Source: Arenibacter sp. ARW7G5Y1 (GTDB lineage Bacteria > Bacteroidota > Bacteroidia > Flavobacteriales > Flavobacteriaceae). From it: a stretch of 64,000 bases of DNA. The stretch spans positions 71,233-135,232 of the forward strand of contig NZ_QJJZ01000001.1 of the NCBI RefSeq assembly GCF_003201775.1. The letters are read 5' to 3'. The notes under the pieces are model-generated. The model made no database searches, was not told the DNA's origin, and saw only the letters and a list, made by a program, of their open reading frames with translations. Positions within the stretch are counted from its first letter, which is position 1. Each line of letters begins with the position of its first letter. Both the position numbers and the translations under genes were made by a program. Below are positions 1 to 64,000 of the stretch, in pieces.

Positions 1-1
1 G

Positions 2-230
2 CCCAAGGATTACGATGGTAATAAAGAGTACCCCTTAGTGGTAAACCTGCATCATGGGGGTGGAATGGGGAGCGACAATCTAATTCAATTGGACGCAGCC
101 GATCCGTCCAAGCTATTATCGACCCCTGAAAACAGGGAAAAATATCCGGCTTTTATTTTAGTGCCCCAATGTCCCAAGAACTCTAGTTTTAGGGTGCTTC
201 CAGAGCATCAGGGCATTGCTGGGCCAATTT
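2..230 (+). repeat. direct repeat, left copy (esterase fragment)
   Basis: Bases 2-161 are identical to 26778-26937. By reading, the two copies then differ at 162, 167, 171, 176, 196 and 225, and similarity is lost after about 230. The repeat may extend left of the window; the base just before it differs (G versus A). Both copies are in the same orientation and bracket the whole polysaccharide locus. Confidence 0.9.
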
Positions 231-607
231 TTGAGGCTATGGAGTCCTTGGAGGAGGAGTATAATATAGACGAAAAGCGCCGCTACGTTATGGGGGTTTC
301 CCTTGGAGGTTATGGTACCTGGCATTTTATTGGTTCCCGACCAGACCTGTTTGCAGCGGCCATACCCATCTGCGGGGGAGGTGATGCGGATATGGCCGGT
401 AATATGGTCAATGTACCTATTTGGGCATTTCATGGTGAAAATGACAAAACTGTTCCTGTACACTTGACAAGGGACGTGATCAAGGCTGTTAGGGCTGCTG
501 GGGGAAGTCCCAAGTACACCGAGTATTCCGCGGGCCATGATATTTGGAACAGGGTGCATACCACTCCTGGATTGCTGGAGTGGCTTTTTGCGCAAAAAAA
601 GGATTGA
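2..607 (+). CDS. alpha/beta-hydrolase (esterase / prolyl-oligopeptidase type), 5' end outside window
   Basis: The reading frame is already open at base 2 (PKDYDGNKEYPLVVNLHHGG), so the start lies left of the window and only about the last 200 residues are seen. This is the C-terminal catalytic part of a serine hydrolase of the dienelactone-hydrolase/acetyl-esterase kind. It has an oxyanion-hole stretch NLHHGGG, the nucleophile elbow GVSLGGYG, an Asp in GENDKTVP and the catalytic His in SAGHDIW, so the triad is complete. Such esterases often remove acyl groups from polysaccharides, and the adjacent glycan locus fits that. Bases 2-230 are repeated near 26.8 kb in a truncated copy. It converges with the glycosidase at 804. 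Substrate unknown. Confidence 0.85.
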   Translation, partial: PKDYDGNKEYPLVVNLHHGGGMGSDNLIQLDAADPSKLLSTPENREKYPAFILVPQCPKNSSFRVLPEHQGIAGPIFEAMESLEEEYNIDEKRRYVMGVSLGGYGTWHFIGSRPDLFAAAIPICGGGDADMAGNMVNVPIWAFHGENDKTVPVHLTRDVIKAVRAAGGSPKYTEYSAGHDIWNRVHTTPGLLEWLFAQKKD

Positions 608-803
608 GGACTTATGTCCCTTAGTGAAAGTGTTTAGAATAAATGGTTAACAAACAGGTATAAATAAAATTAAGATAAACGCATAATTCTTATAATCTCT
701 TTAATTTTATATTAGCCTATAGATAGTCAAACCTGTGTTGATTTACTTCTTGGACAAATATCCCAGATTTAGGATCCAACTTTTACCTCAGCTACAGGAT
801 GGT

Positions 804-3530
804 TCAATAAAAAAGCCAATCCACTGCCTCCTTTTCCCCTTCTTCAATAAATCCAACATCGCGGGAGGTAATAATTTGTCCTGCATCGATAAAGCCCAAT
901 AGTAAGACCCTTCCTTTTTCCAAAGAGAACAAATGCTCCCCAATACCGAATTCGTAGGTATGGATATTGACCCTTGGTAAGTTTGTCAATTTCATGGCAT
1001 TGGCCAATACTACTTCGGCTTCACCCTGCATATTACCCGCGGCATTGGTTTCAAGGCTTGGGGGCAATAAAAATCGCTTCAGATCAGTGTTAAAATAGCC
1101 GACCACGAGTTTGACAGGCTTGGTGGTTTTGAAACGGAGTTGTGTTCCGTTTTCGATCTGTTCCTTGGCCATGAACCCCAAACCTGTTAAATTCTTGAGT
1201 TCAGGAGCCAATTTATGTATTTGGGAAATTTCGTCAACATAGGCACTTTTACCGGACTGTACCTTAAATGATTTGGGTTTTGTTCCCAAAAATTCAACAG
1301 TGGCAGTCTGCCACGGGGTAACGATTTCTTTTTTTACCTGTCCATTATCAGAGGCCTTCAGACGATTTAAATTGCGTTTAAAATTTGATAGCTCACGCTG
1401 GTAATGGGGCAACATTTCTTCCCACGTTTTGTTCTTGCCATTATCCCCTCCTATAGGGATCCTTCGCTGGGCGGTCTGCATACTGTTCGCATATAGGTAA
1501 TGGTCTTTTGTCAACTCTACAAGTTCTTCGTAATGTTCTATACTTTTTATTAAATGGGGTAAGGCAGTGTCCAGGTCGGTAAGTTTATTTGAATAACTAT
1601 AGCGCAACACCGAAATAGCTGCTTTTACTTTTTCCGAGAAGAAATTTGCAAATGCGCGGTAGGCGTAAATATCATTTTTTAAGCGCTCGAATTCCTTTAG
1701 GTTCAAAGATACATGGGATGAGGCCTTTTCGATGGCTTGGACAGCAATTTCCCCATGCTTCGTGATTTCGTTGATTATTTGTAGAGGAGTTTCTCCTTCA
1801 TGGGGTAGACCCTTCCATTCTTTTTCGGCATACTGCAAGAGGATTTCCCCTACAGGTCCACAGGACTCATAAAACCCAGGATAAACCCTCCATTTATATG
1901 GATTTACCAATTGACTTTCGAACATGCCCAATAAGAGGGTTTGTCTATTGCCCTCGGTGATTCCGAATCGCCGTAGGGTTTTTGGTGCTATCTCTCCCGA
2001 TTCCTCGTAGGCAGTGACTATCTGGCCCCCCGCATCCAAGTCGCTTCCATATTTATATGCCAATTGTTGGGCCCAATATTCGGTCTCCTTTTGTTTGTCC
2101 CTATCGGCTTTCCAGGCGTACCGTGCCCAAGCCTTGTACCAAATCCAATCCCGATCTATCTGTAAAAGTCGGGGTTCTGTTTTATCTGCCGTATAAGGCC
2201 AGTCCCAATATGATGCCTGAGGATACAAGTGTAAAGCGTTGGCACCATGAACGTTGTGCATGGCCTGAACACTTTTCTGTATAAAATCGGGAGAACCATA
2301 TCTAAAAGGCTCCAAATTGGCCAGAATATGCACATTTGAAATATGAATGGATCCCAAAGAACTTAAATTTTTATGTATTTCAGACCAAGGGCCTCTTGGT
2401 TCATAAGTTGTTAACGATTCCCCATTGTATTTATGTGTGGTATATAGATTTTTATATATTGGAAGAGCATGCTCCATGACCAAAGGGGCATCTGTATCAT
2501 GGGCACGTAAAATAATAGGGGGTTCGTCCGTTCTTCCCGAAGCCTTTAACCCGTCTTTGACTCCAGGTATAATGGTCTGGGTGAACCATTCTATGTCGTT
2601 TTCCTTACCGCTCATTGCCTCTCCCAAAGCTACCAAGAGACCTACATTTGGATATTTCTCAATAAAAGCTGCTACAGATTTCCGGGTATAATCTGCTATA
2701 ACTGGAATTATTGGCCGTTGCCTATCTTGTGTCTTAATTTGATGATGTTCCGCAAAGGGCTTGGAAACAATAATATTATAAAACATCTGAATGACCCATA
2801 TACCCCTTTTGTCAGCCTCTTCGGACAGGAATCGAAATATCTCTTCGTTCTTTTTAAAGGTTTCGTCACTTACTTCCACGGCATAGGGATAATCTTCCAG
2901 TTTTACCAGTGATGCAAAAGGATGTCCATTCCATAAATAAAGGGAATTTAGGCGGTTTTCTACCATCATATCCAAATAGTCCACCCATAATTCCTTGTCA
3001 TAAAACCAAGGAAAATTTTCAGGTGTATAGGGATATTCGTAGACCGTCCTACCAGGTAGGTATTCGGGTTTTTGAAGACCTATACAGGTACCCCTTAGTA
3101 CCATTTCTGGCCTGTCCGAAAAATCAATGCCAGTGGGAATTGTTTCTTCCTCTTCTATACGGGAAATTAGTTCTAGAATACCGTACAAGGCGCCAGACGA
3201 ATCAGTACCTTCAATATAAATTCTATTATCTTTTGAGCTTATCCTGAAACCTTCCTTTATCGATTTTTTTTCGGGAGCTTCTTCGTTCCGTGGATTGTTG
3301 CCATTTCTTTCCTCCTTGATAATAATGACCTGGTTGGTTACGTCATCCGCTATAGACTTTGATTCGGTAACGATGTAATCGTTTGCCTTTAGGAATGTTA
3401 CAAGTTTGGTGGTTCCCCAAACAATTCGAGGAGAGGTTGACTCGCTAACCACTGTTATTCTCTTTTCGTTTGAACAGGACGCTAAAAGACAAAGCGCCGA
3501 TAAAATAAGGTATCTCATATTTTTATTCAT
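804..3530 (-). CDS. alpha-glucuronidase-like glycoside hydrolase lipoprotein (GH67/GH115-type architecture)
   Basis: About 908 residues from the chosen start MNKNMRYLIL; an upstream ATG at 3554 would add eight residues before the signal peptide. The lipobox LLASC predicts a lipoprotein. Residues of about 25-150 resemble the small domain that precedes the barrel in GH20, GH67 and GH115 enzymes (the SSGALYGILELISRI stretch). A long catalytic region follows with WNGHPFASL and YWDWPY. I cannot name a catalytic pair with certainty. It is the last gene of the minus-strand glycan locus, after the sugar isomerase. By family resemblance it would remove uronic acid or a related sugar from oligosaccharides in the periplasm or at the surface; that is inference. 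A second protein with a similar layout lies at 48161. Confidence 0.6.
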   Translation of the reverse strand: MNKNMRYLILSALCLLASCSNEKRITVVSESTSPRIVWGTTKLVTFLKANDYIVTESKSIADDVTNQVIIIKEERNGNNPRNEEAPEKKSIKEGFRISSKDNRIYIEGTDSSGALYGILELISRIEEEETIPTGIDFSDRPEMVLRGTCIGLQKPEYLPGRTVYEYPYTPENFPWFYDKELWVDYLDMMVENRLNSLYLWNGHPFASLVKLEDYPYAVEVSDETFKKNEEIFRFLSEEADKRGIWVIQMFYNIIVSKPFAEHHQIKTQDRQRPIIPVIADYTRKSVAAFIEKYPNVGLLVALGEAMSGKENDIEWFTQTIIPGVKDGLKASGRTDEPPIILRAHDTDAPLVMEHALPIYKNLYTTHKYNGESLTTYEPRGPWSEIHKNLSSLGSIHISNVHILANLEPFRYGSPDFIQKSVQAMHNVHGANALHLYPQASYWDWPYTADKTEPRLLQIDRDWIWYKAWARYAWKADRDKQKETEYWAQQLAYKYGSDLDAGGQIVTAYEESGEIAPKTLRRFGITEGNRQTLLLGMFESQLVNPYKWRVYPGFYESCGPVGEILLQYAEKEWKGLPHEGETPLQIINEITKHGEIAVQAIEKASSHVSLNLKEFERLKNDIYAYRAFANFFSEKVKAAISVLRYSYSNKLTDLDTALPHLIKSIEHYEELVELTKDHYLYANSMQTAQRRIPIGGDNGKNKTWEEMLPHYQRELSNFKRNLNRLKASDNGQVKKEIVTPWQTATVEFLGTKPKSFKVQSGKSAYVDEISQIHKLAPELKNLTGLGFMAKEQIENGTQLRFKTTKPVKLVVGYFNTDLKRFLLPPSLETNAAGNMQGEAEVVLANAMKLTNLPRVNIHTYEFGIGEHLFSLEKGRVLLLGFIDAGQIITSRDVGFIEEGEKEAVDWLFY

Positions 3531-3621
3531 TTTCTGTAATCTCCATTTTTTCATTTATCATTCCAAGCTTATATTATAAATGGGCCTCCCTTAAATACCT
3601 CATCAAGTTAGTTTTAAAGGG

Positions 3622-4482
3622 CTATTTTTTTGCACGTTCCCAACATTCCTGTACTATTTCCTTATACAGCAAAGCCTGTTGCCAACGATCTCCTTCCTCT
3701 ATTAATTTCCCATGGTGTTCAACGGTTCTGGCATAAAAAATATCGGAACGAAGTAATTCCACGGCAAAACATAAATAGTCTCCCGGGCCAGCCGATTTTA
3801 GAAAACCTTGAAAAGAACGCATCCACATTTCCTTAAAATGAGCTACAAAACTTTGGTTTTTATAAGGATCAATATTTACTTGTATACTACCGGGATTTCC
3901 TATCCGACCATGAAGAAATCTGACGCGTTCAAATACAGGTGATATAAATGATAGCTTCTCCTCGAAATTGCCATAAACCATTTCTTGACCGGTATACCAA
4001 TGTGAAAAATCGCCATTAAACCTGATTTCGGGAAAACGCTTTACCAACTCAACAGTTCTGAACATATCTTGGGTAACTGTTGCCCGATGTGTTTCAATAT
4101 AAATAGGAAAATTGAACTTTTGGGAACTATTTAAAATATACTCTACCAATAAATCAGTCTGTTTGTCCGACTCCAATCCCCAACCTAAATGTATAGTCGC
4201 ACAATTATAGTCCTGACTTTTCCATTGTGGTATTAAATGATCTAGACCCCCAACCTCATTTACCCTTGCGTGGGCGGTTAAACCCAGGCCAAGTTCTTGG
4301 CAAAGTTCGGGTACACCATCTTGAATGCCCTGGAAGCCAGCTTTGGCAATGGCTTCATGTTTCTGCCGGTCTCCACCCCGAGGTCCTGTTGAAAATTCTG
4401 GGAGACCATCACAGTTCCCATAGTTAATATCTATTCGTAAGGCCGGAGCATTTGCAGTACCGTCATTGGTATTCATTATCAT
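3622..4482 (-). CDS. sugar phosphate isomerase/epimerase-like TIM-barrel protein
   Basis: 286 residues with no signal peptide, so probably cytoplasmic. The pattern is that of the xylose isomerase-like TIM barrel (AP endonuclease 2 family), with metal-ligand candidates Glu in YIETH, Asp in NGDFSHW, His in FLHGRIG and Glu in CFAVELL at the ends of successive strands. Members isomerise or epimerise keto sugars and inositols. Here it probably handles a monosaccharide released by the locus, such as rhamnose, xylose or an oxidised sugar. It lies between the GH2 enzyme and the alpha-glucuronidase-like gene on the same strand. The exact reaction cannot be read from sequence. Confidence 0.75.
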   Translation of the reverse strand: MIMNTNDGTANAPALRIDINYGNCDGLPEFSTGPRGGDRQKHEAIAKAGFQGIQDGVPELCQELGLGLTAHARVNEVGGLDHLIPQWKSQDYNCATIHLGWGLESDKQTDLLVEYILNSSQKFNFPIYIETHRATVTQDMFRTVELVKRFPEIRFNGDFSHWYTGQEMVYGNFEEKLSFISPVFERVRFLHGRIGNPGSIQVNIDPYKNQSFVAHFKEMWMRSFQGFLKSAGPGDYLCFAVELLRSDIFYARTVEHHGKLIEEGDRWQQALLYKEIVQECWERAKK

Positions 4483-4632
4483 ATATAGGTTCGTTTTAAA
4501 TTTAAAATAAATACTAATCTGTTGTATTAATTTTAGTCGCTTGGACTATGATTAAATTCCTTAATAAACTATGGTGCATTGTTTCTAAATGAAAAGTATA
4601 TGTTCTATTTTTTTCAACAATTCAATTTGCCA

Positions 4633-7446
4633 TTACTTTACCGAAAAATCAAAATACAGCACCATATGTTTACTACGAAGGCGCCAGTCATCAAAAGTTC
4701 CATAGTCAAAGAAAATGTTTTTCTGGCCTGATGGGCCCAAGCGTTCCGGTTGGTTTGTTTTGCTGCCAATGGCCGGAATAGCCTGCATGAATGAAATATC
4801 TCCCTCTGGAAATGAAGGTGATGTACGGGCTTCATATACGCTTTGCGGGTATTGGGGTGTAAACAAACGTAGAAAAACGTCTTCTGTGGATGTGGCAACT
4901 AAAAAGTCCTGTTCTTTAGTTTTGATTTTTGCCCAATATAAATTTGAATGATACCCTTTAAACTCAGGATAGATTAGAGGCGAAACTCCTGTTATGGTAT
5001 TATTGTAGTCTTTTTGATGCCAGCCAAAAGATGCACCCTGCAATCGGTTTTTCCAAACTCTATAGGGCCCTTTACCTACCCACTCTACACCCGTCACTAG
5101 ATTTTCAGGGTAATCGAAATCAACACCCATGAAATCGAAATCAACATCATATTCTTCAGGTTTGTAATATAGCTCAAGCTTTGCCCAACCTGATGGAAAG
5201 AAGGTCCATGTAAATTCTTTCATTCTGGATCCTTTTTCAAAAGAAGCGACCAATTTTATATTCCCATCTTGTTTTATTGTTTCCAAGGACTTAAAAATCA
5301 CTTTTCCAGCACTTAGATGAGGTCCATTATTAAAAGGGATTTCCCCTATTGTATTCCTTACTTCCCTGAGTAATCCGTCTTTCTTTCCAATTTGATATTT
5401 AATACCTCCGGCTTCGATAGTGATAATTTCTTCAGTTTCAGATAAGGCCATCGTTCCGGTCTTCCCAGGATTGGCCATCAATTCGGCAATGGTTTCCTCC
5501 GGAATTTTAATTGGCCAACTCCAAGTATAAACTTCTGTGCCAAATTTATCTTTTGCCGTGATATACAAAGCGTCATTTTGAAACCAATTAGGAGGAAGTT
5601 CCAGCTGTAATTCTCCAATGCGCCCTGGTTCTATATCTGGAGAAACGGCCGTTCCGGTGATAGTATTCAAGCCTGTATTCTTATTGGGCAGGGGTAATTG
5701 GACTAGTTTCCAGGAAAAAGTTAATTCGTTCAAGTTGGTATAAAAATATTGGTTTTCAACCTGAAAGCTTCCATTGAAAGTTTCGGTTATATCCAGATCC
5801 TGAAATTGAATAGGTGCCCAAATCTCCTTTATGGCAAAATAACTGCCTTCCTTCTCATGAAACGGTCCTAGAATTCCATCGGCAGCCGAACCCTTGTATG
5901 TGTCAAGTTCCCCGGTATCGGTACGTTTAACACCTTCGTCTGCAAACACCCAAAGAAATCCCCCTGAAGCCTGTGGTTTTTCCCAGATCAAATCCCAGAA
6001 ATCACGTAATCCAGCTCCGCTTCCACCATCGTACATTCCATGTAGAAATTCTGTGGGAAAAACTACTTCATGGCCTTGCCAGTATGTTCCCACGCCATAA
6101 TTATAAGGACGGTAGTGTTCATTGGACATCCCGTTGAAGGTTTGCCAAGGGTGCACCACCTTGCGTTTTTGGATATCGTATTTGGGAAAAATTGTGTCCA
6201 ACTCGTAATTATGACCGCCTTCGTTACCATTGTTCCATAATATTATAGATGGATGGTTTACATCTCGAGTGACCATGGCCTTGACCAATTTATGTCCTAT
6301 GTCCGTATCATAGGAATTGTGCCAGCCGGCCAATTCATTTAGCACAAACAAGCCAAGGGAATCAGCAACATCCAAAAAGTGGGTATCTGGAGGGTAATGC
6401 GACATTCGAACCGCATTCATATTCATACTTTTAATTAATTTTACATCTTCAATACTTCGTTTTTTGCTCGAGGTCCTGCCTGCCGTAGGCCAAAAGGTAT
6501 GTCTATTGACCCCTTTGAACTTAATTTTTACCCCATTTACATATATGCCGTCGCGCTCACGAAGTTCAACAGTTCGGAAGCCGAACCGTTCGAAGACTTC
6601 ATGGACTACTTTTTTGTTCGATAATAGTTGAAATCTTACTTTATACAATTGCGGTTGCTCTGGATTCCAAGGCTTGATTTCAGTAAAGGTTGAATGGACC
6701 TGTACTTTGTTTTTCCCTTTGTTAATTTTTGCAGAAAACGGTTTCCCAATTTTCTTATTGGATAACGTAAACACTTGTGCCTCAACACTTAGTTGGGGTT
6801 TTGGCCCGTCTAAATAAATTTCCGCGGTAAAACTACCATTTGCCTTTGCATTAACGGAGGTTCTGTTTATGTTGGTCACCGGCTTCATTTGCAAATAAAC
6901 TGGTCGGAAAATCCCTCCAAAAATCCAAAAGTCGGCATATCGTTCTGCACGGTTAACAGATTCATTTTCGGAATGCTTTGCTACCTTAACTTCCAGTAAA
7001 TTATATTCTTCCCCAAAATTCAGCTGATCCGAAATATCATATGAAAACCTATAAAAAGCACCTTGATGAATTGGACCGGCGAGTTTGTTGTTAATTTTAA
7101 CCTGGGTATCGGTCATGGAACCTTCAAAGACAATTTCTACTTTTTGATTTTGCCATGAGGAAGGAACTTTAAATTCATATTTGTAAAAGCCAATTTCCTT
7201 ACCTCTTTCCTCGTCCTTGGCATGACCATAATTATAGCTACCAAATCCAAATTGCTCCCAATTGGAAGGGACAGGTATTGTAGTCCATTCCCCACTATTT
7301 CTTCCCTCGGAGACTTGAAACTGCCAGGTCTTTTCGTCCTGGTAGCCTTTTCCAGATAGGTATATTCTTTCTGTTTCTGCGGTTTGGCAGAAAACAATTG
7401 AATTGAAAAAAACTAAAATAATAGTTAAGTAAATGGTAATACGCAT
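4633..7446 (-). CDS. GH2 beta-galactosidase-type glycoside hydrolase
   Basis: About 937 residues starting at MRITIYLTIILVF, which gives a clean signal peptide ending near FCQT. The longer frame to 7482 would overlap the upstream gene, whereas this start sits one base after its stop. It has the GH2 order: jelly-roll sugar-binding domain (about 30-190, with PVPSNWEQFGFGSYNYG), immunoglobulin-like domain, then a TIM barrel with the acid/base Glu409 in WNNGNEGGHN. Glu504 in FADEG is the likely nucleophile. A C-terminal LacZ-type domain contains VEWVGKGPYRVW. It removes a beta-linked sugar (galactose, glucuronic acid or other) from the non-reducing end. It appears translationally coupled to the GH78 gene. 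Confidence 0.88.
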   Translation of the reverse strand: MRITIYLTIILVFFNSIVFCQTAETERIYLSGKGYQDEKTWQFQVSEGRNSGEWTTIPVPSNWEQFGFGSYNYGHAKDEERGKEIGFYKYEFKVPSSWQNQKVEIVFEGSMTDTQVKINNKLAGPIHQGAFYRFSYDISDQLNFGEEYNLLEVKVAKHSENESVNRAERYADFWIFGGIFRPVYLQMKPVTNINRTSVNAKANGSFTAEIYLDGPKPQLSVEAQVFTLSNKKIGKPFSAKINKGKNKVQVHSTFTEIKPWNPEQPQLYKVRFQLLSNKKVVHEVFERFGFRTVELRERDGIYVNGVKIKFKGVNRHTFWPTAGRTSSKKRSIEDVKLIKSMNMNAVRMSHYPPDTHFLDVADSLGLFVLNELAGWHNSYDTDIGHKLVKAMVTRDVNHPSIILWNNGNEGGHNYELDTIFPKYDIQKRKVVHPWQTFNGMSNEHYRPYNYGVGTYWQGHEVVFPTEFLHGMYDGGSGAGLRDFWDLIWEKPQASGGFLWVFADEGVKRTDTGELDTYKGSAADGILGPFHEKEGSYFAIKEIWAPIQFQDLDITETFNGSFQVENQYFYTNLNELTFSWKLVQLPLPNKNTGLNTITGTAVSPDIEPGRIGELQLELPPNWFQNDALYITAKDKFGTEVYTWSWPIKIPEETIAELMANPGKTGTMALSETEEIITIEAGGIKYQIGKKDGLLREVRNTIGEIPFNNGPHLSAGKVIFKSLETIKQDGNIKLVASFEKGSRMKEFTWTFFPSGWAKLELYYKPEEYDVDFDFMGVDFDYPENLVTGVEWVGKGPYRVWKNRLQGASFGWHQKDYNNTITGVSPLIYPEFKGYHSNLYWAKIKTKEQDFLVATSTEDVFLRLFTPQYPQSVYEARTSPSFPEGDISFMQAIPAIGSKTNQPERLGPSGQKNIFFDYGTFDDWRLRSKHMVLYFDFSVK

Positions 7447-7447
7447 A

Positions 7448-9652
7448 TTATTTAAATGCTTTATACTTGATTTGATAATCATAACCCGGATCTATATCTA
7501 TTTGATATTTATACTTATCCAAATACTTTATTTTACCGCGGTTAGTTGATGGTGTGACCCTACTGCGAAATATCAAATTTCCCCGACCTTCAACTGAGCT
7601 TACCCTAATCTCCCGCTCGGTACAGCTTACAGAAATTTCTCCTTTTGGAGTTGGCACCTTGCCCTCTATCCACTTTAAACCACCCAAGTGTGGTTCTATC
7701 ACATACTTATTGTATCCGGGAGCGGTGGGTTTCACACCGAGATAGTATTTTCCAAAAAGATAGATGGGACTTGCGCCCCAGGCATGACAAAGGCTCTTAC
7801 CATAAGGTCTGCCGTACATCGCCAGATGTTCGGAACCTTGTTCCGAGGGATCATATTTTTCCCAAAATGAAGTGGCCCCTAATTTAAGCATATCGCCCCA
7901 ATAGGAACGAACCTCATCGAGCACCAATTTATGTTCGCCCATGGCACAAAGAGCCTCCAGTTCATAAAACCGCATATATGGGGTAGTTATTTGCTGAATA
8001 TCGTCATTTAACAACACCTCTTCCTTTACACCCTTTTTTTGGGCCTCCGTAAAATAATCGAAGAAAATTCCGAACATATTGGCGTAGCGTGTAACATTGT
8101 CCAAAACTTTGCCGGCTACCCTTTGGTGCATCAGGGCTTTTTTTTCGTCCGACCAAAAAACATCAAAAAGTTTCGTTCGTAATTCTTCGGCCAAGGCAGT
8201 ATACTCTTTTTCACCAGCTTGGTCACCTGCAATTCCTGCACATAGGGCTATGGCTTCCAAACTTCTGGCGAAGAGCAATTGCTCAAAACTTACCTCGCCA
8301 GTTTTGCCCAGGCCATCGGCCCAATCAATAAAGACCCAATCCCCGGGAAGTGGTGACAGCATACCATTTTCATTGCGGCGTTCAAGGCAGAAATCCATGA
8401 GGCTTTGCATTCGTGGATAAAAATTCTTAATAAAATCCTCATCACCTGTGTAGAGGTAATAATCGTAGATTCCCACAAACCAATAAAGGGAATAATCCAT
8501 AATGGTATTAATGTGGGCCGTAACGGGTTCCTTCCCACGAAGGGCCAAAAGAGTTCTCCGTACAGTTGGGGAATCGAAGAATAAATAATAGTTCATAAGA
8601 TAACTTTGGTGAGCGTCCCCTGACCAGACCCAACGGTCACGCTTAATGCCATCCAAAAAAAATTCACGAGTATTCAAATGCAGGGTATATGCCGAAACTT
8701 CCCATATTTTATTCAGCAGTGTGTCCGATGATTTGAATTCTCCCCTATAGTCAACGGGTAAATATTCGTAAAGCATTGAAATGGAATCGTACCGTACGGT
8801 GGCATCGGACTGTACTTGTACATAGCGAAAGGCCTTTGAACCCTCAACGGTGTATTCGGAGGTTTGTCTACCATCAAGTTTTAGATAATCGAGCGTTTCA
8901 CATTTTAAGGAATCTATGGCCTCTTCTTTGGATTCACCATAATACAAAGCTACTTTTCCTTTTCCCTGTAGTCCATGAAATCTTATATAACCAAAGGTTT
9001 CCTTGCCAAAATCGAACAAATGTCCTGTTCCTACGGATTCCGATTTTTTGGCATACCAAGGTTCTGTAGGAAGTTTAAATTCCGACGGTTTGTTAGGGGG
9101 AGCATTAAAGTTCCAAATTCCTACCGGAATCCAAGGTGTTCCCGATTGGTGGGGCATTCCATTTTCGTCGATCCATAGTTTGTCTTCGTGGGTGGCCATC
9201 CAAGTGTTGTCCGATTTTAAATAAGTACCGTTGACAAAAATGGACGGAACCGTTTCTTGATTAAATACCCTAAAGACAATTTTGTGTTTACCTGCAGCAA
9301 GGGTGAACCTTTGTGGTTGGCCTTGTACTAGAACATCATCTATCAATAGCATAAATGAACCTTCTGTATAAACACTTACCTCATCGGCCTCTGGCAATTC
9401 CAATTCTTTTTGAAAGGTGACCAAGGGGTATGGACTGTAATATTGCCATAGGGGTGGGAGTACAGCTTCACGTTCGGTACGTCTGGCCTGCATTTTATTG
9501 CTTAGCCATATTTCATAATCACCAGGATACCATATCCAAGTAGCCTCATGTTTTTTTTCTTGGGCAACCAAATTGTAAGAACCCAAAAATCCAGAGCTGA
9601 TCAATGAAATTAAAAGGATGATATAAATTTTATAATGCATTGGGTGCCACAT
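7448..9652 (-). CDS. GH78-type alpha-L-rhamnosidase
   Basis: 734 residues with an N-terminal signal peptide; M1 or M5 could be the start. Beta-sandwich domains fill roughly residues 35-300. An (alpha/alpha)6 barrel follows with the GH78 signature DGIKRDRWVWSGD, its first Asp at 334, and later GDWVFIDWADG and FWEKYDPSEQGSEH. A C-terminal beta-sandwich closes the protein. Enzymes of this family remove terminal alpha-L-rhamnose. The neighbouring exported L-rhamnose mutarotase-like protein supports rhamnose as the product. It is followed after one base by the GH2 gene and preceded by the symporter gene with a gap of about 100 bases. Confidence 0.85.
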   Translation of the reverse strand: MWHPMHYKIYIILLISLISSGFLGSYNLVAQEKKHEATWIWYPGDYEIWLSNKMQARRTEREAVLPPLWQYYSPYPLVTFQKELELPEADEVSVYTEGSFMLLIDDVLVQGQPQRFTLAAGKHKIVFRVFNQETVPSIFVNGTYLKSDNTWMATHEDKLWIDENGMPHQSGTPWIPVGIWNFNAPPNKPSEFKLPTEPWYAKKSESVGTGHLFDFGKETFGYIRFHGLQGKGKVALYYGESKEEAIDSLKCETLDYLKLDGRQTSEYTVEGSKAFRYVQVQSDATVRYDSISMLYEYLPVDYRGEFKSSDTLLNKIWEVSAYTLHLNTREFFLDGIKRDRWVWSGDAHQSYLMNYYLFFDSPTVRRTLLALRGKEPVTAHINTIMDYSLYWFVGIYDYYLYTGDEDFIKNFYPRMQSLMDFCLERRNENGMLSPLPGDWVFIDWADGLGKTGEVSFEQLLFARSLEAIALCAGIAGDQAGEKEYTALAEELRTKLFDVFWSDEKKALMHQRVAGKVLDNVTRYANMFGIFFDYFTEAQKKGVKEEVLLNDDIQQITTPYMRFYELEALCAMGEHKLVLDEVRSYWGDMLKLGATSFWEKYDPSEQGSEHLAMYGRPYGKSLCHAWGASPIYLFGKYYLGVKPTAPGYNKYVIEPHLGGLKWIEGKVPTPKGEISVSCTEREIRVSSVEGRGNLIFRSRVTPSTNRGKIKYLDKYKYQIDIDPGYDYQIKYKAFK

Positions 9653-9750
9653 TTATATGGGGTATTTTCCAGTATGTTTAAGACATGTTTTTAATTTCCT
9701 CATTCTTTCAGAGGCTGTTTTATAACTAAATTTTTGTTTTATTCAATAAT

Positions 9751-11334
9751 CTAATGACCATTGAAAATAATGTACATCGCAACCATCACGATAATCAACA
9801 TGATCCATAGAATTTTAACTTTTCTCTTCATTTTGGGCAAAACCCCATAATCCAAGGTATTCGATTTTAAAGAACTTGATTTATCAAGAAGGGAAATAAC
9901 TACGATAAGTATGGATAGGAACACAAAAATATAAAAAGACAGTAGTAGGAAATGTGGCCAAAAACCGTACACTTCGTTGGGGAATACCCAAAGGTACAAC
10001 CCACCTATTCCTAGACTTAATATTGTTCCGAACAATAATATGGCATTGGCTGCACGGGTGGTCGTCTTTGGCCATAATACCCCAAACAGGAATACTACGG
10101 ACATTGGTGGGGCTATAAACCCAAGGACCGATTGAAAAACATCGAACAGGTTGAGGCCCTTGATACTGTTGATTGCCATGGTAATACCAATAGCTATTAC
10201 GGCTCCTGAAATCGTTGCTAGTCGGCCAATTGAAACAATCTTCTTTTGTGTGGCCTGTGGCCTGAATTTTTTCACATAAATATCCATAGTAAATACGGTA
10301 CTCAGTGCATTAAGGGCCGAATCTATAGTACTCACCAAGGCGGCTATAAGTATGGCCATGACCAGACCGATCATCCCGGTTGGGAACAAATTGGTGACCA
10401 TGGTCATATAGGCCTCATCGGGGTCAGTCAAATCAGGGAAAAGAATCAGGCACATGATTCCGGGCAAAATGAAAAGTACGACATCCAATATTTTTAACCA
10501 TCCCGTGAAATTAGCTCCCAATTGGCCTTCACTAATATTTTTTGCGCCCAAGACGGATTGAACCATTGATTGATCCGTACACCAAAACCAAACGCCCATG
10601 ACGGGATATCCCAATACAATGGCTATCCAAGGATAATTGGCATCATCAGCGGGTAGCAATAGGTTCCAAAACCCGGCTGGTGTTTTGTCTATTAAAACTC
10701 CTACTCCACCAACAGCGTTAAGACCTACCAAAGTTAGGGCAAGTGATACTGCAATTAGCAATACCATTTGAAATACATTGGTATAAGCTATAGCTTTTAG
10801 CCCCCCAGCAATGGTAAAAAAGCTTGCGATAATCAGGAGGACAATTACAGAGAAGACCATGGGCAGATCCAAAATCTGTTGGATCAATATACCTCCTGCA
10901 AATAATGTAAGGGACAACCAACTTATTAGAATAGTTACTATAGTGTACCACGCCAGAATGTTTTGTGTACTGTCACCAAATCGCTTTCCCATGAACTCAG
11001 GTAAGGTCTGTACCTTTGACCCCATATACCTTGGAGCAAAAACCACTGCCAACAAGAAAATAAAGATAAAGGCATACCATGCAAAATTGCCGGCCACAAT
11101 CCCTGTTGTATAACCAATACTGGCGGAGGCAATCAACATGGAAGGGCCAACATTGGTTCCCCACATTGTAAATCCTATGCTGGGCCAACCCAATGAATTA
11201 CCCGCTAAAAACAAGTTTTCATCAACAGCCCTTTTTTTTCTAAAACTTACCCAATATCCAATACCAATTAAAGTAAATAGATAAAGTCCTACAACCATAA
11301 AATCTAATGGCTTGAGTAATTCGTGAATCTCCAT
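9751..11334 (-). CDS. sodium/solute symporter (SSS family, SGLT-like)
   Basis: 527 residues with about 13 to 14 hydrophobic helices along the whole length, the typical size for the SSS family. Family-like stretches include the N-terminal LDFMVVGLYLFTLIGIGYW, MWGTNVGPSM in the first repeat and ALVSTIDSALNALSTVFTMD, the sodium-site Ser/Thr region of TM8. It should import a released monosaccharide across the inner membrane with Na+. It sits between the PhyH-like and GH78 genes on the same strand, so the cargo is probably rhamnose, xylose or a uronate; the specificity is inference. Confidence 0.9.
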   Translation of the reverse strand: MEIHELLKPLDFMVVGLYLFTLIGIGYWVSFRKKRAVDENLFLAGNSLGWPSIGFTMWGTNVGPSMLIASASIGYTTGIVAGNFAWYAFIFIFLLAVVFAPRYMGSKVQTLPEFMGKRFGDSTQNILAWYTIVTILISWLSLTLFAGGILIQQILDLPMVFSVIVLLIIASFFTIAGGLKAIAYTNVFQMVLLIAVSLALTLVGLNAVGGVGVLIDKTPAGFWNLLLPADDANYPWIAIVLGYPVMGVWFWCTDQSMVQSVLGAKNISEGQLGANFTGWLKILDVVLFILPGIMCLILFPDLTDPDEAYMTMVTNLFPTGMIGLVMAILIAALVSTIDSALNALSTVFTMDIYVKKFRPQATQKKIVSIGRLATISGAVIAIGITMAINSIKGLNLFDVFQSVLGFIAPPMSVVFLFGVLWPKTTTRAANAILLFGTILSLGIGGLYLWVFPNEVYGFWPHFLLLSFYIFVFLSILIVVISLLDKSSSLKSNTLDYGVLPKMKRKVKILWIMLIIVMVAMYIIFNGH

Positions 11335-11398
11335 GTAATTTGCATTTTTTAATAGCCGTAGGGGACGAAAGATTTAAAAATTGTACCCTGCCAATAAA

Positions 11399-12154
11399 TT
11401 AAACCGATAATTCCTTATTTCTTTCACCATCTTCCACAAAAGGTTCTGCCCAATATAAGGGTGATCCGTCTTTCTTTAAAATAGGTTCGGGAGAATATTG
11501 TAGCAACAAAACCCGTCTTGCCTTGTTGGTACGGTTTGGACCGCTTTTATGAAAACAAGTGCTTGAAAATAGTGCCACATCTCCTGCATTTAGAATGGCC
11601 GGCACCCCTGGATTATCCCCAAAGTAACCTACTTTGTCGTTCGTTTCCGTATCGAGTTTATGATCTATACGGTCTTTAACTCCAGCGTCTTTGTATGGTA
11701 ACAGGTATACCGTACCATTCTCTTCGGTTACATCGTCTAAGGGACACCAAATGGAAAGGTATTGACAATGGTCGAAATCAAGGTAGCCTGAATCTTGGTG
11801 CCAGGAGAATCTAGTTCTCTTGTCCGCACCCTTAACTACAAATTGCTCCAAGAAGAGATATACATTATCACCTAATATTTTTCTTGTAATTTCCTCTAAT
11901 GTCTCACTAAATATGAGGTCTTGCATGGCCTGACTTTCCTTATACCGAAGGGCGATGAAATACCGCCTACCTTTGTGGTTTATCTCATCCATTTCAACCC
12001 CCTTGCGTCCCATTTCTTCATCTTTTTCGAGCATGAATTTTTGGCAATCTTTTCGCAAACGTTCAATTAGTGCCTGAGGAATTATATTCTTTAAGATACA
12101 GAACCCATCTTCCTTGTAATTTTTTAATTGTTCCTCTGATAATATTGTTTTCAT
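11399..12154 (-). CDS. phytanoyl-CoA dioxygenase (PhyH) family Fe(II)/2-oxoglutarate oxygenase
   Basis: 251 residues, no signal peptide, cytoplasmic. The double-stranded beta-helix ligands are visible: the HxD motif in WHQDSGYLD, the distal His in FHKSGPNRTNKARR, and an Arg just after it to hold 2-oxoglutarate. Members hydroxylate small molecules, including methylated or lipid-linked substrates. A PhyH gene within a polysaccharide locus suggests oxidation of a modified sugar, for instance O-demethylation, but nothing in the sequence proves that. It lies between GH31 and the symporter on the same strand. Confidence 0.85.
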   Translation of the reverse strand: MKTILSEEQLKNYKEDGFCILKNIIPQALIERLRKDCQKFMLEKDEEMGRKGVEMDEINHKGRRYFIALRYKESQAMQDLIFSETLEEITRKILGDNVYLFLEQFVVKGADKRTRFSWHQDSGYLDFDHCQYLSIWCPLDDVTEENGTVYLLPYKDAGVKDRIDHKLDTETNDKVGYFGDNPGVPAILNAGDVALFSSTCFHKSGPNRTNKARRVLLLQYSPEPILKKDGSPLYWAEPFVEDGERNKELSV

Positions 12155-12211
12155 TTTTTTGAATTTTAATAATTGATTTAATGTTTGATTATTTAATTTA
12201 TGCTACTTTAC

Positions 12212-14500
12212 TTATTTCCGAATTTCAGGATTCCAAATGTCCCATATCCCATTAAAACCATCATTTATGGTAATCTTAATGGACTTGGCCATATCCATTT
12301 CCCCAGTGTGGGCTATGGAGAATGGATACCATGGTAGTACTGTCCCCTTTTTGACCCATACCGGCATTTCTTCCAAGGGAATTTGGATATCTTTTAACCA
12401 ACACGGACCTGTTTTGTTTTCACCAGTGAAAAAATTGACCCAATCCCCATCGGGTAAGTAAATATCCCTCTGGTTGCTGGATGCCATAACCGGGGCGACC
12501 AGGAAACTGTCTCCAAAATAGTATTGGTCATCTATATGCCAACACATTTTATCCTGTGGATGGTGTAAGGTCAGGGCCCGCAAAACTGGAAATCCGGTCG
12601 AGGTTGTTTTTTTGCTTTGTTCCCATATATAGGGTATTAAGGCATATCTCAATTTCCACCATTTCTTAATGGCGCCCGCGATATTTGGGTAGTGGTATGG
12701 TTCGCGTTTAGAGGTGCCATGATATCTTATATGGGAGGTAAAAACACCAAATTGTGTCCATCGTAAATATAAGTCGTCCGGCACTATAGAGTTCATGAAG
12801 TTGGGCACCCCATGAAAACCTGGCACATCATGGCTCCAAAAACCAAATCCTGAAAGTCCAAGATGGAGCCCCCCCTTCAAAGACCCGGCCATACCGTCCC
12901 ATGAGGCTGCAGCATCACCACCCCAGTGTATAGGATAGCGCTGGCAACCCGCCCAACCTGCTCTGGCCCAAATTAGGGCCTCGCCTGTCATTTCTTCTGT
13001 TACTTCAAAAGCAGCCCTTTGATACAAAAGAGCGTAAAGATTGACCAAATTCTCTGAGGACAGCCCCTTATACTTTGCTTCCATGTGGATTTCTTCCCCA
13101 AAATCAGTCTTTATGCATGCAACCCCTAATTTCAAGAGGTCTCTCAATAGATTTTTGTACCATTCAACTGCTTCGGGATTGGTGAAATCGATAGTGCCAG
13201 CATAATCCAATGTGCTGAAATTGGAACCACTCTGTCGCTCGGACTTTGGCATGACGGCCATAAATAGATTATCCTTGGCTTCCTTGAACTGTTCGGCTTC
13301 GGCACCGATGTAGGGCATTTGCCACAGGCTTAACTTGAACCCCTTATCTGCAAGATTTTTAACGAATCTTTTTGGATTTGGAAAACGTTCTTGATTGAAT
13401 TTCCATTCGCAAAGCCAGTCGGTTTTGAACCATCCCGTATCTAGATGTATTACATCACAGGGATAATCTTCGGTCCTTAATCGATCTGTTATACTGGTTA
13501 CCTCTTCCTCTGAAAAATAAGTCATCCGGCTCATCCATACACCAAAGCTCCATAGCGGAGGCAGACTAGGAAAGCCTGTAAGACAACGATATTGATATAA
13601 AATTCGTTCGGGACTTTTGTCGGCCATTAGGAAAAGATCTAAGGTGTCTGACTTTATACAACCCATTACCGATCTACTGGAGAAGTCGGCAACCGAAAGT
13701 TTAGTATGGGAAGAGGTGTGCATGAATAAGCCGTAACCCTTACTGGAAAGGTAAAAGGGGACATTTTTGTAGGCTCTTCTATTGTTCACACCTTGTCCAT
13801 CCCGATTTCTTAATTCAATGGTTTGTCCGGCAAGATCCAATTTCCGGAAGCGCTCCCCTGTACCGGTAAACTTTTCATCGGCCGCAGCCTGAACAGAGAA
13901 TACTACCTTTTCGGGACGTTCCTGTTTCTCTATTAGAGCAAGACCCAACGCATCCATTCTACCTGGAAAGAACTGATCAAAGGCACTAAGTTCAATTTTC
14001 GTTTCACCATCTGGATAAAAAAGAATCTGAAAACTATTTTGGGGTGGTGGAAGTAGGTCGCTCCAATAATCTATTTCGGGATCCTGTAGCAAAATCACAG
14101 CTCTAACGCTATCTTGACTATCGCGTATTATCCAACGATCTGTTAACACTTCGTATTTCAAAGAGGAAGCTGTGACTGAATCGTCAAAATACAGCATTGG
14201 GGAATTCAAAAATACACCTTCTCCAAAATCGAGCCCCATTCTTAAAATACCGCTATTATAGCATCTGAGAATCAGTTTGTGGTTTTTGAGGCTTACGTTC
14301 ATTTCCGGTTCCATTTCCATTATTGGCTTTTGAAGCCTAAATGGAAGTGTTAAGACAATGTCCGTTCCTGATTGTTCAATATGTACAGGTCGCTCTGCCC
14401 TCCATAGTCTTTGAGCATTATCGGAACTCCCGTTTGTTGGATCGAAATCCAAGAAATCATAAAGATGAAAATCAGTTCTATTCATAATATTCGGATGCAT
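12212..14500 (-). CDS. GH31 alpha-glycosidase, probable alpha-xylosidase
   Basis: 762 residues without a clear signal peptide. The N-terminal beta-sandwich contains FTGTGERFRKLDLAGQ. The barrel has DVIHLDTGWF, the nucleophile Asp466 in IKTDFGE, and WARAGWAGCQRYP followed by WSHDVPGF, where the acid/base is expected. The KTDFGE form of the nucleophile motif is that of YicI-type alpha-xylosidases rather than starch-type alpha-glucosidases. It probably acts in the cytoplasm or periplasm on xylose-containing oligosaccharides from the locus. Substrate specificity remains inference. Confidence 0.88.
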   Translation of the reverse strand: MHPNIMNRTDFHLYDFLDFDPTNGSSDNAQRLWRAERPVHIEQSGTDIVLTLPFRLQKPIMEMEPEMNVSLKNHKLILRCYNSGILRMGLDFGEGVFLNSPMLYFDDSVTASSLKYEVLTDRWIIRDSQDSVRAVILLQDPEIDYWSDLLPPPQNSFQILFYPDGETKIELSAFDQFFPGRMDALGLALIEKQERPEKVVFSVQAAADEKFTGTGERFRKLDLAGQTIELRNRDGQGVNNRRAYKNVPFYLSSKGYGLFMHTSSHTKLSVADFSSRSVMGCIKSDTLDLFLMADKSPERILYQYRCLTGFPSLPPLWSFGVWMSRMTYFSEEEVTSITDRLRTEDYPCDVIHLDTGWFKTDWLCEWKFNQERFPNPKRFVKNLADKGFKLSLWQMPYIGAEAEQFKEAKDNLFMAVMPKSERQSGSNFSTLDYAGTIDFTNPEAVEWYKNLLRDLLKLGVACIKTDFGEEIHMEAKYKGLSSENLVNLYALLYQRAAFEVTEEMTGEALIWARAGWAGCQRYPIHWGGDAAASWDGMAGSLKGGLHLGLSGFGFWSHDVPGFHGVPNFMNSIVPDDLYLRWTQFGVFTSHIRYHGTSKREPYHYPNIAGAIKKWWKLRYALIPYIWEQSKKTTSTGFPVLRALTLHHPQDKMCWHIDDQYYFGDSFLVAPVMASSNQRDIYLPDGDWVNFFTGENKTGPCWLKDIQIPLEEMPVWVKKGTVLPWYPFSIAHTGEMDMAKSIKITINDGFNGIWDIWNPEIRK

Positions 14501-14525
14501 TATATATCTTGAAAGGGTTTAGCTC

Positions 14526-15320
14526 TTATAAGCGCTCTTCTTGCTTTTCGGTTATTTTATTGAAAAACACCCATGTTTCGTTACGTTTGGTACCTTTAAT
14601 CCCTGTCTGATATTTAGCCATCAACGCATTCCATTCGTCCATCCTTGGATTATTCTCACTTGTTTTGGGGTTCAATTCTTTCAGGTTTTTTCCCTTGGGA
14701 ATACTGATTGCCAAAAGCAATTGTTTTCCATTTCTAAATACCAGAAGTTGTTGAAAATCGGCATTACAAAAACCATTGGCTACTTCTGGCCATTTTTCAA
14801 ATTGTGTGCTGTGGTACTTCATATATTCTTCTTGTAATATAGGATCCTGCACCAATTGTGCAGTGAGTAGAATATGCTCCCATTCCGTGGCCAACACAGT
14901 GTCCGGACAGTTTTTAGATTTCATGAAACTGTAGAAAGGAGTTTCATAAACTTTTAATCGAGCTTTTGGATAGGCCTGGAACAACTGTGCTTTTAGATCT
15001 TCCACATTACTAATTTGGCCATATATTACCCAATGTTTTTTCCATTTGTAAACCTCTACCTTATTGGTACCGGTCTTATTTATAATAAATTGAATTTTTT
15101 CGATATCGAAGGAGCGACCCATTAATTCGATAGCAGAAAATTTGGCGGCATTCTTCTGTATATTGTTTATAATGTTCTGATCTTTAAATATGGAACCCAC
15201 GGTGTTTTGTAAATATATTTGGGAAGGTTTGTTTTTTTCATGTGCACCAAAAAGGGACATTGACCATATGATTAAGTAGGCGGATAAAAGCAATTTTATT
15301 TTAACAATATGTTTTTTCAT
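14526..15320 (-). CDS. exported L-rhamnose mutarotase-like protein with two RhaM-like halves
   Basis: 264 residues with an N-terminal signal peptide ending near SLFGAHE. Ordinary RhaM proteins are cytoplasmic and near 104 residues. Here the C-terminal half (about 135-260) shows the RhaM pattern: EEYMKYHSTQFEKWPEV, QQLLVFRNGKQLLL, then WNALMAKYQTGI and ETWVFF. The N-terminal half (about 35-130) appears to be a second, weaker copy with VYKWKKHWVIYGQI. The family interconverts the anomers of L-rhamnose. Together with the GH78 enzyme it marks rhamnose as a product. Export of a mutarotase is unusual. Confidence 0.72.
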   Translation of the reverse strand: MKKHIVKIKLLLSAYLIIWSMSLFGAHEKNKPSQIYLQNTVGSIFKDQNIINNIQKNAAKFSAIELMGRSFDIEKIQFIINKTGTNKVEVYKWKKHWVIYGQISNVEDLKAQLFQAYPKARLKVYETPFYSFMKSKNCPDTVLATEWEHILLTAQLVQDPILQEEYMKYHSTQFEKWPEVANGFCNADFQQLLVFRNGKQLLLAISIPKGKNLKELNPKTSENNPRMDEWNALMAKYQTGIKGTKRNETWVFFNKITEKQEERL

Positions 15321-15499
15321 ATGGGATTTTGGTAATTAACTAGAAAATAGACAGTTGTGTACTTTTCTTTTCTGTTATACTAATTTTTTCTTATAAGTTT
15401 AAACTTTAGCTTTGGCGCATATTTGTACTGTGACCGATTTTGTCATTTCCGATCTCTATAATCAGAGTATAAGATTGAATATTGGGAATAATTTTTGTA

Positions 15500-17467
15500 T
15501 CAATGAAATATATCCCTCTCTTTAAATTCTTTAGGGTGAATGTAGATTCTTTCAGGTTCCGTAATTGGAATAATATCTGCAAATTCCTTCTCAATGCCTG
15601 AATTATTGATAATCTCCAATGCTTCTCCCGAGAAATCATCTTCTCTAAAGGAGTGGGTGGCTTCAATGATATTATTGGTACCATTATTCATTAGCAAATT
15701 ATTTTTTACATAGTTCTGCCGGGCAATAATGTCATGGCACCTTTTTGTCCAAAGATGCAACCACATCCATTTGTAGCTAGGATTGCTCACCACGTTTCGG
15801 GTAATGGTCCAATAGGCAGATCCATCATCAGGGTAAATACTGCGGGGCCCGTTGAAAATGTAATTGCCTTCAATGGTCGAATTTGGTTGTTCCCCTAGTA
15901 CATAAATAATGCCTCCATCGTCCAATACCTGATGCGTGTTTCCAGCTTTATTGAACCTTATGTGATTGTTTCCGGCAACGGTAGAGGGAGGAATTTCTGC
16001 ATTGCCCCACCACCAACCACAAGTAATGGCGCCATATGGGGTAAAGGCAATGTCATTATGCTCAATGTTCACATTAGAAACGAAAAATGAGGTAATGCTC
16101 TCAACTTGCCTAAAATCTAGACTAACGTTTCTGATGTAATTATTGGAAACTGAAATCTTTTCACAAAGTCCCTCTATCCCTGGCCCATAGAGGTCTCCAT
16201 CCCCTATCTTATAATGTTGTGGATGACCAATGTTAACAGCATTTCCCAACATATTATTAAAGTAGTTCCCTATCACTTCACTGTTTTTCACATCGTTGAC
16301 CAGGTTAATGGCTATGGCAGAACCAATATTTTCAAATCTATTTCGAAAGAATCCGATATGCTCGGCATTTTTAACTTCCACGGCCCCAGTGGGCACGTCG
16401 GTGCTATTGTATTCGGTAGGATGCCAGTTGCCTCCGGGAACATATTTTACGGCCAGCCCTAGACTTTGGATTCCGGCAAAACCATGGGAACCTGCTACCG
16501 TCATCAATGGCCAGTCGTCATGCGAAAAGGTAATTCCTTCGAACCTAATATTTTTGGCTTTAGATTTTGTAGAAGACCCCTTTATTTTTATTAGCCCTTC
16601 CGATGTCGGTGCAATTACCTCAACTTTTGACATGTCTTCGCCAGAGTTGTAATAGTATAGTGTTTTGGAAGTCTTGTCAAAGTAAAATTCCCCAGGGTTA
16701 TCCAATAACTCCATGGCATTTCTGATGATAAAATTCTTTTTATAGTTGATTTTTCCGGCCCAGGCCATATTAGTGGCAATGGCTCCATATGGTTGTTGTA
16801 ATTTGATTACCGTGGTATCTCCAAATTTTTCTATTTCCCTTGCACAGAGTATTTTCTCTGTCCATATATTAAATTGTACAAGTTCAATGTCATCGGGATT
16901 ATTATAGTTGCCCACGGCGGAGGAAGCAAATTTTATACCGTCTATGCCCAATCCGGAACCAAAGGTCCAATCCTCATTTCCGGTTATCCCAAAAGTTCCC
17001 CAATCACCTAAGCCAGGAAGTGGAACCTCTGTTCCGGCCATTCGCATACGTACTCCGTTAACAAAAAGGGAGCGTAATTTGGTTGTGCGATCTAAAGGGG
17101 CTTTATATAAATTTCCATCTACTTTTTCCCAGCCCGTCACCTTGGTTCCCCCGCTTAATAGGGGTGTGGTATTCTTATAAGCCCTGAAAATAACGTTGAA
17201 TCCATTTTTCCCTGAATGTTTTTCAGTCAAAAGGATTGGATCCGAAATTCGATGGGTACCGTTATGTAGATACACTATAATATCAGACTTCATCTTTTTA
17301 CTGATTTTGGTCACCGCATCAACTCCTTGCTGCAGTGTTTTAAAAGGTTTTTCAAGGGAACCATCACCCTTATCGGTAACTGACGGATTTACGTGTATTT
17401 CCTGTTGTGATCGCACTGTGAAAACAACGGAAATCAGTAATAAAGTCAATAAAAGAGTGTTTTTCAT
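15500..17467 (-). CDS. right-handed parallel beta-helix enzyme, GH141-like
   Basis: 655 residues with a signal peptide (MKNTLLLTLLLISVVF, cleavage near RSQQ). The N-terminus has the layout KTLQQGVDAV, LHNGTHRI, then YKNTTPLLSGGTKVTGW, as seen in GH141 proteins, whose known members include an alpha-L-fucosidase and a xylanase. Residues of about 290-600 form beta-helix coils such as NIRFEGITFSHDDWPL and HIGFFRNRFENIGSAI, with DDGGIIY near the end. Pectate-lyase-type activity is a possible alternative given the fold. It follows the ASPIC/UnbV gene with a short gap. Confidence 0.68.
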   Translation of the reverse strand: MKNTLLLTLLLISVVFTVRSQQEIHVNPSVTDKGDGSLEKPFKTLQQGVDAVTKISKKMKSDIIVYLHNGTHRISDPILLTEKHSGKNGFNVIFRAYKNTTPLLSGGTKVTGWEKVDGNLYKAPLDRTTKLRSLFVNGVRMRMAGTEVPLPGLGDWGTFGITGNEDWTFGSGLGIDGIKFASSAVGNYNNPDDIELVQFNIWTEKILCAREIEKFGDTTVIKLQQPYGAIATNMAWAGKINYKKNFIIRNAMELLDNPGEFYFDKTSKTLYYYNSGEDMSKVEVIAPTSEGLIKIKGSSTKSKAKNIRFEGITFSHDDWPLMTVAGSHGFAGIQSLGLAVKYVPGGNWHPTEYNSTDVPTGAVEVKNAEHIGFFRNRFENIGSAIAINLVNDVKNSEVIGNYFNNMLGNAVNIGHPQHYKIGDGDLYGPGIEGLCEKISVSNNYIRNVSLDFRQVESITSFFVSNVNIEHNDIAFTPYGAITCGWWWGNAEIPPSTVAGNNHIRFNKAGNTHQVLDDGGIIYVLGEQPNSTIEGNYIFNGPRSIYPDDGSAYWTITRNVVSNPSYKWMWLHLWTKRCHDIIARQNYVKNNLLMNNGTNNIIEATHSFREDDFSGEALEIINNSGIEKEFADIIPITEPERIYIHPKEFKERDIFH

Positions 17468-17523
17468 TTCTTACATTTTAAATGTTCCTATTCCTATTTT
17501 TTTATTTACAGCAGGCATTGGGA

Positions 17524-20500
17524 TTATTGAGCAACGCCCAATAATCGAACAAAATCATTGTTAGCAGCTATCAAAAGGCCTTTCTTGGGGTTTTTGTTTT
17601 TTCCTATGATAATCGATTTCATTTTTTTTACATCACCGGGAATATGTAATCCTGAAGTATAATTCTTTATGGGTTCGAAATTCCCAGATCCATCTCCTTT
17701 CAAAAACAAGCCAGTTCCTGCATCATTGCGCGGAGTTTCCACTTCGGAATTAAATAGGTTTCCTGCTATCACCAGGTCATTTAATCCATCTCCATCAAAG
17801 TCGTCATAAAGGGAGCCAAAAACTGAAGACACCTGAGCCTCCAAGGGCATTTTTTTAAGTTCAAAACCATCACTTTTGTTTATAAGAATACTGTTTGAAA
17901 ATGTATGGGCAAGGTAATGTGTTGCTTTCTCCAACGATTGTCTATCGTATACGTCTTCTAAGGTCGCCGCGGCAAAGGAAGTGTAATCTTTGAATTTTTT
18001 CTTTAAGGAAGGTATTTGCTGGGTAGAACATTCCTTGCCCCTTAAAGGGAAAAGTGTATCATTTTGATAAAAACTTAGCACTATGTCAAGCTCCCCATTG
18101 TTATCGAAATCACTGGAATATAGATTGAATGGAGCCCTTGGCTTTGCTTTGTATTTATAATTTTCCCCTAGGTTGCCCAAAACATAGTCCAATACCCCAT
18201 CATTGTTTATATCGGCCTCTGAAATGGAAAACCACCAACCATTGCTTTTTTCCAGAATTGGGTCACCTTCTACTTTAACAAGTTTGCCCGCCTTGTTCTG
18301 AAATACAGTAATAGGCATCCATTCTCCTACGAGAATCAAATCCTGCGTTCCGTCATTATTCTGATCGGACCACAAAGCGTCTGTAACCATACCTGGATAT
18401 TCCAGCTCAGGTCCATGGGTAGATGTTATATCCTTAAAATTACCATTTACATTTTCGAGCAAGTAACTACGTCCAGACCGTGGATATTGCCCTGGTAGCA
18501 AACGGCCTCCAACAAATAGGTCCAAATCGCCATCTTTATCAAAATCATTGGCTTTTACGACACCTCCACTGGAAGTCATAATGGGCAATGCCGTTTTTGA
18601 CCTACTTAACTGGCCCTTCCCGTCATTGAGATACAACCGATCTTGGTAATACATATCGCCTATGGGCATTTCATTGCCACCACTTACCACATAGAGATCT
18701 TGGTCGCCATCGTTGTCGGCATCAAAAAAAAGGGCATCTATATCCTCTTGAAATTTGTCATCAACCATTGCTTTTTGGTACAACTTGCTAAAGGTCTCAT
18801 CGTTGTTTTGAAGATATATGGCCCCTTCATAACCCTTGGCACCGCCTATAAAGAAATCTTGTAATCCATCATTATTAATATCACCTACGGCTAGGGCGGG
18901 TCCAAAAGTGGACATTTTGTGCGGTAGAAGAACTTCTCTTTCAAAATCATCAAATCCGTTTTCCATATGCTCATGTACTATTCCGCTTTCCACAGTTCTA
19001 TCAAAAAAGATAGTATTGTTATCTGTTGTTTGTTTGGGAGTGGGCATTATTGCATCTTGGTAATCCAAAACTACCAACTGGTCTGATTCAAGGTTCCTTA
19101 GTTCTGATATTTTGCCATCTGGCCAATTCACCTGTAAAAGATCTATTTTGGCATTTTTGCCCAGTCCAAAATGTAGATTGTGATCAATACTCGATTGATA
19201 GCCACGAGTAACCTGTTGCTCCAAGAATTGTTTACCGTCAGCCGATTGTAGCATTACTTTTGCACCAATAGCATTTAGATTTTGGTGTTTGCCTTTCAAT
19301 TGGACCGTTAAATATCGATTATCGGTCAATTTAGAAGCATTATTTTTGTAAATATGAGCCACCTCGTCAATATTATTGACAATTAAATCCATATCGCCGT
19401 CATTGTCCAAATCGGCATAGGCGGCCCCATTGGAATAGGAGGGTAACTGTACGCCCCACAGGTCGTTCATCTTTTCAAAATGTAGACCATTGGTATTTTT
19501 ATAAACTGGGTTTACCGCTATTTCCGGTGGTATGAAGCCAAGGATTTCCTTGACCAAGGTTGGTATGTCTGGCTGAATTTTATTCATTTCAGTTTGAATC
19601 CTTTCCCTTCTATAGTTGTCGTAATCCTTATTGTTTGTATTTTTTCTTATACCGTTGGTTACAAATAAGTCCTTATATCCATCATTATCGAGATCAACAA
19701 ATAGGGGTGCCCAACTCCAATCGGTACTTGACAAACCTGCCATTGGTGCAATATCCGAAAAGGTTCCGTTGCCATTGTTGAGCTGAAGTGTATTGCGCAT
19801 GTACTGATAATGTCCTCCTACCCTGGTCAATACTTCAAAGGCTTTTGGGTTCATGGAGGCCATATTCGTTTTGCTACCAAAATTGGTTGAAGATTTCATA
19901 TCTACCACAAAAAGGTCTTGCCACCCGTCATTGTCTATATCAGCCATATCCACGCCCATTGAAGAGGAGGAGATATGGTTCATGGCTTGTAATGCATCTT
20001 CTTTTAACTTGCCATCGCCCAAATTTCGATATAAAAAATCGCGACCCAAAAAATCGTTGCATACGTAAATATCGGGTATTCCATTATTGCTCAAATCACC
20101 AATGGCAATACCAAGGCCATCTCCCAACACGGACTGATCGATGCCTAGGGATGCTCCTATCTCCGTATAATATCCATCATCATTTCTATACAGCTTGTCC
20201 GCAGTGTCAGTATCGTTTTCATACGCAGCTATCGGTTTGGAAAGTTCCCTAACAGGGTCCACTGCATGATTAAGCAAGTACATATCAAGGTCACCATCCT
20301 GATCGTAATCAAAAAATGAGGACTGAATGGAGTTGGCACTATCATTTAATCCATATTCCTTGGCTTTCTCTGTAAATGTATGGTCACCATTGTTTACATA
20401 TAAAAGGTTGGTTCTAAGTTGCGGTTGCAACCTTCCCGATCGGCATAGGTAGATATCTAAAAATCCATCTTGATTTATATCAACCATGGTAACACCCGTT

Positions 20501-20874
20501 TTCCAACCTGGAATAGAATCCAATCCTGAGCCATTGGTGATGTCCTTAAATTTAAAATTCCCTTGATTTAAATATAATTTGCCAGATTTTTGATTCGAAC
20601 TTAAATAGATATCAATAAGTCCATCGTTATCAATATCACCAACTGCCACTCCACCACCATTATAAAAATTAGTATAAGTAAGAACATTATCGTGATCGCT
20701 ATACCCTTCTTTTATATCGTTTGAAAAGAAAATGCCCGTTTCGTTCGCATCAATCAGTTCAAGTAAAGTAGTTGCACCTTGATTAGGGCCACTGCAGGCA
20801 TTGATTAATAATATGCTTGGCACCAAAAGGTAAAGAACTAAATTTTTATTTGATCTAATTATCATAGCAATCAT
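17524..20874 (-). CDS. FG-GAP/VCBS repeat lipoprotein with ASPIC/UnbV domain (CRTAC1-like)
   Basis: 1116 residues with a lipobox LLINAC. Many calcium-binding blade motifs of the type DxDxDGxxDI are present, for example DIDNDGLIDIYL, DINQDGFLDIYL and DLDNDGDMDLIV, forming two beta-propeller blocks (about 40-500 and 640-1090). Between them, at about 520-610, lies the ASPIC/UnbV region with AIGAKVMLQSADGK and VNWPDGK. Such proteins are common beside SusCD in marine Bacteroidota and probably act at the cell surface in glycan binding or assembly; the precise role is unknown. It follows susD after a possible terminator hairpin. Confidence 0.88.
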   Translation of the reverse strand: MIAMIIRSNKNLVLYLLVPSILLINACSGPNQGATTLLELIDANETGIFFSNDIKEGYSDHDNVLTYTNFYNGGGVAVGDIDNDGLIDIYLSSNQKSGKLYLNQGNFKFKDITNGSGLDSIPGWKTGVTMVDINQDGFLDIYLCRSGRLQPQLRTNLLYVNNGDHTFTEKAKEYGLNDSANSIQSSFFDYDQDGDLDMYLLNHAVDPVRELSKPIAAYENDTDTADKLYRNDDGYYTEIGASLGIDQSVLGDGLGIAIGDLSNNGIPDIYVCNDFLGRDFLYRNLGDGKLKEDALQAMNHISSSSMGVDMADIDNDGWQDLFVVDMKSSTNFGSKTNMASMNPKAFEVLTRVGGHYQYMRNTLQLNNGNGTFSDIAPMAGLSSTDWSWAPLFVDLDNDGYKDLFVTNGIRKNTNNKDYDNYRRERIQTEMNKIQPDIPTLVKEILGFIPPEIAVNPVYKNTNGLHFEKMNDLWGVQLPSYSNGAAYADLDNDGDMDLIVNNIDEVAHIYKNNASKLTDNRYLTVQLKGKHQNLNAIGAKVMLQSADGKQFLEQQVTRGYQSSIDHNLHFGLGKNAKIDLLQVNWPDGKISELRNLESDQLVVLDYQDAIMPTPKQTTDNNTIFFDRTVESGIVHEHMENGFDDFEREVLLPHKMSTFGPALAVGDINNDGLQDFFIGGAKGYEGAIYLQNNDETFSKLYQKAMVDDKFQEDIDALFFDADNDGDQDLYVVSGGNEMPIGDMYYQDRLYLNDGKGQLSRSKTALPIMTSSGGVVKANDFDKDGDLDLFVGGRLLPGQYPRSGRSYLLENVNGNFKDITSTHGPELEYPGMVTDALWSDQNNDGTQDLILVGEWMPITVFQNKAGKLVKVEGDPILEKSNGWWFSISEADINNDGVLDYVLGNLGENYKYKAKPRAPFNLYSSDFDNNGELDIVLSFYQNDTLFPLRGKECSTQQIPSLKKKFKDYTSFAAATLEDVYDRQSLEKATHYLAHTFSNSILINKSDGFELKKMPLEAQVSSVFGSLYDDFDGDGLNDLVIAGNLFNSEVETPRNDAGTGLFLKGDGSGNFEPIKNYTSGLHIPGDVKKMKSIIIGKNKNPKKGLLIAANNDFVRLLGVAQ

Positions 20875-20956
20875 TCAATTTTACTAGTCGTTACAAGCGG
20901 AAAACTAAGTGTGGATTTTTAATAATCCATTAGTGTTTTACGCTTTTCTTGTAAAA

Positions 20957-20990
20957 GGAGGGCATACAACTTTATTAGGGCATCCCCTCC
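20957..20990 (-). terminator. hairpin between SusD and the ASPIC/UnbV gene
   Basis: On the minus strand GGAGGG and CCCTCC pair across about 22 bases and are followed directly by TTTT. The position, about 20 bases after the susD stop, suggests partial termination. That would give more SusCD than downstream enzymes, a usual pattern in such loci. Confidence 0.45.
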
Positions 20991-21011
20991 AACTAAAACC
21001 AAATAGACTGT

Positions 21012-22520
21012 TTAATTATCCGGATATCCAGGGTTTTGCTCTAAATTTGGATTAAGCGCAACTTGCAAAGCTGGAATTGGATACACCCATCTATAGTCTT
21101 CGGACACAGCTTTTTTCTCGGTCCAAGTCCCGCTTAGGAACGTACCAAAACGTATTTGGTCTGTTCTTCTAATGGCATCCCATTGCATTTCACGTCCCCT
21201 TTCAGCTAAAATATCATCTAAAGTTATCGATACTAGTGGCGTGGCATTTCGCTTATCCCTTAATTCGTTGATAATATCCAAAGCCGAATCGCTACTGGAC
21301 CCTCCCCTTAAGATAGCTTCTGCTTTCATTAAGACAACATCGCCTAGACGCAGAAAAACAAACTTGGTGTCCGCATCAGGGGAATTTTTCATCATTTTAA
21401 AGCCTTCGTTGGGGTCTGCACCAAGCAATTTTACATTTTTCTGGTAATCGATCCCTGATAGTTCTTCTCCATTTTTTTTGTACTGTTTTCCAACTAAAAT
21501 ACCCTGAGGAATTAGAACCGACTCATCCGCGGGGTCAAAGTCTGCCTCATTGAATACATATCCACTGGTACCAGGACCTTTACCCAATCTATCATCATCC
21601 GACTCATATAAATCGTACAATTCAGGGGTAATGGAAAACCCGTTCCAGCCACCTTGGTTAGATGACAAATAGGGTTGCCACAATTTTGACATATTATCTA
21701 TTGAAACGAAAATATTCTCCGTACCCTCTCCACGCCAATTGACAAAGTAATCATCGTCTAGTGCATAACCTGAGTTTATAATTTTATCGGCATTGGCTAT
21801 TACGTTGTTCATATCTTCAACATTGAACGAAAAAGTACCAGGTCCTTCAGACTCATAGACCGCTTTGTTTAAAGCAATTCGTGCCTGCAACGCATATACG
21901 GCTTCTTTAGTTGCGAAGTCGTGATTTGATGGTCCCAAACTTGGCAAATCGGCAACAGCTTCGTTCAAGTCTTGGATTACGAATTGCAAGGCTTCTTTTC
22001 TTGTATAAACTTTTGGGTCAATGGTAACGGGTTCATCAACCTGTCTTACGGGCACCACTCCAAAAAAGTCTAACAATTGCCACATGGCGAAAGCCCTAAG
22101 AAATTTTGCTTCCGCTACCTGAAGGTTGGAACCGCCATAAAAAATTACTTCAGAGGCGTTGAAAATATTTCGGTTCAGGCGTGACCAAACCGAATTTAGG
22201 TCTTCTTGGTTTGGAGTCCATTCATGTGTGTGAATTTGAATAAACCTACCGCCATTTGCCCAGTCGCCAGTGGTTCTTATGGGAGTAATCATCAAATCGG
22301 ATGGCATATTCTGCAAACCGCTAGATTGCTCATAGGTATTGTAGTTCCCGGCAAAGCTCCTATATAGGGCATTTAATATTTCTGTAGGATTGCCACCTTC
22401 CTCTTCGGGTATAATGGAATCAACATTATCAATCTCTAGATTGGTACAGCCAATAAAAAAGATACTGGCCACTATAGATGTGCTTAAAAATAATCCTGTT
22501 TTTATATTTAGAATTTTCAT
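21012..22520 (-). CDS. SusD/RagB family glycan-binding lipoprotein
   Basis: 502 residues. The signal peptide ends in the lipobox FFIGC, so it is an outer-membrane lipoprotein. The typical SusD arrangement is visible: N-terminal NALYRSFAGNY, VAEAKFLRAFAMWQLLDFFG near 135 (the conserved AEA.FLRA..Y motif), TPR-like helices, and a C-terminal REMQWDAIRRTDQIRFG plus YRWVYPIPALQVALNPNLEQ. It binds the target glycan and caps the adjacent SusC channel. The gap from susC is 16 bases. Confidence 0.96.
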   Translation of the reverse strand: MKILNIKTGLFLSTSIVASIFFIGCTNLEIDNVDSIIPEEEGGNPTEILNALYRSFAGNYNTYEQSSGLQNMPSDLMITPIRTTGDWANGGRFIQIHTHEWTPNQEDLNSVWSRLNRNIFNASEVIFYGGSNLQVAEAKFLRAFAMWQLLDFFGVVPVRQVDEPVTIDPKVYTRKEALQFVIQDLNEAVADLPSLGPSNHDFATKEAVYALQARIALNKAVYESEGPGTFSFNVEDMNNVIANADKIINSGYALDDDYFVNWRGEGTENIFVSIDNMSKLWQPYLSSNQGGWNGFSITPELYDLYESDDDRLGKGPGTSGYVFNEADFDPADESVLIPQGILVGKQYKKNGEELSGIDYQKNVKLLGADPNEGFKMMKNSPDADTKFVFLRLGDVVLMKAEAILRGGSSSDSALDIINELRDKRNATPLVSITLDDILAERGREMQWDAIRRTDQIRFGTFLSGTWTEKKAVSEDYRWVYPIPALQVALNPNLEQNPGYPDN

Positions 22521-22536
22521 ACAATTTTTGTTTGGG

Positions 22537-25500
22537 TTAGAAACTTACATTAACACCTAAAAGAAAGGTCCTGGCTCTGGGATAAGAAGTATAGTCGATG
22601 CCCGCAGATGGCACCCCGTTATCGCTTCTGTTTGTATTTACTTCAGGATCTTGTCCGCTATAACCGGTAATTACGAATAAATTCTGTCCGGTGAGCGATA
22701 ATCTTACGGCCGAGAACGGTGAATTCTCATTGATATTAACTTTATAACCTAAGGTAACATCCTGTAATCGGACAAAATCGGCCTTTTCCAAGTATCTTGT
22801 AGAGACATTTACGGAACTAGTATTTCGTTCTTCACCAGTAAGTACTTCCAGAGGGGCGTTTCTACCACTTGATACGGCCGGGGCATGAAAGAAACTATTG
22901 GCTGTATTGCTATAAATAGAATGTCCAAATTGTCCGGCAAAAAAGATGTTAAGGTCAAAGTTTTTATAACGCAAAGTATTTGTCAGGGCCGCCGTGGCAG
23001 TGGGTAAGGGTTTATCACCCGTGAAACCGGTATCTCCATAAATAGCATTGCCATCTGAGTCGAAGCCTTCAAAACTTGGTAGGTAAAAGGCATAGAGCGG
23101 ATGTCCGTTCTGGATTCTTTCTACATTTATCCCTGATAAACCTTGACCTTTAATGCTGCCGGTCTCTAAAAATCCAAAATCAAAGTTTTCAACGGTATTT
23201 TCGTTAAAGGAGGCGTTACCGGCAATGGTCCAACCAAAATCATCATTCTGGATAGCGTCATAGGTCAAATCAAATTCAATTCCCTTATTTATAACATCGG
23301 CGTCGAGATTTCTCCAAACAAATGCTTGAGGGGCCGGTTCGGCAGCACTCAACTGGACAAGCATATCCGTTGTGGTCTTATTGTAATAATCAATACTCCC
23401 TCTCAGGCGGTTGTCCAGAAATCCAAATTCCAAACCAATGCTTGTTTGTTGGGTCTCCTCCCATTTAAGACCTTGGTTCTCAAAAGTTACTGTGGCCAAG
23501 CCGCCAGGGATAACTACTCCGTCTTGAACATTAAACGAAGGGGAACCATACCTTTGTCGCCTTGTGTAAAGGTCATGGGCAATATCTTGGTTTCCAGTAT
23601 TTCCCCATCCTGCCCTTAGGCTCAGATTTGAGAAAAAATCCGGGATAAAATCCTCTTGTGAAAGTTTCCATTTAAAAGCTAGGGAAGGAAAAGTACCATA
23701 GGCATAATCGCTACCAAATCTTGTGGACCCATCAATTCTTACTGTAGAAGTAAGGTAGTATTTTTGTTTATATGTTAAATTAATTCTTGTGAAATAGGAT
23801 TGAAGTTCGTCAATCGTTTTGAAAGTGTTGGAAACCGCGGTTAAATTGGCAGCTGTCATATTGTTAAGCATTAAATCTAGATCTGTTACCCTGAAATCTG
23901 CAGCGGCCATTGAATTTCCGGATGATTGAAACTTCTGATAGGAATATCCCAATACTGCATTAAGGTCAAGACCTATATCTTTAAAATCATGTTTTACCGT
24001 AAAGTAGTTTTCCCATAATAGGTTGTCTATTTCAATACTATTTATCGCAGCTCTACCATTATCTTCCTCCGCATTGACAACCGCAGCCACCAATTCACTT
24101 GAAAAGGCCGACTTTCTTGTGGACATGGACCTATCGATACCATATACGGTTTTGAATGAAAGCCACTCAAATAATTCTGCATCCGCACTAAAACTTCCCA
24201 AGAACTTTAAAGTATTGGAGAAATCTCTGGATAATTCAAGAAAAGCAACAGGATTTGGATTGTCCCGGGAAGGTTGATAAAGGGTGCCATCGGGATTATA
24301 AACCGGTCTGGTCGGATTGGTTTTCAAAGCACCCGCCAATAAGTCTCCTTGGTGATCTGCACTATCGGTTATTGGCACATTATCGTCATGAATGTTGGAA
24401 ATAGTCAGCTGTGTGGATATTTCCAAGCGATCGTTCAAAATCTTTTTATTGCCATTAAACCTTCCTGTCATTCTTTCAAGGCCATTTTCTTTAATTATGC
24501 CTTGCTGATCCGAATGACTAAAAGAAAAACGATAGTTGCCAGATTGGTTGCCTCCACCATAGGACAATTCATGGTTCTGTGATATGGCCGTTCTTAAGAT
24601 TTCATCTTGCCAATCGGTTTCGGCACCTTGATCAATATTTGGATCCGAACCACCTACCAATGAATAACCGGTTAAAAATTCTTGTGCATTTCCCACATCA
24701 TATTTCTTGGTAATTTCACTCATTCCGATCGAATAGGCATAGTTCAAACTACCTTTTCCACTTCCCTTTTTCGTGGTTATTATTACAACTCCGTTTGCAC
24801 CCCTAGATCCATATATAGCCGTAGCCGAGGCATCTTTCAAAATATCGATACTCGCAATATCATTCGGATTCATAAAATTCAAAGGGTTTTTTGGAGCCGT
24901 GCCCCCGGTACCTGGTACGTTTCCTCCATCAGATATATTGTCCCCTGAAATGGGAACCCCATCTATAACGAATAAAGGTTGGTTACCACTTCTTATAGAA
25001 CCTGTACCCCTTACCCGTATATTTATACCGCTGCCGGGTTCACCACTACTACTGGTAATTTGCACACCGGCCGATTTACCTTGAATTAATTGTTCCGGGG
25101 AGGAAATTACCCCCCCATTAAAGTCTTCTGCCTTAATAGAGGAAACCGCTCCAGTTGCATCACTTGCCTTAACTCCGCCATAACCAATGAGCACTACCTC
25201 GTCCAATCCGGTAGCATTTTCTTGAAGTACTACGTTTATGGTACTTTGCCCATTAAGTGGCACTTCCTTACTGTCGAAGCCAATATAGGAAATTGCTAAA
25301 ATTGCATTTTTATCCAAAATGGTAATAGAAAAGTTACCGTTAAAATCGGAGGTTACTCCGTTGGTGCTACCTTTTTCAATAATACTGGCTCCAGGGAGGG
25401 GAACTCCGGTTTCGTCCACAATTGTACCAGTAACGGTAAATCCTTGTTCAAAAACCGATTCTTTGAGATCGAATTTAGGGTGTGCGGCCGAAATCGATTG

Positions 25501-25551
25501 GATGGCAAGCACTGTGCCCATGAAAAGACTGTAAAGGAATTTCATTTTCAT
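22537..25551 (-). CDS. SusC/RagA family TonB-dependent outer membrane receptor
   Basis: 1004 residues with a signal peptide. A carboxypeptidase-regulatory-like domain (VTGTIVDETGVPLPGASI, about 38-110) comes first, then a TonB-box-like segment VVLIGYG, the plug (RVRGTGSIRSGNQPLFVIDG, KDASATAIYGSRGANGV) and a long beta-barrel ending in LGVNVSF. It imports oligosaccharides energised by TonB. There is no extra N-terminal anti-sigma signalling domain, so regulation probably goes through the divergent AraC protein. It heads the minus-strand operon. Confidence 0.97.
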   Translation of the reverse strand: MKMKFLYSLFMGTVLAIQSISAAHPKFDLKESVFEQGFTVTGTIVDETGVPLPGASIIEKGSTNGVTSDFNGNFSITILDKNAILAISYIGFDSKEVPLNGQSTINVVLQENATGLDEVVLIGYGGVKASDATGAVSSIKAEDFNGGVISSPEQLIQGKSAGVQITSSSGEPGSGINIRVRGTGSIRSGNQPLFVIDGVPISGDNISDGGNVPGTGGTAPKNPLNFMNPNDIASIDILKDASATAIYGSRGANGVVIITTKKGSGKGSLNYAYSIGMSEITKKYDVGNAQEFLTGYSLVGGSDPNIDQGAETDWQDEILRTAISQNHELSYGGGNQSGNYRFSFSHSDQQGIIKENGLERMTGRFNGNKKILNDRLEISTQLTISNIHDDNVPITDSADHQGDLLAGALKTNPTRPVYNPDGTLYQPSRDNPNPVAFLELSRDFSNTLKFLGSFSADAELFEWLSFKTVYGIDRSMSTRKSAFSSELVAAVVNAEEDNGRAAINSIEIDNLLWENYFTVKHDFKDIGLDLNAVLGYSYQKFQSSGNSMAAADFRVTDLDLMLNNMTAANLTAVSNTFKTIDELQSYFTRINLTYKQKYYLTSTVRIDGSTRFGSDYAYGTFPSLAFKWKLSQEDFIPDFFSNLSLRAGWGNTGNQDIAHDLYTRRQRYGSPSFNVQDGVVIPGGLATVTFENQGLKWEETQQTSIGLEFGFLDNRLRGSIDYYNKTTTDMLVQLSAAEPAPQAFVWRNLDADVINKGIEFDLTYDAIQNDDFGWTIAGNASFNENTVENFDFGFLETGSIKGQGLSGINVERIQNGHPLYAFYLPSFEGFDSDGNAIYGDTGFTGDKPLPTATAALTNTLRYKNFDLNIFFAGQFGHSIYSNTANSFFHAPAVSSGRNAPLEVLTGEERNTSSVNVSTRYLEKADFVRLQDVTLGYKVNINENSPFSAVRLSLTGQNLFVITGYSGQDPEVNTNRSDNGVPSAGIDYTSYPRARTFLLGVNVSF

Positions 25552-25639
25552 CTAGTTTGTTATTTGGTTAATTGGTTATTATTTTTACCGATTCGTGACG
25601 GCTTTCCGCAGACAATTACATGATGTAAGTGTTACGGTT

Positions 25640-25672
25640 TAAACATATGGTTAAAATTACGAACTCAGCAAA
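25640..25672 (-). promoter_or_regulatory. possible promoter of the susC operon
   Basis: On the minus strand a TTTG (25669-25672) is followed after 21 bases by TATGTTTA (25640-25647), seven of eight to the Bacteroidota -7 consensus TAnnTTTG. That leaves about 80 bases of leader before susC. Only one of several weak matches, so uncertain. Confidence 0.35.
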
Positions 25673-25729
25673 ATAAAGGTTGTATTTTTAAACATTGGTC
25701 GATTCTATAAACATTTTTTTGACTATTTT

Positions 25730-25737
25730 TAGCTTTG
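25730..25737 (+). promoter_or_regulatory. possible -7 element of the AraC gene
   Basis: TAGCTTTG matches the Bacteroidota consensus TAnnTTTG and lies about 48 bases before the ATG at 25785. No good -33 box is seen at the usual distance. Its position downstream of the other in-frame ATG at 25695 favours the later start. Confidence 0.3.
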
Positions 25738-25784
25738 GCAATGACTTTGGTAACTCAAGGCATGCGATTTCAAACGTACTCATT

Positions 25785-26726
25785 ATGGAAAAAGCAGAAT
25801 TGCAAAGGACAGTGAATACCAAAAGTAAAACTGGAAATTTTGGAGTTTGGTGGCACAAGGCCAATCCTGGCCCATTAAAAAATATTCCATATATAAATCA
25901 ATTTGGAAGCATGAGATTCACCAAGGTTCAAATGGATGAAAATATGAAACCCCATTTGAACGATGGTATCGAAATACATTATGTAACAAGTGGAAAATAC
26001 GATTGGGTAGTAGAGAGAAACAATATTGAACTATTACCTGACGATTTATCGATTACGGCACCTTGGCATTGGAATGGTAGTCCTACTGGAAAAATGGTTA
26101 TTGGACACTTCAATTGGCTTATCATAAAACCTTTGGAGTTTAGTCCGGACAAACAATTGAATTTGGGCTCATGGACAAAATTGTCCAAGAGTTTTCAGAA
26201 AAGCCTAGGTAAGTTGATAGCGGACGAACACAACGTTGTTCTTCACAAGGCAAAGGACTTTAGGAAATATTTCGAGGCCCTTAACGCTGAGCTTTCCACC
26301 CAAAAGGAAGGATATACAATTATGGTTGGAAATATTGTTGAGAACCTGCTAATTGACCTGCATCGTCATTTGTCCCTAAGAAGTCAGAAAATTGAGGAAG
26401 ATGATAATTTTATATCACAGCTGATACAAAAGGTAATGGATGATCTAAACAAAAAGTGGATAATTGAAGACCTTGCCCATCATTTTGGTATGGGTAAAAC
26501 TAAATTTACCTATAAGGTCAAGCGCCTTACCGGATATCCCCCAAACAGCTTTATAATCAATCTGAAAATAGAGAAGGCCATTAAACTTATTACGGAGGCA
26601 AATGGTATGTCTCTTACCAATATTGCTTATACCTGTGGTTTCTCCTCGCTGCAACATTTCACTTCTTCTTTTACCCAGCGTACAGGAATGTGTCCAAGCA
26701 AATTTAACGACTATGAATTTACCTAA
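25785..26726 (+). CDS. AraC family transcriptional regulator
   Basis: 313 residues from the start MEKAELQ. An ATG 90 bases upstream is open but adds a sequence that does not look like a family N-terminus. Residues of about 25-130 form a cupin-like sensor (DGIEIHYVTSGKYDWVV). The C-terminal 100 residues are the two helix-turn-helix motifs, with KKWIIEDLAHHFGMGKTKF and LTNIAYTCGFSSLQHFTSSF. It is divergent from susC and most likely activates the glycan locus in response to a released sugar. Its 3' end is 27 bases from the repeated esterase fragment. Confidence 0.92.
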   Translation: MEKAELQRTVNTKSKTGNFGVWWHKANPGPLKNIPYINQFGSMRFTKVQMDENMKPHLNDGIEIHYVTSGKYDWVVERNNIELLPDDLSITAPWHWNGSPTGKMVIGHFNWLIIKPLEFSPDKQLNLGSWTKLSKSFQKSLGKLIADEHNVVLHKAKDFRKYFEALNAELSTQKEGYTIMVGNIVENLLIDLHRHLSLRSQKIEEDDNFISQLIQKVMDDLNKKWIIEDLAHHFGMGKTKFTYKVKRLTGYPPNSFIINLKIEKAIKLITEANGMSLTNIAYTCGFSSLQHFTSSFTQRTGMCPSKFNDYEFT

Positions 26727-26753
26727 AATTTCATTGGAATGAAATGCTACTAG

Positions 26754-27035
26754 TTCAAAATTCCACCTATACTTGTACCCAAGGATTACGATGGTAATAA
26801 AGAGTACCCCTTAGTGGTAAACCTGCATCATGGGGGTGGAATGGGGAGCGACAATCTAATTCAATTGGACGCAGCCGATCCGTCCAAGCTATTATCGACC
26901 CCTGAAAACAGGGAAAAATATCCGGCTTTTATTTTAGAGCCCGAATATCCCCAGAACTCTAGTTTTAGGGTACTTCCAGAGCATCAGGGCATTGCTGGGC
27001 TAATTTCTAGTTGCGCTGTTGTAAAAGGGAGATGA
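26754..27035 (+). pseudogene. truncated esterase copy (direct repeat, right copy 26778-27006)
   Basis: Bases 26778-27006 repeat 2-230 of the window, the first 160 bases perfectly. The frame runs from just after a stop at 26751 (first codons FKIPPILVPKDYDG), then leaves homology after GIAGL and ends at a stop at 27033-27035. The catalytic Ser, Asp and His are all missing, so it cannot be an active hydrolase. Two of the conserved positions in LVPQCPK have changed to LEPEYPQ, which suggests relaxed selection. Confidence 0.85.
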
Positions 27036-27214
27036 AAATAAAAATGATGAAAGGCCAATTCACTCTAAGAATATACAGGGAATTGCAATTAAAGGATAAT
27101 CCTCCCTAGGTTAATCTTCCCATCGATATTAGGTTGGCACTGCTCGCCAAAAAGGAAACCCCAATTAAGGATGAGGTTGCAAAAGGCTCCATGCGAGATG
27201 AAGTAATTGCATAA
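27032..27214 (+). pseudogene. 60-codon reading frame interrupted by one TAG
   Basis: From ATG at 27032 the frame reads MKIKMMKGQFTLRIYRELQL and on to NPP, then TAG at 27107-27109, then continues in the same frame with VNLPIDIRLALLAKKETP to TAA at 27212. Both halves look protein-like (amphipathic, good codon use), so this is best read as the remnant of a gene with one nonsense change. No family recognised. Confidence 0.35.
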
Positions 27215-27243
27215 AAATAATATACTTGAAGTTCATTTAAGTT

Positions 27244-27513
27244 TTGCACTTGGTTGTAAAAACGATAACTGTAATAAGCTTACAAACAAAAAAAAGTAGA
27301 TTTGAGTTTTGGCCTAAGATGAAAATAGGTGAGGTTTGTATGAATAAATACTATTATAAAGTTAATATGGGCAATTTAATAATAGGTGGTTTAAAGGTGG
27401 GCAGCATTAAACATGCGCAAAAAAACCAATATCCCCTTTCCATAAATCTTGAAATGTATGAGGACGGTTCGGTATCTCCAGTGTCGAGGTTATTATTGCG
27501 AAAAATTCGTTAG
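27244..27513 (+). CDS. hypothetical small protein, doubtful
   Basis: 89 codons, or 58 from an internal ATG at 27340 (MNKYYYKVNMGNLIIGG). It does not overlap another gene, but it has no recognisable family, no clear promoter, and lies among gene remnants between the truncated esterase and the sulfatase. It may itself be a fragment. Confidence 0.2.
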   Translation: MHLVVKTITVISLQTKKSRFEFWPKMKIGEVCMNKYYYKVNMGNLIIGGLKVGSIKHAQKNQYPLSINLEMYEDGSVSPVSRLLLRKIR

Positions 27514-27560
27514 CGTATTCGTGGCAAATAGATTTTATAAAATTTAATTTAATAGAGAGT

Positions 27561-29144
27561 ATGCATTTATTCAAACAGATCCTTAGTGTTTTATTGCTAT
27601 TGTTTTCAATACCAACTTGGTCACAAAATTTACAGAATCCAAATATAATCATCATTTACACCGATGACCAAGGTTATGGTGATGTGGGGGCACTTAACCC
27701 TAATGCTAAATTTAGAACTCCCAATATGGATAAATTGGCCAATGGGGGAATTGTTTTTACAGACGGACATAGTAGTGATGCGGTCTGTACCCCCTCCAGA
27801 TATTCCTTGTTAACAGGGCGATACAGTTGGAGGACATCTCTAAAAAAAGGCGTTCTTGGTGCTGACGGCCCTTGTTTGATAGAAAAGAATAGGATGACCA
27901 TTGCCTCCTTATTAAGGGATAATGGATATAAGACCGCTATGATAGGAAAGTGGCATCTACAGATGGAATTTCAAGGCAGTTTGGGCAAGGATCGTGATTG
28001 GTCGGAACCCTTCACGGATGGACCCATTGATAAGGGGTTTGATTATTTTTTCGGGATTCCCGCTTCCATGAATTACGGTATTCTTACCTATTTGGAAAAT
28101 GACAGGGTTTTGGATCCTCCGGTGTTATGGACTAAAAAGAAAGATGATGATAAGCCAAGGTCTTACGGGAACCGGATAAAACCGGCAGCCTACAGAATGA
28201 CGCCCCCTTATGAAAAAGAGGGAGGTAAGGGCTGGGTAGAGGTAGCACCATCCTTCAATGATGAGTTGGTACTTGAAACTCTGGCCAACAAGGCCGTGGA
28301 GTATATTGACGAATCCTCCAAGGAAGCAAAAAACGGGAAGCCTTTCTTTTTATATCTGCCATTGACCAGTCCACATTTACCACACAGTACCCACCCCGAT
28401 TTTCAAGGTCGTAGTAACTGTGGTAATTATGGAGATTTTATGGAGGAAACGGATTTTCGGGTTGGACAAGTATTGTCAGCCTTAAAAAGCAATGGTATTG
28501 AAGACAATACTTTGGTTATCTTTTCTTCGGATAATGGCGCGGAAACCAATTACGTTATTCAACGGGATGACTATGACCACTTTAGTAGCCTAAATTTTAA
28601 GGGCGGAAAACGCGACATTTATGAAGGTGGTCATCGCGTACCTTTCCTAATGCGTTGGCCCAATGTAATCAAAGCAGGGATAAAGGTAGGTGTGCCAGTG
28701 TGCCAGACCGATTATTTGGCTACTATTGCCGATATCATTGGTGTAAATCTGCCGGAGAATGCAGGTGAGGATAGTTATAGCCTGTTGCCGATTTTAAAAG
28801 GGGAGACGTATAATGAAAAAGTTAGAGGGCCGGTAATCCATCATTCCGTAACGGGCGACTTTGCCATTCGGGATGGAAAATGGAAATTGAACATGCTACT
28901 TGGTTCAGGAGGATCCTTGGAACCTAGATTTATTCAACCCAAAGTTGGTGAGGCTGTATTTGAACTTTATAATATGGAGGAAGATGAGGGTGAAACCACC
29001 AACCTCTATTTTGAACATCCCGATGTGGTGAAAAGACTTAGCAAGAAAATAATAAAGATCATTGAGGCCGGAAGAACAACTGCCGGGAAACCCCAGGCTT
29101 ATGTTAAAGAGAATTGGGAGCTGCCCATTTGGATCAAATCGTAG
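27561..29144 (+). CDS. exported sulfatase (S1 family, Cys type)
   Basis: 527 residues with a signal peptide ending near TWSQN. The alkaline-phosphatase-fold metal site is visible in IIYTDDQGYGDVG. The formylglycine motif is CTPSR with Cys76, followed by LLTGR, and later ones are GKWHL, HLPHSTHPDF and FSSDNGAE. It removes sulfate esters from a glycan in the periplasm once Cys76 has been converted to formylglycine. It stands alone on the plus strand to the right of the glycan locus and its repeat. If it serves the same glycan, the substrate is sulfated, as in ulvan or other algal polymers; that is inference. Confidence 0.92.
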   Translation: MHLFKQILSVLLLLFSIPTWSQNLQNPNIIIIYTDDQGYGDVGALNPNAKFRTPNMDKLANGGIVFTDGHSSDAVCTPSRYSLLTGRYSWRTSLKKGVLGADGPCLIEKNRMTIASLLRDNGYKTAMIGKWHLQMEFQGSLGKDRDWSEPFTDGPIDKGFDYFFGIPASMNYGILTYLENDRVLDPPVLWTKKKDDDKPRSYGNRIKPAAYRMTPPYEKEGGKGWVEVAPSFNDELVLETLANKAVEYIDESSKEAKNGKPFFLYLPLTSPHLPHSTHPDFQGRSNCGNYGDFMEETDFRVGQVLSALKSNGIEDNTLVIFSSDNGAETNYVIQRDDYDHFSSLNFKGGKRDIYEGGHRVPFLMRWPNVIKAGIKVGVPVCQTDYLATIADIIGVNLPENAGEDSYSLLPILKGETYNEKVRGPVIHHSVTGDFAIRDGKWKLNMLLGSGGSLEPRFIQPKVGEAVFELYNMEEDEGETTNLYFEHPDVVKRLSKKIIKIIEAGRTTAGKPQAYVKENWELPIWIKS

Positions 29145-29146
29145 GT

Positions 29147-29329
29147 CTAATCCAAACGGAATACTGCGAAAACCCAATCCCCTTCAATATTGATCGATAT
29201 GAGCGGAAAAAGGGCAAACTGATTAATCACAGAACCATTTAGTATTGGTTTGGATTGGGAGGAGTAGAACGATATCTCTGTAGAAAATCCGGGGAAGCTA
29301 TAGGAACCATTGAAAAAACTTGAGGCTTT
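29147..29329 (-). pseudogene. C-terminal remnant of an unknown protein
   Basis: On the minus strand a 60-codon open stretch without a start ends at TAG (29147-29149), only three bases past the sulfatase stop. It reads as ordinary protein, for example FFNGSYSFPGFSTEISFYS and INIEGDWVFAVFRLD. A TGA lies just upstream at 29330-29332, and other frames continue with coding-like sequence (YFPLGVYGKGFL), which suggests a frameshifted, decayed gene. No family recognised. Confidence 0.35.
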
Positions 29330-30039
29330 TCAGGAAACCCTTCCCATATACCCCTAGCGGAAAATAGTTTTTCAAAAGAGAGAAAAATTGCCTGATTTTT
29401 GAAATTAGGGAAAAATTGAAAGAAGCAGTTGACCTGTAGGATTTCTCTATGATGAGTTCTTTTTGGTGGAATAAATGAATGTAAGCCTTAACCGCTCCCT
29501 TTTGTTGTTATCTCCTGAAATTGGAAGAATGAATATCCGTATAGGAATTCGAAGAAACCTCTATTCTGGAATACCCTGGAAGGATTGAAAATGGTGGCAA
29601 ATCTATATTTTCACATTTTTTAACTTTTAGTATTTTCTTCGAATTTTTATTTTTATTCAAAATTTGAAATAGCAATATCATGCAATTTATTAAACGAGAT
29701 GAGGATTTTTCGCCTACGTTTTCTGTTTGGTCAATTGAAAGAACAACCAAAAATCTATTGTCAAATTACACAAAAAGTTGGCATCTTTTGGAAACGTTCC
29801 CATCGGGAATGTTGTTCCAATATCTACTCCCTATTTTTCCTTTGGGGAATGGGCTTTTTGAATACAAGTTTTACAGATGAGGGCATAGTGGCCCTGGTTT
29901 CCCATGGAGACCGCTCCGAATACCTTTTAGCCCATATAGGCTAATTGGAAATTCTTTTTAAAGCTTAAAAAATCATTTTTCGTTCTGTTTCTTTAGACGG
30001 GTACTTATTAACAATAAAGTATAATTTAAAAAAATAGTT
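29330..30039. other. gene-poor spacer with no convincing gene
   Basis: About 700 bases between the decayed remnant and the HSP20-like gene. Two overlapping plus-strand frames near 29680-29944 (66 and 81 codons) are open but show no family resemblance, and neither is preferred. Upstream of 29680 the sequence is very AT-rich. Probably eroded sequence. Confidence 0.4.
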
Positions 30040-30468
30040 ATGGAAGCAATAAAGACAATTAAGAAAAAAAATTATCGACAAAGACTAAATTCCCTACCTC
30101 CATTGAAATTCAAGAAATTCCGAATGAATATGGACCAAACTGGGGTCAATATCCTGATTTCGGCAAGTTTTCTGAAAAAGGGCAACCATTCCTTACGGAT
30201 ACAAAATGGGATTCTACATCTAAAAATAAAACAATCCACAGGTCCGTTTGGGCATGCCAACGGTTCCACGTCCCATGAGGCCCATAAAAAGGATATGGAT
30301 TTTCAGATTAGGTTGCCCCACAAAAAGTACAGGCATATAAACTCCGTTCGTTTTCAAAACGGTTCCCTGCAAATTCGTCTTAGTGAGCGGCAAGTAACAG
30401 GACGTGGTTTCAGTTATTTGGAACCATCTAGAATGCCCAATCAAATAACCTCAACTATACGGCATTAA
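30040..30468 (+). CDS. small protein with a divergent HSP20 (alpha-crystallin)-like pattern
   Basis: 142 residues, basic, with no signal peptide. The start has the A-rich context usual in this phylum (AAAAAAATAGTT before ATG). Residues of about 33-115 follow the alpha-crystallin outline: ISASFLKKGNHSLRIQNGIL, then a variable loop, then MDFQIRLP and SVRFQNGSLQIRLSER, the last matching the A-x-x-x-x-G-x-L-x-I-x-L strand. Small heat-shock proteins hold unfolded proteins. The similarity is only at pattern level and the usual GVL is GSL here, so another beta-sandwich protein is possible. Confidence 0.5.
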   Translation: MEAIKTIKKKNYRQRLNSLPPLKFKKFRMNMDQTGVNILISASFLKKGNHSLRIQNGILHLKIKQSTGPFGHANGSTSHEAHKKDMDFQIRLPHKKYRHINSVRFQNGSLQIRLSERQVTGRGFSYLEPSRMPNQITSTIRH

Positions 30469-30560
30469 GGGTTTATGGGCCGTCTTGGGATATAAAGGGC
30501 CCATGCCTCCGTACGACTTTAAATTGTTGTTTAACCAAATTAAATAGTGATGTATCGTAT

Positions 30561-31490
30561 ATGGATATACAAATTGAAAAACTGACCAAAACGTATGGCC
30601 CCCAAACGGCAGTAAACAACATCAGCTTTGATGTTAAGACCGGGGAGGTACTGGGATTTCTTGGGCCCAACGGGGCCGGGAAATCCACTACCATGAAAAT
30701 GCTTACAGGGTATATCGGCATTGAAAAAGGCGATATCAGAATAGGTGGTAAAAGTGTAAGGGATACCGATGGTGCTTTTAAGCAGCACATTGGTTATCTA
30801 CCGGAAAACAATCCTCTGTATTTGGATATGCCCGTTATGGATTACTTGGAGTTCTGTGCTTCGCTTCAGGGGGTGGAGAAGGCCAAGATCGGTTCCAGGA
30901 TCAGGGAGATGATCGGGATTTGCGGCCTAAATCGGGAAAAGCATAAAAAGATAGGGGAATTGTCCAAAGGGTACAGGCAGCGCGTAGGTTTGGCCCAGGC
31001 CATGATCCATGACCCGGAGATATTGGTGCTGGATGAGCCTACCACAGGCCTCGACCCCAACCAGATTATAGAGATCAGAAAACTGATCCGCGACCTGGGG
31101 AAGGAAAAGACGGTTATTCTCAGCACTCATATTCTACCGGAGGTGGAGGCCACCTGCGATAGAATACTTATCATCAATAGAGGCAGTATTGTAGCCAATG
31201 GAACGCCAGAAACCCTTAGAAAACAAGCCCAGGGCAATGAAGTGCTGAAGCTGCGCATCGAGGATGGGGACGCACAGACTATTTTAAAAGCCTTGAACGC
31301 CTTGGATACGGTGCGGGAGGTAGATTTGATACAGCAGGACACAAACCTTTTTGAAGTCCAAAGTATGGCCAATACCTCTTCCAAGCGAAACATCTTTCAG
31401 CTTTGCGTGGAGCACAAATGGGTGTTGACGGAACTGACCCCCTTGGAAACCAAACTAGAGGACATTTTTAGAAACTTAACGGTAAATTAA
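30561..31490 (+). CDS. ABC transporter ATP-binding protein, GldA-like
   Basis: 309 residues. Walker A GPNGAGKST at 35-43, signature LSKGYRQRVGLAQA, Walker B ILVLDEPTTGLDP, and the H-loop STHILPEVEATC. It resembles GldA of flavobacterial gliding motility and the wider ABC-2 exporter ATPases. It starts a four-gene set with a permease two bases downstream, a GldG-like protein and a DUF4340 protein. True gliding gldFG loci do not usually carry DUF4340, so this may be a paralogous system. Confidence 0.88.
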   Translation: MDIQIEKLTKTYGPQTAVNNISFDVKTGEVLGFLGPNGAGKSTTMKMLTGYIGIEKGDIRIGGKSVRDTDGAFKQHIGYLPENNPLYLDMPVMDYLEFCASLQGVEKAKIGSRIREMIGICGLNREKHKKIGELSKGYRQRVGLAQAMIHDPEILVLDEPTTGLDPNQIIEIRKLIRDLGKEKTVILSTHILPEVEATCDRILIINRGSIVANGTPETLRKQAQGNEVLKLRIEDGDAQTILKALNALDTVREVDLIQQDTNLFEVQSMANTSSKRNIFQLCVEHKWVLTELTPLETKLEDIFRNLTVN

Positions 31491-31492
31491 AT

Positions 31493-32215
31493 ATGCATAC
31501 AATTTTTACTATTGCAAAGCGGGAACTGGCCACTTTTTTCGATTCGCTCATCGCTTATATAATTCTGGGCCTTTTTTTGGGATTCAGTGGTTTCTTTACC
31601 TGGCTATATGGCAACGATATCTTTTTGGTGGGCCAAGCCAATCTTAGGGTATTTTTTAATATTGCCTCTTGGAGCCTCTTTTTCTTTATTCCGGCCATTA
31701 CCATGAAAATGTTGGCCGAGGAGCGTAAGACCGGTACTTTGGAACTGCTGCTCACCAAATCGGTTTCGGACCGCCAACTTATACTGGGCAAGTTTTTGGG
31801 ATCTATCCTTTTGGTCTGCATTGCGCTGCTGGCCACCTTGCCTTATGTGCTTACCGTTGCCAATATTGGTAATTTGGACAATGGCGGTACCCTATGTGGA
31901 TATCTAGGCCTTTTACTTCTAAGTCTTGCTTATACGGCCATAGGCATTTTTGCCAGTAGCATTACAACGAACCAGATCGTTGCATTCATGACCGCCCTGT
32001 TTATAGGGTTGTTTTTTCAGATAATTTTTGGGGTACTGGCCCAGAACTTTACGGGTAATATGGGGCGCATCTTTGATGCCCTGGACCTTCAATCGCATTT
32101 TGAATCCATTTCCAGGGGGGTCATCGACTCCAAGGACCTGGTTTATTTCCTATCCATAACAGTCTTGGGACTATACCTAGGAGAATGGTTCCTATCCAAA
32201 AGACATATATCTTAA
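31493..32215 (+). CDS. ABC-2 type permease, GldF-like
   Basis: 240 residues with six hydrophobic segments. It begins MHTIFTIAKRELATFFDSLI and has EERKTGTLELLLTKSVSD, the conserved cytoplasmic loop of ABC-2 permeases. Length and pattern match GldF, the membrane component that pairs with the GldA ATPase. Separated from the ATPase gene by two bases and from the GldG-like gene by 15. Confidence 0.88.
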   Translation: MHTIFTIAKRELATFFDSLIAYIILGLFLGFSGFFTWLYGNDIFLVGQANLRVFFNIASWSLFFFIPAITMKMLAEERKTGTLELLLTKSVSDRQLILGKFLGSILLVCIALLATLPYVLTVANIGNLDNGGTLCGYLGLLLLSLAYTAIGIFASSITTNQIVAFMTALFIGLFFQIIFGVLAQNFTGNMGRIFDALDLQSHFESISRGVIDSKDLVYFLSITVLGLYLGEWFLSKRHIS

Positions 32216-32230
32216 ACGCTTGTATATCAG

Positions 32231-33733
32231 ATGAAAAAGACGAACATTACCATTCTATTGATTGTCGGAATTTTGGTGTTTGCCAATTTGGTGTCGGAAC
32301 AGTACTTTTTTCGGCTAGACCTTACCGAAGACAACCAATATACCTTAAGTGAGGCCACTGAAAAAATTATGGAATCCCTGGAGGATCCCATTACGGTGAA
32401 GGCCTATTTTTCCGAGAATCTTCCACCGCACATAGCAAAGACCAAGAACGATTTTGAAGAATATTTAATTGAGTATGCCAGACATTCCGATGACAATTTG
32501 GTCTATACCTTTATCAATCCCAATGAAAGTGAGGACTTGGAACGCGAAGCCATGGAAGCGGGGATCAACCCGGTGATGATCAACGTTCGCGAAAAGGATC
32601 AGATGAAACAGCAAAAGGCATTTTTAGGGGCTGTTTTCCAACTACAGGATCGGAAGGAAATTATACCGTTCATGCAACCGGGAGCACCTATGGAATACCT
32701 ATTGTCCTCTTCCATAAAAAAGTTAGCGGTAACCCATAAACCAGAGGTGGGCCTTATGCAAGGACATGGACAGCCATCCATTGCGGAGCTATCACAGGTG
32801 AAATCGGCGCTGGATGTATTGTACAATTTTAGGGCGGCCCAAGTCAACGATAGCCTACCCGTTCCGGAAGGAATAAAGACTTTGGCCTTGGTGCGTCCTA
32901 CCGATACCATCGCGGAAGCCACCCTAGGGCAACTGGACAGCTTTTTGGAAAATGGTGGCAACCTATTTGTTGCCCTGAACCGGGTAGAGGGAGACCTGAA
33001 TAGCTCTTACGGTAGCGGCATAAGTACCGGGGTGGAAAAATGGTTGGGGAAAAAGGGGTTGGAAATCCGGGAGGATTTCGTAATCGATGCACAATGTGCC
33101 ACTATTTCCGTACAACAGCGTCAAGGGTTTTTTAATTTCACCTCCAATGTGGCCTTTCCATATGCCCCAATCATAAGTAAATTTGCGGACCATCCGGTAA
33201 CCAAAGGCTTAGAAGCCGTAGTGATGCAGTTTGCCAGTTCCCTAAATTTTACGCCCAAAGATTCCTTGACCACTTTTACCCCATTGGCTTTTTCTTCCGA
33301 AACGTCGGCCCGTAAGCAGGCCCCACAGTTTTTCGACATTCAGAAGGAGTGGACGGAAAGCGATTTTACTTCGGCACATCAGGTTATTGCAGGTGTTTTG
33401 GAACAAAGGCACCCCAACGGCAACAGATCCAGAATTTTTGTAGTGGCCGATGGGGATTTCCCGATCAGTGCCGGACAACAACCTGTACAGGGCGACAATG
33501 TTAACCTGATGGTAAATGCCATTGATTGGTTGAGCGATGATACCGGTTTGATAGAACTTAGGACCAAGGGAATACACTATAGACCAATAGCCAAATTGGA
33601 GGAGGGTACCAAAACAACATTGAAATACGCCAACTTCCTAGTGCCCATTCTTCTGGTGTTGGTTTACGGTATAGTGCGCATGCAGATAAATAAAAATAAG
33701 CGCATCCGTAGAATGGAAGAAAATTACGAATGA
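32231..33733 (+). CDS. GldG-like ABC transporter auxiliary protein
   Basis: 500 residues. One membrane helix near residues 5-22 and another near 470-490 enclose a large extracytoplasmic domain of the GldG/ABC-transporter auxiliary type. FRLDLTEDNQYTLSEAT and ITVKAYFSENLPPH are typical of the family N-terminus. The role is as a partner of the GldA/GldF-like transporter. About 60 residues shorter than typical gliding GldG. Confidence 0.85.
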   Translation: MKKTNITILLIVGILVFANLVSEQYFFRLDLTEDNQYTLSEATEKIMESLEDPITVKAYFSENLPPHIAKTKNDFEEYLIEYARHSDDNLVYTFINPNESEDLEREAMEAGINPVMINVREKDQMKQQKAFLGAVFQLQDRKEIIPFMQPGAPMEYLLSSSIKKLAVTHKPEVGLMQGHGQPSIAELSQVKSALDVLYNFRAAQVNDSLPVPEGIKTLALVRPTDTIAEATLGQLDSFLENGGNLFVALNRVEGDLNSSYGSGISTGVEKWLGKKGLEIREDFVIDAQCATISVQQRQGFFNFTSNVAFPYAPIISKFADHPVTKGLEAVVMQFASSLNFTPKDSLTTFTPLAFSSETSARKQAPQFFDIQKEWTESDFTSAHQVIAGVLEQRHPNGNRSRIFVVADGDFPISAGQQPVQGDNVNLMVNAIDWLSDDTGLIELRTKGIHYRPIAKLEEGTKTTLKYANFLVPILLVLVYGIVRMQINKNKRIRRMEENYE

Positions 33734-33759
33734 TAGCAACACACCATAAACGATAAACC

Positions 33760-34725
33760 ATGAAGAAAAATACTTTTTTGATCGCCGTATTGGTCATATT
33801 GGTACTATTATACCTGTCTACCAATTATTTTAAAAAGAACAGCAGTACTAGTTTTGATCCCGAAATCGTAAAATTGGATTCTTCCCGGATAGGGAAAATT
33901 ACGATATATCCTCCTGCCAAAGAAAAGCAAGAGCCCATTATTCTGGACAGGTCCTCTGGTCAATGGGAAGCGGCACAAGGCGGGATTGTGTCCAAGGCCG
34001 ACCCTTCCAAATTACGATCGGCATTGGGGCAATTGTTAGGTTTGGAGGCCCAACGCCTGGTGGCCAAAACCAAGGACAAGTGGGCAACCTATGAACTTGG
34101 GGATTCTTTGGCGAGAAAAGTGGTCATCGAGGAGAAAGGCAGTGGAGCAACAACAGTACTGTATTTTGGTAAAACATCCTATGGTCTAGCTGCAACCACA
34201 TCATATGGTAGGGGTGCACCATCCGGGTCTACTTATTTCCGGGTAAATGAAGATCCCCAAACCTATGCATTGGACATAGGACTTCCCAATACGTTTAGTA
34301 GCCCTTTCAACAGTTGGAGAAATCCACAATTCCTCAAAGTAGATAAGGATCAGGTAATGGAATTGGAATTTGAATACGAAGATCGGCCAGGCTTTGTGCT
34401 CAAAAAAGTAGATTCCCTTTGGTCTATTTCCGGTTCTGAACCCGATGCATCAAAAGTATCCCAATATCTCAATTCTTTGGGGAGTCAGAGGAGTTCACAG
34501 TTTGTGGATGGTTTTAACCCAACGGATAAATCCCTACATACCCTCACTATTAAGGGCCAACCTATGGAGGAGGTAGTACTTAGGGCCTATGCCCAGCCGG
34601 AAGAAAATAAATTCGTCCTTAATTCTTCCCAACATCCAGAGGTTTTTGTGGAGAGCGATTCCGTAGGACTGTTTAAACGCCTTTTCGTGGACAGGGAATA
34701 TTTTCAACCCGATAAAGATGAATAA
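33760..34725 (+). CDS. DUF4340 domain membrane-anchored protein
   Basis: 321 residues with one N-terminal helix (FLIAVLVILVLLYLSTNYF) and an extracytoplasmic region built of repeated units such as IGKITIYPPAKEKQEPIIL and DQVMELEFEYEDRPGFVL. DUF4340 proteins regularly follow GldG-like genes and are thought to be accessory subunits; the function is unknown. 26 bases after the GldG-like gene. Confidence 0.82.
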   Translation: MKKNTFLIAVLVILVLLYLSTNYFKKNSSTSFDPEIVKLDSSRIGKITIYPPAKEKQEPIILDRSSGQWEAAQGGIVSKADPSKLRSALGQLLGLEAQRLVAKTKDKWATYELGDSLARKVVIEEKGSGATTVLYFGKTSYGLAATTSYGRGAPSGSTYFRVNEDPQTYALDIGLPNTFSSPFNSWRNPQFLKVDKDQVMELEFEYEDRPGFVLKKVDSLWSISGSEPDASKVSQYLNSLGSQRSSQFVDGFNPTDKSLHTLTIKGQPMEEVVLRAYAQPEENKFVLNSSQHPEVFVESDSVGLFKRLFVDREYFQPDKDE

Positions 34726-34790
34726 TTTAACGTACCGGCCATTGGATGGTCTAAACTTTTTAACCTTTTATAAATTATAAACCATTTTTT

Positions 34791-35939
34791 ATGAAATCCA
34801 ATAACCCTTATTTAAAAAGCGTATTCTTTTTGTTTGCCTTGTTATTCTTTTATAGTCAGGGCGCCGTGGCCGGCAATGGCATAATACTGTATACCCCCTA
34901 TACCCACATTACCGTACCCCCGGGAGAATCCATTGACTATTCCATTGAGGTCAAGAATTATGGAGGTCAATTGAAGGATGTGGAAATTGACGTGGCCGGG
35001 CTACCAGACGGTTGGGATTCTACCTTAATGGCCGGGGGTTACTCCATTAAGAGGATAGCAGTGCTGCCCGGAGAGAAAAAAACAGTATCCCTGACCCTAA
35101 ATGTACCCTTGAAGGTTGAAAAGGGAAAATATAATATTAGGCTCGTCGCCAAGAATTATGATGTGTTGCCCATTGTGGTAAACGTATCGGAAGAGGGAAG
35201 TTTTAAGACAGAATTTAGCTCGGACCAGATCAATATGGAAGGGCATTCAAAATCCAACTTCAACTTTTCCACAAAATTAAAGAATCATACAGGTGAAAAG
35301 CAGTTGTATTCTTTGTTGGCACTGCCTCCACGGGGTTGGAACGTAGCGTTTAAGCCCAATGGCAGGCAGGCTACAGCGGTGGAGATCGAAGCGGGCAAAA
35401 CTACCAACATTACTGTTGATGTTCAGCCTTCCCCACAAGTAAAATCCGGATCTTTTAAAATTCCGGTAAAAGCTACCAACAAGTATAGCACAGCGGAATT
35501 GGAATTGGAAGTGGTGATTAAAGGATCCTATGATTTGGAGCTCACCACGCCAACAGGACTATTGAGTACCAATATTACCGCGGGAAGGGAAAAGAAATTG
35601 GAATTGTTGCTGAGAAATACCGGATCTAGCGAATTGAGAAATGTCAACTTTAGCTCTTCAAAACCTAAAGATTGGGAGATTTCTATTGAACCGGATACGG
35701 TTCCCGTTATTGAGGCCGGTGCCAGTACAAAGGTGCAGGCCATTATTAAGTCGGCCGATAAAGCTATTCCAGGCGACTACCTTCCCAAAATTACGGCCAA
35801 GACCCCAGAGGCCTCATCTACAGCTTCCATTAGGATCCAGGTAAAGACGCCCTTATTGTGGGGTTGGCTTGGAATCCTTATCATCTTGGGAACCTTAGGG
35901 GGAATTTATTATCTGTTTAGAAAATACGGCAGGAGGTAA
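34791..35939 (+). CDS. NEW3-domain exported membrane protein
   Basis: 382 residues: signal peptide (to about AVAGNG), three immunoglobulin-like NEW3 repeats at about 30-130, 140-240 and 250-350 (ITVPPGESIDYSIEVKNYGG, NLP-type turns such as LPDGWDS and PKDWEIS), then a C-terminal helix WGWLGILIILGTLGGIYYLF with a basic end. The stop overlaps the ATG of the next ATPase gene by one base, so it is part of that transporter, probably as an extracytoplasmic subunit. Confidence 0.82.
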   Translation: MKSNNPYLKSVFFLFALLFFYSQGAVAGNGIILYTPYTHITVPPGESIDYSIEVKNYGGQLKDVEIDVAGLPDGWDSTLMAGGYSIKRIAVLPGEKKTVSLTLNVPLKVEKGKYNIRLVAKNYDVLPIVVNVSEEGSFKTEFSSDQINMEGHSKSNFNFSTKLKNHTGEKQLYSLLALPPRGWNVAFKPNGRQATAVEIEAGKTTNITVDVQPSPQVKSGSFKIPVKATNKYSTAELELEVVIKGSYDLELTTPTGLLSTNITAGREKKLELLLRNTGSSELRNVNFSSSKPKDWEISIEPDTVPVIEAGASTKVQAIIKSADKAIPGDYLPKITAKTPEASSTASIRIQVKTPLLWGWLGILIILGTLGGIYYLFRKYGRR

Positions 35940-36910
35940 TGGAGGAAAAGAGTATAGAGATAAAGGGATTGACCAAAAAGTACGGTGGGCGTATAGCGGT
36001 GGACAATTTAAACCTGACTATAGATAAGGGTGAAATTTTTGGGCTATTGGGACCCAACGGTGCGGGGAAATCAACAACAATTCTTATGATCCTAGGACTG
36101 ACCGAGGTAGATTCCGGGAGTGTAAAGGTATGTAGAATAGATAGTAGCAGGTATCCGCTTGAAGTGAAGAAAAAGGTAGGGTACTTACCGGAAGATGTTG
36201 GTTTTTACAATGATTATTCCGGCTTACAGAACCTTATGTATATTGCTCGCTTAAACGACATCCCGGAAGAAGGAGCCAAGAAGGCTGCCTTGGACATATT
36301 GGCAGAGGTGGGCTTGGACGATGTTATGCATAATAAGGTAGCCAGTTATTCCCGTGGAATGCGTCAACGCCTTGGTCTGGCAGATGTACTTATAAAAAAT
36401 CCGGAAGTTATTATTTTGGACGAGCCAACCCTGGGCTTGGACCCGGAAGGTGTAAAAAAGTTTCTTCAACTTATTGTTCGCCTTAGCAGAAAAAAAGGAA
36501 TCACGGTTTTGTTCTCTTCCCATCATTTGCATCAAATTCAACAGGTATGTGATCGGGTTGGGATATTCGTTAAAGGTAAAATGTTGGCTGAGGGGAAGAT
36601 AAGTTCCTTGGCCCAACAGTTGTTTTCCAAAAATGCCTTTACCCTAGAGGGGGTGGTATCCACTGTAGGACAGGAAGACAATTCTACACTGTCATTAAAG
36701 GAGTTGGTCCAAAAAATGAACTCGATACCGGAAGTAGTACATGTAGAAATGAAGGATAGTCGCTTTGTAGTGGAATCACATAAGGATGTAAGCGCTGAAT
36801 TGTCCAGAATGGTGGTGCAGTCGGGATACGGCCTAAATTTTCTGAGCAAAAAGGAATATGGTTTGGACGATATTTATCATCAATATTTTCAAGAAGACAA
36901 CAACACATGA
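35939..36910 (+). CDS. ABC transporter ATP-binding protein
   Basis: 323 residues. Walker A GPNGAGKST at 38-46, signature YSRGMRQRLGLADV, Walker B VIILDEPTLGLDP, and H-loop SSHHLHQIQQVCD. It belongs to the CcmA/NosF-like group of ABC-2 exporter ATPases. It overlaps the NEW3 gene by one base and the permease gene by four, which shows tight co-translation. Confidence 0.92.
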   Translation: MEEKSIEIKGLTKKYGGRIAVDNLNLTIDKGEIFGLLGPNGAGKSTTILMILGLTEVDSGSVKVCRIDSSRYPLEVKKKVGYLPEDVGFYNDYSGLQNLMYIARLNDIPEEGAKKAALDILAEVGLDDVMHNKVASYSRGMRQRLGLADVLIKNPEVIILDEPTLGLDPEGVKKFLQLIVRLSRKKGITVLFSSHHLHQIQQVCDRVGIFVKGKMLAEGKISSLAQQLFSKNAFTLEGVVSTVGQEDNSTLSLKELVQKMNSIPEVVHVEMKDSRFVVESHKDVSAELSRMVVQSGYGLNFLSKKEYGLDDIYHQYFQEDNNT

Positions 36911-37983
36911 AAAATAAAGTTTTAAGAACGGAGATATTAAAATTAAAGGAATTAAAACTTCGCGATTGGGCCAGGCAGCTGCATTCCTTTGTCTTTACGG
37001 GGGAAGACGCGAAAACTGATAAGGGCACCTTTCCTTGGGCTCCTTTTAAAGCGATGGTGCAAAAGGAAATTTCCGACCATTTTAGGAACTGGCGTTTTAT
37101 AATTCTGTTTGTCATTATTTCATTGGCTTGTATGGGTACATTATTTGCCACTTTATCCGATGGTATGAAGGCCATTGCTGTTGATAGCTCAGGAAATAAC
37201 TTTTTTTTCCTGAACTTATTTACAAAGTCAAATGGTACCCTGCCGCCTTTTTTTGGATTTGTGGGATTCCTTGGTCCTTTGTTCGGAATAAGTTTGGGCT
37301 TCGATGCCATTAGTTCGGAACAGCACAGGGGAACCTTGAGCAGGGTTATGGCCCAGCCTGTCCCTAGGGATAGTATACTTAATGCTAAATTCCTTGCTGG
37401 TATTATTGTGATCAGTGTGATGTTTTTTACATTGAGTTTTCTAGTTTTGGGTGCCGGGCTTATAGCCATAGGAATACCGCCCACTGCGGAAGAATTTATG
37501 CGGATAATGGTGTATACCGTTCTAAGTATTGTCTATGTCTCCTTTTGGTTGAACCTTGCCATATTGTTTTCGGTCCGTTTTAAACAATCTGCCACTTCCG
37601 CATTATTGGGCATAGCGGTATGGTTGTTTTTTACCATTTTTTATCCTCTGATCGCCAACATAATCATAAAGGCCTATGAACCATCAAAATTTGCTTCTCC
37701 CAGAGCTATTTACTTTTATGAAAAATTGAAATTTTATTTGGTACAGCTTATGCCCAATGAGCTTTTTGATGGGATTACCTCCGCCATTTTAGTACCCTCC
37801 GTACGTAGTTTGGGACCACTAAGTATGGAGCAGTTGCAAGGGGCCATTCCCAGTTCCCTGCCGTTGGGGCAGAGTATTTTGTTGGTTTGGCCACAGTTTA
37901 CGGGATTATTGGCGCTTACGCTACTTTGTTTTCTGCTTTCATATGTAGTTTTTATGAGGAGGGAAATACGTTCTAGGGGCTAG
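36907..37983 (+). CDS. ABC-2 family permease (NosY-like)
   Basis: 358 residues. A cytoplasmic N-terminal stretch of about 60 residues is followed by six or more helices. SSEQHRGTLSRVMAQPVPRD is the typical ABC-2 coupling loop. It pairs with the ATPase whose gene it overlaps. Cargo unknown. The stop codon lies inside a hairpin that may end the operon. Confidence 0.88.
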   Translation: MKNKVLRTEILKLKELKLRDWARQLHSFVFTGEDAKTDKGTFPWAPFKAMVQKEISDHFRNWRFIILFVIISLACMGTLFATLSDGMKAIAVDSSGNNFFFLNLFTKSNGTLPPFFGFVGFLGPLFGISLGFDAISSEQHRGTLSRVMAQPVPRDSILNAKFLAGIIVISVMFFTLSFLVLGAGLIAIGIPPTAEEFMRIMVYTVLSIVYVSFWLNLAILFSVRFKQSATSALLGIAVWLFFTIFYPLIANIIIKAYEPSKFASPRAIYFYEKLKFYLVQLMPNELFDGITSAILVPSVRSLGPLSMEQLQGAIPSSLPLGQSILLVWPQFTGLLALTLLCFLLSYVVFMRREIRSRG

Positions 37984-37998
37984 GTTCCCTAACCTAGC
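37979..37998 (+). terminator. hairpin at the end of the ABC operon
   Basis: GCTAGGTT-CCCT-AACCTAGC is a perfect 8-base-pair stem with a 4-base loop that includes the permease stop codon. No T-run follows, so it may terminate weakly or protect the transcript end. Confidence 0.4.
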
Positions 37999-38609
37999 AC
38001 TAATACATATGCTTATGATCAATGCTTTCCCTAGGTGTTATTAAAACTATTGTAGAGCCTATAATTTCGTAAAATTTACATTGATATAACTTGGAAGTTG
38101 CCATAAGATTTTTTGTATATCGACTAAGCCCGGAAAAATAAATTTTACATGAATCAGATCCTTTGTTATTTAGGCATAGGGGATTGTCTATGCAGTGGCA
38201 AAAAACTGCCCATTATAATATTTGAATGCTATAAGCGGTTTCCTTCCGATGTCCATAGTTTTGGGTTGAGGTCATTGACTATTTTTTAACGTTTTTTATT
38301 GGCATACCAGTTTTGAACGGATTTTTTGTGATTCGCATTCTGAACCTGTTCTTAAAGAGGGTCTGCTTGGTAAGCAAGCAGTATCTATATATTAGGTTTT
38401 TCGGAATGGATTTTGCCCAAAGAAAAATTCCACTTTCGCTTTGTTACTTTAATATGTATATTTAAAAGTAAAATTTCCCATGGTCATCGTTGGCCTGGCT
38501 TTCCCGTCGTTGGATGACCAAAGTTTGTCGCTACATCAGCACTATATCCATATGAAGGAGGATTTGGTGTCCGGGAATAATTAATTAATAACAGTCATCC
38601 TTTGTCCAC
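37999..38609. other. long intergenic stretch
   Basis: About 610 bases. It holds two short open frames of no known family: 38149-38289 (46 codons, MNQILCYLGIG) and 38480-38584 (34 codons, MVIVGLAFPS). It also has a 7-base inverted repeat CTGCTTG/CAAGCAG at 38363-38381. None is convincing. The promoter of the next operon should lie near its right end, but I cannot place it. Confidence 0.4.
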
Positions 38610-39578
38610 ATGAAAATGAATAATAAGTTAAGTTCTTTAATAAAATGTCAACTAGTCGCCTTTTGTTTGGTATTGTTCCTTGTAGGGTGTAAAGAAAAAC
38701 GGGAAAACCCTGTAAAAAAGGTATCCGGGGATATTGCTGTTGAGCAAAAACGGAAATTGTACCAAAGTAGCGAATTTACCAAACCCTCCCTATTTCCGTC
38801 GGGAATAGAAGGCCCTGCAGTGGATGCCAATGGAATCTTATATGCCGTTAATTTTGAAAGTACGGGAACCATAGGACAGGTAGATCCCAATGGTAAAGCC
38901 TCTCTATTTGTTGAGCTTCCCGAAGGCAGTATTGGGAATGGAATTCGTTTTAACAGCAAGGGCCAAATGTTTATCGCGGATTATACCAAGCACAATATCC
39001 TAAAGGTGGACATGGGGACCAAAGAGATTACTGTTTTTGCCCATAATGATGCCATGAACCAGCCCAATGATATTGCAATTATGGACAACGATATACTTTT
39101 TGCTAGTGATCCCGACTGGAAAAATTCAAAGGGGCAAATATGGAAAATAGATCCCGATGGAACTGTGACCCTGCTGGAAGGGGATATGGGAACAACCAAT
39201 GGCATAGAGGTTAGCCCGGACAATAAAATACTTTATGTAAACGAATCCGTTCAGCGTAATGTTTGGGCATATGACCTCTCCCCAAGTGGGGAAATAAGCA
39301 ATAAACGTCTGCTTATTAAATTTGAAGATTTTGGAATGGACGGCATGCGTACCGATATTAAGGGAAACCTTTATATCACCCGTCATGGTAAGGGTACTGT
39401 AGTGATAGTTTCGCCCGATGGTAAAATGCTAAAGGAAATAGATTTAAAGGGAAAAACCCCGTCCAATATAGCCTTTGGAGGTAATGATGGCACTAAGGCC
39501 TTTGTAACGCTGCAGGACAACGGTAATTTTGAAACCTTTGAAACGGAACATCCTGGAAGGGAATTTGTAATGAAATAG
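38610..39578 (+). CDS. SMP-30/gluconolactonase-like lipoprotein
   Basis: 322 residues with the lipobox LFLVGC, so exported and lipid-anchored. Six-bladed propeller sequence of the SMP-30/Gluconolactonase/LRE-like type: EGPAVDANGILYAVNF, NGIRFNSKGQMFIADY, QPNDIAIMDNDILFASDP, NGIEVSPDNKILYVNES and DGMRTDIKGNLYITRHG. The conserved Glu, Asn and Asp in EGPA, PND and DGMRTD are candidates for the divalent metal site. Members hydrolyse sugar lactones. It opens the block of exported enzymes that continues to 45196. Confidence 0.85.
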   Translation: MKMNNKLSSLIKCQLVAFCLVLFLVGCKEKRENPVKKVSGDIAVEQKRKLYQSSEFTKPSLFPSGIEGPAVDANGILYAVNFESTGTIGQVDPNGKASLFVELPEGSIGNGIRFNSKGQMFIADYTKHNILKVDMGTKEITVFAHNDAMNQPNDIAIMDNDILFASDPDWKNSKGQIWKIDPDGTVTLLEGDMGTTNGIEVSPDNKILYVNESVQRNVWAYDLSPSGEISNKRLLIKFEDFGMDGMRTDIKGNLYITRHGKGTVVIVSPDGKMLKEIDLKGKTPSNIAFGGNDGTKAFVTLQDNGNFETFETEHPGREFVMK

Positions 39579-39683
39579 TAGTTGTATCTATCCAACCCCA
39601 AGAATATGGTACCTATGTATTGTTGTGTTCTAAGTAGTACTTGGCAATTGTAAAACCAAACAGCCCATAAAACAATATTACGG

Positions 39684-39712
39684 GAGAATATTTCAAGATG
39701 GAGAATATTTCA
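39684..39712. repeat. 12-base direct repeat upstream of RidA
   Basis: GAGAATATTTCA occurs at 39684-39695 and again at 39701-39712, a 17-base period, about 107 bases before the RidA start. Possibly a regulator site; no known motif recognised. Confidence 0.25.
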
Positions 39713-39818
39713 TATATTCATAATGTGAACAATAGCAGGTTCAAAGACAGGGATTTATAGGTTTTAGGGTGTTAAGGCCCAATCAATTTTTTCACATAAT
39801 ACAATTAAACATAATTCA

Positions 39819-40301
39819 ATGGGTATGGAAAACAAAACAACAAGAAGGGCATCATTTAAGAAACTTGGAATGGGGTTGGCGGCCGTGTTTGGTATAGGTG
39901 CCGCTGCCAAGGCAATGGACGGTGGGTCAAAACCCAAAAAAGAAGTTGTAGGAGACATTGTCATGGACCAGGATATTCCATTATTTTCAGGGGGTGTGAA
40001 ACATGGGAATACCCTTTATATTGCAGGAAAGGGGGCTCATGTGGAACCTTACGAGATCAAGGCACATACCGAAATTGTTTTGCAAGAGCTGGAGAAGGAG
40101 TTGAAAAGGCATGGTTCCTCTATGGAAAAGGTGCTCAAGGTAAATGTTTATTTGGCCGATTTGGCGGATTACAAAGGTATGAACGAAGTGTTCAGGGGCC
40201 GTTTTGGTCCTAACCCTCCCGTAAGGACTACTGTAGCTACTTATGGGGGTGTTCCTGGGAATTCGCTGGTGGAAATGGACTGTATAGCCGCTTTGGACTA
40301 G
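39819..40301 (+). CDS. RidA-family protein with twin-arginine signal
   Basis: 160 residues. The N-terminus TTRRASFKKLGMGLAAVFG followed by GIGAAAKA is a Tat-type signal, unlike ordinary cytoplasmic RidA of about 128 residues. The mature part is RidA/YjgF/UK114, with Arg136 in PPVRTTVA, the residue that binds the carboxylate of imine intermediates, and the ending VEMDCIAALD. RidA hydrolyses reactive enamines and imines; related family members act on other carbonyl compounds. Next to an exported RraA protein, it suggests periplasmic or envelope chemistry. Confidence 0.87.
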   Translation: MGMENKTTRRASFKKLGMGLAAVFGIGAAAKAMDGGSKPKKEVVGDIVMDQDIPLFSGGVKHGNTLYIAGKGAHVEPYEIKAHTEIVLQELEKELKRHGSSMEKVLKVNVYLADLADYKGMNEVFRGRFGPNPPVRTTVATYGGVPGNSLVEMDCIAALD

Positions 40302-40336
40302 ATAACCGATCAACATCTTATAAACCCTTTTGCACA

Positions 40337-41263
40337 ATGAAGTTTAATATAATCGTACTATTTCTTTTCTCAATTTTATCCACTTTCAATGTATTGGGAC
40401 AGACGATTCCCAAGGAGGAACTTATTTTTTTAACTTCCGAATGGAAAGGGGAAAGGTTTGATAATGGGCGACCAAAAGTTCCGGACGATCTGTTGGAACG
40501 TGCAAAAAAAATTGGCATCGATGATGCTTGGACGGTCCTTGAAAATGAAGGATATAAGAATCAATTTGAAGGCAATTGGAAAATGGTACATCAGGACGTT
40601 CCTGTTGTGGGGAGGGCTCTTACGGCATTGTTTATGCCCAGTCGGCCTGATGTGGAGAGCAACATCAAAGCAAGGGGCATAAATTCGCAGGGCAGGAAGG
40701 GCAATACCAATTCTTGGCCCATTGAGGTGCTCACTACGGGGGACGTATATGTGGCGGATAGTTTCGGCAAGATCGATGCCGGCACCCTCATGGGAGCCAC
40801 CCTGGCCACTTCTATTTACAGTAAATCCGGGAACGGGGTAGTTTTTAATGGCAGTGCAAGGGATCTGGAAAGTATAAGCAAGATAAAAGGATTTAATGCC
40901 TTTGTAAGGGATTTTCACCCGTCCTTTCTGGAGGAAGAAGTACTAATGGGGCTCAACACCCCAATACGGATAGGCCAAGTAATGGTGTTACCCGGAGATC
41001 TTGTACTTGCCAAACGGGAAGGGGTGCTTTTTATTCCTCCACATTTGGCCGAAAAAGTAGTGGGCACTGCAGAGTTTGTAGCGCTTAAGGATCAGTTTGG
41101 TTTTGAAATGGTAAAGACCAAGAAATATTCTACGGGAGAAATAGACAGTCAGTGGACCGAACCGTTAAAAAAGGAATTTATGGTTTGGTTGGACATGCAT
41201 CCGGAACTGATAAAGATGTCCAAAGAGACTTTGGATACGCTTTTAAGCAAAAGAACATGGTAG
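40337..41263 (+). CDS. RraA/HMG-aldolase family protein, exported
   Basis: 308 residues with a Sec signal peptide (MKFNIIVLFLFSILSTFNVL, then GQ). The RraA fold is recognised from ADSFGKIDAGTLMGATLA (metal/substrate region), GVVFNGSARDLESI with the conserved Arg-Asp, and VLPGDLVLAKREGVLFIP. Related enzymes are 4-hydroxy-4-methyl-2-oxoglutarate or oxaloacetate lyases. Both an N-terminal extension and the signal peptide are additions to the usual cytoplasmic form. It lies 35 bases after RidA. Confidence 0.83.
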   Translation: MKFNIIVLFLFSILSTFNVLGQTIPKEELIFLTSEWKGERFDNGRPKVPDDLLERAKKIGIDDAWTVLENEGYKNQFEGNWKMVHQDVPVVGRALTALFMPSRPDVESNIKARGINSQGRKGNTNSWPIEVLTTGDVYVADSFGKIDAGTLMGATLATSIYSKSGNGVVFNGSARDLESISKIKGFNAFVRDFHPSFLEEEVLMGLNTPIRIGQVMVLPGDLVLAKREGVLFIPPHLAEKVVGTAEFVALKDQFGFEMVKTKKYSTGEIDSQWTEPLKKEFMVWLDMHPELIKMSKETLDTLLSKRTW

Positions 41264-41280
41264 TTGAACAACAGGAACTA

Positions 41281-41805
41281 ATGAAAATTAAGGATCAAAA
41301 AGATGATTTCAAAATAAAAAGCAGATGGGTCAGTGTTTTGTTAGTCCTGTTCATATTGATAGGGTGTAAGCAAAATACAGATCATAGCCAGTCTGAAACT
41401 TCCACAAATACTACCCTGGTAGCGCAAGATCCACCTACAATCGATGAAGTTCAAGAGGTAGTGGCAGCTTTCAATAATGTTATGGTAAATCCCACCGCGG
41501 AACTCATGGAAACTCTTTGTGCAGAGGAACTTACCTATGGACATTCGAGCGGACATGTTCAGGACAAAGACGAGTTTATAGATGATTTGGTGAACGGCCC
41601 CTTCAATTTTTTGTCTTTGGAAGCTGATGACCAAACGATCCATATTTCAGGGAATACAGCAATTGTTAGACACATTTTTTTGGCCAAGGGCACTAATGCC
41701 GGGGAAGCAGTGGACGTACGTATCGGGAATATGCAGGTATACCAAAAAGGGAAGGACGGCAAGCTCAGACTTTTGGCCAGACAGGCCTATAAATTGCCCA
41801 ACTAA
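41281..41805 (+). CDS. NTF2-like (SnoaL/DUF4440-type) lipoprotein
   Basis: 174 residues from MKIKDQKDDF. An upstream ATG at 41152 would overlap the RraA gene and put 43 residues in front of the signal. The lipobox is LFILIGC. The mature domain has the NTF2 cone pattern: VVAAFNNVMVNPTAELMETL, LTYGHSSGHVQDKDEFI, HISGNTAIVRH and LLARQAYKLPN. Catalytic or binding role unknown; such domains occur as isomerases or binding proteins. It follows RraA after 17 bases. Confidence 0.78.
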   Translation: MKIKDQKDDFKIKSRWVSVLLVLFILIGCKQNTDHSQSETSTNTTLVAQDPPTIDEVQEVVAAFNNVMVNPTAELMETLCAEELTYGHSSGHVQDKDEFIDDLVNGPFNFLSLEADDQTIHISGNTAIVRHIFLAKGTNAGEAVDVRIGNMQVYQKGKDGKLRLLARQAYKLPN

Positions 41806-41832
41806 AACCAAAATAACCTAAACCAAACTATT

Positions 41833-42921
41833 TTGAAAAAATTGAATGTTTACTCCATTGGTCTTGGCGTGGCCGCCATATTGCTGTTGGTAATTATGGG
41901 CATGATCTTTACCAAGAATATTGAACAGGCCGGACTTCTGATAATGGTCTTTTTTGCCCTTTTGGCTTTTGGATTCAGTGGCTATAAGTCCCTAAACAGT
42001 TATGTTTTTACAGCCTCCATATTTGCGGGGGTAGCCTTGGCGCTATATTACCCCCAGTACTTTTTACAGATTGGCGATTTTAAACTTACCGCATTGATCA
42101 TTCCCTTGATACAACTGATAATGTTCGGCATGGGAACTTCCATGAAACTTGGCGATTTCGCGGAAGTTATCAAGTCGCCCAAAGGGGTTGTGGTCGGGGT
42201 CACGGCACAGTTGGGCATAATGCCCATCATGGGCTTTGTTCTGGCTAAGTATAGCAATTTTCCGCCAGAGATTGCGGCAGGAATTGTGCTGATAGGATGT
42301 TCTCCGAGCGGGGTGGCATCCAATGTTATGGCTTATTTGGCGAAGGCCAATCTGGCACTTTCCATTACCATTACTTCCATCTCCACGATCCTTGCACCCT
42401 TTGTAACACCAATCCTTATGAAGTTTTTGGCTGGGGAATTTATAGAGATTGATGTATTGGATATGATGTGGAGTATTGTAAAGATGATTATTTTACCCCT
42501 GGGCGTTGGTCTGCTCTTTAACCGTTTGAGAGGAGATAGGGCAAAATGGATGGACAAGGCGTTGCCGGTAATTTCTATGTTGGGCATTGGTCTAATAATT
42601 GTTGTTATAACGGCAGCCGGAAGGGATAGTCTATTGGATATTGGAGGAATACTTATGTTGTTGGTACTTGTCCATAACTTATTTGGGTACATGCTGGGCT
42701 ATTGGTATGCCCGTTTATTGCGATTAAATGAACAGGATGCCCGTACCATTGCCTTGGAGGTCGGGATGCAGAACGGTGGCCTCGCCTCGGGGATAGCCAA
42801 TTCATTGGGCAAGATAGCCACTATGGGTCTGGCACCGGCCGTTTTTGGACCTTTGATGAACATAACGGGTTCTATTCTCGCTTCTTATTGGCATAAAAGA
42901 CCTCCAAAAGACGGTAATTAA
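41833..42921 (+). CDS. bile acid:sodium symporter (BASS) family transporter
   Basis: 362 residues, likely TTG start. Ten or more hydrophobic helices, the first two being extra at the N-terminus. The BASS sodium-site regions are seen in GMGTSMKLGDF, VLIGCSPSGVASNVMAYLAKAN and LEVGMQNGGLASGIAN. Members carry organic anions (pantoate, pyruvate and other keto acids, bile acids) with Na+. Placed after lactonase and aldolase genes, it may import the keto acid or sugar acid that they release; that is inference. Confidence 0.88.
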   Translation: MKKLNVYSIGLGVAAILLLVIMGMIFTKNIEQAGLLIMVFFALLAFGFSGYKSLNSYVFTASIFAGVALALYYPQYFLQIGDFKLTALIIPLIQLIMFGMGTSMKLGDFAEVIKSPKGVVVGVTAQLGIMPIMGFVLAKYSNFPPEIAAGIVLIGCSPSGVASNVMAYLAKANLALSITITSISTILAPFVTPILMKFLAGEFIEIDVLDMMWSIVKMIILPLGVGLLFNRLRGDRAKWMDKALPVISMLGIGLIIVVITAAGRDSLLDIGGILMLLVLVHNLFGYMLGYWYARLLRLNEQDARTIALEVGMQNGGLASGIANSLGKIATMGLAPAVFGPLMNITGSILASYWHKRPPKDGN

Positions 42922-42970
42922 TGCATATTAAAAGTTAAATTTGACCAAACCGAAATACCAAAACATTAAT

Positions 42971-45196
42971 ATGTTGATTATAAGTAGATTAAAGATGGCC
43001 CTGCTTCTACTGGTCGTTGCAAGTTGTGGAAAAAAGGAATACAAGGATAAAATTTATGAAAAACCGGAAATTGTAAGGGAAGCGCCGTCGGATTTTCTTT
43101 CACCCGAAGAAAGTCTTAAAAAGTTTTATTTGCCCGAAGGATACAAAATAGAATTGGTTGCAAGTGAACCCATGGTCAACGAGCCGGTTGCCATAGCATG
43201 GGACGGCAATGGCAAGATGTATGTAGCGCAAATGGAGACCTATATGCAAAATGTGGATGCAGTAGGGGAAGACGAACCTCTTAGTCAGATTAAACTCTTG
43301 GTAGATTTGGATGGGGATGGAAAAATGGACAAGAGTACCGTGTTTATTGATAGCCTTCTACTTCCTAGGATGATTCTGCCCTTGGATGACCGACTTATTG
43401 TGAATGAAACCTATTCCTACGACCTATGGAGTTATAGGGATACCGATAACGATGGTGTGGCCGATGAAAAGATTAGGATTTATGAAAATCCGAAAAGGAG
43501 GGGTGGTAACCTGGAGCACCAACAGAGTGGTCTAATTTGGAACTTGGATAATTGGGTATATACCACCTACAATCCTTTACGGTTTAGGTTTAATAAGGAC
43601 GGAATACAAGTAGATTCCCTGATAGATGGTTCCAGCGGACAATGGGGACTAACCCAGGACGATTTAGGCAATATGTATTATTCATCTGCCGGAGGGGAAA
43701 CCGCGGCCTATGGTTTTCAAGTTCCTGCAATATATGGGGAAGTAGATCTGGAAGGACAGATCTCGGAAGGTTTTATGGAACCCTGGCCTATAGTTGGCAC
43801 CCCTGATGTGCAGGGAGGTGCGGAATTAAGATTAAAGGCAGATGGTACCCTGAATAAATTTACCGGGGTAGCCGGACAAGAGATATTTAGGGGCGATAAA
43901 TTGCCCCCATCCACCTATGGGGACCTTTTTATTCCGGAACCTGTGGGCCGATTGATACGTAGGGCGAAAATAAAAAATGAGAACGGAAAAAAAGTGCTGT
44001 ACAATGCCTATGATCAAGCTGAGTTTTTAGCGTCCACGGATTTGAACTTTAGACCTGTGCAGGCAAAAACAGGACCAGATGGAAGTCTTTATATCGTGGA
44101 TATGTACCGGGGTATAATCCAGGAGGGTAATTGGACCAGGGAAGGAAGTCATTTAAGACCGGTTATTCTCCGTAAAGATTTGGACAAGAATATTGGTAGA
44201 GGTAGGATATATCGTATAGTCCATGAAGAGATTAAACCGGGAGGAAAACCCAACCTTTTGGATAAGTCGGCCAAGGAACTCGTGGATTATTTGGGACACC
44301 CCAACGGTTGGTACAGGAATACGGCCCAAAAACTGATCATCTTAAAAGGGGATATGGGAATTGTTCCTAAACTCAAGGAAATTGCCATCGACAATGAGTC
44401 CTTTTGGACAGATAACTTTGGGGAAAAGGATTATGCCCGTGAAAGAGTTCATGCCCTTTGGACCTTGGAGGGTCTAGGCGTTGTGGATAAATCACTACTT
44501 CAAGAAAAGCTAAATGATGAAGATCCCAGGGTTCGTATTACAGCCATAAGGTTAAGTGAGGAATTTTTAAAGAAGGAAGATCAGGATATCATACAGGCCT
44601 TGGTGAAATTGCAAAACGATACTGATATTAATGTGGTAAATCAATTGGTACTGAGTCTACGTTATTCCAAAAGTGAAGAAAGCTCGGACCTTTTAGCCTC
44701 CATCTCGGAACAATATGGGGACAATGATCTGGTAGCAGCTTCCGTTGAACTGGGCTTAAAGGCAAAGGATTCAGATTTGCAACAATTAAAGCATAGGCTG
44801 GCCAATAAAAGCAATGGTCATAAATGGAGGGCTTTGGACGGTTATGATATTTACAAACAGACGTGTGTTACCTGTCATGGCCCAGATTTAAAAGGGGTTC
44901 CCAATGGAGAAAATTCCTTGATAGCACCTTCATTAATTGGTTCCCCACGGGTTATGGGCGATAAGGAAGTGCTTGTGAAAATCCTACTAAATGGACTTAC
45001 CGGACCAATAGACGGAAAGGAGTATGGTATTATGTTGCCCATGGGCTCCAATGATGATGAATGGATTGGTCATGTGGCTACTTACATCCGATCCATGAAC
45101 GATACTACCATGGTCCATGAAAATGAGGTTAGGGATATCCGAGCTAAAAACCCGGATAGGAAAAGCTACTGGACTTTAAAGGAATTATTGAAATAG
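42971..45196 (+). CDS. PVC-type haem-binding lipoprotein (propeller + HEAT + cytochrome c)
   Basis: 741 residues from MLIISRL, which gives a lipobox LLVVASC; a TTG 30 bases upstream is less likely. Domains in order: a membrane-bound-dehydrogenase-like six-bladed propeller at about 40-420 (LPEGYKIELVASEPMVNEPV), a HEAT-like helical region at about 430-600, and a C-terminal class I cytochrome c with CVTCHGP as the haem motif and a Met in IMLPMG as likely axial ligand. Probably oxidises a sugar or alcohol and passes electrons to haem; the substrate is unknown. Last gene of the block. Confidence 0.85.
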   Translation: MLIISRLKMALLLLVVASCGKKEYKDKIYEKPEIVREAPSDFLSPEESLKKFYLPEGYKIELVASEPMVNEPVAIAWDGNGKMYVAQMETYMQNVDAVGEDEPLSQIKLLVDLDGDGKMDKSTVFIDSLLLPRMILPLDDRLIVNETYSYDLWSYRDTDNDGVADEKIRIYENPKRRGGNLEHQQSGLIWNLDNWVYTTYNPLRFRFNKDGIQVDSLIDGSSGQWGLTQDDLGNMYYSSAGGETAAYGFQVPAIYGEVDLEGQISEGFMEPWPIVGTPDVQGGAELRLKADGTLNKFTGVAGQEIFRGDKLPPSTYGDLFIPEPVGRLIRRAKIKNENGKKVLYNAYDQAEFLASTDLNFRPVQAKTGPDGSLYIVDMYRGIIQEGNWTREGSHLRPVILRKDLDKNIGRGRIYRIVHEEIKPGGKPNLLDKSAKELVDYLGHPNGWYRNTAQKLIILKGDMGIVPKLKEIAIDNESFWTDNFGEKDYARERVHALWTLEGLGVVDKSLLQEKLNDEDPRVRITAIRLSEEFLKKEDQDIIQALVKLQNDTDINVVNQLVLSLRYSKSEESSDLLASISEQYGDNDLVAASVELGLKAKDSDLQQLKHRLANKSNGHKWRALDGYDIYKQTCVTCHGPDLKGVPNGENSLIAPSLIGSPRVMGDKEVLVKILLNGLTGPIDGKEYGIMLPMGSNDDEWIGHVATYIRSMNDTTMVHENEVRDIRAKNPDRKSYWTLKELLK

Positions 45197-45201
45197 TATA
45201 T

Positions 45202-45244
45202 AAAGGGATAACAGGATAATTACAGTTGTATACGTTGTCCCTTT
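45202..45244. terminator. inverted repeat between convergent genes
   Basis: AAAGGGATAAC (45202-45212) pairs with GTTGTCCCTTT (45234-45244), with one G-U pair. It lies between the two converging genes and includes the 3' end of the oxidoreductase gene. A plausible two-way terminator. Confidence 0.4.
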
Positions 45245-46212
45245 AAATTACTTTCCTCCAATTTTTCAATAACGATCATGTTTTTTACGGCATCCTCCAG
45301 GGGTGTAGGTACAGGGGTATTATTCTTTATGGCCATGGCAAAAAGATCTGCCTGTATGGTATATTGATTACAGATATCAAATTCTAAGGTTTGGCACTCA
45401 TCGTCTATAGTGACCCATATTTTTGCATGTCTATCTATAGGTGGGTTGAAGGGCAATTCAAATTTTATGTTTCCTTTGGTCCCAAAAATTTGTGCCTGTT
45501 GATTGTCCGCTAATTGTGTTGAGCTGAAGAACACCGAAGTTCCGGTTTCAAACTCCAATATTCCTGAGGCCAAAATATCCACTTTAAAATCTGGGTGATA
45601 TTCTATGACAGCGGAAATACTTTTAGGTTCCGAATTGAATAAAAACCGGGAGAGGGAAATAGGATAGCAGCCTATATCCATTAAACTTCCACCACCAAAA
45701 TCTTTTTTATTTACAATACTGTTGGAATCATCTTCATAAAATGAGAAGGAAGATTGAATGGTTTTGATATCTCCAATTACTTTCTGGTCTACCAATTCCT
45801 TGGCCTTGATCCATTGAGGGTGATGCCTGTACATAAAGGCTTCCATCACTTTTAAATGGGGATATTTTTGGGAGGCCATCAACAACTTTTCGGCTTCCTT
45901 ACTGGATAGTCCTACCGGTTTTTCAACCAAAACATGTTTGTCCGCTTCCAAGGCCTTTATGGCCCATGCTACGTGAAGATGGTTGGGAAGCGGTATATAG
46001 ACAGCTTCTACTTCCTTATCGGCCAGTAATTCCTCGTAGGAACCATAAAATTTCGGAATATTAAATTGCTGGGATATATTCTTTGCCTTGTCCAAATTTC
46101 TTGAGGCAATAGCGTTAACATTACCATGTAGGCAGTTGAGCATAGCTGGAATTACATGTTCCGTAGCAATATGGGCAGTGCCCAAAATACCCCAATTTAG
46201 TTTTTTATCCAT
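45220..46212 (-). CDS. Gfo/Idh/MocA family NAD(P)-dependent oxidoreductase
   Basis: 330 residues, cytoplasmic. Rossmann start LNWGILGTAHIATEHVIPAM (GxGxxA-like), VYIPLPNHLHVAWAIKAL, and the family motif HVLVEKPVG with the catalytic Lys. The C-terminal alpha/beta domain contains GGGSLMDIGCYPISLSRF. It oxidises or reduces a sugar or cyclitol, with a trans-dihydrodiol dehydrogenase-like subgroup as an option. It is the last gene of the minus-strand operon, eight bases after the aldolase. Confidence 0.9.
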   Translation of the reverse strand: MDKKLNWGILGTAHIATEHVIPAMLNCLHGNVNAIASRNLDKAKNISQQFNIPKFYGSYEELLADKEVEAVYIPLPNHLHVAWAIKALEADKHVLVEKPVGLSSKEAEKLLMASQKYPHLKVMEAFMYRHHPQWIKAKELVDQKVIGDIKTIQSSFSFYEDDSNSIVNKKDFGGGSLMDIGCYPISLSRFLFNSEPKSISAVIEYHPDFKVDILASGILEFETGTSVFFSSTQLADNQQAQIFGTKGNIKFELPFNPPIDRHAKIWVTIDDECQTLEFDICNQYTIQADLFAMAIKNNTPVPTPLEDAVKNMIVIEKLEESNLKGQRIQL

Positions 46213-46220
46213 GGTTATAT

Positions 46221-47132
46221 TTAAATGACTTTTGAACCTTCGAACTGGTCTAAAAATTGTTTTACCCTTTCCCGTTCCGTATTTTCAAATTTTCGCAAAG
46301 GTAATGCCATATGGTCCTCACAAATTTCCATTACGGATAAGGCACATTTGATACCCTTTGTTATTCTGGAGGCATTTTTACCAACGCAATAAATTGTATT
46401 GTTTACAAAAGCAACCTTGCTACGCAATATTTTAATATCTTCTATATTATTTGCCACCGAGGCGTTGTAAAGATCGACAAATAATTCTGGCAAGAAATTT
46501 GCTCCACCGGCAACTGCCCCATGTCCACCATACAACATGGTCTCTGGTAAAAACATTTCGGTTCCCACAATAATGGAGAATTCCGGAGACTCTTTAAACG
46601 CTTCAATTAGCGAATACAAATAGGACATATCCCCTGAACTGTCCTTTATGCCTATGGCGCCTAATTCCTTGGCTTTTATTACGGTCTCCAGGGAAAGGTG
46701 TAGTTTGGTACAGCTGGGCATATTGTACATCATTACCGGTAAGGGCAATTGTGGAATTAAGCGCTCCAAATAGTCTGTCATTTCCTCTTGGGAAATTGGA
46801 AGATAATATGGAGGGGCAACCACTACGGCATCTGCACCGGCTTCTTTGGAATGGGCTGCCATGTCCAATGAACCGTTAAAGGAGGTATCGGTTATCCCGA
46901 CTAGTACGGGAACCCTTCCATTTATAAACTTACAAGCTTTTGTAATAAGCTCCTTTCGCAATGCATAGCTAAGACTTGGGGCTTCCCCATTGGTGCCTAA
47001 AAGGAAAATTCCGTGTACGCCACCTATAATGAGATGTTCAATCAGTTTTTCCAATCCTTTTTCATCCAGACCACCGTCTGCGGTTAGAGGGGTGACCATT
47101 GGGGGGATAATCCCCTTTAATTCTAATGCCAT
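46221..47132 (-). CDS. dihydrodipicolinate synthase / N-acetylneuraminate lyase family aldolase
   Basis: 303 residues, TIM barrel. The three family marks are present: GTNGE at 46-50 (the GTTGE pyruvate-binding loop), Tyr136 in MMYNMPS and the Schiff-base Lys163 in IGIKDSSGD. It condenses or cleaves pyruvate with an aldehyde. In this context it more probably cleaves a 2-keto-3-deoxy sugar acid than makes lysine precursor. It shares the operon with a second, divergent family member. Confidence 0.9.
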   Translation of the reverse strand: MALELKGIIPPMVTPLTADGGLDEKGLEKLIEHLIIGGVHGIFLLGTNGEAPSLSYALRKELITKACKFINGRVPVLVGITDTSFNGSLDMAAHSKEAGADAVVVAPPYYLPISQEEMTDYLERLIPQLPLPVMMYNMPSCTKLHLSLETVIKAKELGAIGIKDSSGDMSYLYSLIEAFKESPEFSIIVGTEMFLPETMLYGGHGAVAGGANFLPELFVDLYNASVANNIEDIKILRSKVAFVNNTIYCVGKNASRITKGIKCALSVMEICEDHMALPLRKFENTERERVKQFLDQFEGSKVI

Positions 47133-47226
47133 ATATTTTCTTTAGTTAGGGCAAAGTAAATTTAAAAGGCAAGGGCGTACCACAACTATATTATTTAAAA
47201 TAGATAATATATTGACCATTGCAACC

Positions 47227-48159
47227 TCAGATTCCATTGGACCTCTCCTCCTTTAATTCGTTTTCAAGCTGTAGTATCCTGTCTATGTGTCTGTCTGCCA
47301 ATTTTTGATGCAAGGCATCAAAGGGCATAATAGGCCTACGGACCTTGGGGGTGTTATAAATTCCTTGGCGATACAATAATCGCTTAAAAAAATGTATGGA
47401 GATGTCTAAATGTTGATTGGAAAACGCCAATACGGGTACTATTTTCTCGAACAGGGCTTCTGCCTCAACCATCCTCCCTTCTTCAAATAGTCGATATATG
47501 GTGGTGTAAATAAAATGCATCCCTGTTGGCATAAAGGCGTGTATGCCCCTTTGCAGCCCTTCCATCATTTGGGTAACGGCCCAACCTCCACTGAGGTTCA
47601 ATTTGCCTTGGGTCAGCTTTAAAATACGTGAATATTTTGGGCCGGCCGGAACGGTTTCGATTTTTAAACATTTGAATGCAGCCACTTTTTCAAATAAATC
47701 AACTATAAGTTCATCCGATAGACCATAACCAGTAGCATCCCAATCCTGTAACATGATCATTTCCGGATCAAGTGCGGCCAGTTCCATAAAGTGATTGCGA
47801 AATTGGCTATCGTTGGCAAAGGGGATTTGAAACAATGTGTTCTTACAACCAATATCCAAATAGGCCTTTAGGAGCTCTTTACTTTTGGATAGGTCCTGTT
47901 CCCCTGCACCACCTATAACAGGAACCTTATCGCCTACGGTTTCCAAGACTAAACTTAGCATTCTAAGTCGCTCCGTTTGCGATAGTTTATAAACTTCCGC
48001 AGCCATAGCGGGTACCAAAATACCAGCAACCCCAGCCTCTACCGCCTGCAACACATTATTTTTTAATGCTATTGGGTCTATGGTGTCCAATGCTGTAAAA
48101 GGAGTGTTAAGTACGGTAACAATTCCTTTTAGGGGGTAAAGTTCTTTTTCGGCCAACAT
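47227..48159 (-). CDS. divergent DapA-family protein
   Basis: 310 residues from MLAEKELYPL; the start is one base after the stop of the upstream glycosidase gene. It is a TIM barrel of the DapA family with the Schiff-base Lys166 in CLKIETVPAGP, but the usual YNxP tyrosine motif is replaced by LQDWDATGYG and the GTTGE loop reads VPAMAAE. The ending ENELKEERSNGI is a helical tail. The substrate must differ from that of its neighbour. This subfamily occurs beside uncharacterised glycosidases. Confidence 0.82.
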   Translation of the reverse strand: MLAEKELYPLKGIVTVLNTPFTALDTIDPIALKNNVLQAVEAGVAGILVPAMAAEVYKLSQTERLRMLSLVLETVGDKVPVIGGAGEQDLSKSKELLKAYLDIGCKNTLFQIPFANDSQFRNHFMELAALDPEMIMLQDWDATGYGLSDELIVDLFEKVAAFKCLKIETVPAGPKYSRILKLTQGKLNLSGGWAVTQMMEGLQRGIHAFMPTGMHFIYTTIYRLFEEGRMVEAEALFEKIVPVLAFSNQHLDISIHFFKRLLYRQGIYNTPKVRRPIMPFDALHQKLADRHIDRILQLENELKEERSNGI

Positions 48160-48160
48160 A

Positions 48161-50503
48161 TTATTGTTGTTTAATAAGCCAAACATCGGTTACCCTGGAT
48201 TGCTTTCTCCAGTTCAGGTGTTCTTCATCGGGTTTGTCAAAGCTAATCTTTAGATTGCCGTCCTTGATCAAATTTTTAGGTAGGGGAAATTCTTTAAATT
48301 CTTCAAAATCTTTTTCGTATTTGGTAGGTTTTAACCTTTTACCGTTTGCTCTTAAAAGTGCTTCGCCATAACCGGAAACTCGGAGAAGGTAATTGGAGTC
48401 CGTATCCAGTTCATGGTACTCCAAGGTGGGGGTAAATTGGAATAGTTGGGTAGAGAGTCGCTTTCTGCTTAAACCATCATTTTCCCACAGAAAGTCTATG
48501 GCATCATCGGTTTTGGAGGTTACATGTTGTGCATCGGCACTGGAAATATTGTCGTAAAAGCTTCCTGCACCTGGTGTTTCGTAATTTCTGATAAATTCCA
48601 GCCGTTCCAATTTTTGTTTTTCAGACTTGTAAGCGCCAATTTTTTTAAATTCGTCGACCAACCACCATCTATTGTTCAGGGGGTAATCTATAAAATCCAA
48701 TATTGCACCTCTTTCCGCACTCCTTGCCTGATATTTTTCTACGCTGGTCTGTGCGCCAATGGATTGAAATAGCTTCTCGCCATATTCAAAAACCTTTTCC
48801 TTCAGGTCTTGGGAAACCAATTCGGTATCTGCCTTATTAATGTGTTGAAGCGCAGCGTTCATCGCCTTATCCGCCCCAATGGTATTGGCCTTGGCCAAAA
48901 TTTCATAAGCTTCTTCTTCCAAGCCTTTTTCGTAGGCAAGACGGTCTTGAATATAGGCGTCATAATAGGCGCGCATTATTAATTGTTGCCATCTCCAATT
49001 ATTTGCCAGATCGGGGTTGTTTTCTTCCAAGCCTTTCCACAATGCCAAAGTTTCTTTTATTCCATTGTTTTCCAAAATGGGTCCATCCCAATTCTCTTCT
49101 AGGGCGAATATGCCTTTGGCCGCTTTATCCGCCACCTCTGGCCCAAAGAAAAACTGCGTGTATTCATGGATTATAGTTTTGGGGTCTTTCTTGGAATCCC
49201 AACCCAATTGGCTCCAAAGAACTTTGTTTACATCATCATGGGAACCATCGGAATAGGTAATAAAGCCATCCGTATATGGGGTATCCCTATTGAAAAGTTG
49301 GGTGTACATGAGGGGCTGTGGATTGATAGGCTCCCTTCCCAGGGTCAATGCATATGCCTGATCCCAATTCTCCACGGGATAATGACATCTAACGGTGTGG
49401 GTTATATCGGGATAAAATCGGTGCAAATATTTTTTCGGTAACATTTCCCGTTCCAAATCTATAGGTGGACTGCTGGGACCATAGACAATGCCTTTTAGCC
49501 AATCGGGACTGTCGGTTTCCAGGTAATCAAAGAAGTATTCCACTTTTTCCTTGTTAAAACCTTGTAAGGAAACCCATATTCCTGCATTGGGGTGGTATTG
49601 GTGCAATATCTTGGACAGGTCATTTAGATAGGGTATAAGCTGGGCAGGATGGTTTTCACCGGGGTCGCCCCCCGGAACGAATACACCATCCAATCTAGGA
49701 CATTTTGCGTAAAATGCCTCTTGCTCCTCAAGTCCATCCTCATGGGCATTTTTAATGCTCAGGTCATGCGGTGCTGGGGTCCAGACCCAATACTCGGCAT
49801 CGTATTTTTCACATATCTTGCTTAGTTCCACTTCCATGATTTGCGGATCTACCTTAAAGTGGGGACTTGAACTGGCTTCCTGAAATGGAATGTTTTCAAA
49901 ACTATTTGCCCCAAAAAGAACCTGTTCCCTAAAATGTTGATCAAACTGTTCTACGGTCCAAGCGTCCCAGGAGTTGGCGGTATTCCGATACCCAAATTGA
50001 TGTCCGCGAAGGGGGTATTCCGGTGCTTCTGAAAAATCAATATTGGGGCTCAATGTTATTCGGTTTTTACCCATTTTAGCGGTTCTCAGTAGTTTGCCAA
50101 GGCCATAAAGAATACCCCGTTCATCTGCCCCAATGACCCAAAGCGTATTCTTATCGCCATTATATTGGTGGAAAATGCGATATCCTTCCTTTTTTAATTC
50201 TGGGGTATTTTCATTATCCCGGGCCGGAACTTTTGTTCCGAACAATTCGTTTTCATTAGCCAAGGCCAAGGCAATGGTCGTCTTGGAATTCCAATTATTG
50301 TTTGATCCGAGTCTTAGATCGGTTCTTTTATTGATTTCCTCCACTAGAATGTTAACGGCCGTTTCCTGGATAGGCGCTTTAATCTTGGCCGATATTACAA
50401 TGTTTGCCTGGGAAAGGTCCAAGGTTTTTTGTTGTTCCTTTTCACAAGACAGTATACACGAAATACTAAGAAATACCAGCCAAAATTTTAATTGTCTTTT
50501 CAT
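48161..50503 (-). CDS. alpha-glucuronidase-like glycoside hydrolase lipoprotein
   Basis: About 780 residues from MKRQLKFWLVFLSISCILSC, a lipoprotein signal; earlier in-frame ATGs only lengthen the front. Residues of about 25-150 form the small GH20/GH67-type domain (ADERGILYGLGKLLRT), then the barrel with PEYPLRGHQFGYRNTANSWD, VFVPGGDPGEN, WVSLQGF, PDITHTVRCHYP and EPINPQP, strongly conserved-looking stretches. The C-terminal helices and a beta-sandwich (YHELDTDSNYLLRVSGYGEA) follow. I recognise the family from many soil and marine genomes but know of no proven activity. It is exported; the adjacent aldolases suggest it releases an acidic sugar. Confidence 0.68.
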   Translation of the reverse strand: MKRQLKFWLVFLSISCILSCEKEQQKTLDLSQANIVISAKIKAPIQETAVNILVEEINKRTDLRLGSNNNWNSKTTIALALANENELFGTKVPARDNENTPELKKEGYRIFHQYNGDKNTLWVIGADERGILYGLGKLLRTAKMGKNRITLSPNIDFSEAPEYPLRGHQFGYRNTANSWDAWTVEQFDQHFREQVLFGANSFENIPFQEASSSPHFKVDPQIMEVELSKICEKYDAEYWVWTPAPHDLSIKNAHEDGLEEQEAFYAKCPRLDGVFVPGGDPGENHPAQLIPYLNDLSKILHQYHPNAGIWVSLQGFNKEKVEYFFDYLETDSPDWLKGIVYGPSSPPIDLEREMLPKKYLHRFYPDITHTVRCHYPVENWDQAYALTLGREPINPQPLMYTQLFNRDTPYTDGFITYSDGSHDDVNKVLWSQLGWDSKKDPKTIIHEYTQFFFGPEVADKAAKGIFALEENWDGPILENNGIKETLALWKGLEENNPDLANNWRWQQLIMRAYYDAYIQDRLAYEKGLEEEAYEILAKANTIGADKAMNAALQHINKADTELVSQDLKEKVFEYGEKLFQSIGAQTSVEKYQARSAERGAILDFIDYPLNNRWWLVDEFKKIGAYKSEKQKLERLEFIRNYETPGAGSFYDNISSADAQHVTSKTDDAIDFLWENDGLSRKRLSTQLFQFTPTLEYHELDTDSNYLLRVSGYGEALLRANGKRLKPTKYEKDFEEFKEFPLPKNLIKDGNLKISFDKPDEEHLNWRKQSRVTDVWLIKQQ

Positions 50504-50547
50504 TATGTTGGACATTTTTATTAATATTTTTTTATGAGCACTATGTT

Positions 50548-51243
50548 CTAATCTATGTCCTTTACACATCGGATTCCAACAGGGTAAACGTGTATTTTTT
50601 CCGGCAACACATAATATCGTTGTGAGGTACGGATAAAGGAGTGGTTGTTAAAATTGGATCCGCCCCGCATTACTTTATAGGTTTCGCCATATTGTTCCAT
50701 TGGAACGGTATTGCCAGGGTAGGGTTTATACCAGTCCGATGTCCATTCCCATACACTCCCGGCCATATCATAACAACCATAAGGACTTGCTGGTTTGGCA
50801 ATGGAAGTACCGCGGGTTTTTTTCTGGTCCCAGACTACATAGGTGTTGTCATAGGTATTTCCCCAGGGGAAAACACGGCCATCTATACCCCTTGCCGCTT
50901 TTTCCCATTCTTTCTCGCTGGGCAAACGTTTACCGGCCCATTGAGCATAAGCATTGGCCTTTGACCAGGTGACAATTACGGCATTGTTCTTTTTTTCAGG
51001 AGGGAACTTAAAAGTTGGGTCATATTTGGCAAATTCGGCATTACTAACTTCGTATTTATCTATAAAGAATGCTTTGGTGCTCGCAATTTGTTGAGGTTTC
51101 TCATCCGGATCGCCATAGGTACTTCCCATGATAAACTCTCCAGCGGGAACATAAACCATTCCTTCGGGAGGAGTTGGCGTTTCTTGCCCTACCAGATAAA
51201 GTATAGGTACTAAGAAAGTTAGGAGTGTTAAACAAGATTTCAT
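50548..51243 (-). CDS. SUMF1/FGE-domain protein lacking the active-site cysteines
   Basis: 231 residues from MKSCLTLLTFL, with a signal peptide; an earlier ATG overlaps the upstream gene. The C-type-lectin-like SUMF1 fold is clear: MVYVPAGEFIMGS, KRLPSEKEWEKAARG, VWEWTSDWYKP, YKVMRGGSN and PVGIRC. In true formylglycine-generating enzymes the stretch after RGGS carries two catalytic Cys. Here it reads NFNNHSFIRTSQRYY, with none. It is therefore probably not a sulfatase activator but a binding or ergothioneine/EgtB-type relative without known function. Confidence 0.82.
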   Translation of the reverse strand: MKSCLTLLTFLVPILYLVGQETPTPPEGMVYVPAGEFIMGSTYGDPDEKPQQIASTKAFFIDKYEVSNAEFAKYDPTFKFPPEKKNNAVIVTWSKANAYAQWAGKRLPSEKEWEKAARGIDGRVFPWGNTYDNTYVVWDQKKTRGTSIAKPASPYGCYDMAGSVWEWTSDWYKPYPGNTVPMEQYGETYKVMRGGSNFNNHSFIRTSQRYYVLPEKIHVYPVGIRCVKDID

Positions 51244-51263
51244 ACGTTTCCTATTATTTGTGA

Positions 51264-52487
51264 TTACCATTTTTCATCAATTATACCGTAATACCTGCCA
51301 AACCAATAATTACGGATCATGGCAGCTGCGGTGCGTTCTTCCTCCGAACGTACCATTTTAAAACTACCATCTTTTTGTGGAATTTTAAATTCTTTTGTGT
51401 TCCGGTCAAATCCCCACATATCCTTTATGCCCTGCTTTTTCTCTTCGGTAAAAACATCCTCCCCTGTAAGTACTTTATAGACCATTAAAAACCAGATGTT
51501 GCTTTCCCAAGTAAATTCCAAATCCTTCCAATCGTACCAATGTCGGTTTAAATTCATTCGGTATTTATTGAGTAGATTGGGATCGGTCTCTAAACGCATA
51601 ATCATATAGAGGGAACGGGCTGCGTGGTAGTCGTCCCCTACATTTCGCCATTCTTCAGGGAATAATATTTTGGAATTAATTTGGTGGTCGTCATAATGGT
51701 AGCGATCTATAAGCATGTGGTAAGCGGCATTGTAGCGTTCCTTTCCGGTAATATGATAGGTTACCTTAAGGGCAGCCAACATTTCCAAGGAGTTGAGTTC
51801 TTGGTGCGGAAGATTGGGACAAAAGTTGCCCCACAAGGTCATTTTTCCGTCTAGATCCGTAAGTTTAAAATTGTTGTCCACTACCCGTCCTATAAATCGG
51901 TCCAGCAATCCTGCCGCTTTCTTTTTGTACACGTCATCGGCACATAGTTCCCAGAAAGTTCCCACACCATAGAAAATCGAAGTGAATTTATCGGCACTTA
52001 AATCGCCCAACCATCTATAACCTGGCAGGGAGGTTGACTGGTGCCATTCGTGATACCACATAACTTCTTCGTGCCAAAGGGGTTCGTTGGTCCTATTGAA
52101 ACTACGCGCAACCAATCCTTCTACACCTGTTACTTTTTCGAGTTTTAATACGGCTTCGAATATGTCATTGGCTATTTTCCGGTCTTTAGGGTCTTTTGTA
52201 ATGGCATATTTATGTGAATATGCGGCCAACATTTCGGAGGTGGGATCAAGACAATCGGCTTGGGAACCCACAATGGGACGATCCAGTCCGGCCGGAGGAA
52301 AGATGACATGTTGCATTATGGCCCCTTCGTTCCAATGATTGCCCAGCATTAATTTATCAAACATTTCAACCTTTTTATAAAGGGGGTCCGTTCTTTTGGG
52401 GAACTCATTCACTTTTTGGGCGAATATGCTATGGGTTCCAAAAAGGATGCAAACCGTAACCAAGGGCAATAAAGGATATTTAAACAT
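51264..52487 (-). CDS. exported helical (alpha/alpha-toroid-like) protein of unknown function
   Basis: 407 residues with a signal peptide ending near IFAQKV. The rest is mostly helical with many aromatic residues: WNEGAIMQHVIFPPAGLDRP, YHEWHQSTSLPGYRWLGDLS, WGNFCPNLPHQELNSLEML and YDWKDLEFTWESNIWFLMV. That is the style of (alpha/alpha)6 enzymes such as GH88/GH105 or lyases, but no known catalytic motif is recognised. First gene of a minus-strand operon with a SUMF1 protein, a glycosidase and aldolases, so a role in glycan breakdown is likely. Confidence 0.6.
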   Translation of the reverse strand: MFKYPLLPLVTVCILFGTHSIFAQKVNEFPKRTDPLYKKVEMFDKLMLGNHWNEGAIMQHVIFPPAGLDRPIVGSQADCLDPTSEMLAAYSHKYAITKDPKDRKIANDIFEAVLKLEKVTGVEGLVARSFNRTNEPLWHEEVMWYHEWHQSTSLPGYRWLGDLSADKFTSIFYGVGTFWELCADDVYKKKAAGLLDRFIGRVVDNNFKLTDLDGKMTLWGNFCPNLPHQELNSLEMLAALKVTYHITGKERYNAAYHMLIDRYHYDDHQINSKILFPEEWRNVGDDYHAARSLYMIMRLETDPNLLNKYRMNLNRHWYDWKDLEFTWESNIWFLMVYKVLTGEDVFTEEKKQGIKDMWGFDRNTKEFKIPQKDGSFKMVRSEEERTAAAMIRNYWFGRYYGIIDEKW

Positions 52488-52610
52488 GACTATTTCCTAT
52501 TTGTGGGCATTTGAAGTTTTGGTCGAAATGATTTTATCTTTAATTCCAGATTACATTCTATATTAGGTTGTTCTATAACATGGATTATTAAGCGCGTTTA
52601 TTCTTCCTTC

Positions 52611-52626
52611 ATTTCATTAATGAAAT
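52611..52626. promoter_or_regulatory. 16-base perfect palindrome upstream of the helical-protein operon
   Basis: ATTTCATTAATGAAAT is its own reverse complement and lies 124 bases before the start of the operon at 52487. It could be an operator for a GntR- or LacI-type regulator, none of which is encoded in the window. Confidence 0.35.
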
Positions 52627-52776
52627 AATATTAACTCATTTTAATCAATAAAACCAATTAAATATTAGTTTGGGGCAATATATAATGTACAATAAGTAAT
52701 ATATATTATATGGTCATTGTAAAGTGTACGTCTTATTGAGCTAGAATTAGGTGACAAAAGCAATTTCGACTCCTAT

Positions 52777-52878
52777 ATGGAGTTTACATTTTATATCCTA
52801 TTGTTGGTTACAGGGGCTTATTTGCTATACTCTGGAATCCTATCTATTCTATTGGGAAGTGTAAATTTTTTTATGTGA
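52777..52878 (+). CDS. possible 33-residue membrane peptide
   Basis: ATG at 52777, TGA at 52876-52878. The peptide begins MEFTFYILLLVTGAYLLYSG and is hydrophobic nearly throughout, enough for one membrane helix. It lies in the otherwise empty region before the rhodanese gene. No family recognised and no clear start signal, so it may be chance. Confidence 0.25.
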   Translation: MEFTFYILLLVTGAYLLYSGILSILLGSVNFFM

Positions 52879-52889
52879 TAAAGACGGAG

Positions 52890-52910
52890 TGTAACAAAAG
52901 TTGCTGTGGA
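52890..52910 (+). promoter_or_regulatory. CRP/FNR-like operator upstream of rhodanese
   Basis: TGTAACAAAAGTTGCTGTGG plus A is identical in 20 of 21 bases to 62658-62678 before the SQR-like gene. The core AAC-N4-GTT (GTAAC/GTTGC) is an imperfect inverted repeat of the CRP/FNR sort. A -7-like TATCTTTA lies at 52927-52934, which would put the repeat centre (52897.5) near -41 of the start, the usual place for an activator. Confidence 0.55.
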
Positions 52911-52954
52911 CAATATATGTCCGTACTATCTTTACAGTATAAATGTTTTGGTTG

Positions 52955-53008
52955 GTTGTTTAAGGAAACGGTCATTGTAAAAGGTGGCGGTTTCCTTTTT
53001 TAAACAAC
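52955..53008 (+). other. long inverted repeat in the rhodanese leader
   Basis: GTTGTTTAAGGAAAC (52955-52969) pairs with GTTTCC (52990-52995) and TTAAACAAC (53000-53008), with four extra T between them. The hairpin ends 28 bases before the ATG at 53037. It looks like an intrinsic-terminator or RNA-stability element in the 5' leader. Confidence 0.5.
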
Positions 53009-53036
53009 TGTGGTATAACTCATTAAAGGAAAAAAT

Positions 53037-53381
53037 ATGTCTATTTTTGGTACACTTTTCGGAACAAGCAAAGAGAAATCGGATAAAATTGAAATATTGG
53101 ATCAGGCTGAATTTTCAGCGGCCATAGCGGGTAAAAAAGTACAACTTATAGATGTTCGTACGCCCAATGAATATGGTAGCGGACACATTAAGAATGCCGT
53201 AAATGTTGATCTATTCAATGCCACAGGCTTTGAAAAGTACTGTAAAAAAATGTCCAAGGACGAACCTGTTTATCTGTATTGCCGTTCGGGTGCCAGGAGT
53301 CAGAGAGCTGCACATAAGTTGGTAGGCATGGGTTTTGAAAAAATATATGACCTGAAGGGTGGATATATGAGATGGAGGTAA
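53037..53381 (+). CDS. rhodanese-like sulfurtransferase
   Basis: 114 residues, single rhodanese domain, no signal peptide. LIDVRTPNEYGSGHIKNAVN is the first conserved block and YLYCRSGARSQRAA carries the active Cys82 in a six-residue loop. LKGGYMRW ends the domain. It moves sulfane sulfur to a thiophilic acceptor. It heads a short plus-strand set with an HMA protein and a cytochrome. Its upstream motif matches that of the sulfide:quinone reductase-like gene at 62791, which supports a sulfur role. Confidence 0.92.
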   Translation: MSIFGTLFGTSKEKSDKIEILDQAEFSAAIAGKKVQLIDVRTPNEYGSGHIKNAVNVDLFNATGFEKYCKKMSKDEPVYLYCRSGARSQRAAHKLVGMGFEKIYDLKGGYMRWR

Positions 53382-53428
53382 TATCCACTTTGCCTATATA
53401 ATTAGAAAAAATTGGTTAAATTGAATAT

Positions 53429-53701
53429 ATGAAATTGTCACTCAGTGTTCAAAATATAAAATGTGGCGGTTGTGCTAAAACGATAACCACCAAATTGTCG
53501 CAATTGGACGATATTTCAGAGGTTATGGTGGATGTTAATTCCGGCACTGTATCTTTTGAATCCAACAACGTTATGGCTACCCAAGAACTAAGGGATGTAC
53601 TTAAGGCTTTGGGCTATCCCTCTGTTGGTGTCAAAAATGGCTTGGGAGATAAGGCCAAATCCTTACTTAGTTGTGCCTCCGGAAGGATGATGAAGGAATA
53701 A
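53429..53701 (+). CDS. heavy-metal-associated (HMA) domain protein
   Basis: 90 residues. Cys12 and Cys15 in KCGGCAKTI form the CxxC metal site, and the strand-helix-strand pattern SVQNI, ITTKLSQLDDISEVMVDVNS, LRDVLKALGYP fits the ferredoxin-like HMA fold of about 65 residues. The tail contains one more Cys. It could carry copper or another soft metal; in this context a persulfide carrier role is also possible. 47 bases after the rhodanese gene. Confidence 0.87.
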   Translation: MKLSLSVQNIKCGGCAKTITTKLSQLDDISEVMVDVNSGTVSFESNNVMATQELRDVLKALGYPSVGVKNGLGDKAKSLLSCASGRMMKE

Positions 53702-53720
53702 ATCCAAAAATATTAGCTTT

Positions 53721-54737
53721 ATGAAGTATCTATCTTTCTTTACAATCCTTTTAATGACCCTGGTAAGCTGTAAGGAGGCTAAAAAAACGGAAAACAAACT
53801 TTTAGAAAGCAAGGTAGCGAGCTCATCGGCCGACCAGGAAAAGATACATCCAGGTAAAAAGATTATTGAAACAGAGTGCTATTTATGCCACAATCCTAAA
53901 GCATCCGAAGTCAGCATGATTGCGCCTCCCATGGTGGCCATTAAGAAGCACTATATTGATTCAACAACGACCAAGGAACAGTTTATAGAAGCTATTGTGG
54001 GCTGGATTAATGATCCACAGGAGGAAAAATCCAAAATGCCCGGTGCACTAAATCGATTTGGGATAATGCCCTATCAACCCTATCCTGAAGAAACCATTAG
54101 CCTGATTGCTGAATACATGTATGACTATGAAATTGCACAACCTGAATGGTTCGATGACCATTTTCAGAGGGAGCATGGTAGAAGAATGGGCAAAGGCAAA
54201 GGTATGGGAAATGGAATGGGCCCAGGTTCCAAACATGGGTTACAAACGGACTATGGCGATATAGGACTTGGTTATGCCCTGGCCACAAAAGCTGCGCTGG
54301 GAAAAAATCTAATGAAGGCCATACAGGAAAAAGGTACGGAGGGGGCGGTAGCATTTTGTAACCTTAGGGCCATAGAATTAACAGATAGTATTTCTGTTAT
54401 GAACAATGCCCAGATAAAAAGGGTTTCCGATAAACCTAGAAATCCACTTAACAAGGCCAACAAAGAGGAGCTGGGGTATATCGCTACTTTTAAAGAGCAG
54501 GTTGCCGCTGGTATCGAAGTAGATCCGGTAGTAGTTCCTGGAAACGAAGAAGTAACGGTCTATTATCCCATAACTACCAATACCATGTGTCTCCAATGCC
54601 ATGGAAAACCCAACGAACAGGTGAAGCCTGCTACTATGGCCACTTTAAGAAAATTATACCCGGAAGATATGGCCGTTGGCTATAATGTAAATGAGGTCCG
54701 CGGAATATGGAGTGTGGTTTTTGACAAAAATAAGTAG
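53721..54737 (+). CDS. DUF3365 / c-type cytochrome lipoprotein with two haem motifs
   Basis: 338 residues with the lipobox LMTLVSC. Haem motif 1 is C53-x-x-C56-H57 (ECYLCHNPK) within a cytochrome c-like region up to about 145. A Gly/Met-rich linker (KGKGMGNGMGPG) leads into a DUF3365 (Tll0287-like) domain with haem motif 2 C290-x-x-C293-H294 (MCLQCHGKP), ending VNEVRGIWSVVFDK. Probably a periplasmic redox sensor or electron carrier. It follows the HMA gene after 19 bases. Confidence 0.87.
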   Translation: MKYLSFFTILLMTLVSCKEAKKTENKLLESKVASSSADQEKIHPGKKIIETECYLCHNPKASEVSMIAPPMVAIKKHYIDSTTTKEQFIEAIVGWINDPQEEKSKMPGALNRFGIMPYQPYPEETISLIAEYMYDYEIAQPEWFDDHFQREHGRRMGKGKGMGNGMGPGSKHGLQTDYGDIGLGYALATKAALGKNLMKAIQEKGTEGAVAFCNLRAIELTDSISVMNNAQIKRVSDKPRNPLNKANKEELGYIATFKEQVAAGIEVDPVVVPGNEEVTVYYPITTNTMCLQCHGKPNEQVKPATMATLRKLYPEDMAVGYNVNEVRGIWSVVFDKNK

Positions 54738-54924
54738 ACCTATTCGGTTCTGAAGTTCTATAGGTTGTAAGTCCCTATTCCTGGAAAAGGAAATTTACCA
54801 ATAGTGATATCGGGCAGAGAAATCTTTAGGAATATATGCAATTTGATGCCCAAAAATCTTTTTAAAATAGATTTCATAAATGTATGAATTTGAGCTAAAC
54901 AACTAAAATTTGGAGGCCCTGTCC

Positions 54925-54953
54925 TTGTGGGGTCAAAAAAATTTGTACATTTG
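54925..54953 (+). promoter_or_regulatory. promoter of the TetR gene
   Basis: TTG at 54925-54927 and, 18 bases on, TACATTTG (54946-54953), a full match to the TAnnTTTG -7 box. Transcription would start near 54959, giving a leader of only about 23 bases that lies inside the two operator palindromes. Confidence 0.5.
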
Positions 54954-54955
54954 TT

Positions 54956-54980
54956 AACCATTTGGTTAAACTATTTAGTT
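54956..54980 (+). promoter_or_regulatory. two tandem TetR-type operators
   Basis: AACCATTTGGTT (54956-54967) and AACTATTTAGTT (54969-54980) are both perfect palindromes with a TT spacer, spaced 13 bases centre to centre and ending two bases before the ATG. They overlap the likely transcription start, so the TetR protein probably represses itself. Confidence 0.6.
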
Positions 54981-54981
54981 A

Positions 54982-55584
54982 ATGAAAGATCAAAGTACAG
55001 AAGAAAATATATTAAAGGCCGCTATTAGCATCTTCCAAAAGAAAGGTATGGCAGGTGCGCGTATGCAGGAAATTGCGGATGAGGCAAAAATTAACAAGGC
55101 CATGCTGCACTACTATTACAAGAGCAAGCAAAAATTGTTCGAGGCGGTTTTTAGGCAGGCCTTTGAAAAGTTTGCTCCCCATATCAATCAGGTCTTCAAT
55201 TCCGATAAAACTGTTTTTGAAAAAATCAGGGATTTTACGGATAGCTATATCTCCTTCGTATTGGAAAATCCATACCTACCCAACTTTCTTATCCAGGAAA
55301 TAAACAATAACCCGGAGTTTACCAACTTATTTTTTGGCTCCGAGATAGCCCCCAACCCTATACTCTTTGAAAAGCAGATAGCGGAGGAAGTTGAAAAGGG
55401 AATAATAAAGCCTATAGATCCCAAACAATTGTTGTTAAACCTTTTTTCCTTGACCGCCTTTTCATTTGTAGGGACAGGCCTGGTCCGTGGAATATTGAAC
55501 TTGGATGAAGAAAAATTCAAGTCCATGATGCAGGAACGTAAGATTTTGATTCCAGAGCTTTTAATTAATTCTATTAAAAAATGA
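54982..55584 (+). CDS. TetR family transcriptional regulator (CecR-like role)
   Basis: 200 residues. N-terminal helix-turn-helix at about 10-55: ARMQEIADEAKINKAMLHYY followed by YKSKQKLFEAVF. The C-terminal ligand domain is typical in length. It precedes a TolC-HlyD-ABC-ABC-permease-permease set in the same order of functions as E. coli cecR with ybhGFSR, so it likely controls drug or metabolite efflux and its own gene through the palindromes at its start. Confidence 0.92.
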   Translation: MKDQSTEENILKAAISIFQKKGMAGARMQEIADEAKINKAMLHYYYKSKQKLFEAVFRQAFEKFAPHINQVFNSDKTVFEKIRDFTDSYISFVLENPYLPNFLIQEINNNPEFTNLFFGSEIAPNPILFEKQIAEEVEKGIIKPIDPKQLLLNLFSLTAFSFVGTGLVRGILNLDEEKFKSMMQERKILIPELLINSIKK

Positions 55585-55670
55585 AACATTCATACTCAAT
55601 TTTAAACGAACGGGGAAAATGACTATTTGAATGTTGCATGTGACCACTGAAAATTAATAAACAAAAACAC

Positions 55671-56936
55671 ATGAAAAGACTTTTTTTAATATATATATTC
55701 ACTATACCTCTTGTTGTTGAGGCCCAGCAGACCCTTAGGTTGGAGGAGTGTTTTGAACTTGTTGCCGAGAGCTATCCGTTGGCCAAACAATCTGGCTTAT
55801 TGGAAAAGCAGGTACAACTGGATATTGACGCCCTTAGAACGGGGTTTTTGCCCAAACTTGATTTAAATGCCCAGGCCACATACCAGTCCGACGTAACAAG
55901 TTTGCCGATACAGCTTCCGAATGTATCGGTGGAACCTCCCAATAAGGACCAATATCGCGCCACTTTGGATGTAAACCAAATGATTTACAATGGGGGTTTG
56001 ATCAATGCCTCCTCCAAGGTTAAGGTGGCTGCCTCTAAAGTAAACCAACAACAGTTGGAGGTGAGTCTGTACGGTTTAAAAAGCCAGGTGAATTCTATCT
56101 ACCTTTCGGTCTTATTGCTTCAGGAAAACCAGGCTTTACTCCAAGCCAAAGAAGAGCAATTAAAAGCTCGAATAGCCGATGTGAGAGCCGGTGTAAAGTA
56201 CGGCACCTTGTTGACGTCTTCAGAAAAGACACTTGAAGCAGAACTCCTTAAATTAAAACAACAATACATAGAGTTGAGCTATAATAAATCGGATTTGTTA
56301 CAACGGCTGTCCTTGCTAATTGGCAGGGAATTATCTTCCGCTGTGAACCTTTTACGTCCGGAGGTTTTTATGTCGGAGGATAAACCTAAACGACCCGAGA
56401 TTCAGCTTTTCGACCTTCAAAAGGAACAGATCGATTACTCCTTAAAACTGATTTCAAAATCAAACCTTCCAAAGGTAAATGCCTTTGCACAAGGAGGTTA
56501 TGGAAATCCTGGGTTAAATATGTTGGATAATTCTTTTAATACTTTCTATATGGCAGGTCTAAAACTCAATATGAACATTTTTGATTGGAACAAGACCAAG
56601 ACCGAGAAACAATCCCTTGAAATAAACAAGGAAATAATAGATACCCAAAAAGAGACCTTTGAATTGAACAACAATTTGGAATTGGTAACACTCAAGTCCG
56701 AAATTGATAAGATCGATGCTCTGATTTCCACGGATAATGAGATTATAGCGTTACGAGAAGATATTTTGAAAACGGCGGAATCACAATTGAACAACGGTGT
56801 AATTACGGCATCGGCCTATATTATCGAATTCACGAATTTATATGAGGCAAAAAGCAATCTAAACCTACATGAAACTCAATTGCTATTGCACCAAATTCAA
56901 TATGAAATTACTAAAGGAAGCTATTACAATAACTGA
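55671..56936 (+). CDS. TolC-like outer membrane efflux protein
   Basis: 421 residues with a signal peptide (to VVEAQQ). Two coiled-coil-rich halves of the outer-membrane efflux protein family: LRLEECFELVAESYP at the front, YRATLDVNQMIYNGG, KLNMNIFDWNKTKTEKQSLE and QLNNGVITASAYIIEFTNLY at the back. It forms the outer-membrane channel for the ABC efflux pump that follows; 22 bases to the HlyD gene. Confidence 0.92.
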   Translation: MKRLFLIYIFTIPLVVEAQQTLRLEECFELVAESYPLAKQSGLLEKQVQLDIDALRTGFLPKLDLNAQATYQSDVTSLPIQLPNVSVEPPNKDQYRATLDVNQMIYNGGLINASSKVKVAASKVNQQQLEVSLYGLKSQVNSIYLSVLLLQENQALLQAKEEQLKARIADVRAGVKYGTLLTSSEKTLEAELLKLKQQYIELSYNKSDLLQRLSLLIGRELSSAVNLLRPEVFMSEDKPKRPEIQLFDLQKEQIDYSLKLISKSNLPKVNAFAQGGYGNPGLNMLDNSFNTFYMAGLKLNMNIFDWNKTKTEKQSLEINKEIIDTQKETFELNNNLELVTLKSEIDKIDALISTDNEIIALREDILKTAESQLNNGVITASAYIIEFTNLYEAKSNLNLHETQLLLHQIQYEITKGSYYNN

Positions 56937-56958
56937 TATATAACAATACCTGAATAAA

Positions 56959-57855
56959 ATGAAACATCCATATTTAATATTGACAAGCCTTCTCATAAGC
57001 CTTTTGGGTTCATGCTCCGGCAACGGGGACAAGGCAGATGGTTACGGTAATTTTGAAGCTACGGAAATAACTATTTCCGCCGAGGCCAATGGAAAAATTT
57101 TGTTCCTGGATGCGGAGGAAGGCACTGTGCTGGGCCAAAATAAGGTTGTTGGGGTTATAGACACCGTTCAGCTCTCCCTAAAGCGCGACCAATTGTTGGC
57201 TTTCAAAAACACTATTTTTTCAAAATCCAGAAACGTGCTATCACAACGCGAAGTTCTTAAGGAGCAATTAAAAGTGGCCCAAAATGATAAATCTAGGATA
57301 GAGAACCTATTGCAGGCAAAAGCCGCAACTACCAAACAATTGGATGATATCAATGGACAGATGAACATTATAAAAGAGCAGATCAAAAGTGTGGAGACTC
57401 AAAATTCGCCCATTATTAATGAGGTAAAAAGTATTGAAATACAAATACGTCAAATTGAGGATCAGATCTATAAAAGCATCATTCAAAACCCTGTAAAGGG
57501 CACGGTCCTGGTAAAATATGCCGAACCTAATGAAATTACTGCCTTTGGAAAGCCCTTATATAAAATTGCCAATCTGGAAGATATGATCTTAAGGGTGTAT
57601 ATCAGTGAAAACCAGTTGGCAAACCTACATATTGGGCAGGAGGTAAGCGTAAAAATCGATGCAGGAGAGGAGATGAAATCATACCCCGGTGAGATTAGCT
57701 GGATTTCGGAATCAGCAGAATTTACCCCCAAGATCATACAGACCAAGGAAGAGCGTGTAAACCTAGTGTATGCGGTAAAGGTCAAGGTTAAAAATGACGG
57801 TAGTCTGAAAATAGGGATGCCTGCGGAAATGTGGATTTCCAGTACGGAACAATAA
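56959..57855 (+). CDS. HlyD/YbhG-like periplasmic adaptor lipoprotein
   Basis: 298 residues with the lipobox LLGSC. Lipoyl-like half (YGNFEATEITISAEANGKI), a long coiled coil at about 75-165, the second lipoyl half (SIIQNPVKGTVLVKYAEPNE) and a beta-barrel (LRVYISENQLANLHIGQEV). It joins the inner-membrane ABC pump to the TolC protein. The arrangement corresponds to YbhG of E. coli. Confidence 0.9.
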   Translation: MKHPYLILTSLLISLLGSCSGNGDKADGYGNFEATEITISAEANGKILFLDAEEGTVLGQNKVVGVIDTVQLSLKRDQLLAFKNTIFSKSRNVLSQREVLKEQLKVAQNDKSRIENLLQAKAATTKQLDDINGQMNIIKEQIKSVETQNSPIINEVKSIEIQIRQIEDQIYKSIIQNPVKGTVLVKYAEPNEITAFGKPLYKIANLEDMILRVYISENQLANLHIGQEVSVKIDAGEEMKSYPGEISWISESAEFTPKIIQTKEERVNLVYAVKVKVKNDGSLKIGMPAEMWISSTEQ

Positions 57856-57907
57856 AATAAGCAAGCTAAAACAAGGCCTAAACAATTTTTGAATATCGCA
57901 AGATACA

Positions 57908-58819
57908 ATGGGGATCATACTAAACAATATCAGTAAATCTTACGCCAATGTACCAGCTTTGGACGATATTTCCTTTGAGGTTGCACCTGGGGAACTGTTT
58001 GGTTTGATCGGTCCGGATGGTGCCGGAAAGACCACCCTCTTTCGAATCTTGACCACCTTACTGATCCAAGATAGGGGAAATGCTGCCGTTGCCGGGTATG
58101 ATGTGCTAAAACAGTACAAGGATATTAGAAATCATGTGGGCTATATGCCGGGTAGGTTTTCTTTGTATCAAGATCTTACTGTTGAGGAAAATCTTACTTT
58201 TTTCGCTACTATTTTTGGAACTACTATAGAGGAGAATTATGATTTGATCAAGGACATTTATATCCAAATAGAACCTTTTAAAGACCGTAGGGCAGGAAAA
58301 TTATCGGGCGGCATGAAACAAAAACTGGCCCTTTGCTGCGCTTTGATCCATAAACCCAAGGTGTTGTTCTTGGATGAACCTACCACAGGGGTAGATCCCG
58401 TTTCCCGTAAAGAGTTTTGGGAGATGTTAAAACGCCTACAGCAAAAAAACATCACTATTTTGGTATCTACGCCCTATATGGACGAAGCCGAACTTTGTGA
58501 TAGGATTGCTCTGATTACCAATGGAAAAATACTGCAGATCAACACACCCGAGGCAATTATTGCTTCGTTCCCAAAGAAAATTTATAAGGTACGTAGTTCC
58601 AACACCTATCAATTAATACAAGACTTAAGAATTTATCCAGACACCCATAGCGCCTATCCCTTTGGAGAATACCTACATTTTACGCCTAAGTCCGAAGCTT
58701 TTGGGCCAATGGATCTAAGCAAGTATTTGGAGGAAAGACATCATAAGGGGATTGAGGTTAAAGAGACCGTTGCAACTATTGAGGATACTTTTATGGATCT
58801 ATCAAAAGCACAAGAATAG
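57908..58819 (+). CDS. ABC efflux ATPase 1 (N-terminal half of YbhF equivalent)
   Basis: 303 residues. Walker A GPDGAGKTT at 35-43, a full signature LSGGMKQKLALCCA, Walker B VLFLDEPTTGVDP, and D-loop/H-loop VSTPYMDEAELCD in which the usual His is Pro-Tyr. In E. coli YbhF two such ATPases are fused; here they are separate adjacent genes with no gap. Together they should power the two permeases below. Confidence 0.92.
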   Translation: MGIILNNISKSYANVPALDDISFEVAPGELFGLIGPDGAGKTTLFRILTTLLIQDRGNAAVAGYDVLKQYKDIRNHVGYMPGRFSLYQDLTVEENLTFFATIFGTTIEENYDLIKDIYIQIEPFKDRRAGKLSGGMKQKLALCCALIHKPKVLFLDEPTTGVDPVSRKEFWEMLKRLQQKNITILVSTPYMDEAELCDRIALITNGKILQINTPEAIIASFPKKIYKVRSSNTYQLIQDLRIYPDTHSAYPFGEYLHFTPKSEAFGPMDLSKYLEERHHKGIEVKETVATIEDTFMDLSKAQE

Positions 58820-59554
58820 ATGGCAAAAGATAATATGATACAGGTTGAGAACTTGACCAAAATGTTTGGGGATTTCACCGCAGTCAATAACATCTCTTTT
58901 GAGGTGGGAAAAGGAGAGGTTTTTGGGTTTTTGGGAGCCAATGGTGCAGGAAAGACAACGGCTATGAAAATGTTGATCGGTATTTCCAAACCTACACATG
59001 GTGCCGCCACCGTGGCCGGATATAACGTGCTTACAGAGGCCGAACTGGTAAAAAGGAATATTGGGTATATGAGCCAACGTTTCTCCCTGTACAATGATTT
59101 GACCATCAAGGAAAATATAGTCTTCTTTGGCGGTATTTATGGCTTGTCATCTAAGGATATCAAAGAAAAATCCCAGACTATGATAAATGAATTGGGATTG
59201 CACGATATGACCAACTCCCTAGTAGGTTCCCTCCCCTTGGGATGGAAGCAAAAAGTAGCCTTTTCAGTTGCCCTGCTCCACAATCCAAAAATTGTTTTTC
59301 TGGATGAACCCACGGGCGGAGTCGATCCCATTACCAGGCGCCAATTTTGGGAAATGATCTATAGGGAGGCCAATAGGGGGGTGACCATCTTTGTAACTAC
59401 CCATTATATGGACGAGGCCGAATATTGTGATCGGGTATCCATTATGGTGGCGGGGAAAATTGAAGCTTTGGACACACCAAAGAATCTTAAAAGTCAATTT
59501 CGAGTGGATTCCATGAACCAGGTATTCCTAAAATTGGCGAGGAACATAGAATAA
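58820..59554 (+). CDS. ABC efflux ATPase 2 (C-terminal half of YbhF equivalent)
   Basis: 244 residues. Walker A GANGAGKTT at 39-47, Walker B IVFLDEPTGGVDP and H-loop TTHYMDEAEYCD are normal, but the signature reads LPLGWKQKVAFSVA in place of LSGGQ. So the composite ATP site that uses this signature is probably weak, and the pair of ATPases is asymmetric. The ATG directly follows the stop of ATPase 1. Confidence 0.92.
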   Translation: MAKDNMIQVENLTKMFGDFTAVNNISFEVGKGEVFGFLGANGAGKTTAMKMLIGISKPTHGAATVAGYNVLTEAELVKRNIGYMSQRFSLYNDLTIKENIVFFGGIYGLSSKDIKEKSQTMINELGLHDMTNSLVGSLPLGWKQKVAFSVALLHNPKIVFLDEPTGGVDPITRRQFWEMIYREANRGVTIFVTTHYMDEAEYCDRVSIMVAGKIEALDTPKNLKSQFRVDSMNQVFLKLARNIE

Positions 59555-59564
59555 TAAGGGTGAA

Positions 59565-60671
59565 ATGAACAGATTTATAGGATTCATCAAAAAGGAATTT
59601 TACCATATTTTAAGGGACAGGCGTTCCCTGTTTATCTTGTTCGGCATGCCCATAGTGCAGGTGATGCTTTTTGGTTTTGCCATAACCAACGAGATCAATA
59701 ATGTGGATATCGCCATTTTGGATCATTCCAAAGATGTAAATACCAAAGAGATCATAAATAAAATAGCGACTTCAAAATATTTTAGCATTAAGGGGTTTAT
59801 AGACCATGAAGATGAGATTGAATCTACCTTTAAAAAAGGAAAGATAAAAGCGGTACTCAATTTTGAAAAGGATTTTAGCAAGAACCTGGTCACCCAAAAA
59901 AAAGCTACCGTTCAAATTGTTACCGATGCTACGGACCCCAATACGGCGAATACCATTAGCAATTATGTAGGGTCTATTTTAAAGAATTACCAACAGGAAT
60001 TAAATCAAGGTCTAAATCTTCCTTACCAAATAGTGCCACAAACAAGAATGGTGTTTAATCCAGAACTAAAAAGTGTATATATGTTTGTGCCGGGGGTTAT
60101 GACTATAATATTAATGTTGGTATCGGCCATGATGACCTCAATATCCATTACCAAGGAGAAAGAATTGGGAACTATGGAGATTTTGTTGGTGTCTCCATTA
60201 AACCCAATTCAAGTTATTGTGGGAAAGGTGGTTCCCTATATTTTGCTTTCCATCATAAACGCTGCAGTTATTATTCTTTTGAGCATTTTTGTTTTTAAAA
60301 TGCCAGTGCAGGGCAGTCTGTTTTTATTGGGGGCGGAGAGTACCTTATTTATAGTAAATGCCCTGTCGCTCGGGATTTTGATTTCCACAATATCCTCCAC
60401 ACAACAAACGGCCATGATGATTTCTTTAATGGGTCTCATGCTGCCGGTAATATTATTGTCGGGATTTATTTTTCCTATCTCCAGTATGCCCTTGCCTTTG
60501 CAATTGATCAGTAATATAATTCCTGCCAAATGGTTTATAATGATTTTAAAAGGAATTATGCTTAAAGGAGTGGGGCTGGCCTATGTCTGGAAAGAAACCT
60601 TAATATTGATTGGGATGACCATATTTTTTATTGTCTTGAGCGTAAAAAAATATAAAATAAGATTGGAGTGA
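59565..60671 (+). CDS. ABC-2 permease (YbhS-like)
   Basis: 368 residues. One N-terminal helix (RSLFILFGMPIVQVMLFGFA), a large periplasmic domain at about 50-180, then five helices. The loop TKEKELGTMEILLVSPLNP is the ABC-2 signature. Forms a heterodimer with the next permease in a drug or metabolite exporter. Ten bases after ATPase 2. Confidence 0.9.
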   Translation: MNRFIGFIKKEFYHILRDRRSLFILFGMPIVQVMLFGFAITNEINNVDIAILDHSKDVNTKEIINKIATSKYFSIKGFIDHEDEIESTFKKGKIKAVLNFEKDFSKNLVTQKKATVQIVTDATDPNTANTISNYVGSILKNYQQELNQGLNLPYQIVPQTRMVFNPELKSVYMFVPGVMTIILMLVSAMMTSISITKEKELGTMEILLVSPLNPIQVIVGKVVPYILLSIINAAVIILLSIFVFKMPVQGSLFLLGAESTLFIVNALSLGILISTISSTQQTAMMISLMGLMLPVILLSGFIFPISSMPLPLQLISNIIPAKWFIMILKGIMLKGVGLAYVWKETLILIGMTIFFIVLSVKKYKIRLE

Positions 60672-60739
60672 AAGAAATTTGGCCGGTAGTTAAGGCCTTA
60701 AACAACCCACTTTTTTAAATACGTATTACACAACAGAAT

Positions 60740-61861
60740 ATGAACATCATCCGCTATATCATCCAAAAGGAATTTAAACAGATCTTTAGAAATAAGGCGA
60801 TGCTCCCTATTATTTTTGTTTTGCCATTGATCCAACTGATCATTCTATCCAATGCGGCAACTTTTGAAGTGAAAAATATAAAGTTTGCCTATGTTGATAA
60901 TGATAATACTTCTTTTTCTAGGGGGTTGGTGGAAAAATTTGAAGCCTCCTCCTATTTCAATGTGGTGTCCCAATTTCCATCGGAAAAACTAGCGAGTAAG
61001 GCAATGTTGCAAGGGAAGGTGGATGTGATTTTAGAGATTCCGTCCTATTTTGAAAAGCAATTGCTTAAGAATAAAAAAGCGGATCTGTCCGTTATAATCA
61101 ATGCCATAGATGGTGCCGCTGCCGGAGTAGAAAATGTATATATCAATCAAATTGTACAACAGTTCAATAAAAAGGCACAAGTGGAATTATTCCTGTTTAA
61201 CAATTTGGGAAACCAGCCGCAGGATATTGAAACCATTCCTTCCTTTTGGTATAATGAGACCTTAAATTATAAAACTTTTATGGTGCCCGGAATACTGGTT
61301 CTCTTGGTGACCATGATTACCCTCTTCCTATCTGGAATGAACATTGTTCGGGAGAAGGAAATAGGTACTTTGGAGCAAATTAATGTTACCCCGATAAAAA
61401 AACACCAGTTTATTATTGGTAAATTATTTCCTTTTTTGGTTTTGGGTATGGTCTTGTTGACGGTGGGCCTGATTATCTCCAAACTGTTGTTCCACATTCC
61501 AATAGTTGGAAGCCTAAGCTTAATGTATCTCTATACCATTATTTACATTTTGGTGATTTTGGGGATGGGCCTCTTTATTTCCAATTTTACCGATACCCAA
61601 CAGCAGGCCATGTTTATAGCTTGGTTCTTTATGGTTATTTTTATCCTTATGAGCGGGTTGTTTACCCCTATAGAAAGTATGCCGCAATGGGCACAACTCT
61701 TAACGGAATTCAACCCTATAAAATATTTTGTACAGGTAATGAGAATGGTGATGTTAAAAGGTGCCGGACTTTCAGATATTTACCCGCAAGTTATCAAAAC
61801 ATTCGTATTTGCCATTGCCATGAATACTTTGGCGGTAATCAGTTATAAAAAAACAAGTTAA
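60740..61861 (+). CDS. ABC-2 permease (YbhR-like)
   Basis: 373 residues with the same layout as its neighbour: N-terminal helix (AMLPIIFVLPLIQLIILSNA), a periplasmic domain, five helices, and the loop REKEIGTLEQINVTPIKKHQ. It completes the pump. Its stop overlaps the ATG of the next gene by one base. Confidence 0.9.
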   Translation: MNIIRYIIQKEFKQIFRNKAMLPIIFVLPLIQLIILSNAATFEVKNIKFAYVDNDNTSFSRGLVEKFEASSYFNVVSQFPSEKLASKAMLQGKVDVILEIPSYFEKQLLKNKKADLSVIINAIDGAAAGVENVYINQIVQQFNKKAQVELFLFNNLGNQPQDIETIPSFWYNETLNYKTFMVPGILVLLVTMITLFLSGMNIVREKEIGTLEQINVTPIKKHQFIIGKLFPFLVLGMVLLTVGLIISKLLFHIPIVGSLSLMYLYTIIYILVILGMGLFISNFTDTQQQAMFIAWFFMVIFILMSGLFTPIESMPQWAQLLTEFNPIKYFVQVMRMVMLKGAGLSDIYPQVIKTFVFAIAMNTLAVISYKKTS

Positions 61862-62598
61862 TGGAAAACAACCACAACAACCGTTTACAACCAGAAGAAT
61901 CACGCTTTTTATCCGGACCACGCTCCAGGTTTAAAGAATTGCTTTTCACCTTTAGGGTTCAATACAGCTTTATCAGGGCTTTTAGGAAAATGCACTTTAT
62001 AGGCCCCTGTGTAACGGTTTTTGGATCTGCCAGGTTTGACAATACCAATCCTTTCTACAAAAAGGCAGAAGAGGTGGGTGCCGCTTTGGCCAATATGGGA
62101 TTTACGGTAATGACCGGAGGGGGGCCTGGTATTATGGAAGCTGCAAACAAAGGGGCCTATGAAGCGGGAGGATATTCCGTAGGCTGTAATATAATTTTGC
62201 CCTTTGAACAGAAACCGAACCCCTATCTACACAAATGGATCAACATTAGGTATTTTTTTGTACGGAAGTTTTTGTTGATCAAGTATTCCTATGCCTTTGT
62301 AGTTATGCCTGGGGGCATGGGGACATTGGACGAACTCTTCGAATCCATAACCCTGATCCAAACCAAGATGATCCAAAATTTCCCCGTGGTCATTTTTGGA
62401 TCCGAATATCATAAAGAACTCTGCGAACATATACGGATCATGGCCGAGAATGAAAGTATAAGTCCAAAGGATATGGAGTTGTTGTTCGTAACCGACTCGG
62501 TGGAGGAAATGGCAGAACACATTAAGATCCACGCTATTGAAAGGTTTAAATTAGTTAAAAAACCGCAAAGACCTAAATGGTGGTTTGGAGAGGAATAA
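61861..62598 (+). CDS. LOG family protein (nucleoside-5'-monophosphate phosphoribohydrolase)
   Basis: 245 residues, cytoplasmic. Rossmann-like fold of the TIGR00730/LOG family with GGGPGIMEA at 87-95 and the catalytic PGGMGTLDE at 150-158; the Arg in NIRYFFVRK completes the site. The family cleaves the N-glycosidic bond of cytokinin-type or ordinary purine nucleotides. Its one-base overlap with the permease gene suggests co-translation, but any functional link to efflux is unclear. Confidence 0.9.
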   Translation: MENNHNNRLQPEESRFLSGPRSRFKELLFTFRVQYSFIRAFRKMHFIGPCVTVFGSARFDNTNPFYKKAEEVGAALANMGFTVMTGGGPGIMEAANKGAYEAGGYSVGCNIILPFEQKPNPYLHKWINIRYFFVRKFLLIKYSYAFVVMPGGMGTLDELFESITLIQTKMIQNFPVVIFGSEYHKELCEHIRIMAENESISPKDMELLFVTDSVEEMAEHIKIHAIERFKLVKKPQRPKWWFGEE

Positions 62599-62657
62599 GC
62601 ATTGTAGGGATTGATTTTTTTCAGAAACCATTTGTTGAAATGGAGTGCTAATTTCTC

Positions 62658-62678
62658 TGTAACAAATGTTGCTGTGGA
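62658..62678 (+). promoter_or_regulatory. CRP/FNR-like operator upstream of SQR-like gene
   Basis: TGTAACAAATGTTGCTGTGG plus A matches 52890-52910 in 20 of 21 bases. The core AAC-N4-GTT is centred 125 bases before the ATG at 62791. A weak -7-like box, TATATTCG, lies at 62701-62708. Confidence 0.55.
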
Positions 62679-62790
62679 AATCATATTAAAGTCTCAAATT
62701 TATATTCGTAATAATATTTAATATGCTGATAATAATCATGTTAAGTATTTGAGCGAAGTATTAAATTTATCTTTAATAAATCCAATCGCA

Positions 62791-64000
62791 ATGTCGAAAA
62801 TAGTCATTTTGGGTGCTGGAATCTCTGGCCATGTGGCCGCAGCGCACCTCCGTAGAAAACTTCCCAAAGAACACGAAGTTTTAGTGGTCTCTCCCAATAG
62901 CAATTACCAATGGATCCCTTCCAATATTTGGATAGGAATTGGAAGAATGGAACCGAAGGATATTATCTTTCCCTTGGCCCCTCTTTACAAAAAGAAAAAA
63001 ATAGGATTTAAACAGGCAAAGGTGGTCACCTTTCATCCCGAAGGGGATACCGAAGTGGAAAGACCTTTTGTTATGGTGGAATATGTTACGGAAGATCAAA
63101 AAGGGATACAGGAAAAAGTTACCTATGATTATTTGATCAATGCAACAGGACCCAAACTGGCCTTCGATATGACGGAGGGTCTAGTGCCCGGCACCAACAA
63201 GGCCTATTCCGTTTGTACCTACCATCACGCCAACCAGGCTTGGAAGGCTCTTGACGATTTAATACAACAGATGAAGCAGGGTAAAAGGGCCAAAATACTG
63301 ATTGGAACCGGCCATGCAAAGTCTACTTGCCAAGGTGCTGCCTTTGAGTATATTTTAAATGTAGAGCAGGAACTAAGGCGACATAAAGTTCGGGAAAATG
63401 CAGAATTGATCTGGATTGCCAACGAGCCACAACTGGGAGACTTTGGAATGGATGGGATGCTTTTGAGCTATGGCAACAATATTATGAAGTCGAGCGAAAT
63501 GGTAGAAATGGTTTTTGAAGATCGCGGCATAAAATGGATCATTGGTGCCGGGGTAAATAAAATTGAAGATGGGGTGGCACATTATGAAACCTTGGATGGT
63601 GAGTATCACACGGAAACTTACGATTTTGCCATGCTCATCCCGGCTTTTGCGGGCCATGGTTTTAAGGCCTATGATAAGGGCAACCAAGATATTACGGAAA
63701 AATTGTTTAGAGGTTTTATGATCGTAGATGCCGATTACAGCCCTAAACCTTATGAGGAATGGTCTGTTCAGGATTGGCCCGAGACCTATCAGAATCCTTC
63801 CTATCCCAATATTTTTGCCCCGGGCATCGCTTTTGCTCCTCCACATGCTATATCAAAACCCAGACTAAGTAAAAATGGTACGGCTATTTCCCCATCACCT
63901 CCGCGGACTGGGATGCCGTCTGGCATAACCGCAAAGTTGGTAGCCGATAATATTATAGATACCATAAGGAATGGCAAGCCCTCCCTGCATCATCGGGGAT
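62791..64000 (+). CDS. sulfide:quinone reductase-like FAD-dependent oxidoreductase, 3' end outside window
   Basis: The frame is open from ATG at 62791 to the right edge (403 codons seen). The FAD-binding start SKIVILGAGISGHVAAAHLR is followed by YQWIPSNIWIGIGRM, YLINATGPKLAFDM and KILIGTGHAKSTCQGAA. Later it has LIPAFAGHGFKAYD and NIFAPGIAFAPPHA. The Cys residues in VCTYHH and STCQGA are candidates for the redox pair. Such enzymes oxidise sulfide and pass electrons to quinone. The shared operator with the rhodanese gene supports a sulfur role. Confidence 0.85.
   Translation, partial: MSKIVILGAGISGHVAAAHLRRKLPKEHEVLVVSPNSNYQWIPSNIWIGIGRMEPKDIIFPLAPLYKKKKIGFKQAKVVTFHPEGDTEVERPFVMVEYVTEDQKGIQEKVTYDYLINATGPKLAFDMTEGLVPGTNKAYSVCTYHHANQAWKALDDLIQQMKQGKRAKILIGTGHAKSTCQGAAFEYILNVEQELRRHKVRENAELIWIANEPQLGDFGMDGMLLSYGNNIMKSSEMVEMVFEDRGIKWIIGAGVNKIEDGVAHYETLDGEYHTETYDFAMLIPAFAGHGFKAYDKGNQDITEKLFRGFMIVDADYSPKPYEEWSVQDWPETYQNPSYPNIFAPGIAFAPPHAISKPRLSKNGTAISPSPPRTGMPSGITAKLVADNIIDTIRNGKPSLHHRG

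Follow-up and report, generated by a model that had tools for sequence, protein, structure and literature searches.

A SusCD-type polysaccharide locus between direct repeats of an esterase gene in Arenibacter sp. ARW7G5Y1, probably gained by recombination within that gene

The esterase gene, its repeated fragment and the enclosed locus

The DNA described here, termed the window, is a stretch of 64,000 nucleotides (C1:71233-135232, where C1 and C2 denote contigs) from the 5.73-Mb genome of Arenibacter sp. ARW7G5Y1, which is assembled in 46 contigs. The window opens inside an esterase gene that starts further to the left, at C1:70223, and that encodes a hydrophobic N-terminal half (by inspection) followed by a C-terminal alpha/beta hydrolase domain (PF00326, PF01738 in Pfam). 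An internal fragment of the same gene recurs to the right, and the interval between the copies (window 608-26777) is occupied by 13 genes, comprising one complete SusCD locus and its AraC regulator (Table 1). Adjacent SusC and SusD homologs, linked to GH2, rhamnosidase-like, GH31, and alpha-galacturonidase enzymes and to the AraC regulator, identify this interval as a SusCD-type polysaccharide utilization locus (PUL), and the enzyme set suggests that its predicted substrate is probably a rhamnogalacturonan-like (pectin-like) glycan. The GC content of the PUL is 40.1% (39.5% in a genome sample) and its tetranucleotide use is typical. A foreign composition was thus considered and rejected, GC and tetranucleotides lying within background and 17 of 30 background segments scoring below the PUL, so that composition gives no sign of recent transfer.

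Table 1. Features at the left end of the window, in window coordinates
Feature	Coordinates	Strand	Basis or remark
Left direct repeat, part of left esterase copy	2..230	+	Identical to right copy over 2-161
Esterase, 3' part (left copy)	2..607	+	C-terminal 201 aa of alpha/beta-hydrolase
Alpha-D-galacturonidase	804..3554	-	NF049878, 1522 bits (cut-off 1300)
Protein without Pfam or NCBIfam match	3622..4482	-	Homologs of 60-71% in 4 of 21 fetched GH31 loci
GH2 glycosidase	4633..7482	-	Nearest model exo-beta-1,4-galactosidase BT4156, 980 bits, below cut-off 1700
Alpha-L-rhamnosidase-like glycosidase	7448..9652	-	PF21209, PF17389; PDB 3cih, 890.8 bits
Sodium:solute symporter	9751..11334	-	PF00474
PhyH-family dioxygenase	11399..12154	-	PF05721
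GH31 glycosidase	12212..14500	-	PF01055; PDB 5f7c
L-rhamnose mutarotase (rhaM) domain protein	14526..15320	-	PF05336
GH141 insertion domain protein	15500..17467	-	PF21231
FG-GAP / ASPIC-UnbV repeat protein	17524..20874	-	PF13517, PF07593
SusD	21012..22520	-	PF07980, PF14322
SusC	22537..25551	-	TIGR04056, 713.7 bits
AraC-family regulator, divergent from SusC	25695..26726	+	PF12833
Right direct repeat (right esterase copy)	26778..27006	+	Internal 229-bp esterase fragment; no gene start, no GxSxG stretch
Decayed scrap of gene X	27091..27266	+	77% DNA identity to G005 461263-461436; X aa 388-419 at 62.5%
Sulfatase, right-hand landmark	27561..29144	+	PF00884; long match in 10 of 18 genus genomes, this one included
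Scrap of second sulfatase gene Y	29229..29384	+	Gene Y follows the sulfatase in relatives

Sequence comparison places the direct repeat at 229 nt and 97% identity with a spacing of 26776, and it is the only direct-repeat family in window 1-30000 at a threshold of at least 40 nt. The copies are identical over 160 bases (window 2-161), and all six differences, at window 162, 167, 171, 176, 196, and 225, lie within the last 69 bases. Under random placement of six differences across 229 sites, all of them would lie in the last 69 with a probability of 6.4e-4, and a clean run of at least 160 would arise anywhere with a probability of 0.0044; the identical part therefore exceeds chance, and it fits gene conversion or a nearby crossover. 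Within the 69-base tail, the right copy is 91% identical to the left, compared with 74% and 81% for the left copy against the esterase genes of two relatives, genomes G005 and G009, respectively. At window 196 and 225 the right copy keeps the base found in both relatives and the left copy has changed; at 162, 167, 171, and 176 it is the right copy that has changed, the left copy agreeing with G005 and G009, and all four changes alter an amino acid. Because derived and ancestral-looking bases are mixed in this manner, a simple copy of the present left gene is insufficient to explain the right one. The right copy starts abruptly inside the esterase gene, 51 bp behind the AraC gene, and ends before the GVSLGG (GxSxG) stretch that is present in the left copy and that we take to be the catalytic motif. 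The 5' part of the gene was found only once in the genome, with no second copy. Since direct repeats of comparable size and identity are present elsewhere (935 kb of the genome compared with itself), the repeat by itself is not unique; the notable point is that its two copies enclose an entire PUL.

A run of 97 N (C1:71136-71232) lies immediately left of the window, and beyond it stands an exact further copy of window 1-98 (C1:71038-71135). This apparent third esterase copy was rejected as a scaffold join, because the only other N run in the 880 kb scanned (C1:55000-535000 and C2:1-400000) carries the identical signature, that is, 97 N flanked by exactly 98 bases repeated on the two sides (two of two gaps). 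The other gap (C2:335481-335577) sits in a repeat whose near-identical second copy is about 4 kb distant, and group II intron matches occur in both repeat copies of that region. Scaffold gaps at repeats can lengthen genes, as is seen in the esterase: closing the overlap reduces its open reading frame from 538 to 473 codons (65 fewer), and 473 aa is the length of the orthologs in G005 and G009. A break at a true repeat of 160 identical bases would be the expected behavior of a de Bruijn-type assembler, the type assumed here. Elsewhere on C2, direct repeats 20.7 kb apart (C2:308668-309147 and 329362-329796) bracket another apparent SusCD locus, whose genes are SusC- and SusD-like by size and N-terminus only; RF02001 group II intron matches lie in both repeats, so intron copies bracket that locus.

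The original prediction had described much of this architecture. Its account of the repeat (identity of bases 2-161 and 26778-26937, with six differences up to 230/27006) is confirmed by the repeat comparison, and its description of an intact left copy and a right copy cut off before the catalytic residues holds, the left copy closing to 473 aa and the right one stopping before GVSLGG; the complete SusCD locus with AraC that it placed between them is recovered by Pfam and NCBIfam matches. Its proposal that the clean 160 bases call for homogenization or recency accords with the random-placement odds, and the contrary possibility it had raised, that the right copy is an old unrelated duplicate, disagrees with the closeness of the two copies even in the tail. 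The alignment with sequence left of the window that it had recommended yielded the assembly artefact described above.

The locus and its flanks in relatives

The PUL is confined to this genome among the relatives compared. Its GH31 was detected in one of 60 genomes searched, namely this one, and was absent from 17 of 17 other genomes of the genus and from 59 of 59 other relatives (E<=1e-100); the best SusC outside this genome reaches 46% identity, and in the slot regions fetched from nine relatives no PUL protein was matched at 50% identity or more across 35% of its length. The nearest GH31 proteins, about 63% identical, come from other genera (16 loci; 6 of 397 family genomes, this one included), and no donor was found in that search of 16 loci and 397 family genomes. 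Echinicola pacifica (L110), Pleomorphovibrio marinus (L120), and Belliella filtrata (L123) possess much of the gene set, including an AraC gene divergent from the neighboring SusC; much of it is also present in Leeuwenhoekiella marinoflava (L111), there with no SusCD match in the fetched stretch. The alpha-galacturonidase has matches in only three other loci of 21 (L113, L118, and L124) and the FG-GAP protein in none of the 21 fetched GH31 loci. Neither of these two was found to accompany the remaining genes in the most similar PULs from other genera, so that the full extent of the PUL as a single unit is provisional. The esterase matched in none of the 21 fetched PUL loci of other genera, stretches only 4-22 kb long, so that nothing suggests that it belongs to the PUL. 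A search of known plasmids with window 26400-27300 as the DNA query gave no match.

The esterase, by contrast with the PUL, has counterparts at the same place in the genus, of which 18 genomes were compared (this one included). A close copy, defined by its 5' part at 79% or more, is present in three of the 18, namely this genome, G005, and G009, with one each at the locus; G005 and G009 also contain weaker matches (63-72%) at other places. The repeat region has relatives of 69-73% elsewhere in G002, G003, G005, G009, G016, and G017, and short matches in G005, G006, and G009. In G005 the order is esterase, gene X, and sulfatase, with 1.8 kb from esterase to sulfatase and no PUL; gene X, a SASA-type acetylesterase (PF03629), adjoins the sulfatase in relatives. 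This order parallels that of the right copy, X scrap, and sulfatase in the window, where the X scrap lies 85 bases behind the right copy. In G009 other genes separate the single close esterase from the sulfatase, which is 9.7 kb away, and again there is no PUL. A gene block left of the sulfatase is common to seven species, measuring approximately 9-11 kb in G002, G013, G014, G015, G016, and G017 and, interrupted, approximately 16.6 kb in G006; in G016 the esterase is reduced to its last 46 bases, which stand at the left edge of the block beside the sulfatase. The esterase has thus probably long stood at the left edge of a sulfatase PUL. In the present genome that older PUL is eroded to one sulfatase with scraps of X and of the second sulfatase gene on its two sides, and the sulfatase looks like its last survivor.

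The wider neighborhood is variable. A tRNA-Met gene is found near the end of contig C6, and we infer that it belongs left of C1, across the contig gap, because C1:269-388 is similar to the sequence that follows the 3' part of tRNA-Met in G016, and the end of C6 matches the sequence that immediately precedes it. Between tRNA-Met and sulfatase lie further PUL-type genes (SusD, GH2, and a hybrid two-component regulator) as well as ten genes that are 86-94% identical in G009. A block at C1:48322-69933 is common with G017 (86-90%, with one interruption) and is followed here by the esterase and the PUL; in G017 the same left block and the sulfatase are 33 kb apart, with other genes between them and with neither a close esterase copy nor the PUL. 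Within the common block, a PP2C phosphatase, a papain-family peptidase, and a Ser/Thr kinase with WG repeats are encoded close together (C1:48399-55967), and a PcfJ-like gene (C1:62907-64439) has no match at the corresponding place in G017. Immediately to the left of the esterase, G005 carries an integrative mobilizable element (IME) that encodes an integrase and a relaxase and is bounded by 47-bp copies of the 3' end of tRNA-Met; in the same interval, G017 encodes a relaxase and a protein sharing 97% identity with that integrase. The interval between tRNA-Met and sulfatase looks like a place of frequent gain and loss. The G005 element, which spans 26.8 to 3.7 kb left of the sulfatase on C1, also encodes a Fic protein.

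Origin of the bracketing repeat

A partial direct repeat of one gene stands at both edges of the PUL, with one copy intact, and relatives carry that gene singly at the locus with no insert (G005; also G009), which agrees with the original prediction that strains with a single esterase and no PUL would point to gain or loss here. We favor, with a probability of roughly 0.52, a lineage-specific gain of the PUL via recombination in the esterase gene, the right-hand stub being an integration scar. The grounds for this reading are that the left copy is whole, that the right copy starts abruptly, that the X scrap follows it, and that the differences are found only right of base 161, where they fit a crossover or conversion boundary.

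The direction, donor, and recombination route of such a gain can be proposed as follows. On the incoming DNA, the PUL would have been linked to part of the same esterase gene; that part would have paired with the resident copy, and the PUL would have been added, giving in a single step, from left to right, an intact and possibly hybrid esterase, the PUL, the internal stub, and then the eroded sulfatase PUL. Two forms of the event may be envisaged. In form (a), a circularized fragment with its closure point inside the esterase (window 26777/26778) would have entered by a single crossover, accompanied by gene conversion over approximately 160 bp; a plain single crossover alone gives no 160 identical bases unless the donor nearly equaled the resident sequence or conversion occurred. 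In form (b), integration would have been homologous on one side only, with the crossover close to base 161 and the second end joined illegitimately at base 2, such that the left parts of both copies would be resident sequence. A deletion between the stub and X would have taken place before or after integration. When compared with G005 and G009 at all informative sites, the left copy looked mosaic (MaxChi 20.2; 2 of 5000 permutations); with third positions only, the result was not significant (534 of 5000), and the best break fell at window 34/35, whereas form (b) would place it at base 161.

The strongest alternative, which we consider rather unlikely although worth retaining, is that the stub is older than the PUL: a tandem duplication of the esterase would have been followed by decay of the second copy into the X scrap, by an unrelated insertion of the PUL between the copies, and finally by gene conversion from the intact copy, which would have restored identity over 160 bases. 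The four amino-acid-changing differences in the tail, at sites where the left copy, G005, and G009 agree, are what decay would produce, and the well-diverged X scrap makes erosion at the right edge look older than the identical stretch. This history nevertheless requires duplication, decay, insertion exactly between the copies, and conversion, and a tandem close copy occurs in no relative, the three genomes of 18 with a close 5' part having one each.

Much less probable is that the PUL is a CIME-like cargo, with no integrase of its own, that relies on the esterase repeats, or on att sites inside them, and is still excisable as a 26.8-kb circle. Direct repeats do bracket the cargo, and an integrase and a relaxase are encoded just left of the esterase in G005 and in the same interval in G017; the G005 IME, however, sits between tRNA-Met copies and not in the esterase, and the idea that the esterase is the att site of the neighboring IME was rejected for that reason. 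Att cores are typically short, unlike the 160-bp identity at a gene fragment seen here. No integrase, transposase, relaxase, or conjugation gene was recognized by Pfam among the 13 genes between the repeats, as would mark an ICE or IME, and the repeats are themselves esterase sequence, the only IME whose repeats were found (that of G005) using tRNA-Met. The junction expected after excision, in which a truncated esterase adjoins window 27007, was absent from 39 relatives, with at most 14 candidate stretches scored per genome. Recombination through the 160 identical bases could remove 26,776 bp, and excision by homologous recombination is possible in principle, but the repeat is more readily understood as a scar left by a gain than as a functional excision site. 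The removal of about 26.8 kb as a circle that the original prediction envisaged is accordingly unsupported, with neither an integrase nor a relaxase among 19 window proteins (Pfam) and no excision junction in the relatives; of the gain or loss through the repeat that it also put forward, gain is favored by the distribution of GH31 in the genus and loss through the repeat finds no excision scar.

An equally low probability is assigned to loss rather than gain, according to which the PUL would be ancestral at this site and would have been lost from other species, in some of them through the repeat. The native-like composition of the PUL agrees with this, and losses are made plausible by the differing gene content of the interval among the species compared. 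On the other hand, the GH31 occurs in none of the 17 other genus genomes, and recombination through the repeat would leave a truncated esterase, so that the full-length genes of G005 and G009 are not excision products. Just as doubtful is the broader notion that the esterase is a recurrent landing site for PULs in the genus, where circles or fragments would enter and leave via RecA with no integrase and the stub would keep the PUL reversible. Least probable of all is an assembly error in which the right copy, or its identical first part, was made by the assembler at an unresolved repeat: the scaffold gap exactly at the left edge of the left copy does show the assembler in difficulty, but a true repeat longer than about 97 bases would presumably cause just such a break, the other N gap likewise sits in a near-identical repeat, and the right copy has six differences of its own and its own flanks on both sides.

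Relation to known systems

A gain with a partial duplication at its edge is a kind of event already known, and the present locus is a clear example of such genome exchange. In conjugation experiments with E. coli, 56 of 60 integrants were positive in a PCR diagnostic of partial target-gene duplication, and sequencing of 14 showed duplications of 109-950 bp, which were ascribed to a single crossover of a circularized molecule lacking part of the gene (Amarir-Bouhram et al., 2011; PMC3240628). True one-sided events numbered 4 of 60 and were accompanied by deletions (PMC3240628), a result that favors the circle of form (a). The insert is flanked in both cases by a direct partial duplication of the target gene, here of 229 bp. 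The experiments involved laboratory E. coli, a small plasmid, and clones chosen as Lac-minus (PMC3240628), whereas at the present locus one copy is intact, the insert is a 26-kb metabolic locus, and the route can only be proposed.

Two further systems offer partial parallels. In Vibrio T6SS clusters, effector modules are displaced by a process likened to homology-facilitated illegitimate recombination, for which a one-anchor model has been put forward (PMC5361080). As in Arenibacter, part of one conserved gene is the proposed anchor, new cargo enters, and older remnants are shifted behind it; the class of genes is different, and successive events were proposed there against one event here. In Bacteroides ovatus and B. 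xylanisolvens, PULs are exchanged between core-gene "nodes" with no signature of mobile elements, an exchange ascribed to chromosomal conjugation and recombination (PMC8845570). There, too, whole PULs vary at fixed places between conserved genes, mostly with no mobile genes, but recombination is suggested to involve two flanking nodes and the sections consulted describe no partial duplication, whereas a stub was left at the esterase. Natural competence is reported not to have been observed in Bacteroidetes (PMC8845570), which weighs against a transformation route for the present PUL. The tRNA-Met IME of G005 shares the genomic interval and adjoins the same esterase; it differs in having an integrase, a relaxase, and 47-bp tRNA repeats, and the esterase is not its target.

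A literature search of limited depth found no described case in which fragments of a single gene flank a PUL. The movement of whole PULs with no adjacent mobile genes is only partly understood, and the locus described here presents one probable PUL gain that can be read to the base, with relatives that have no PUL, a likely scar, and a possible crossover or conversion boundary.
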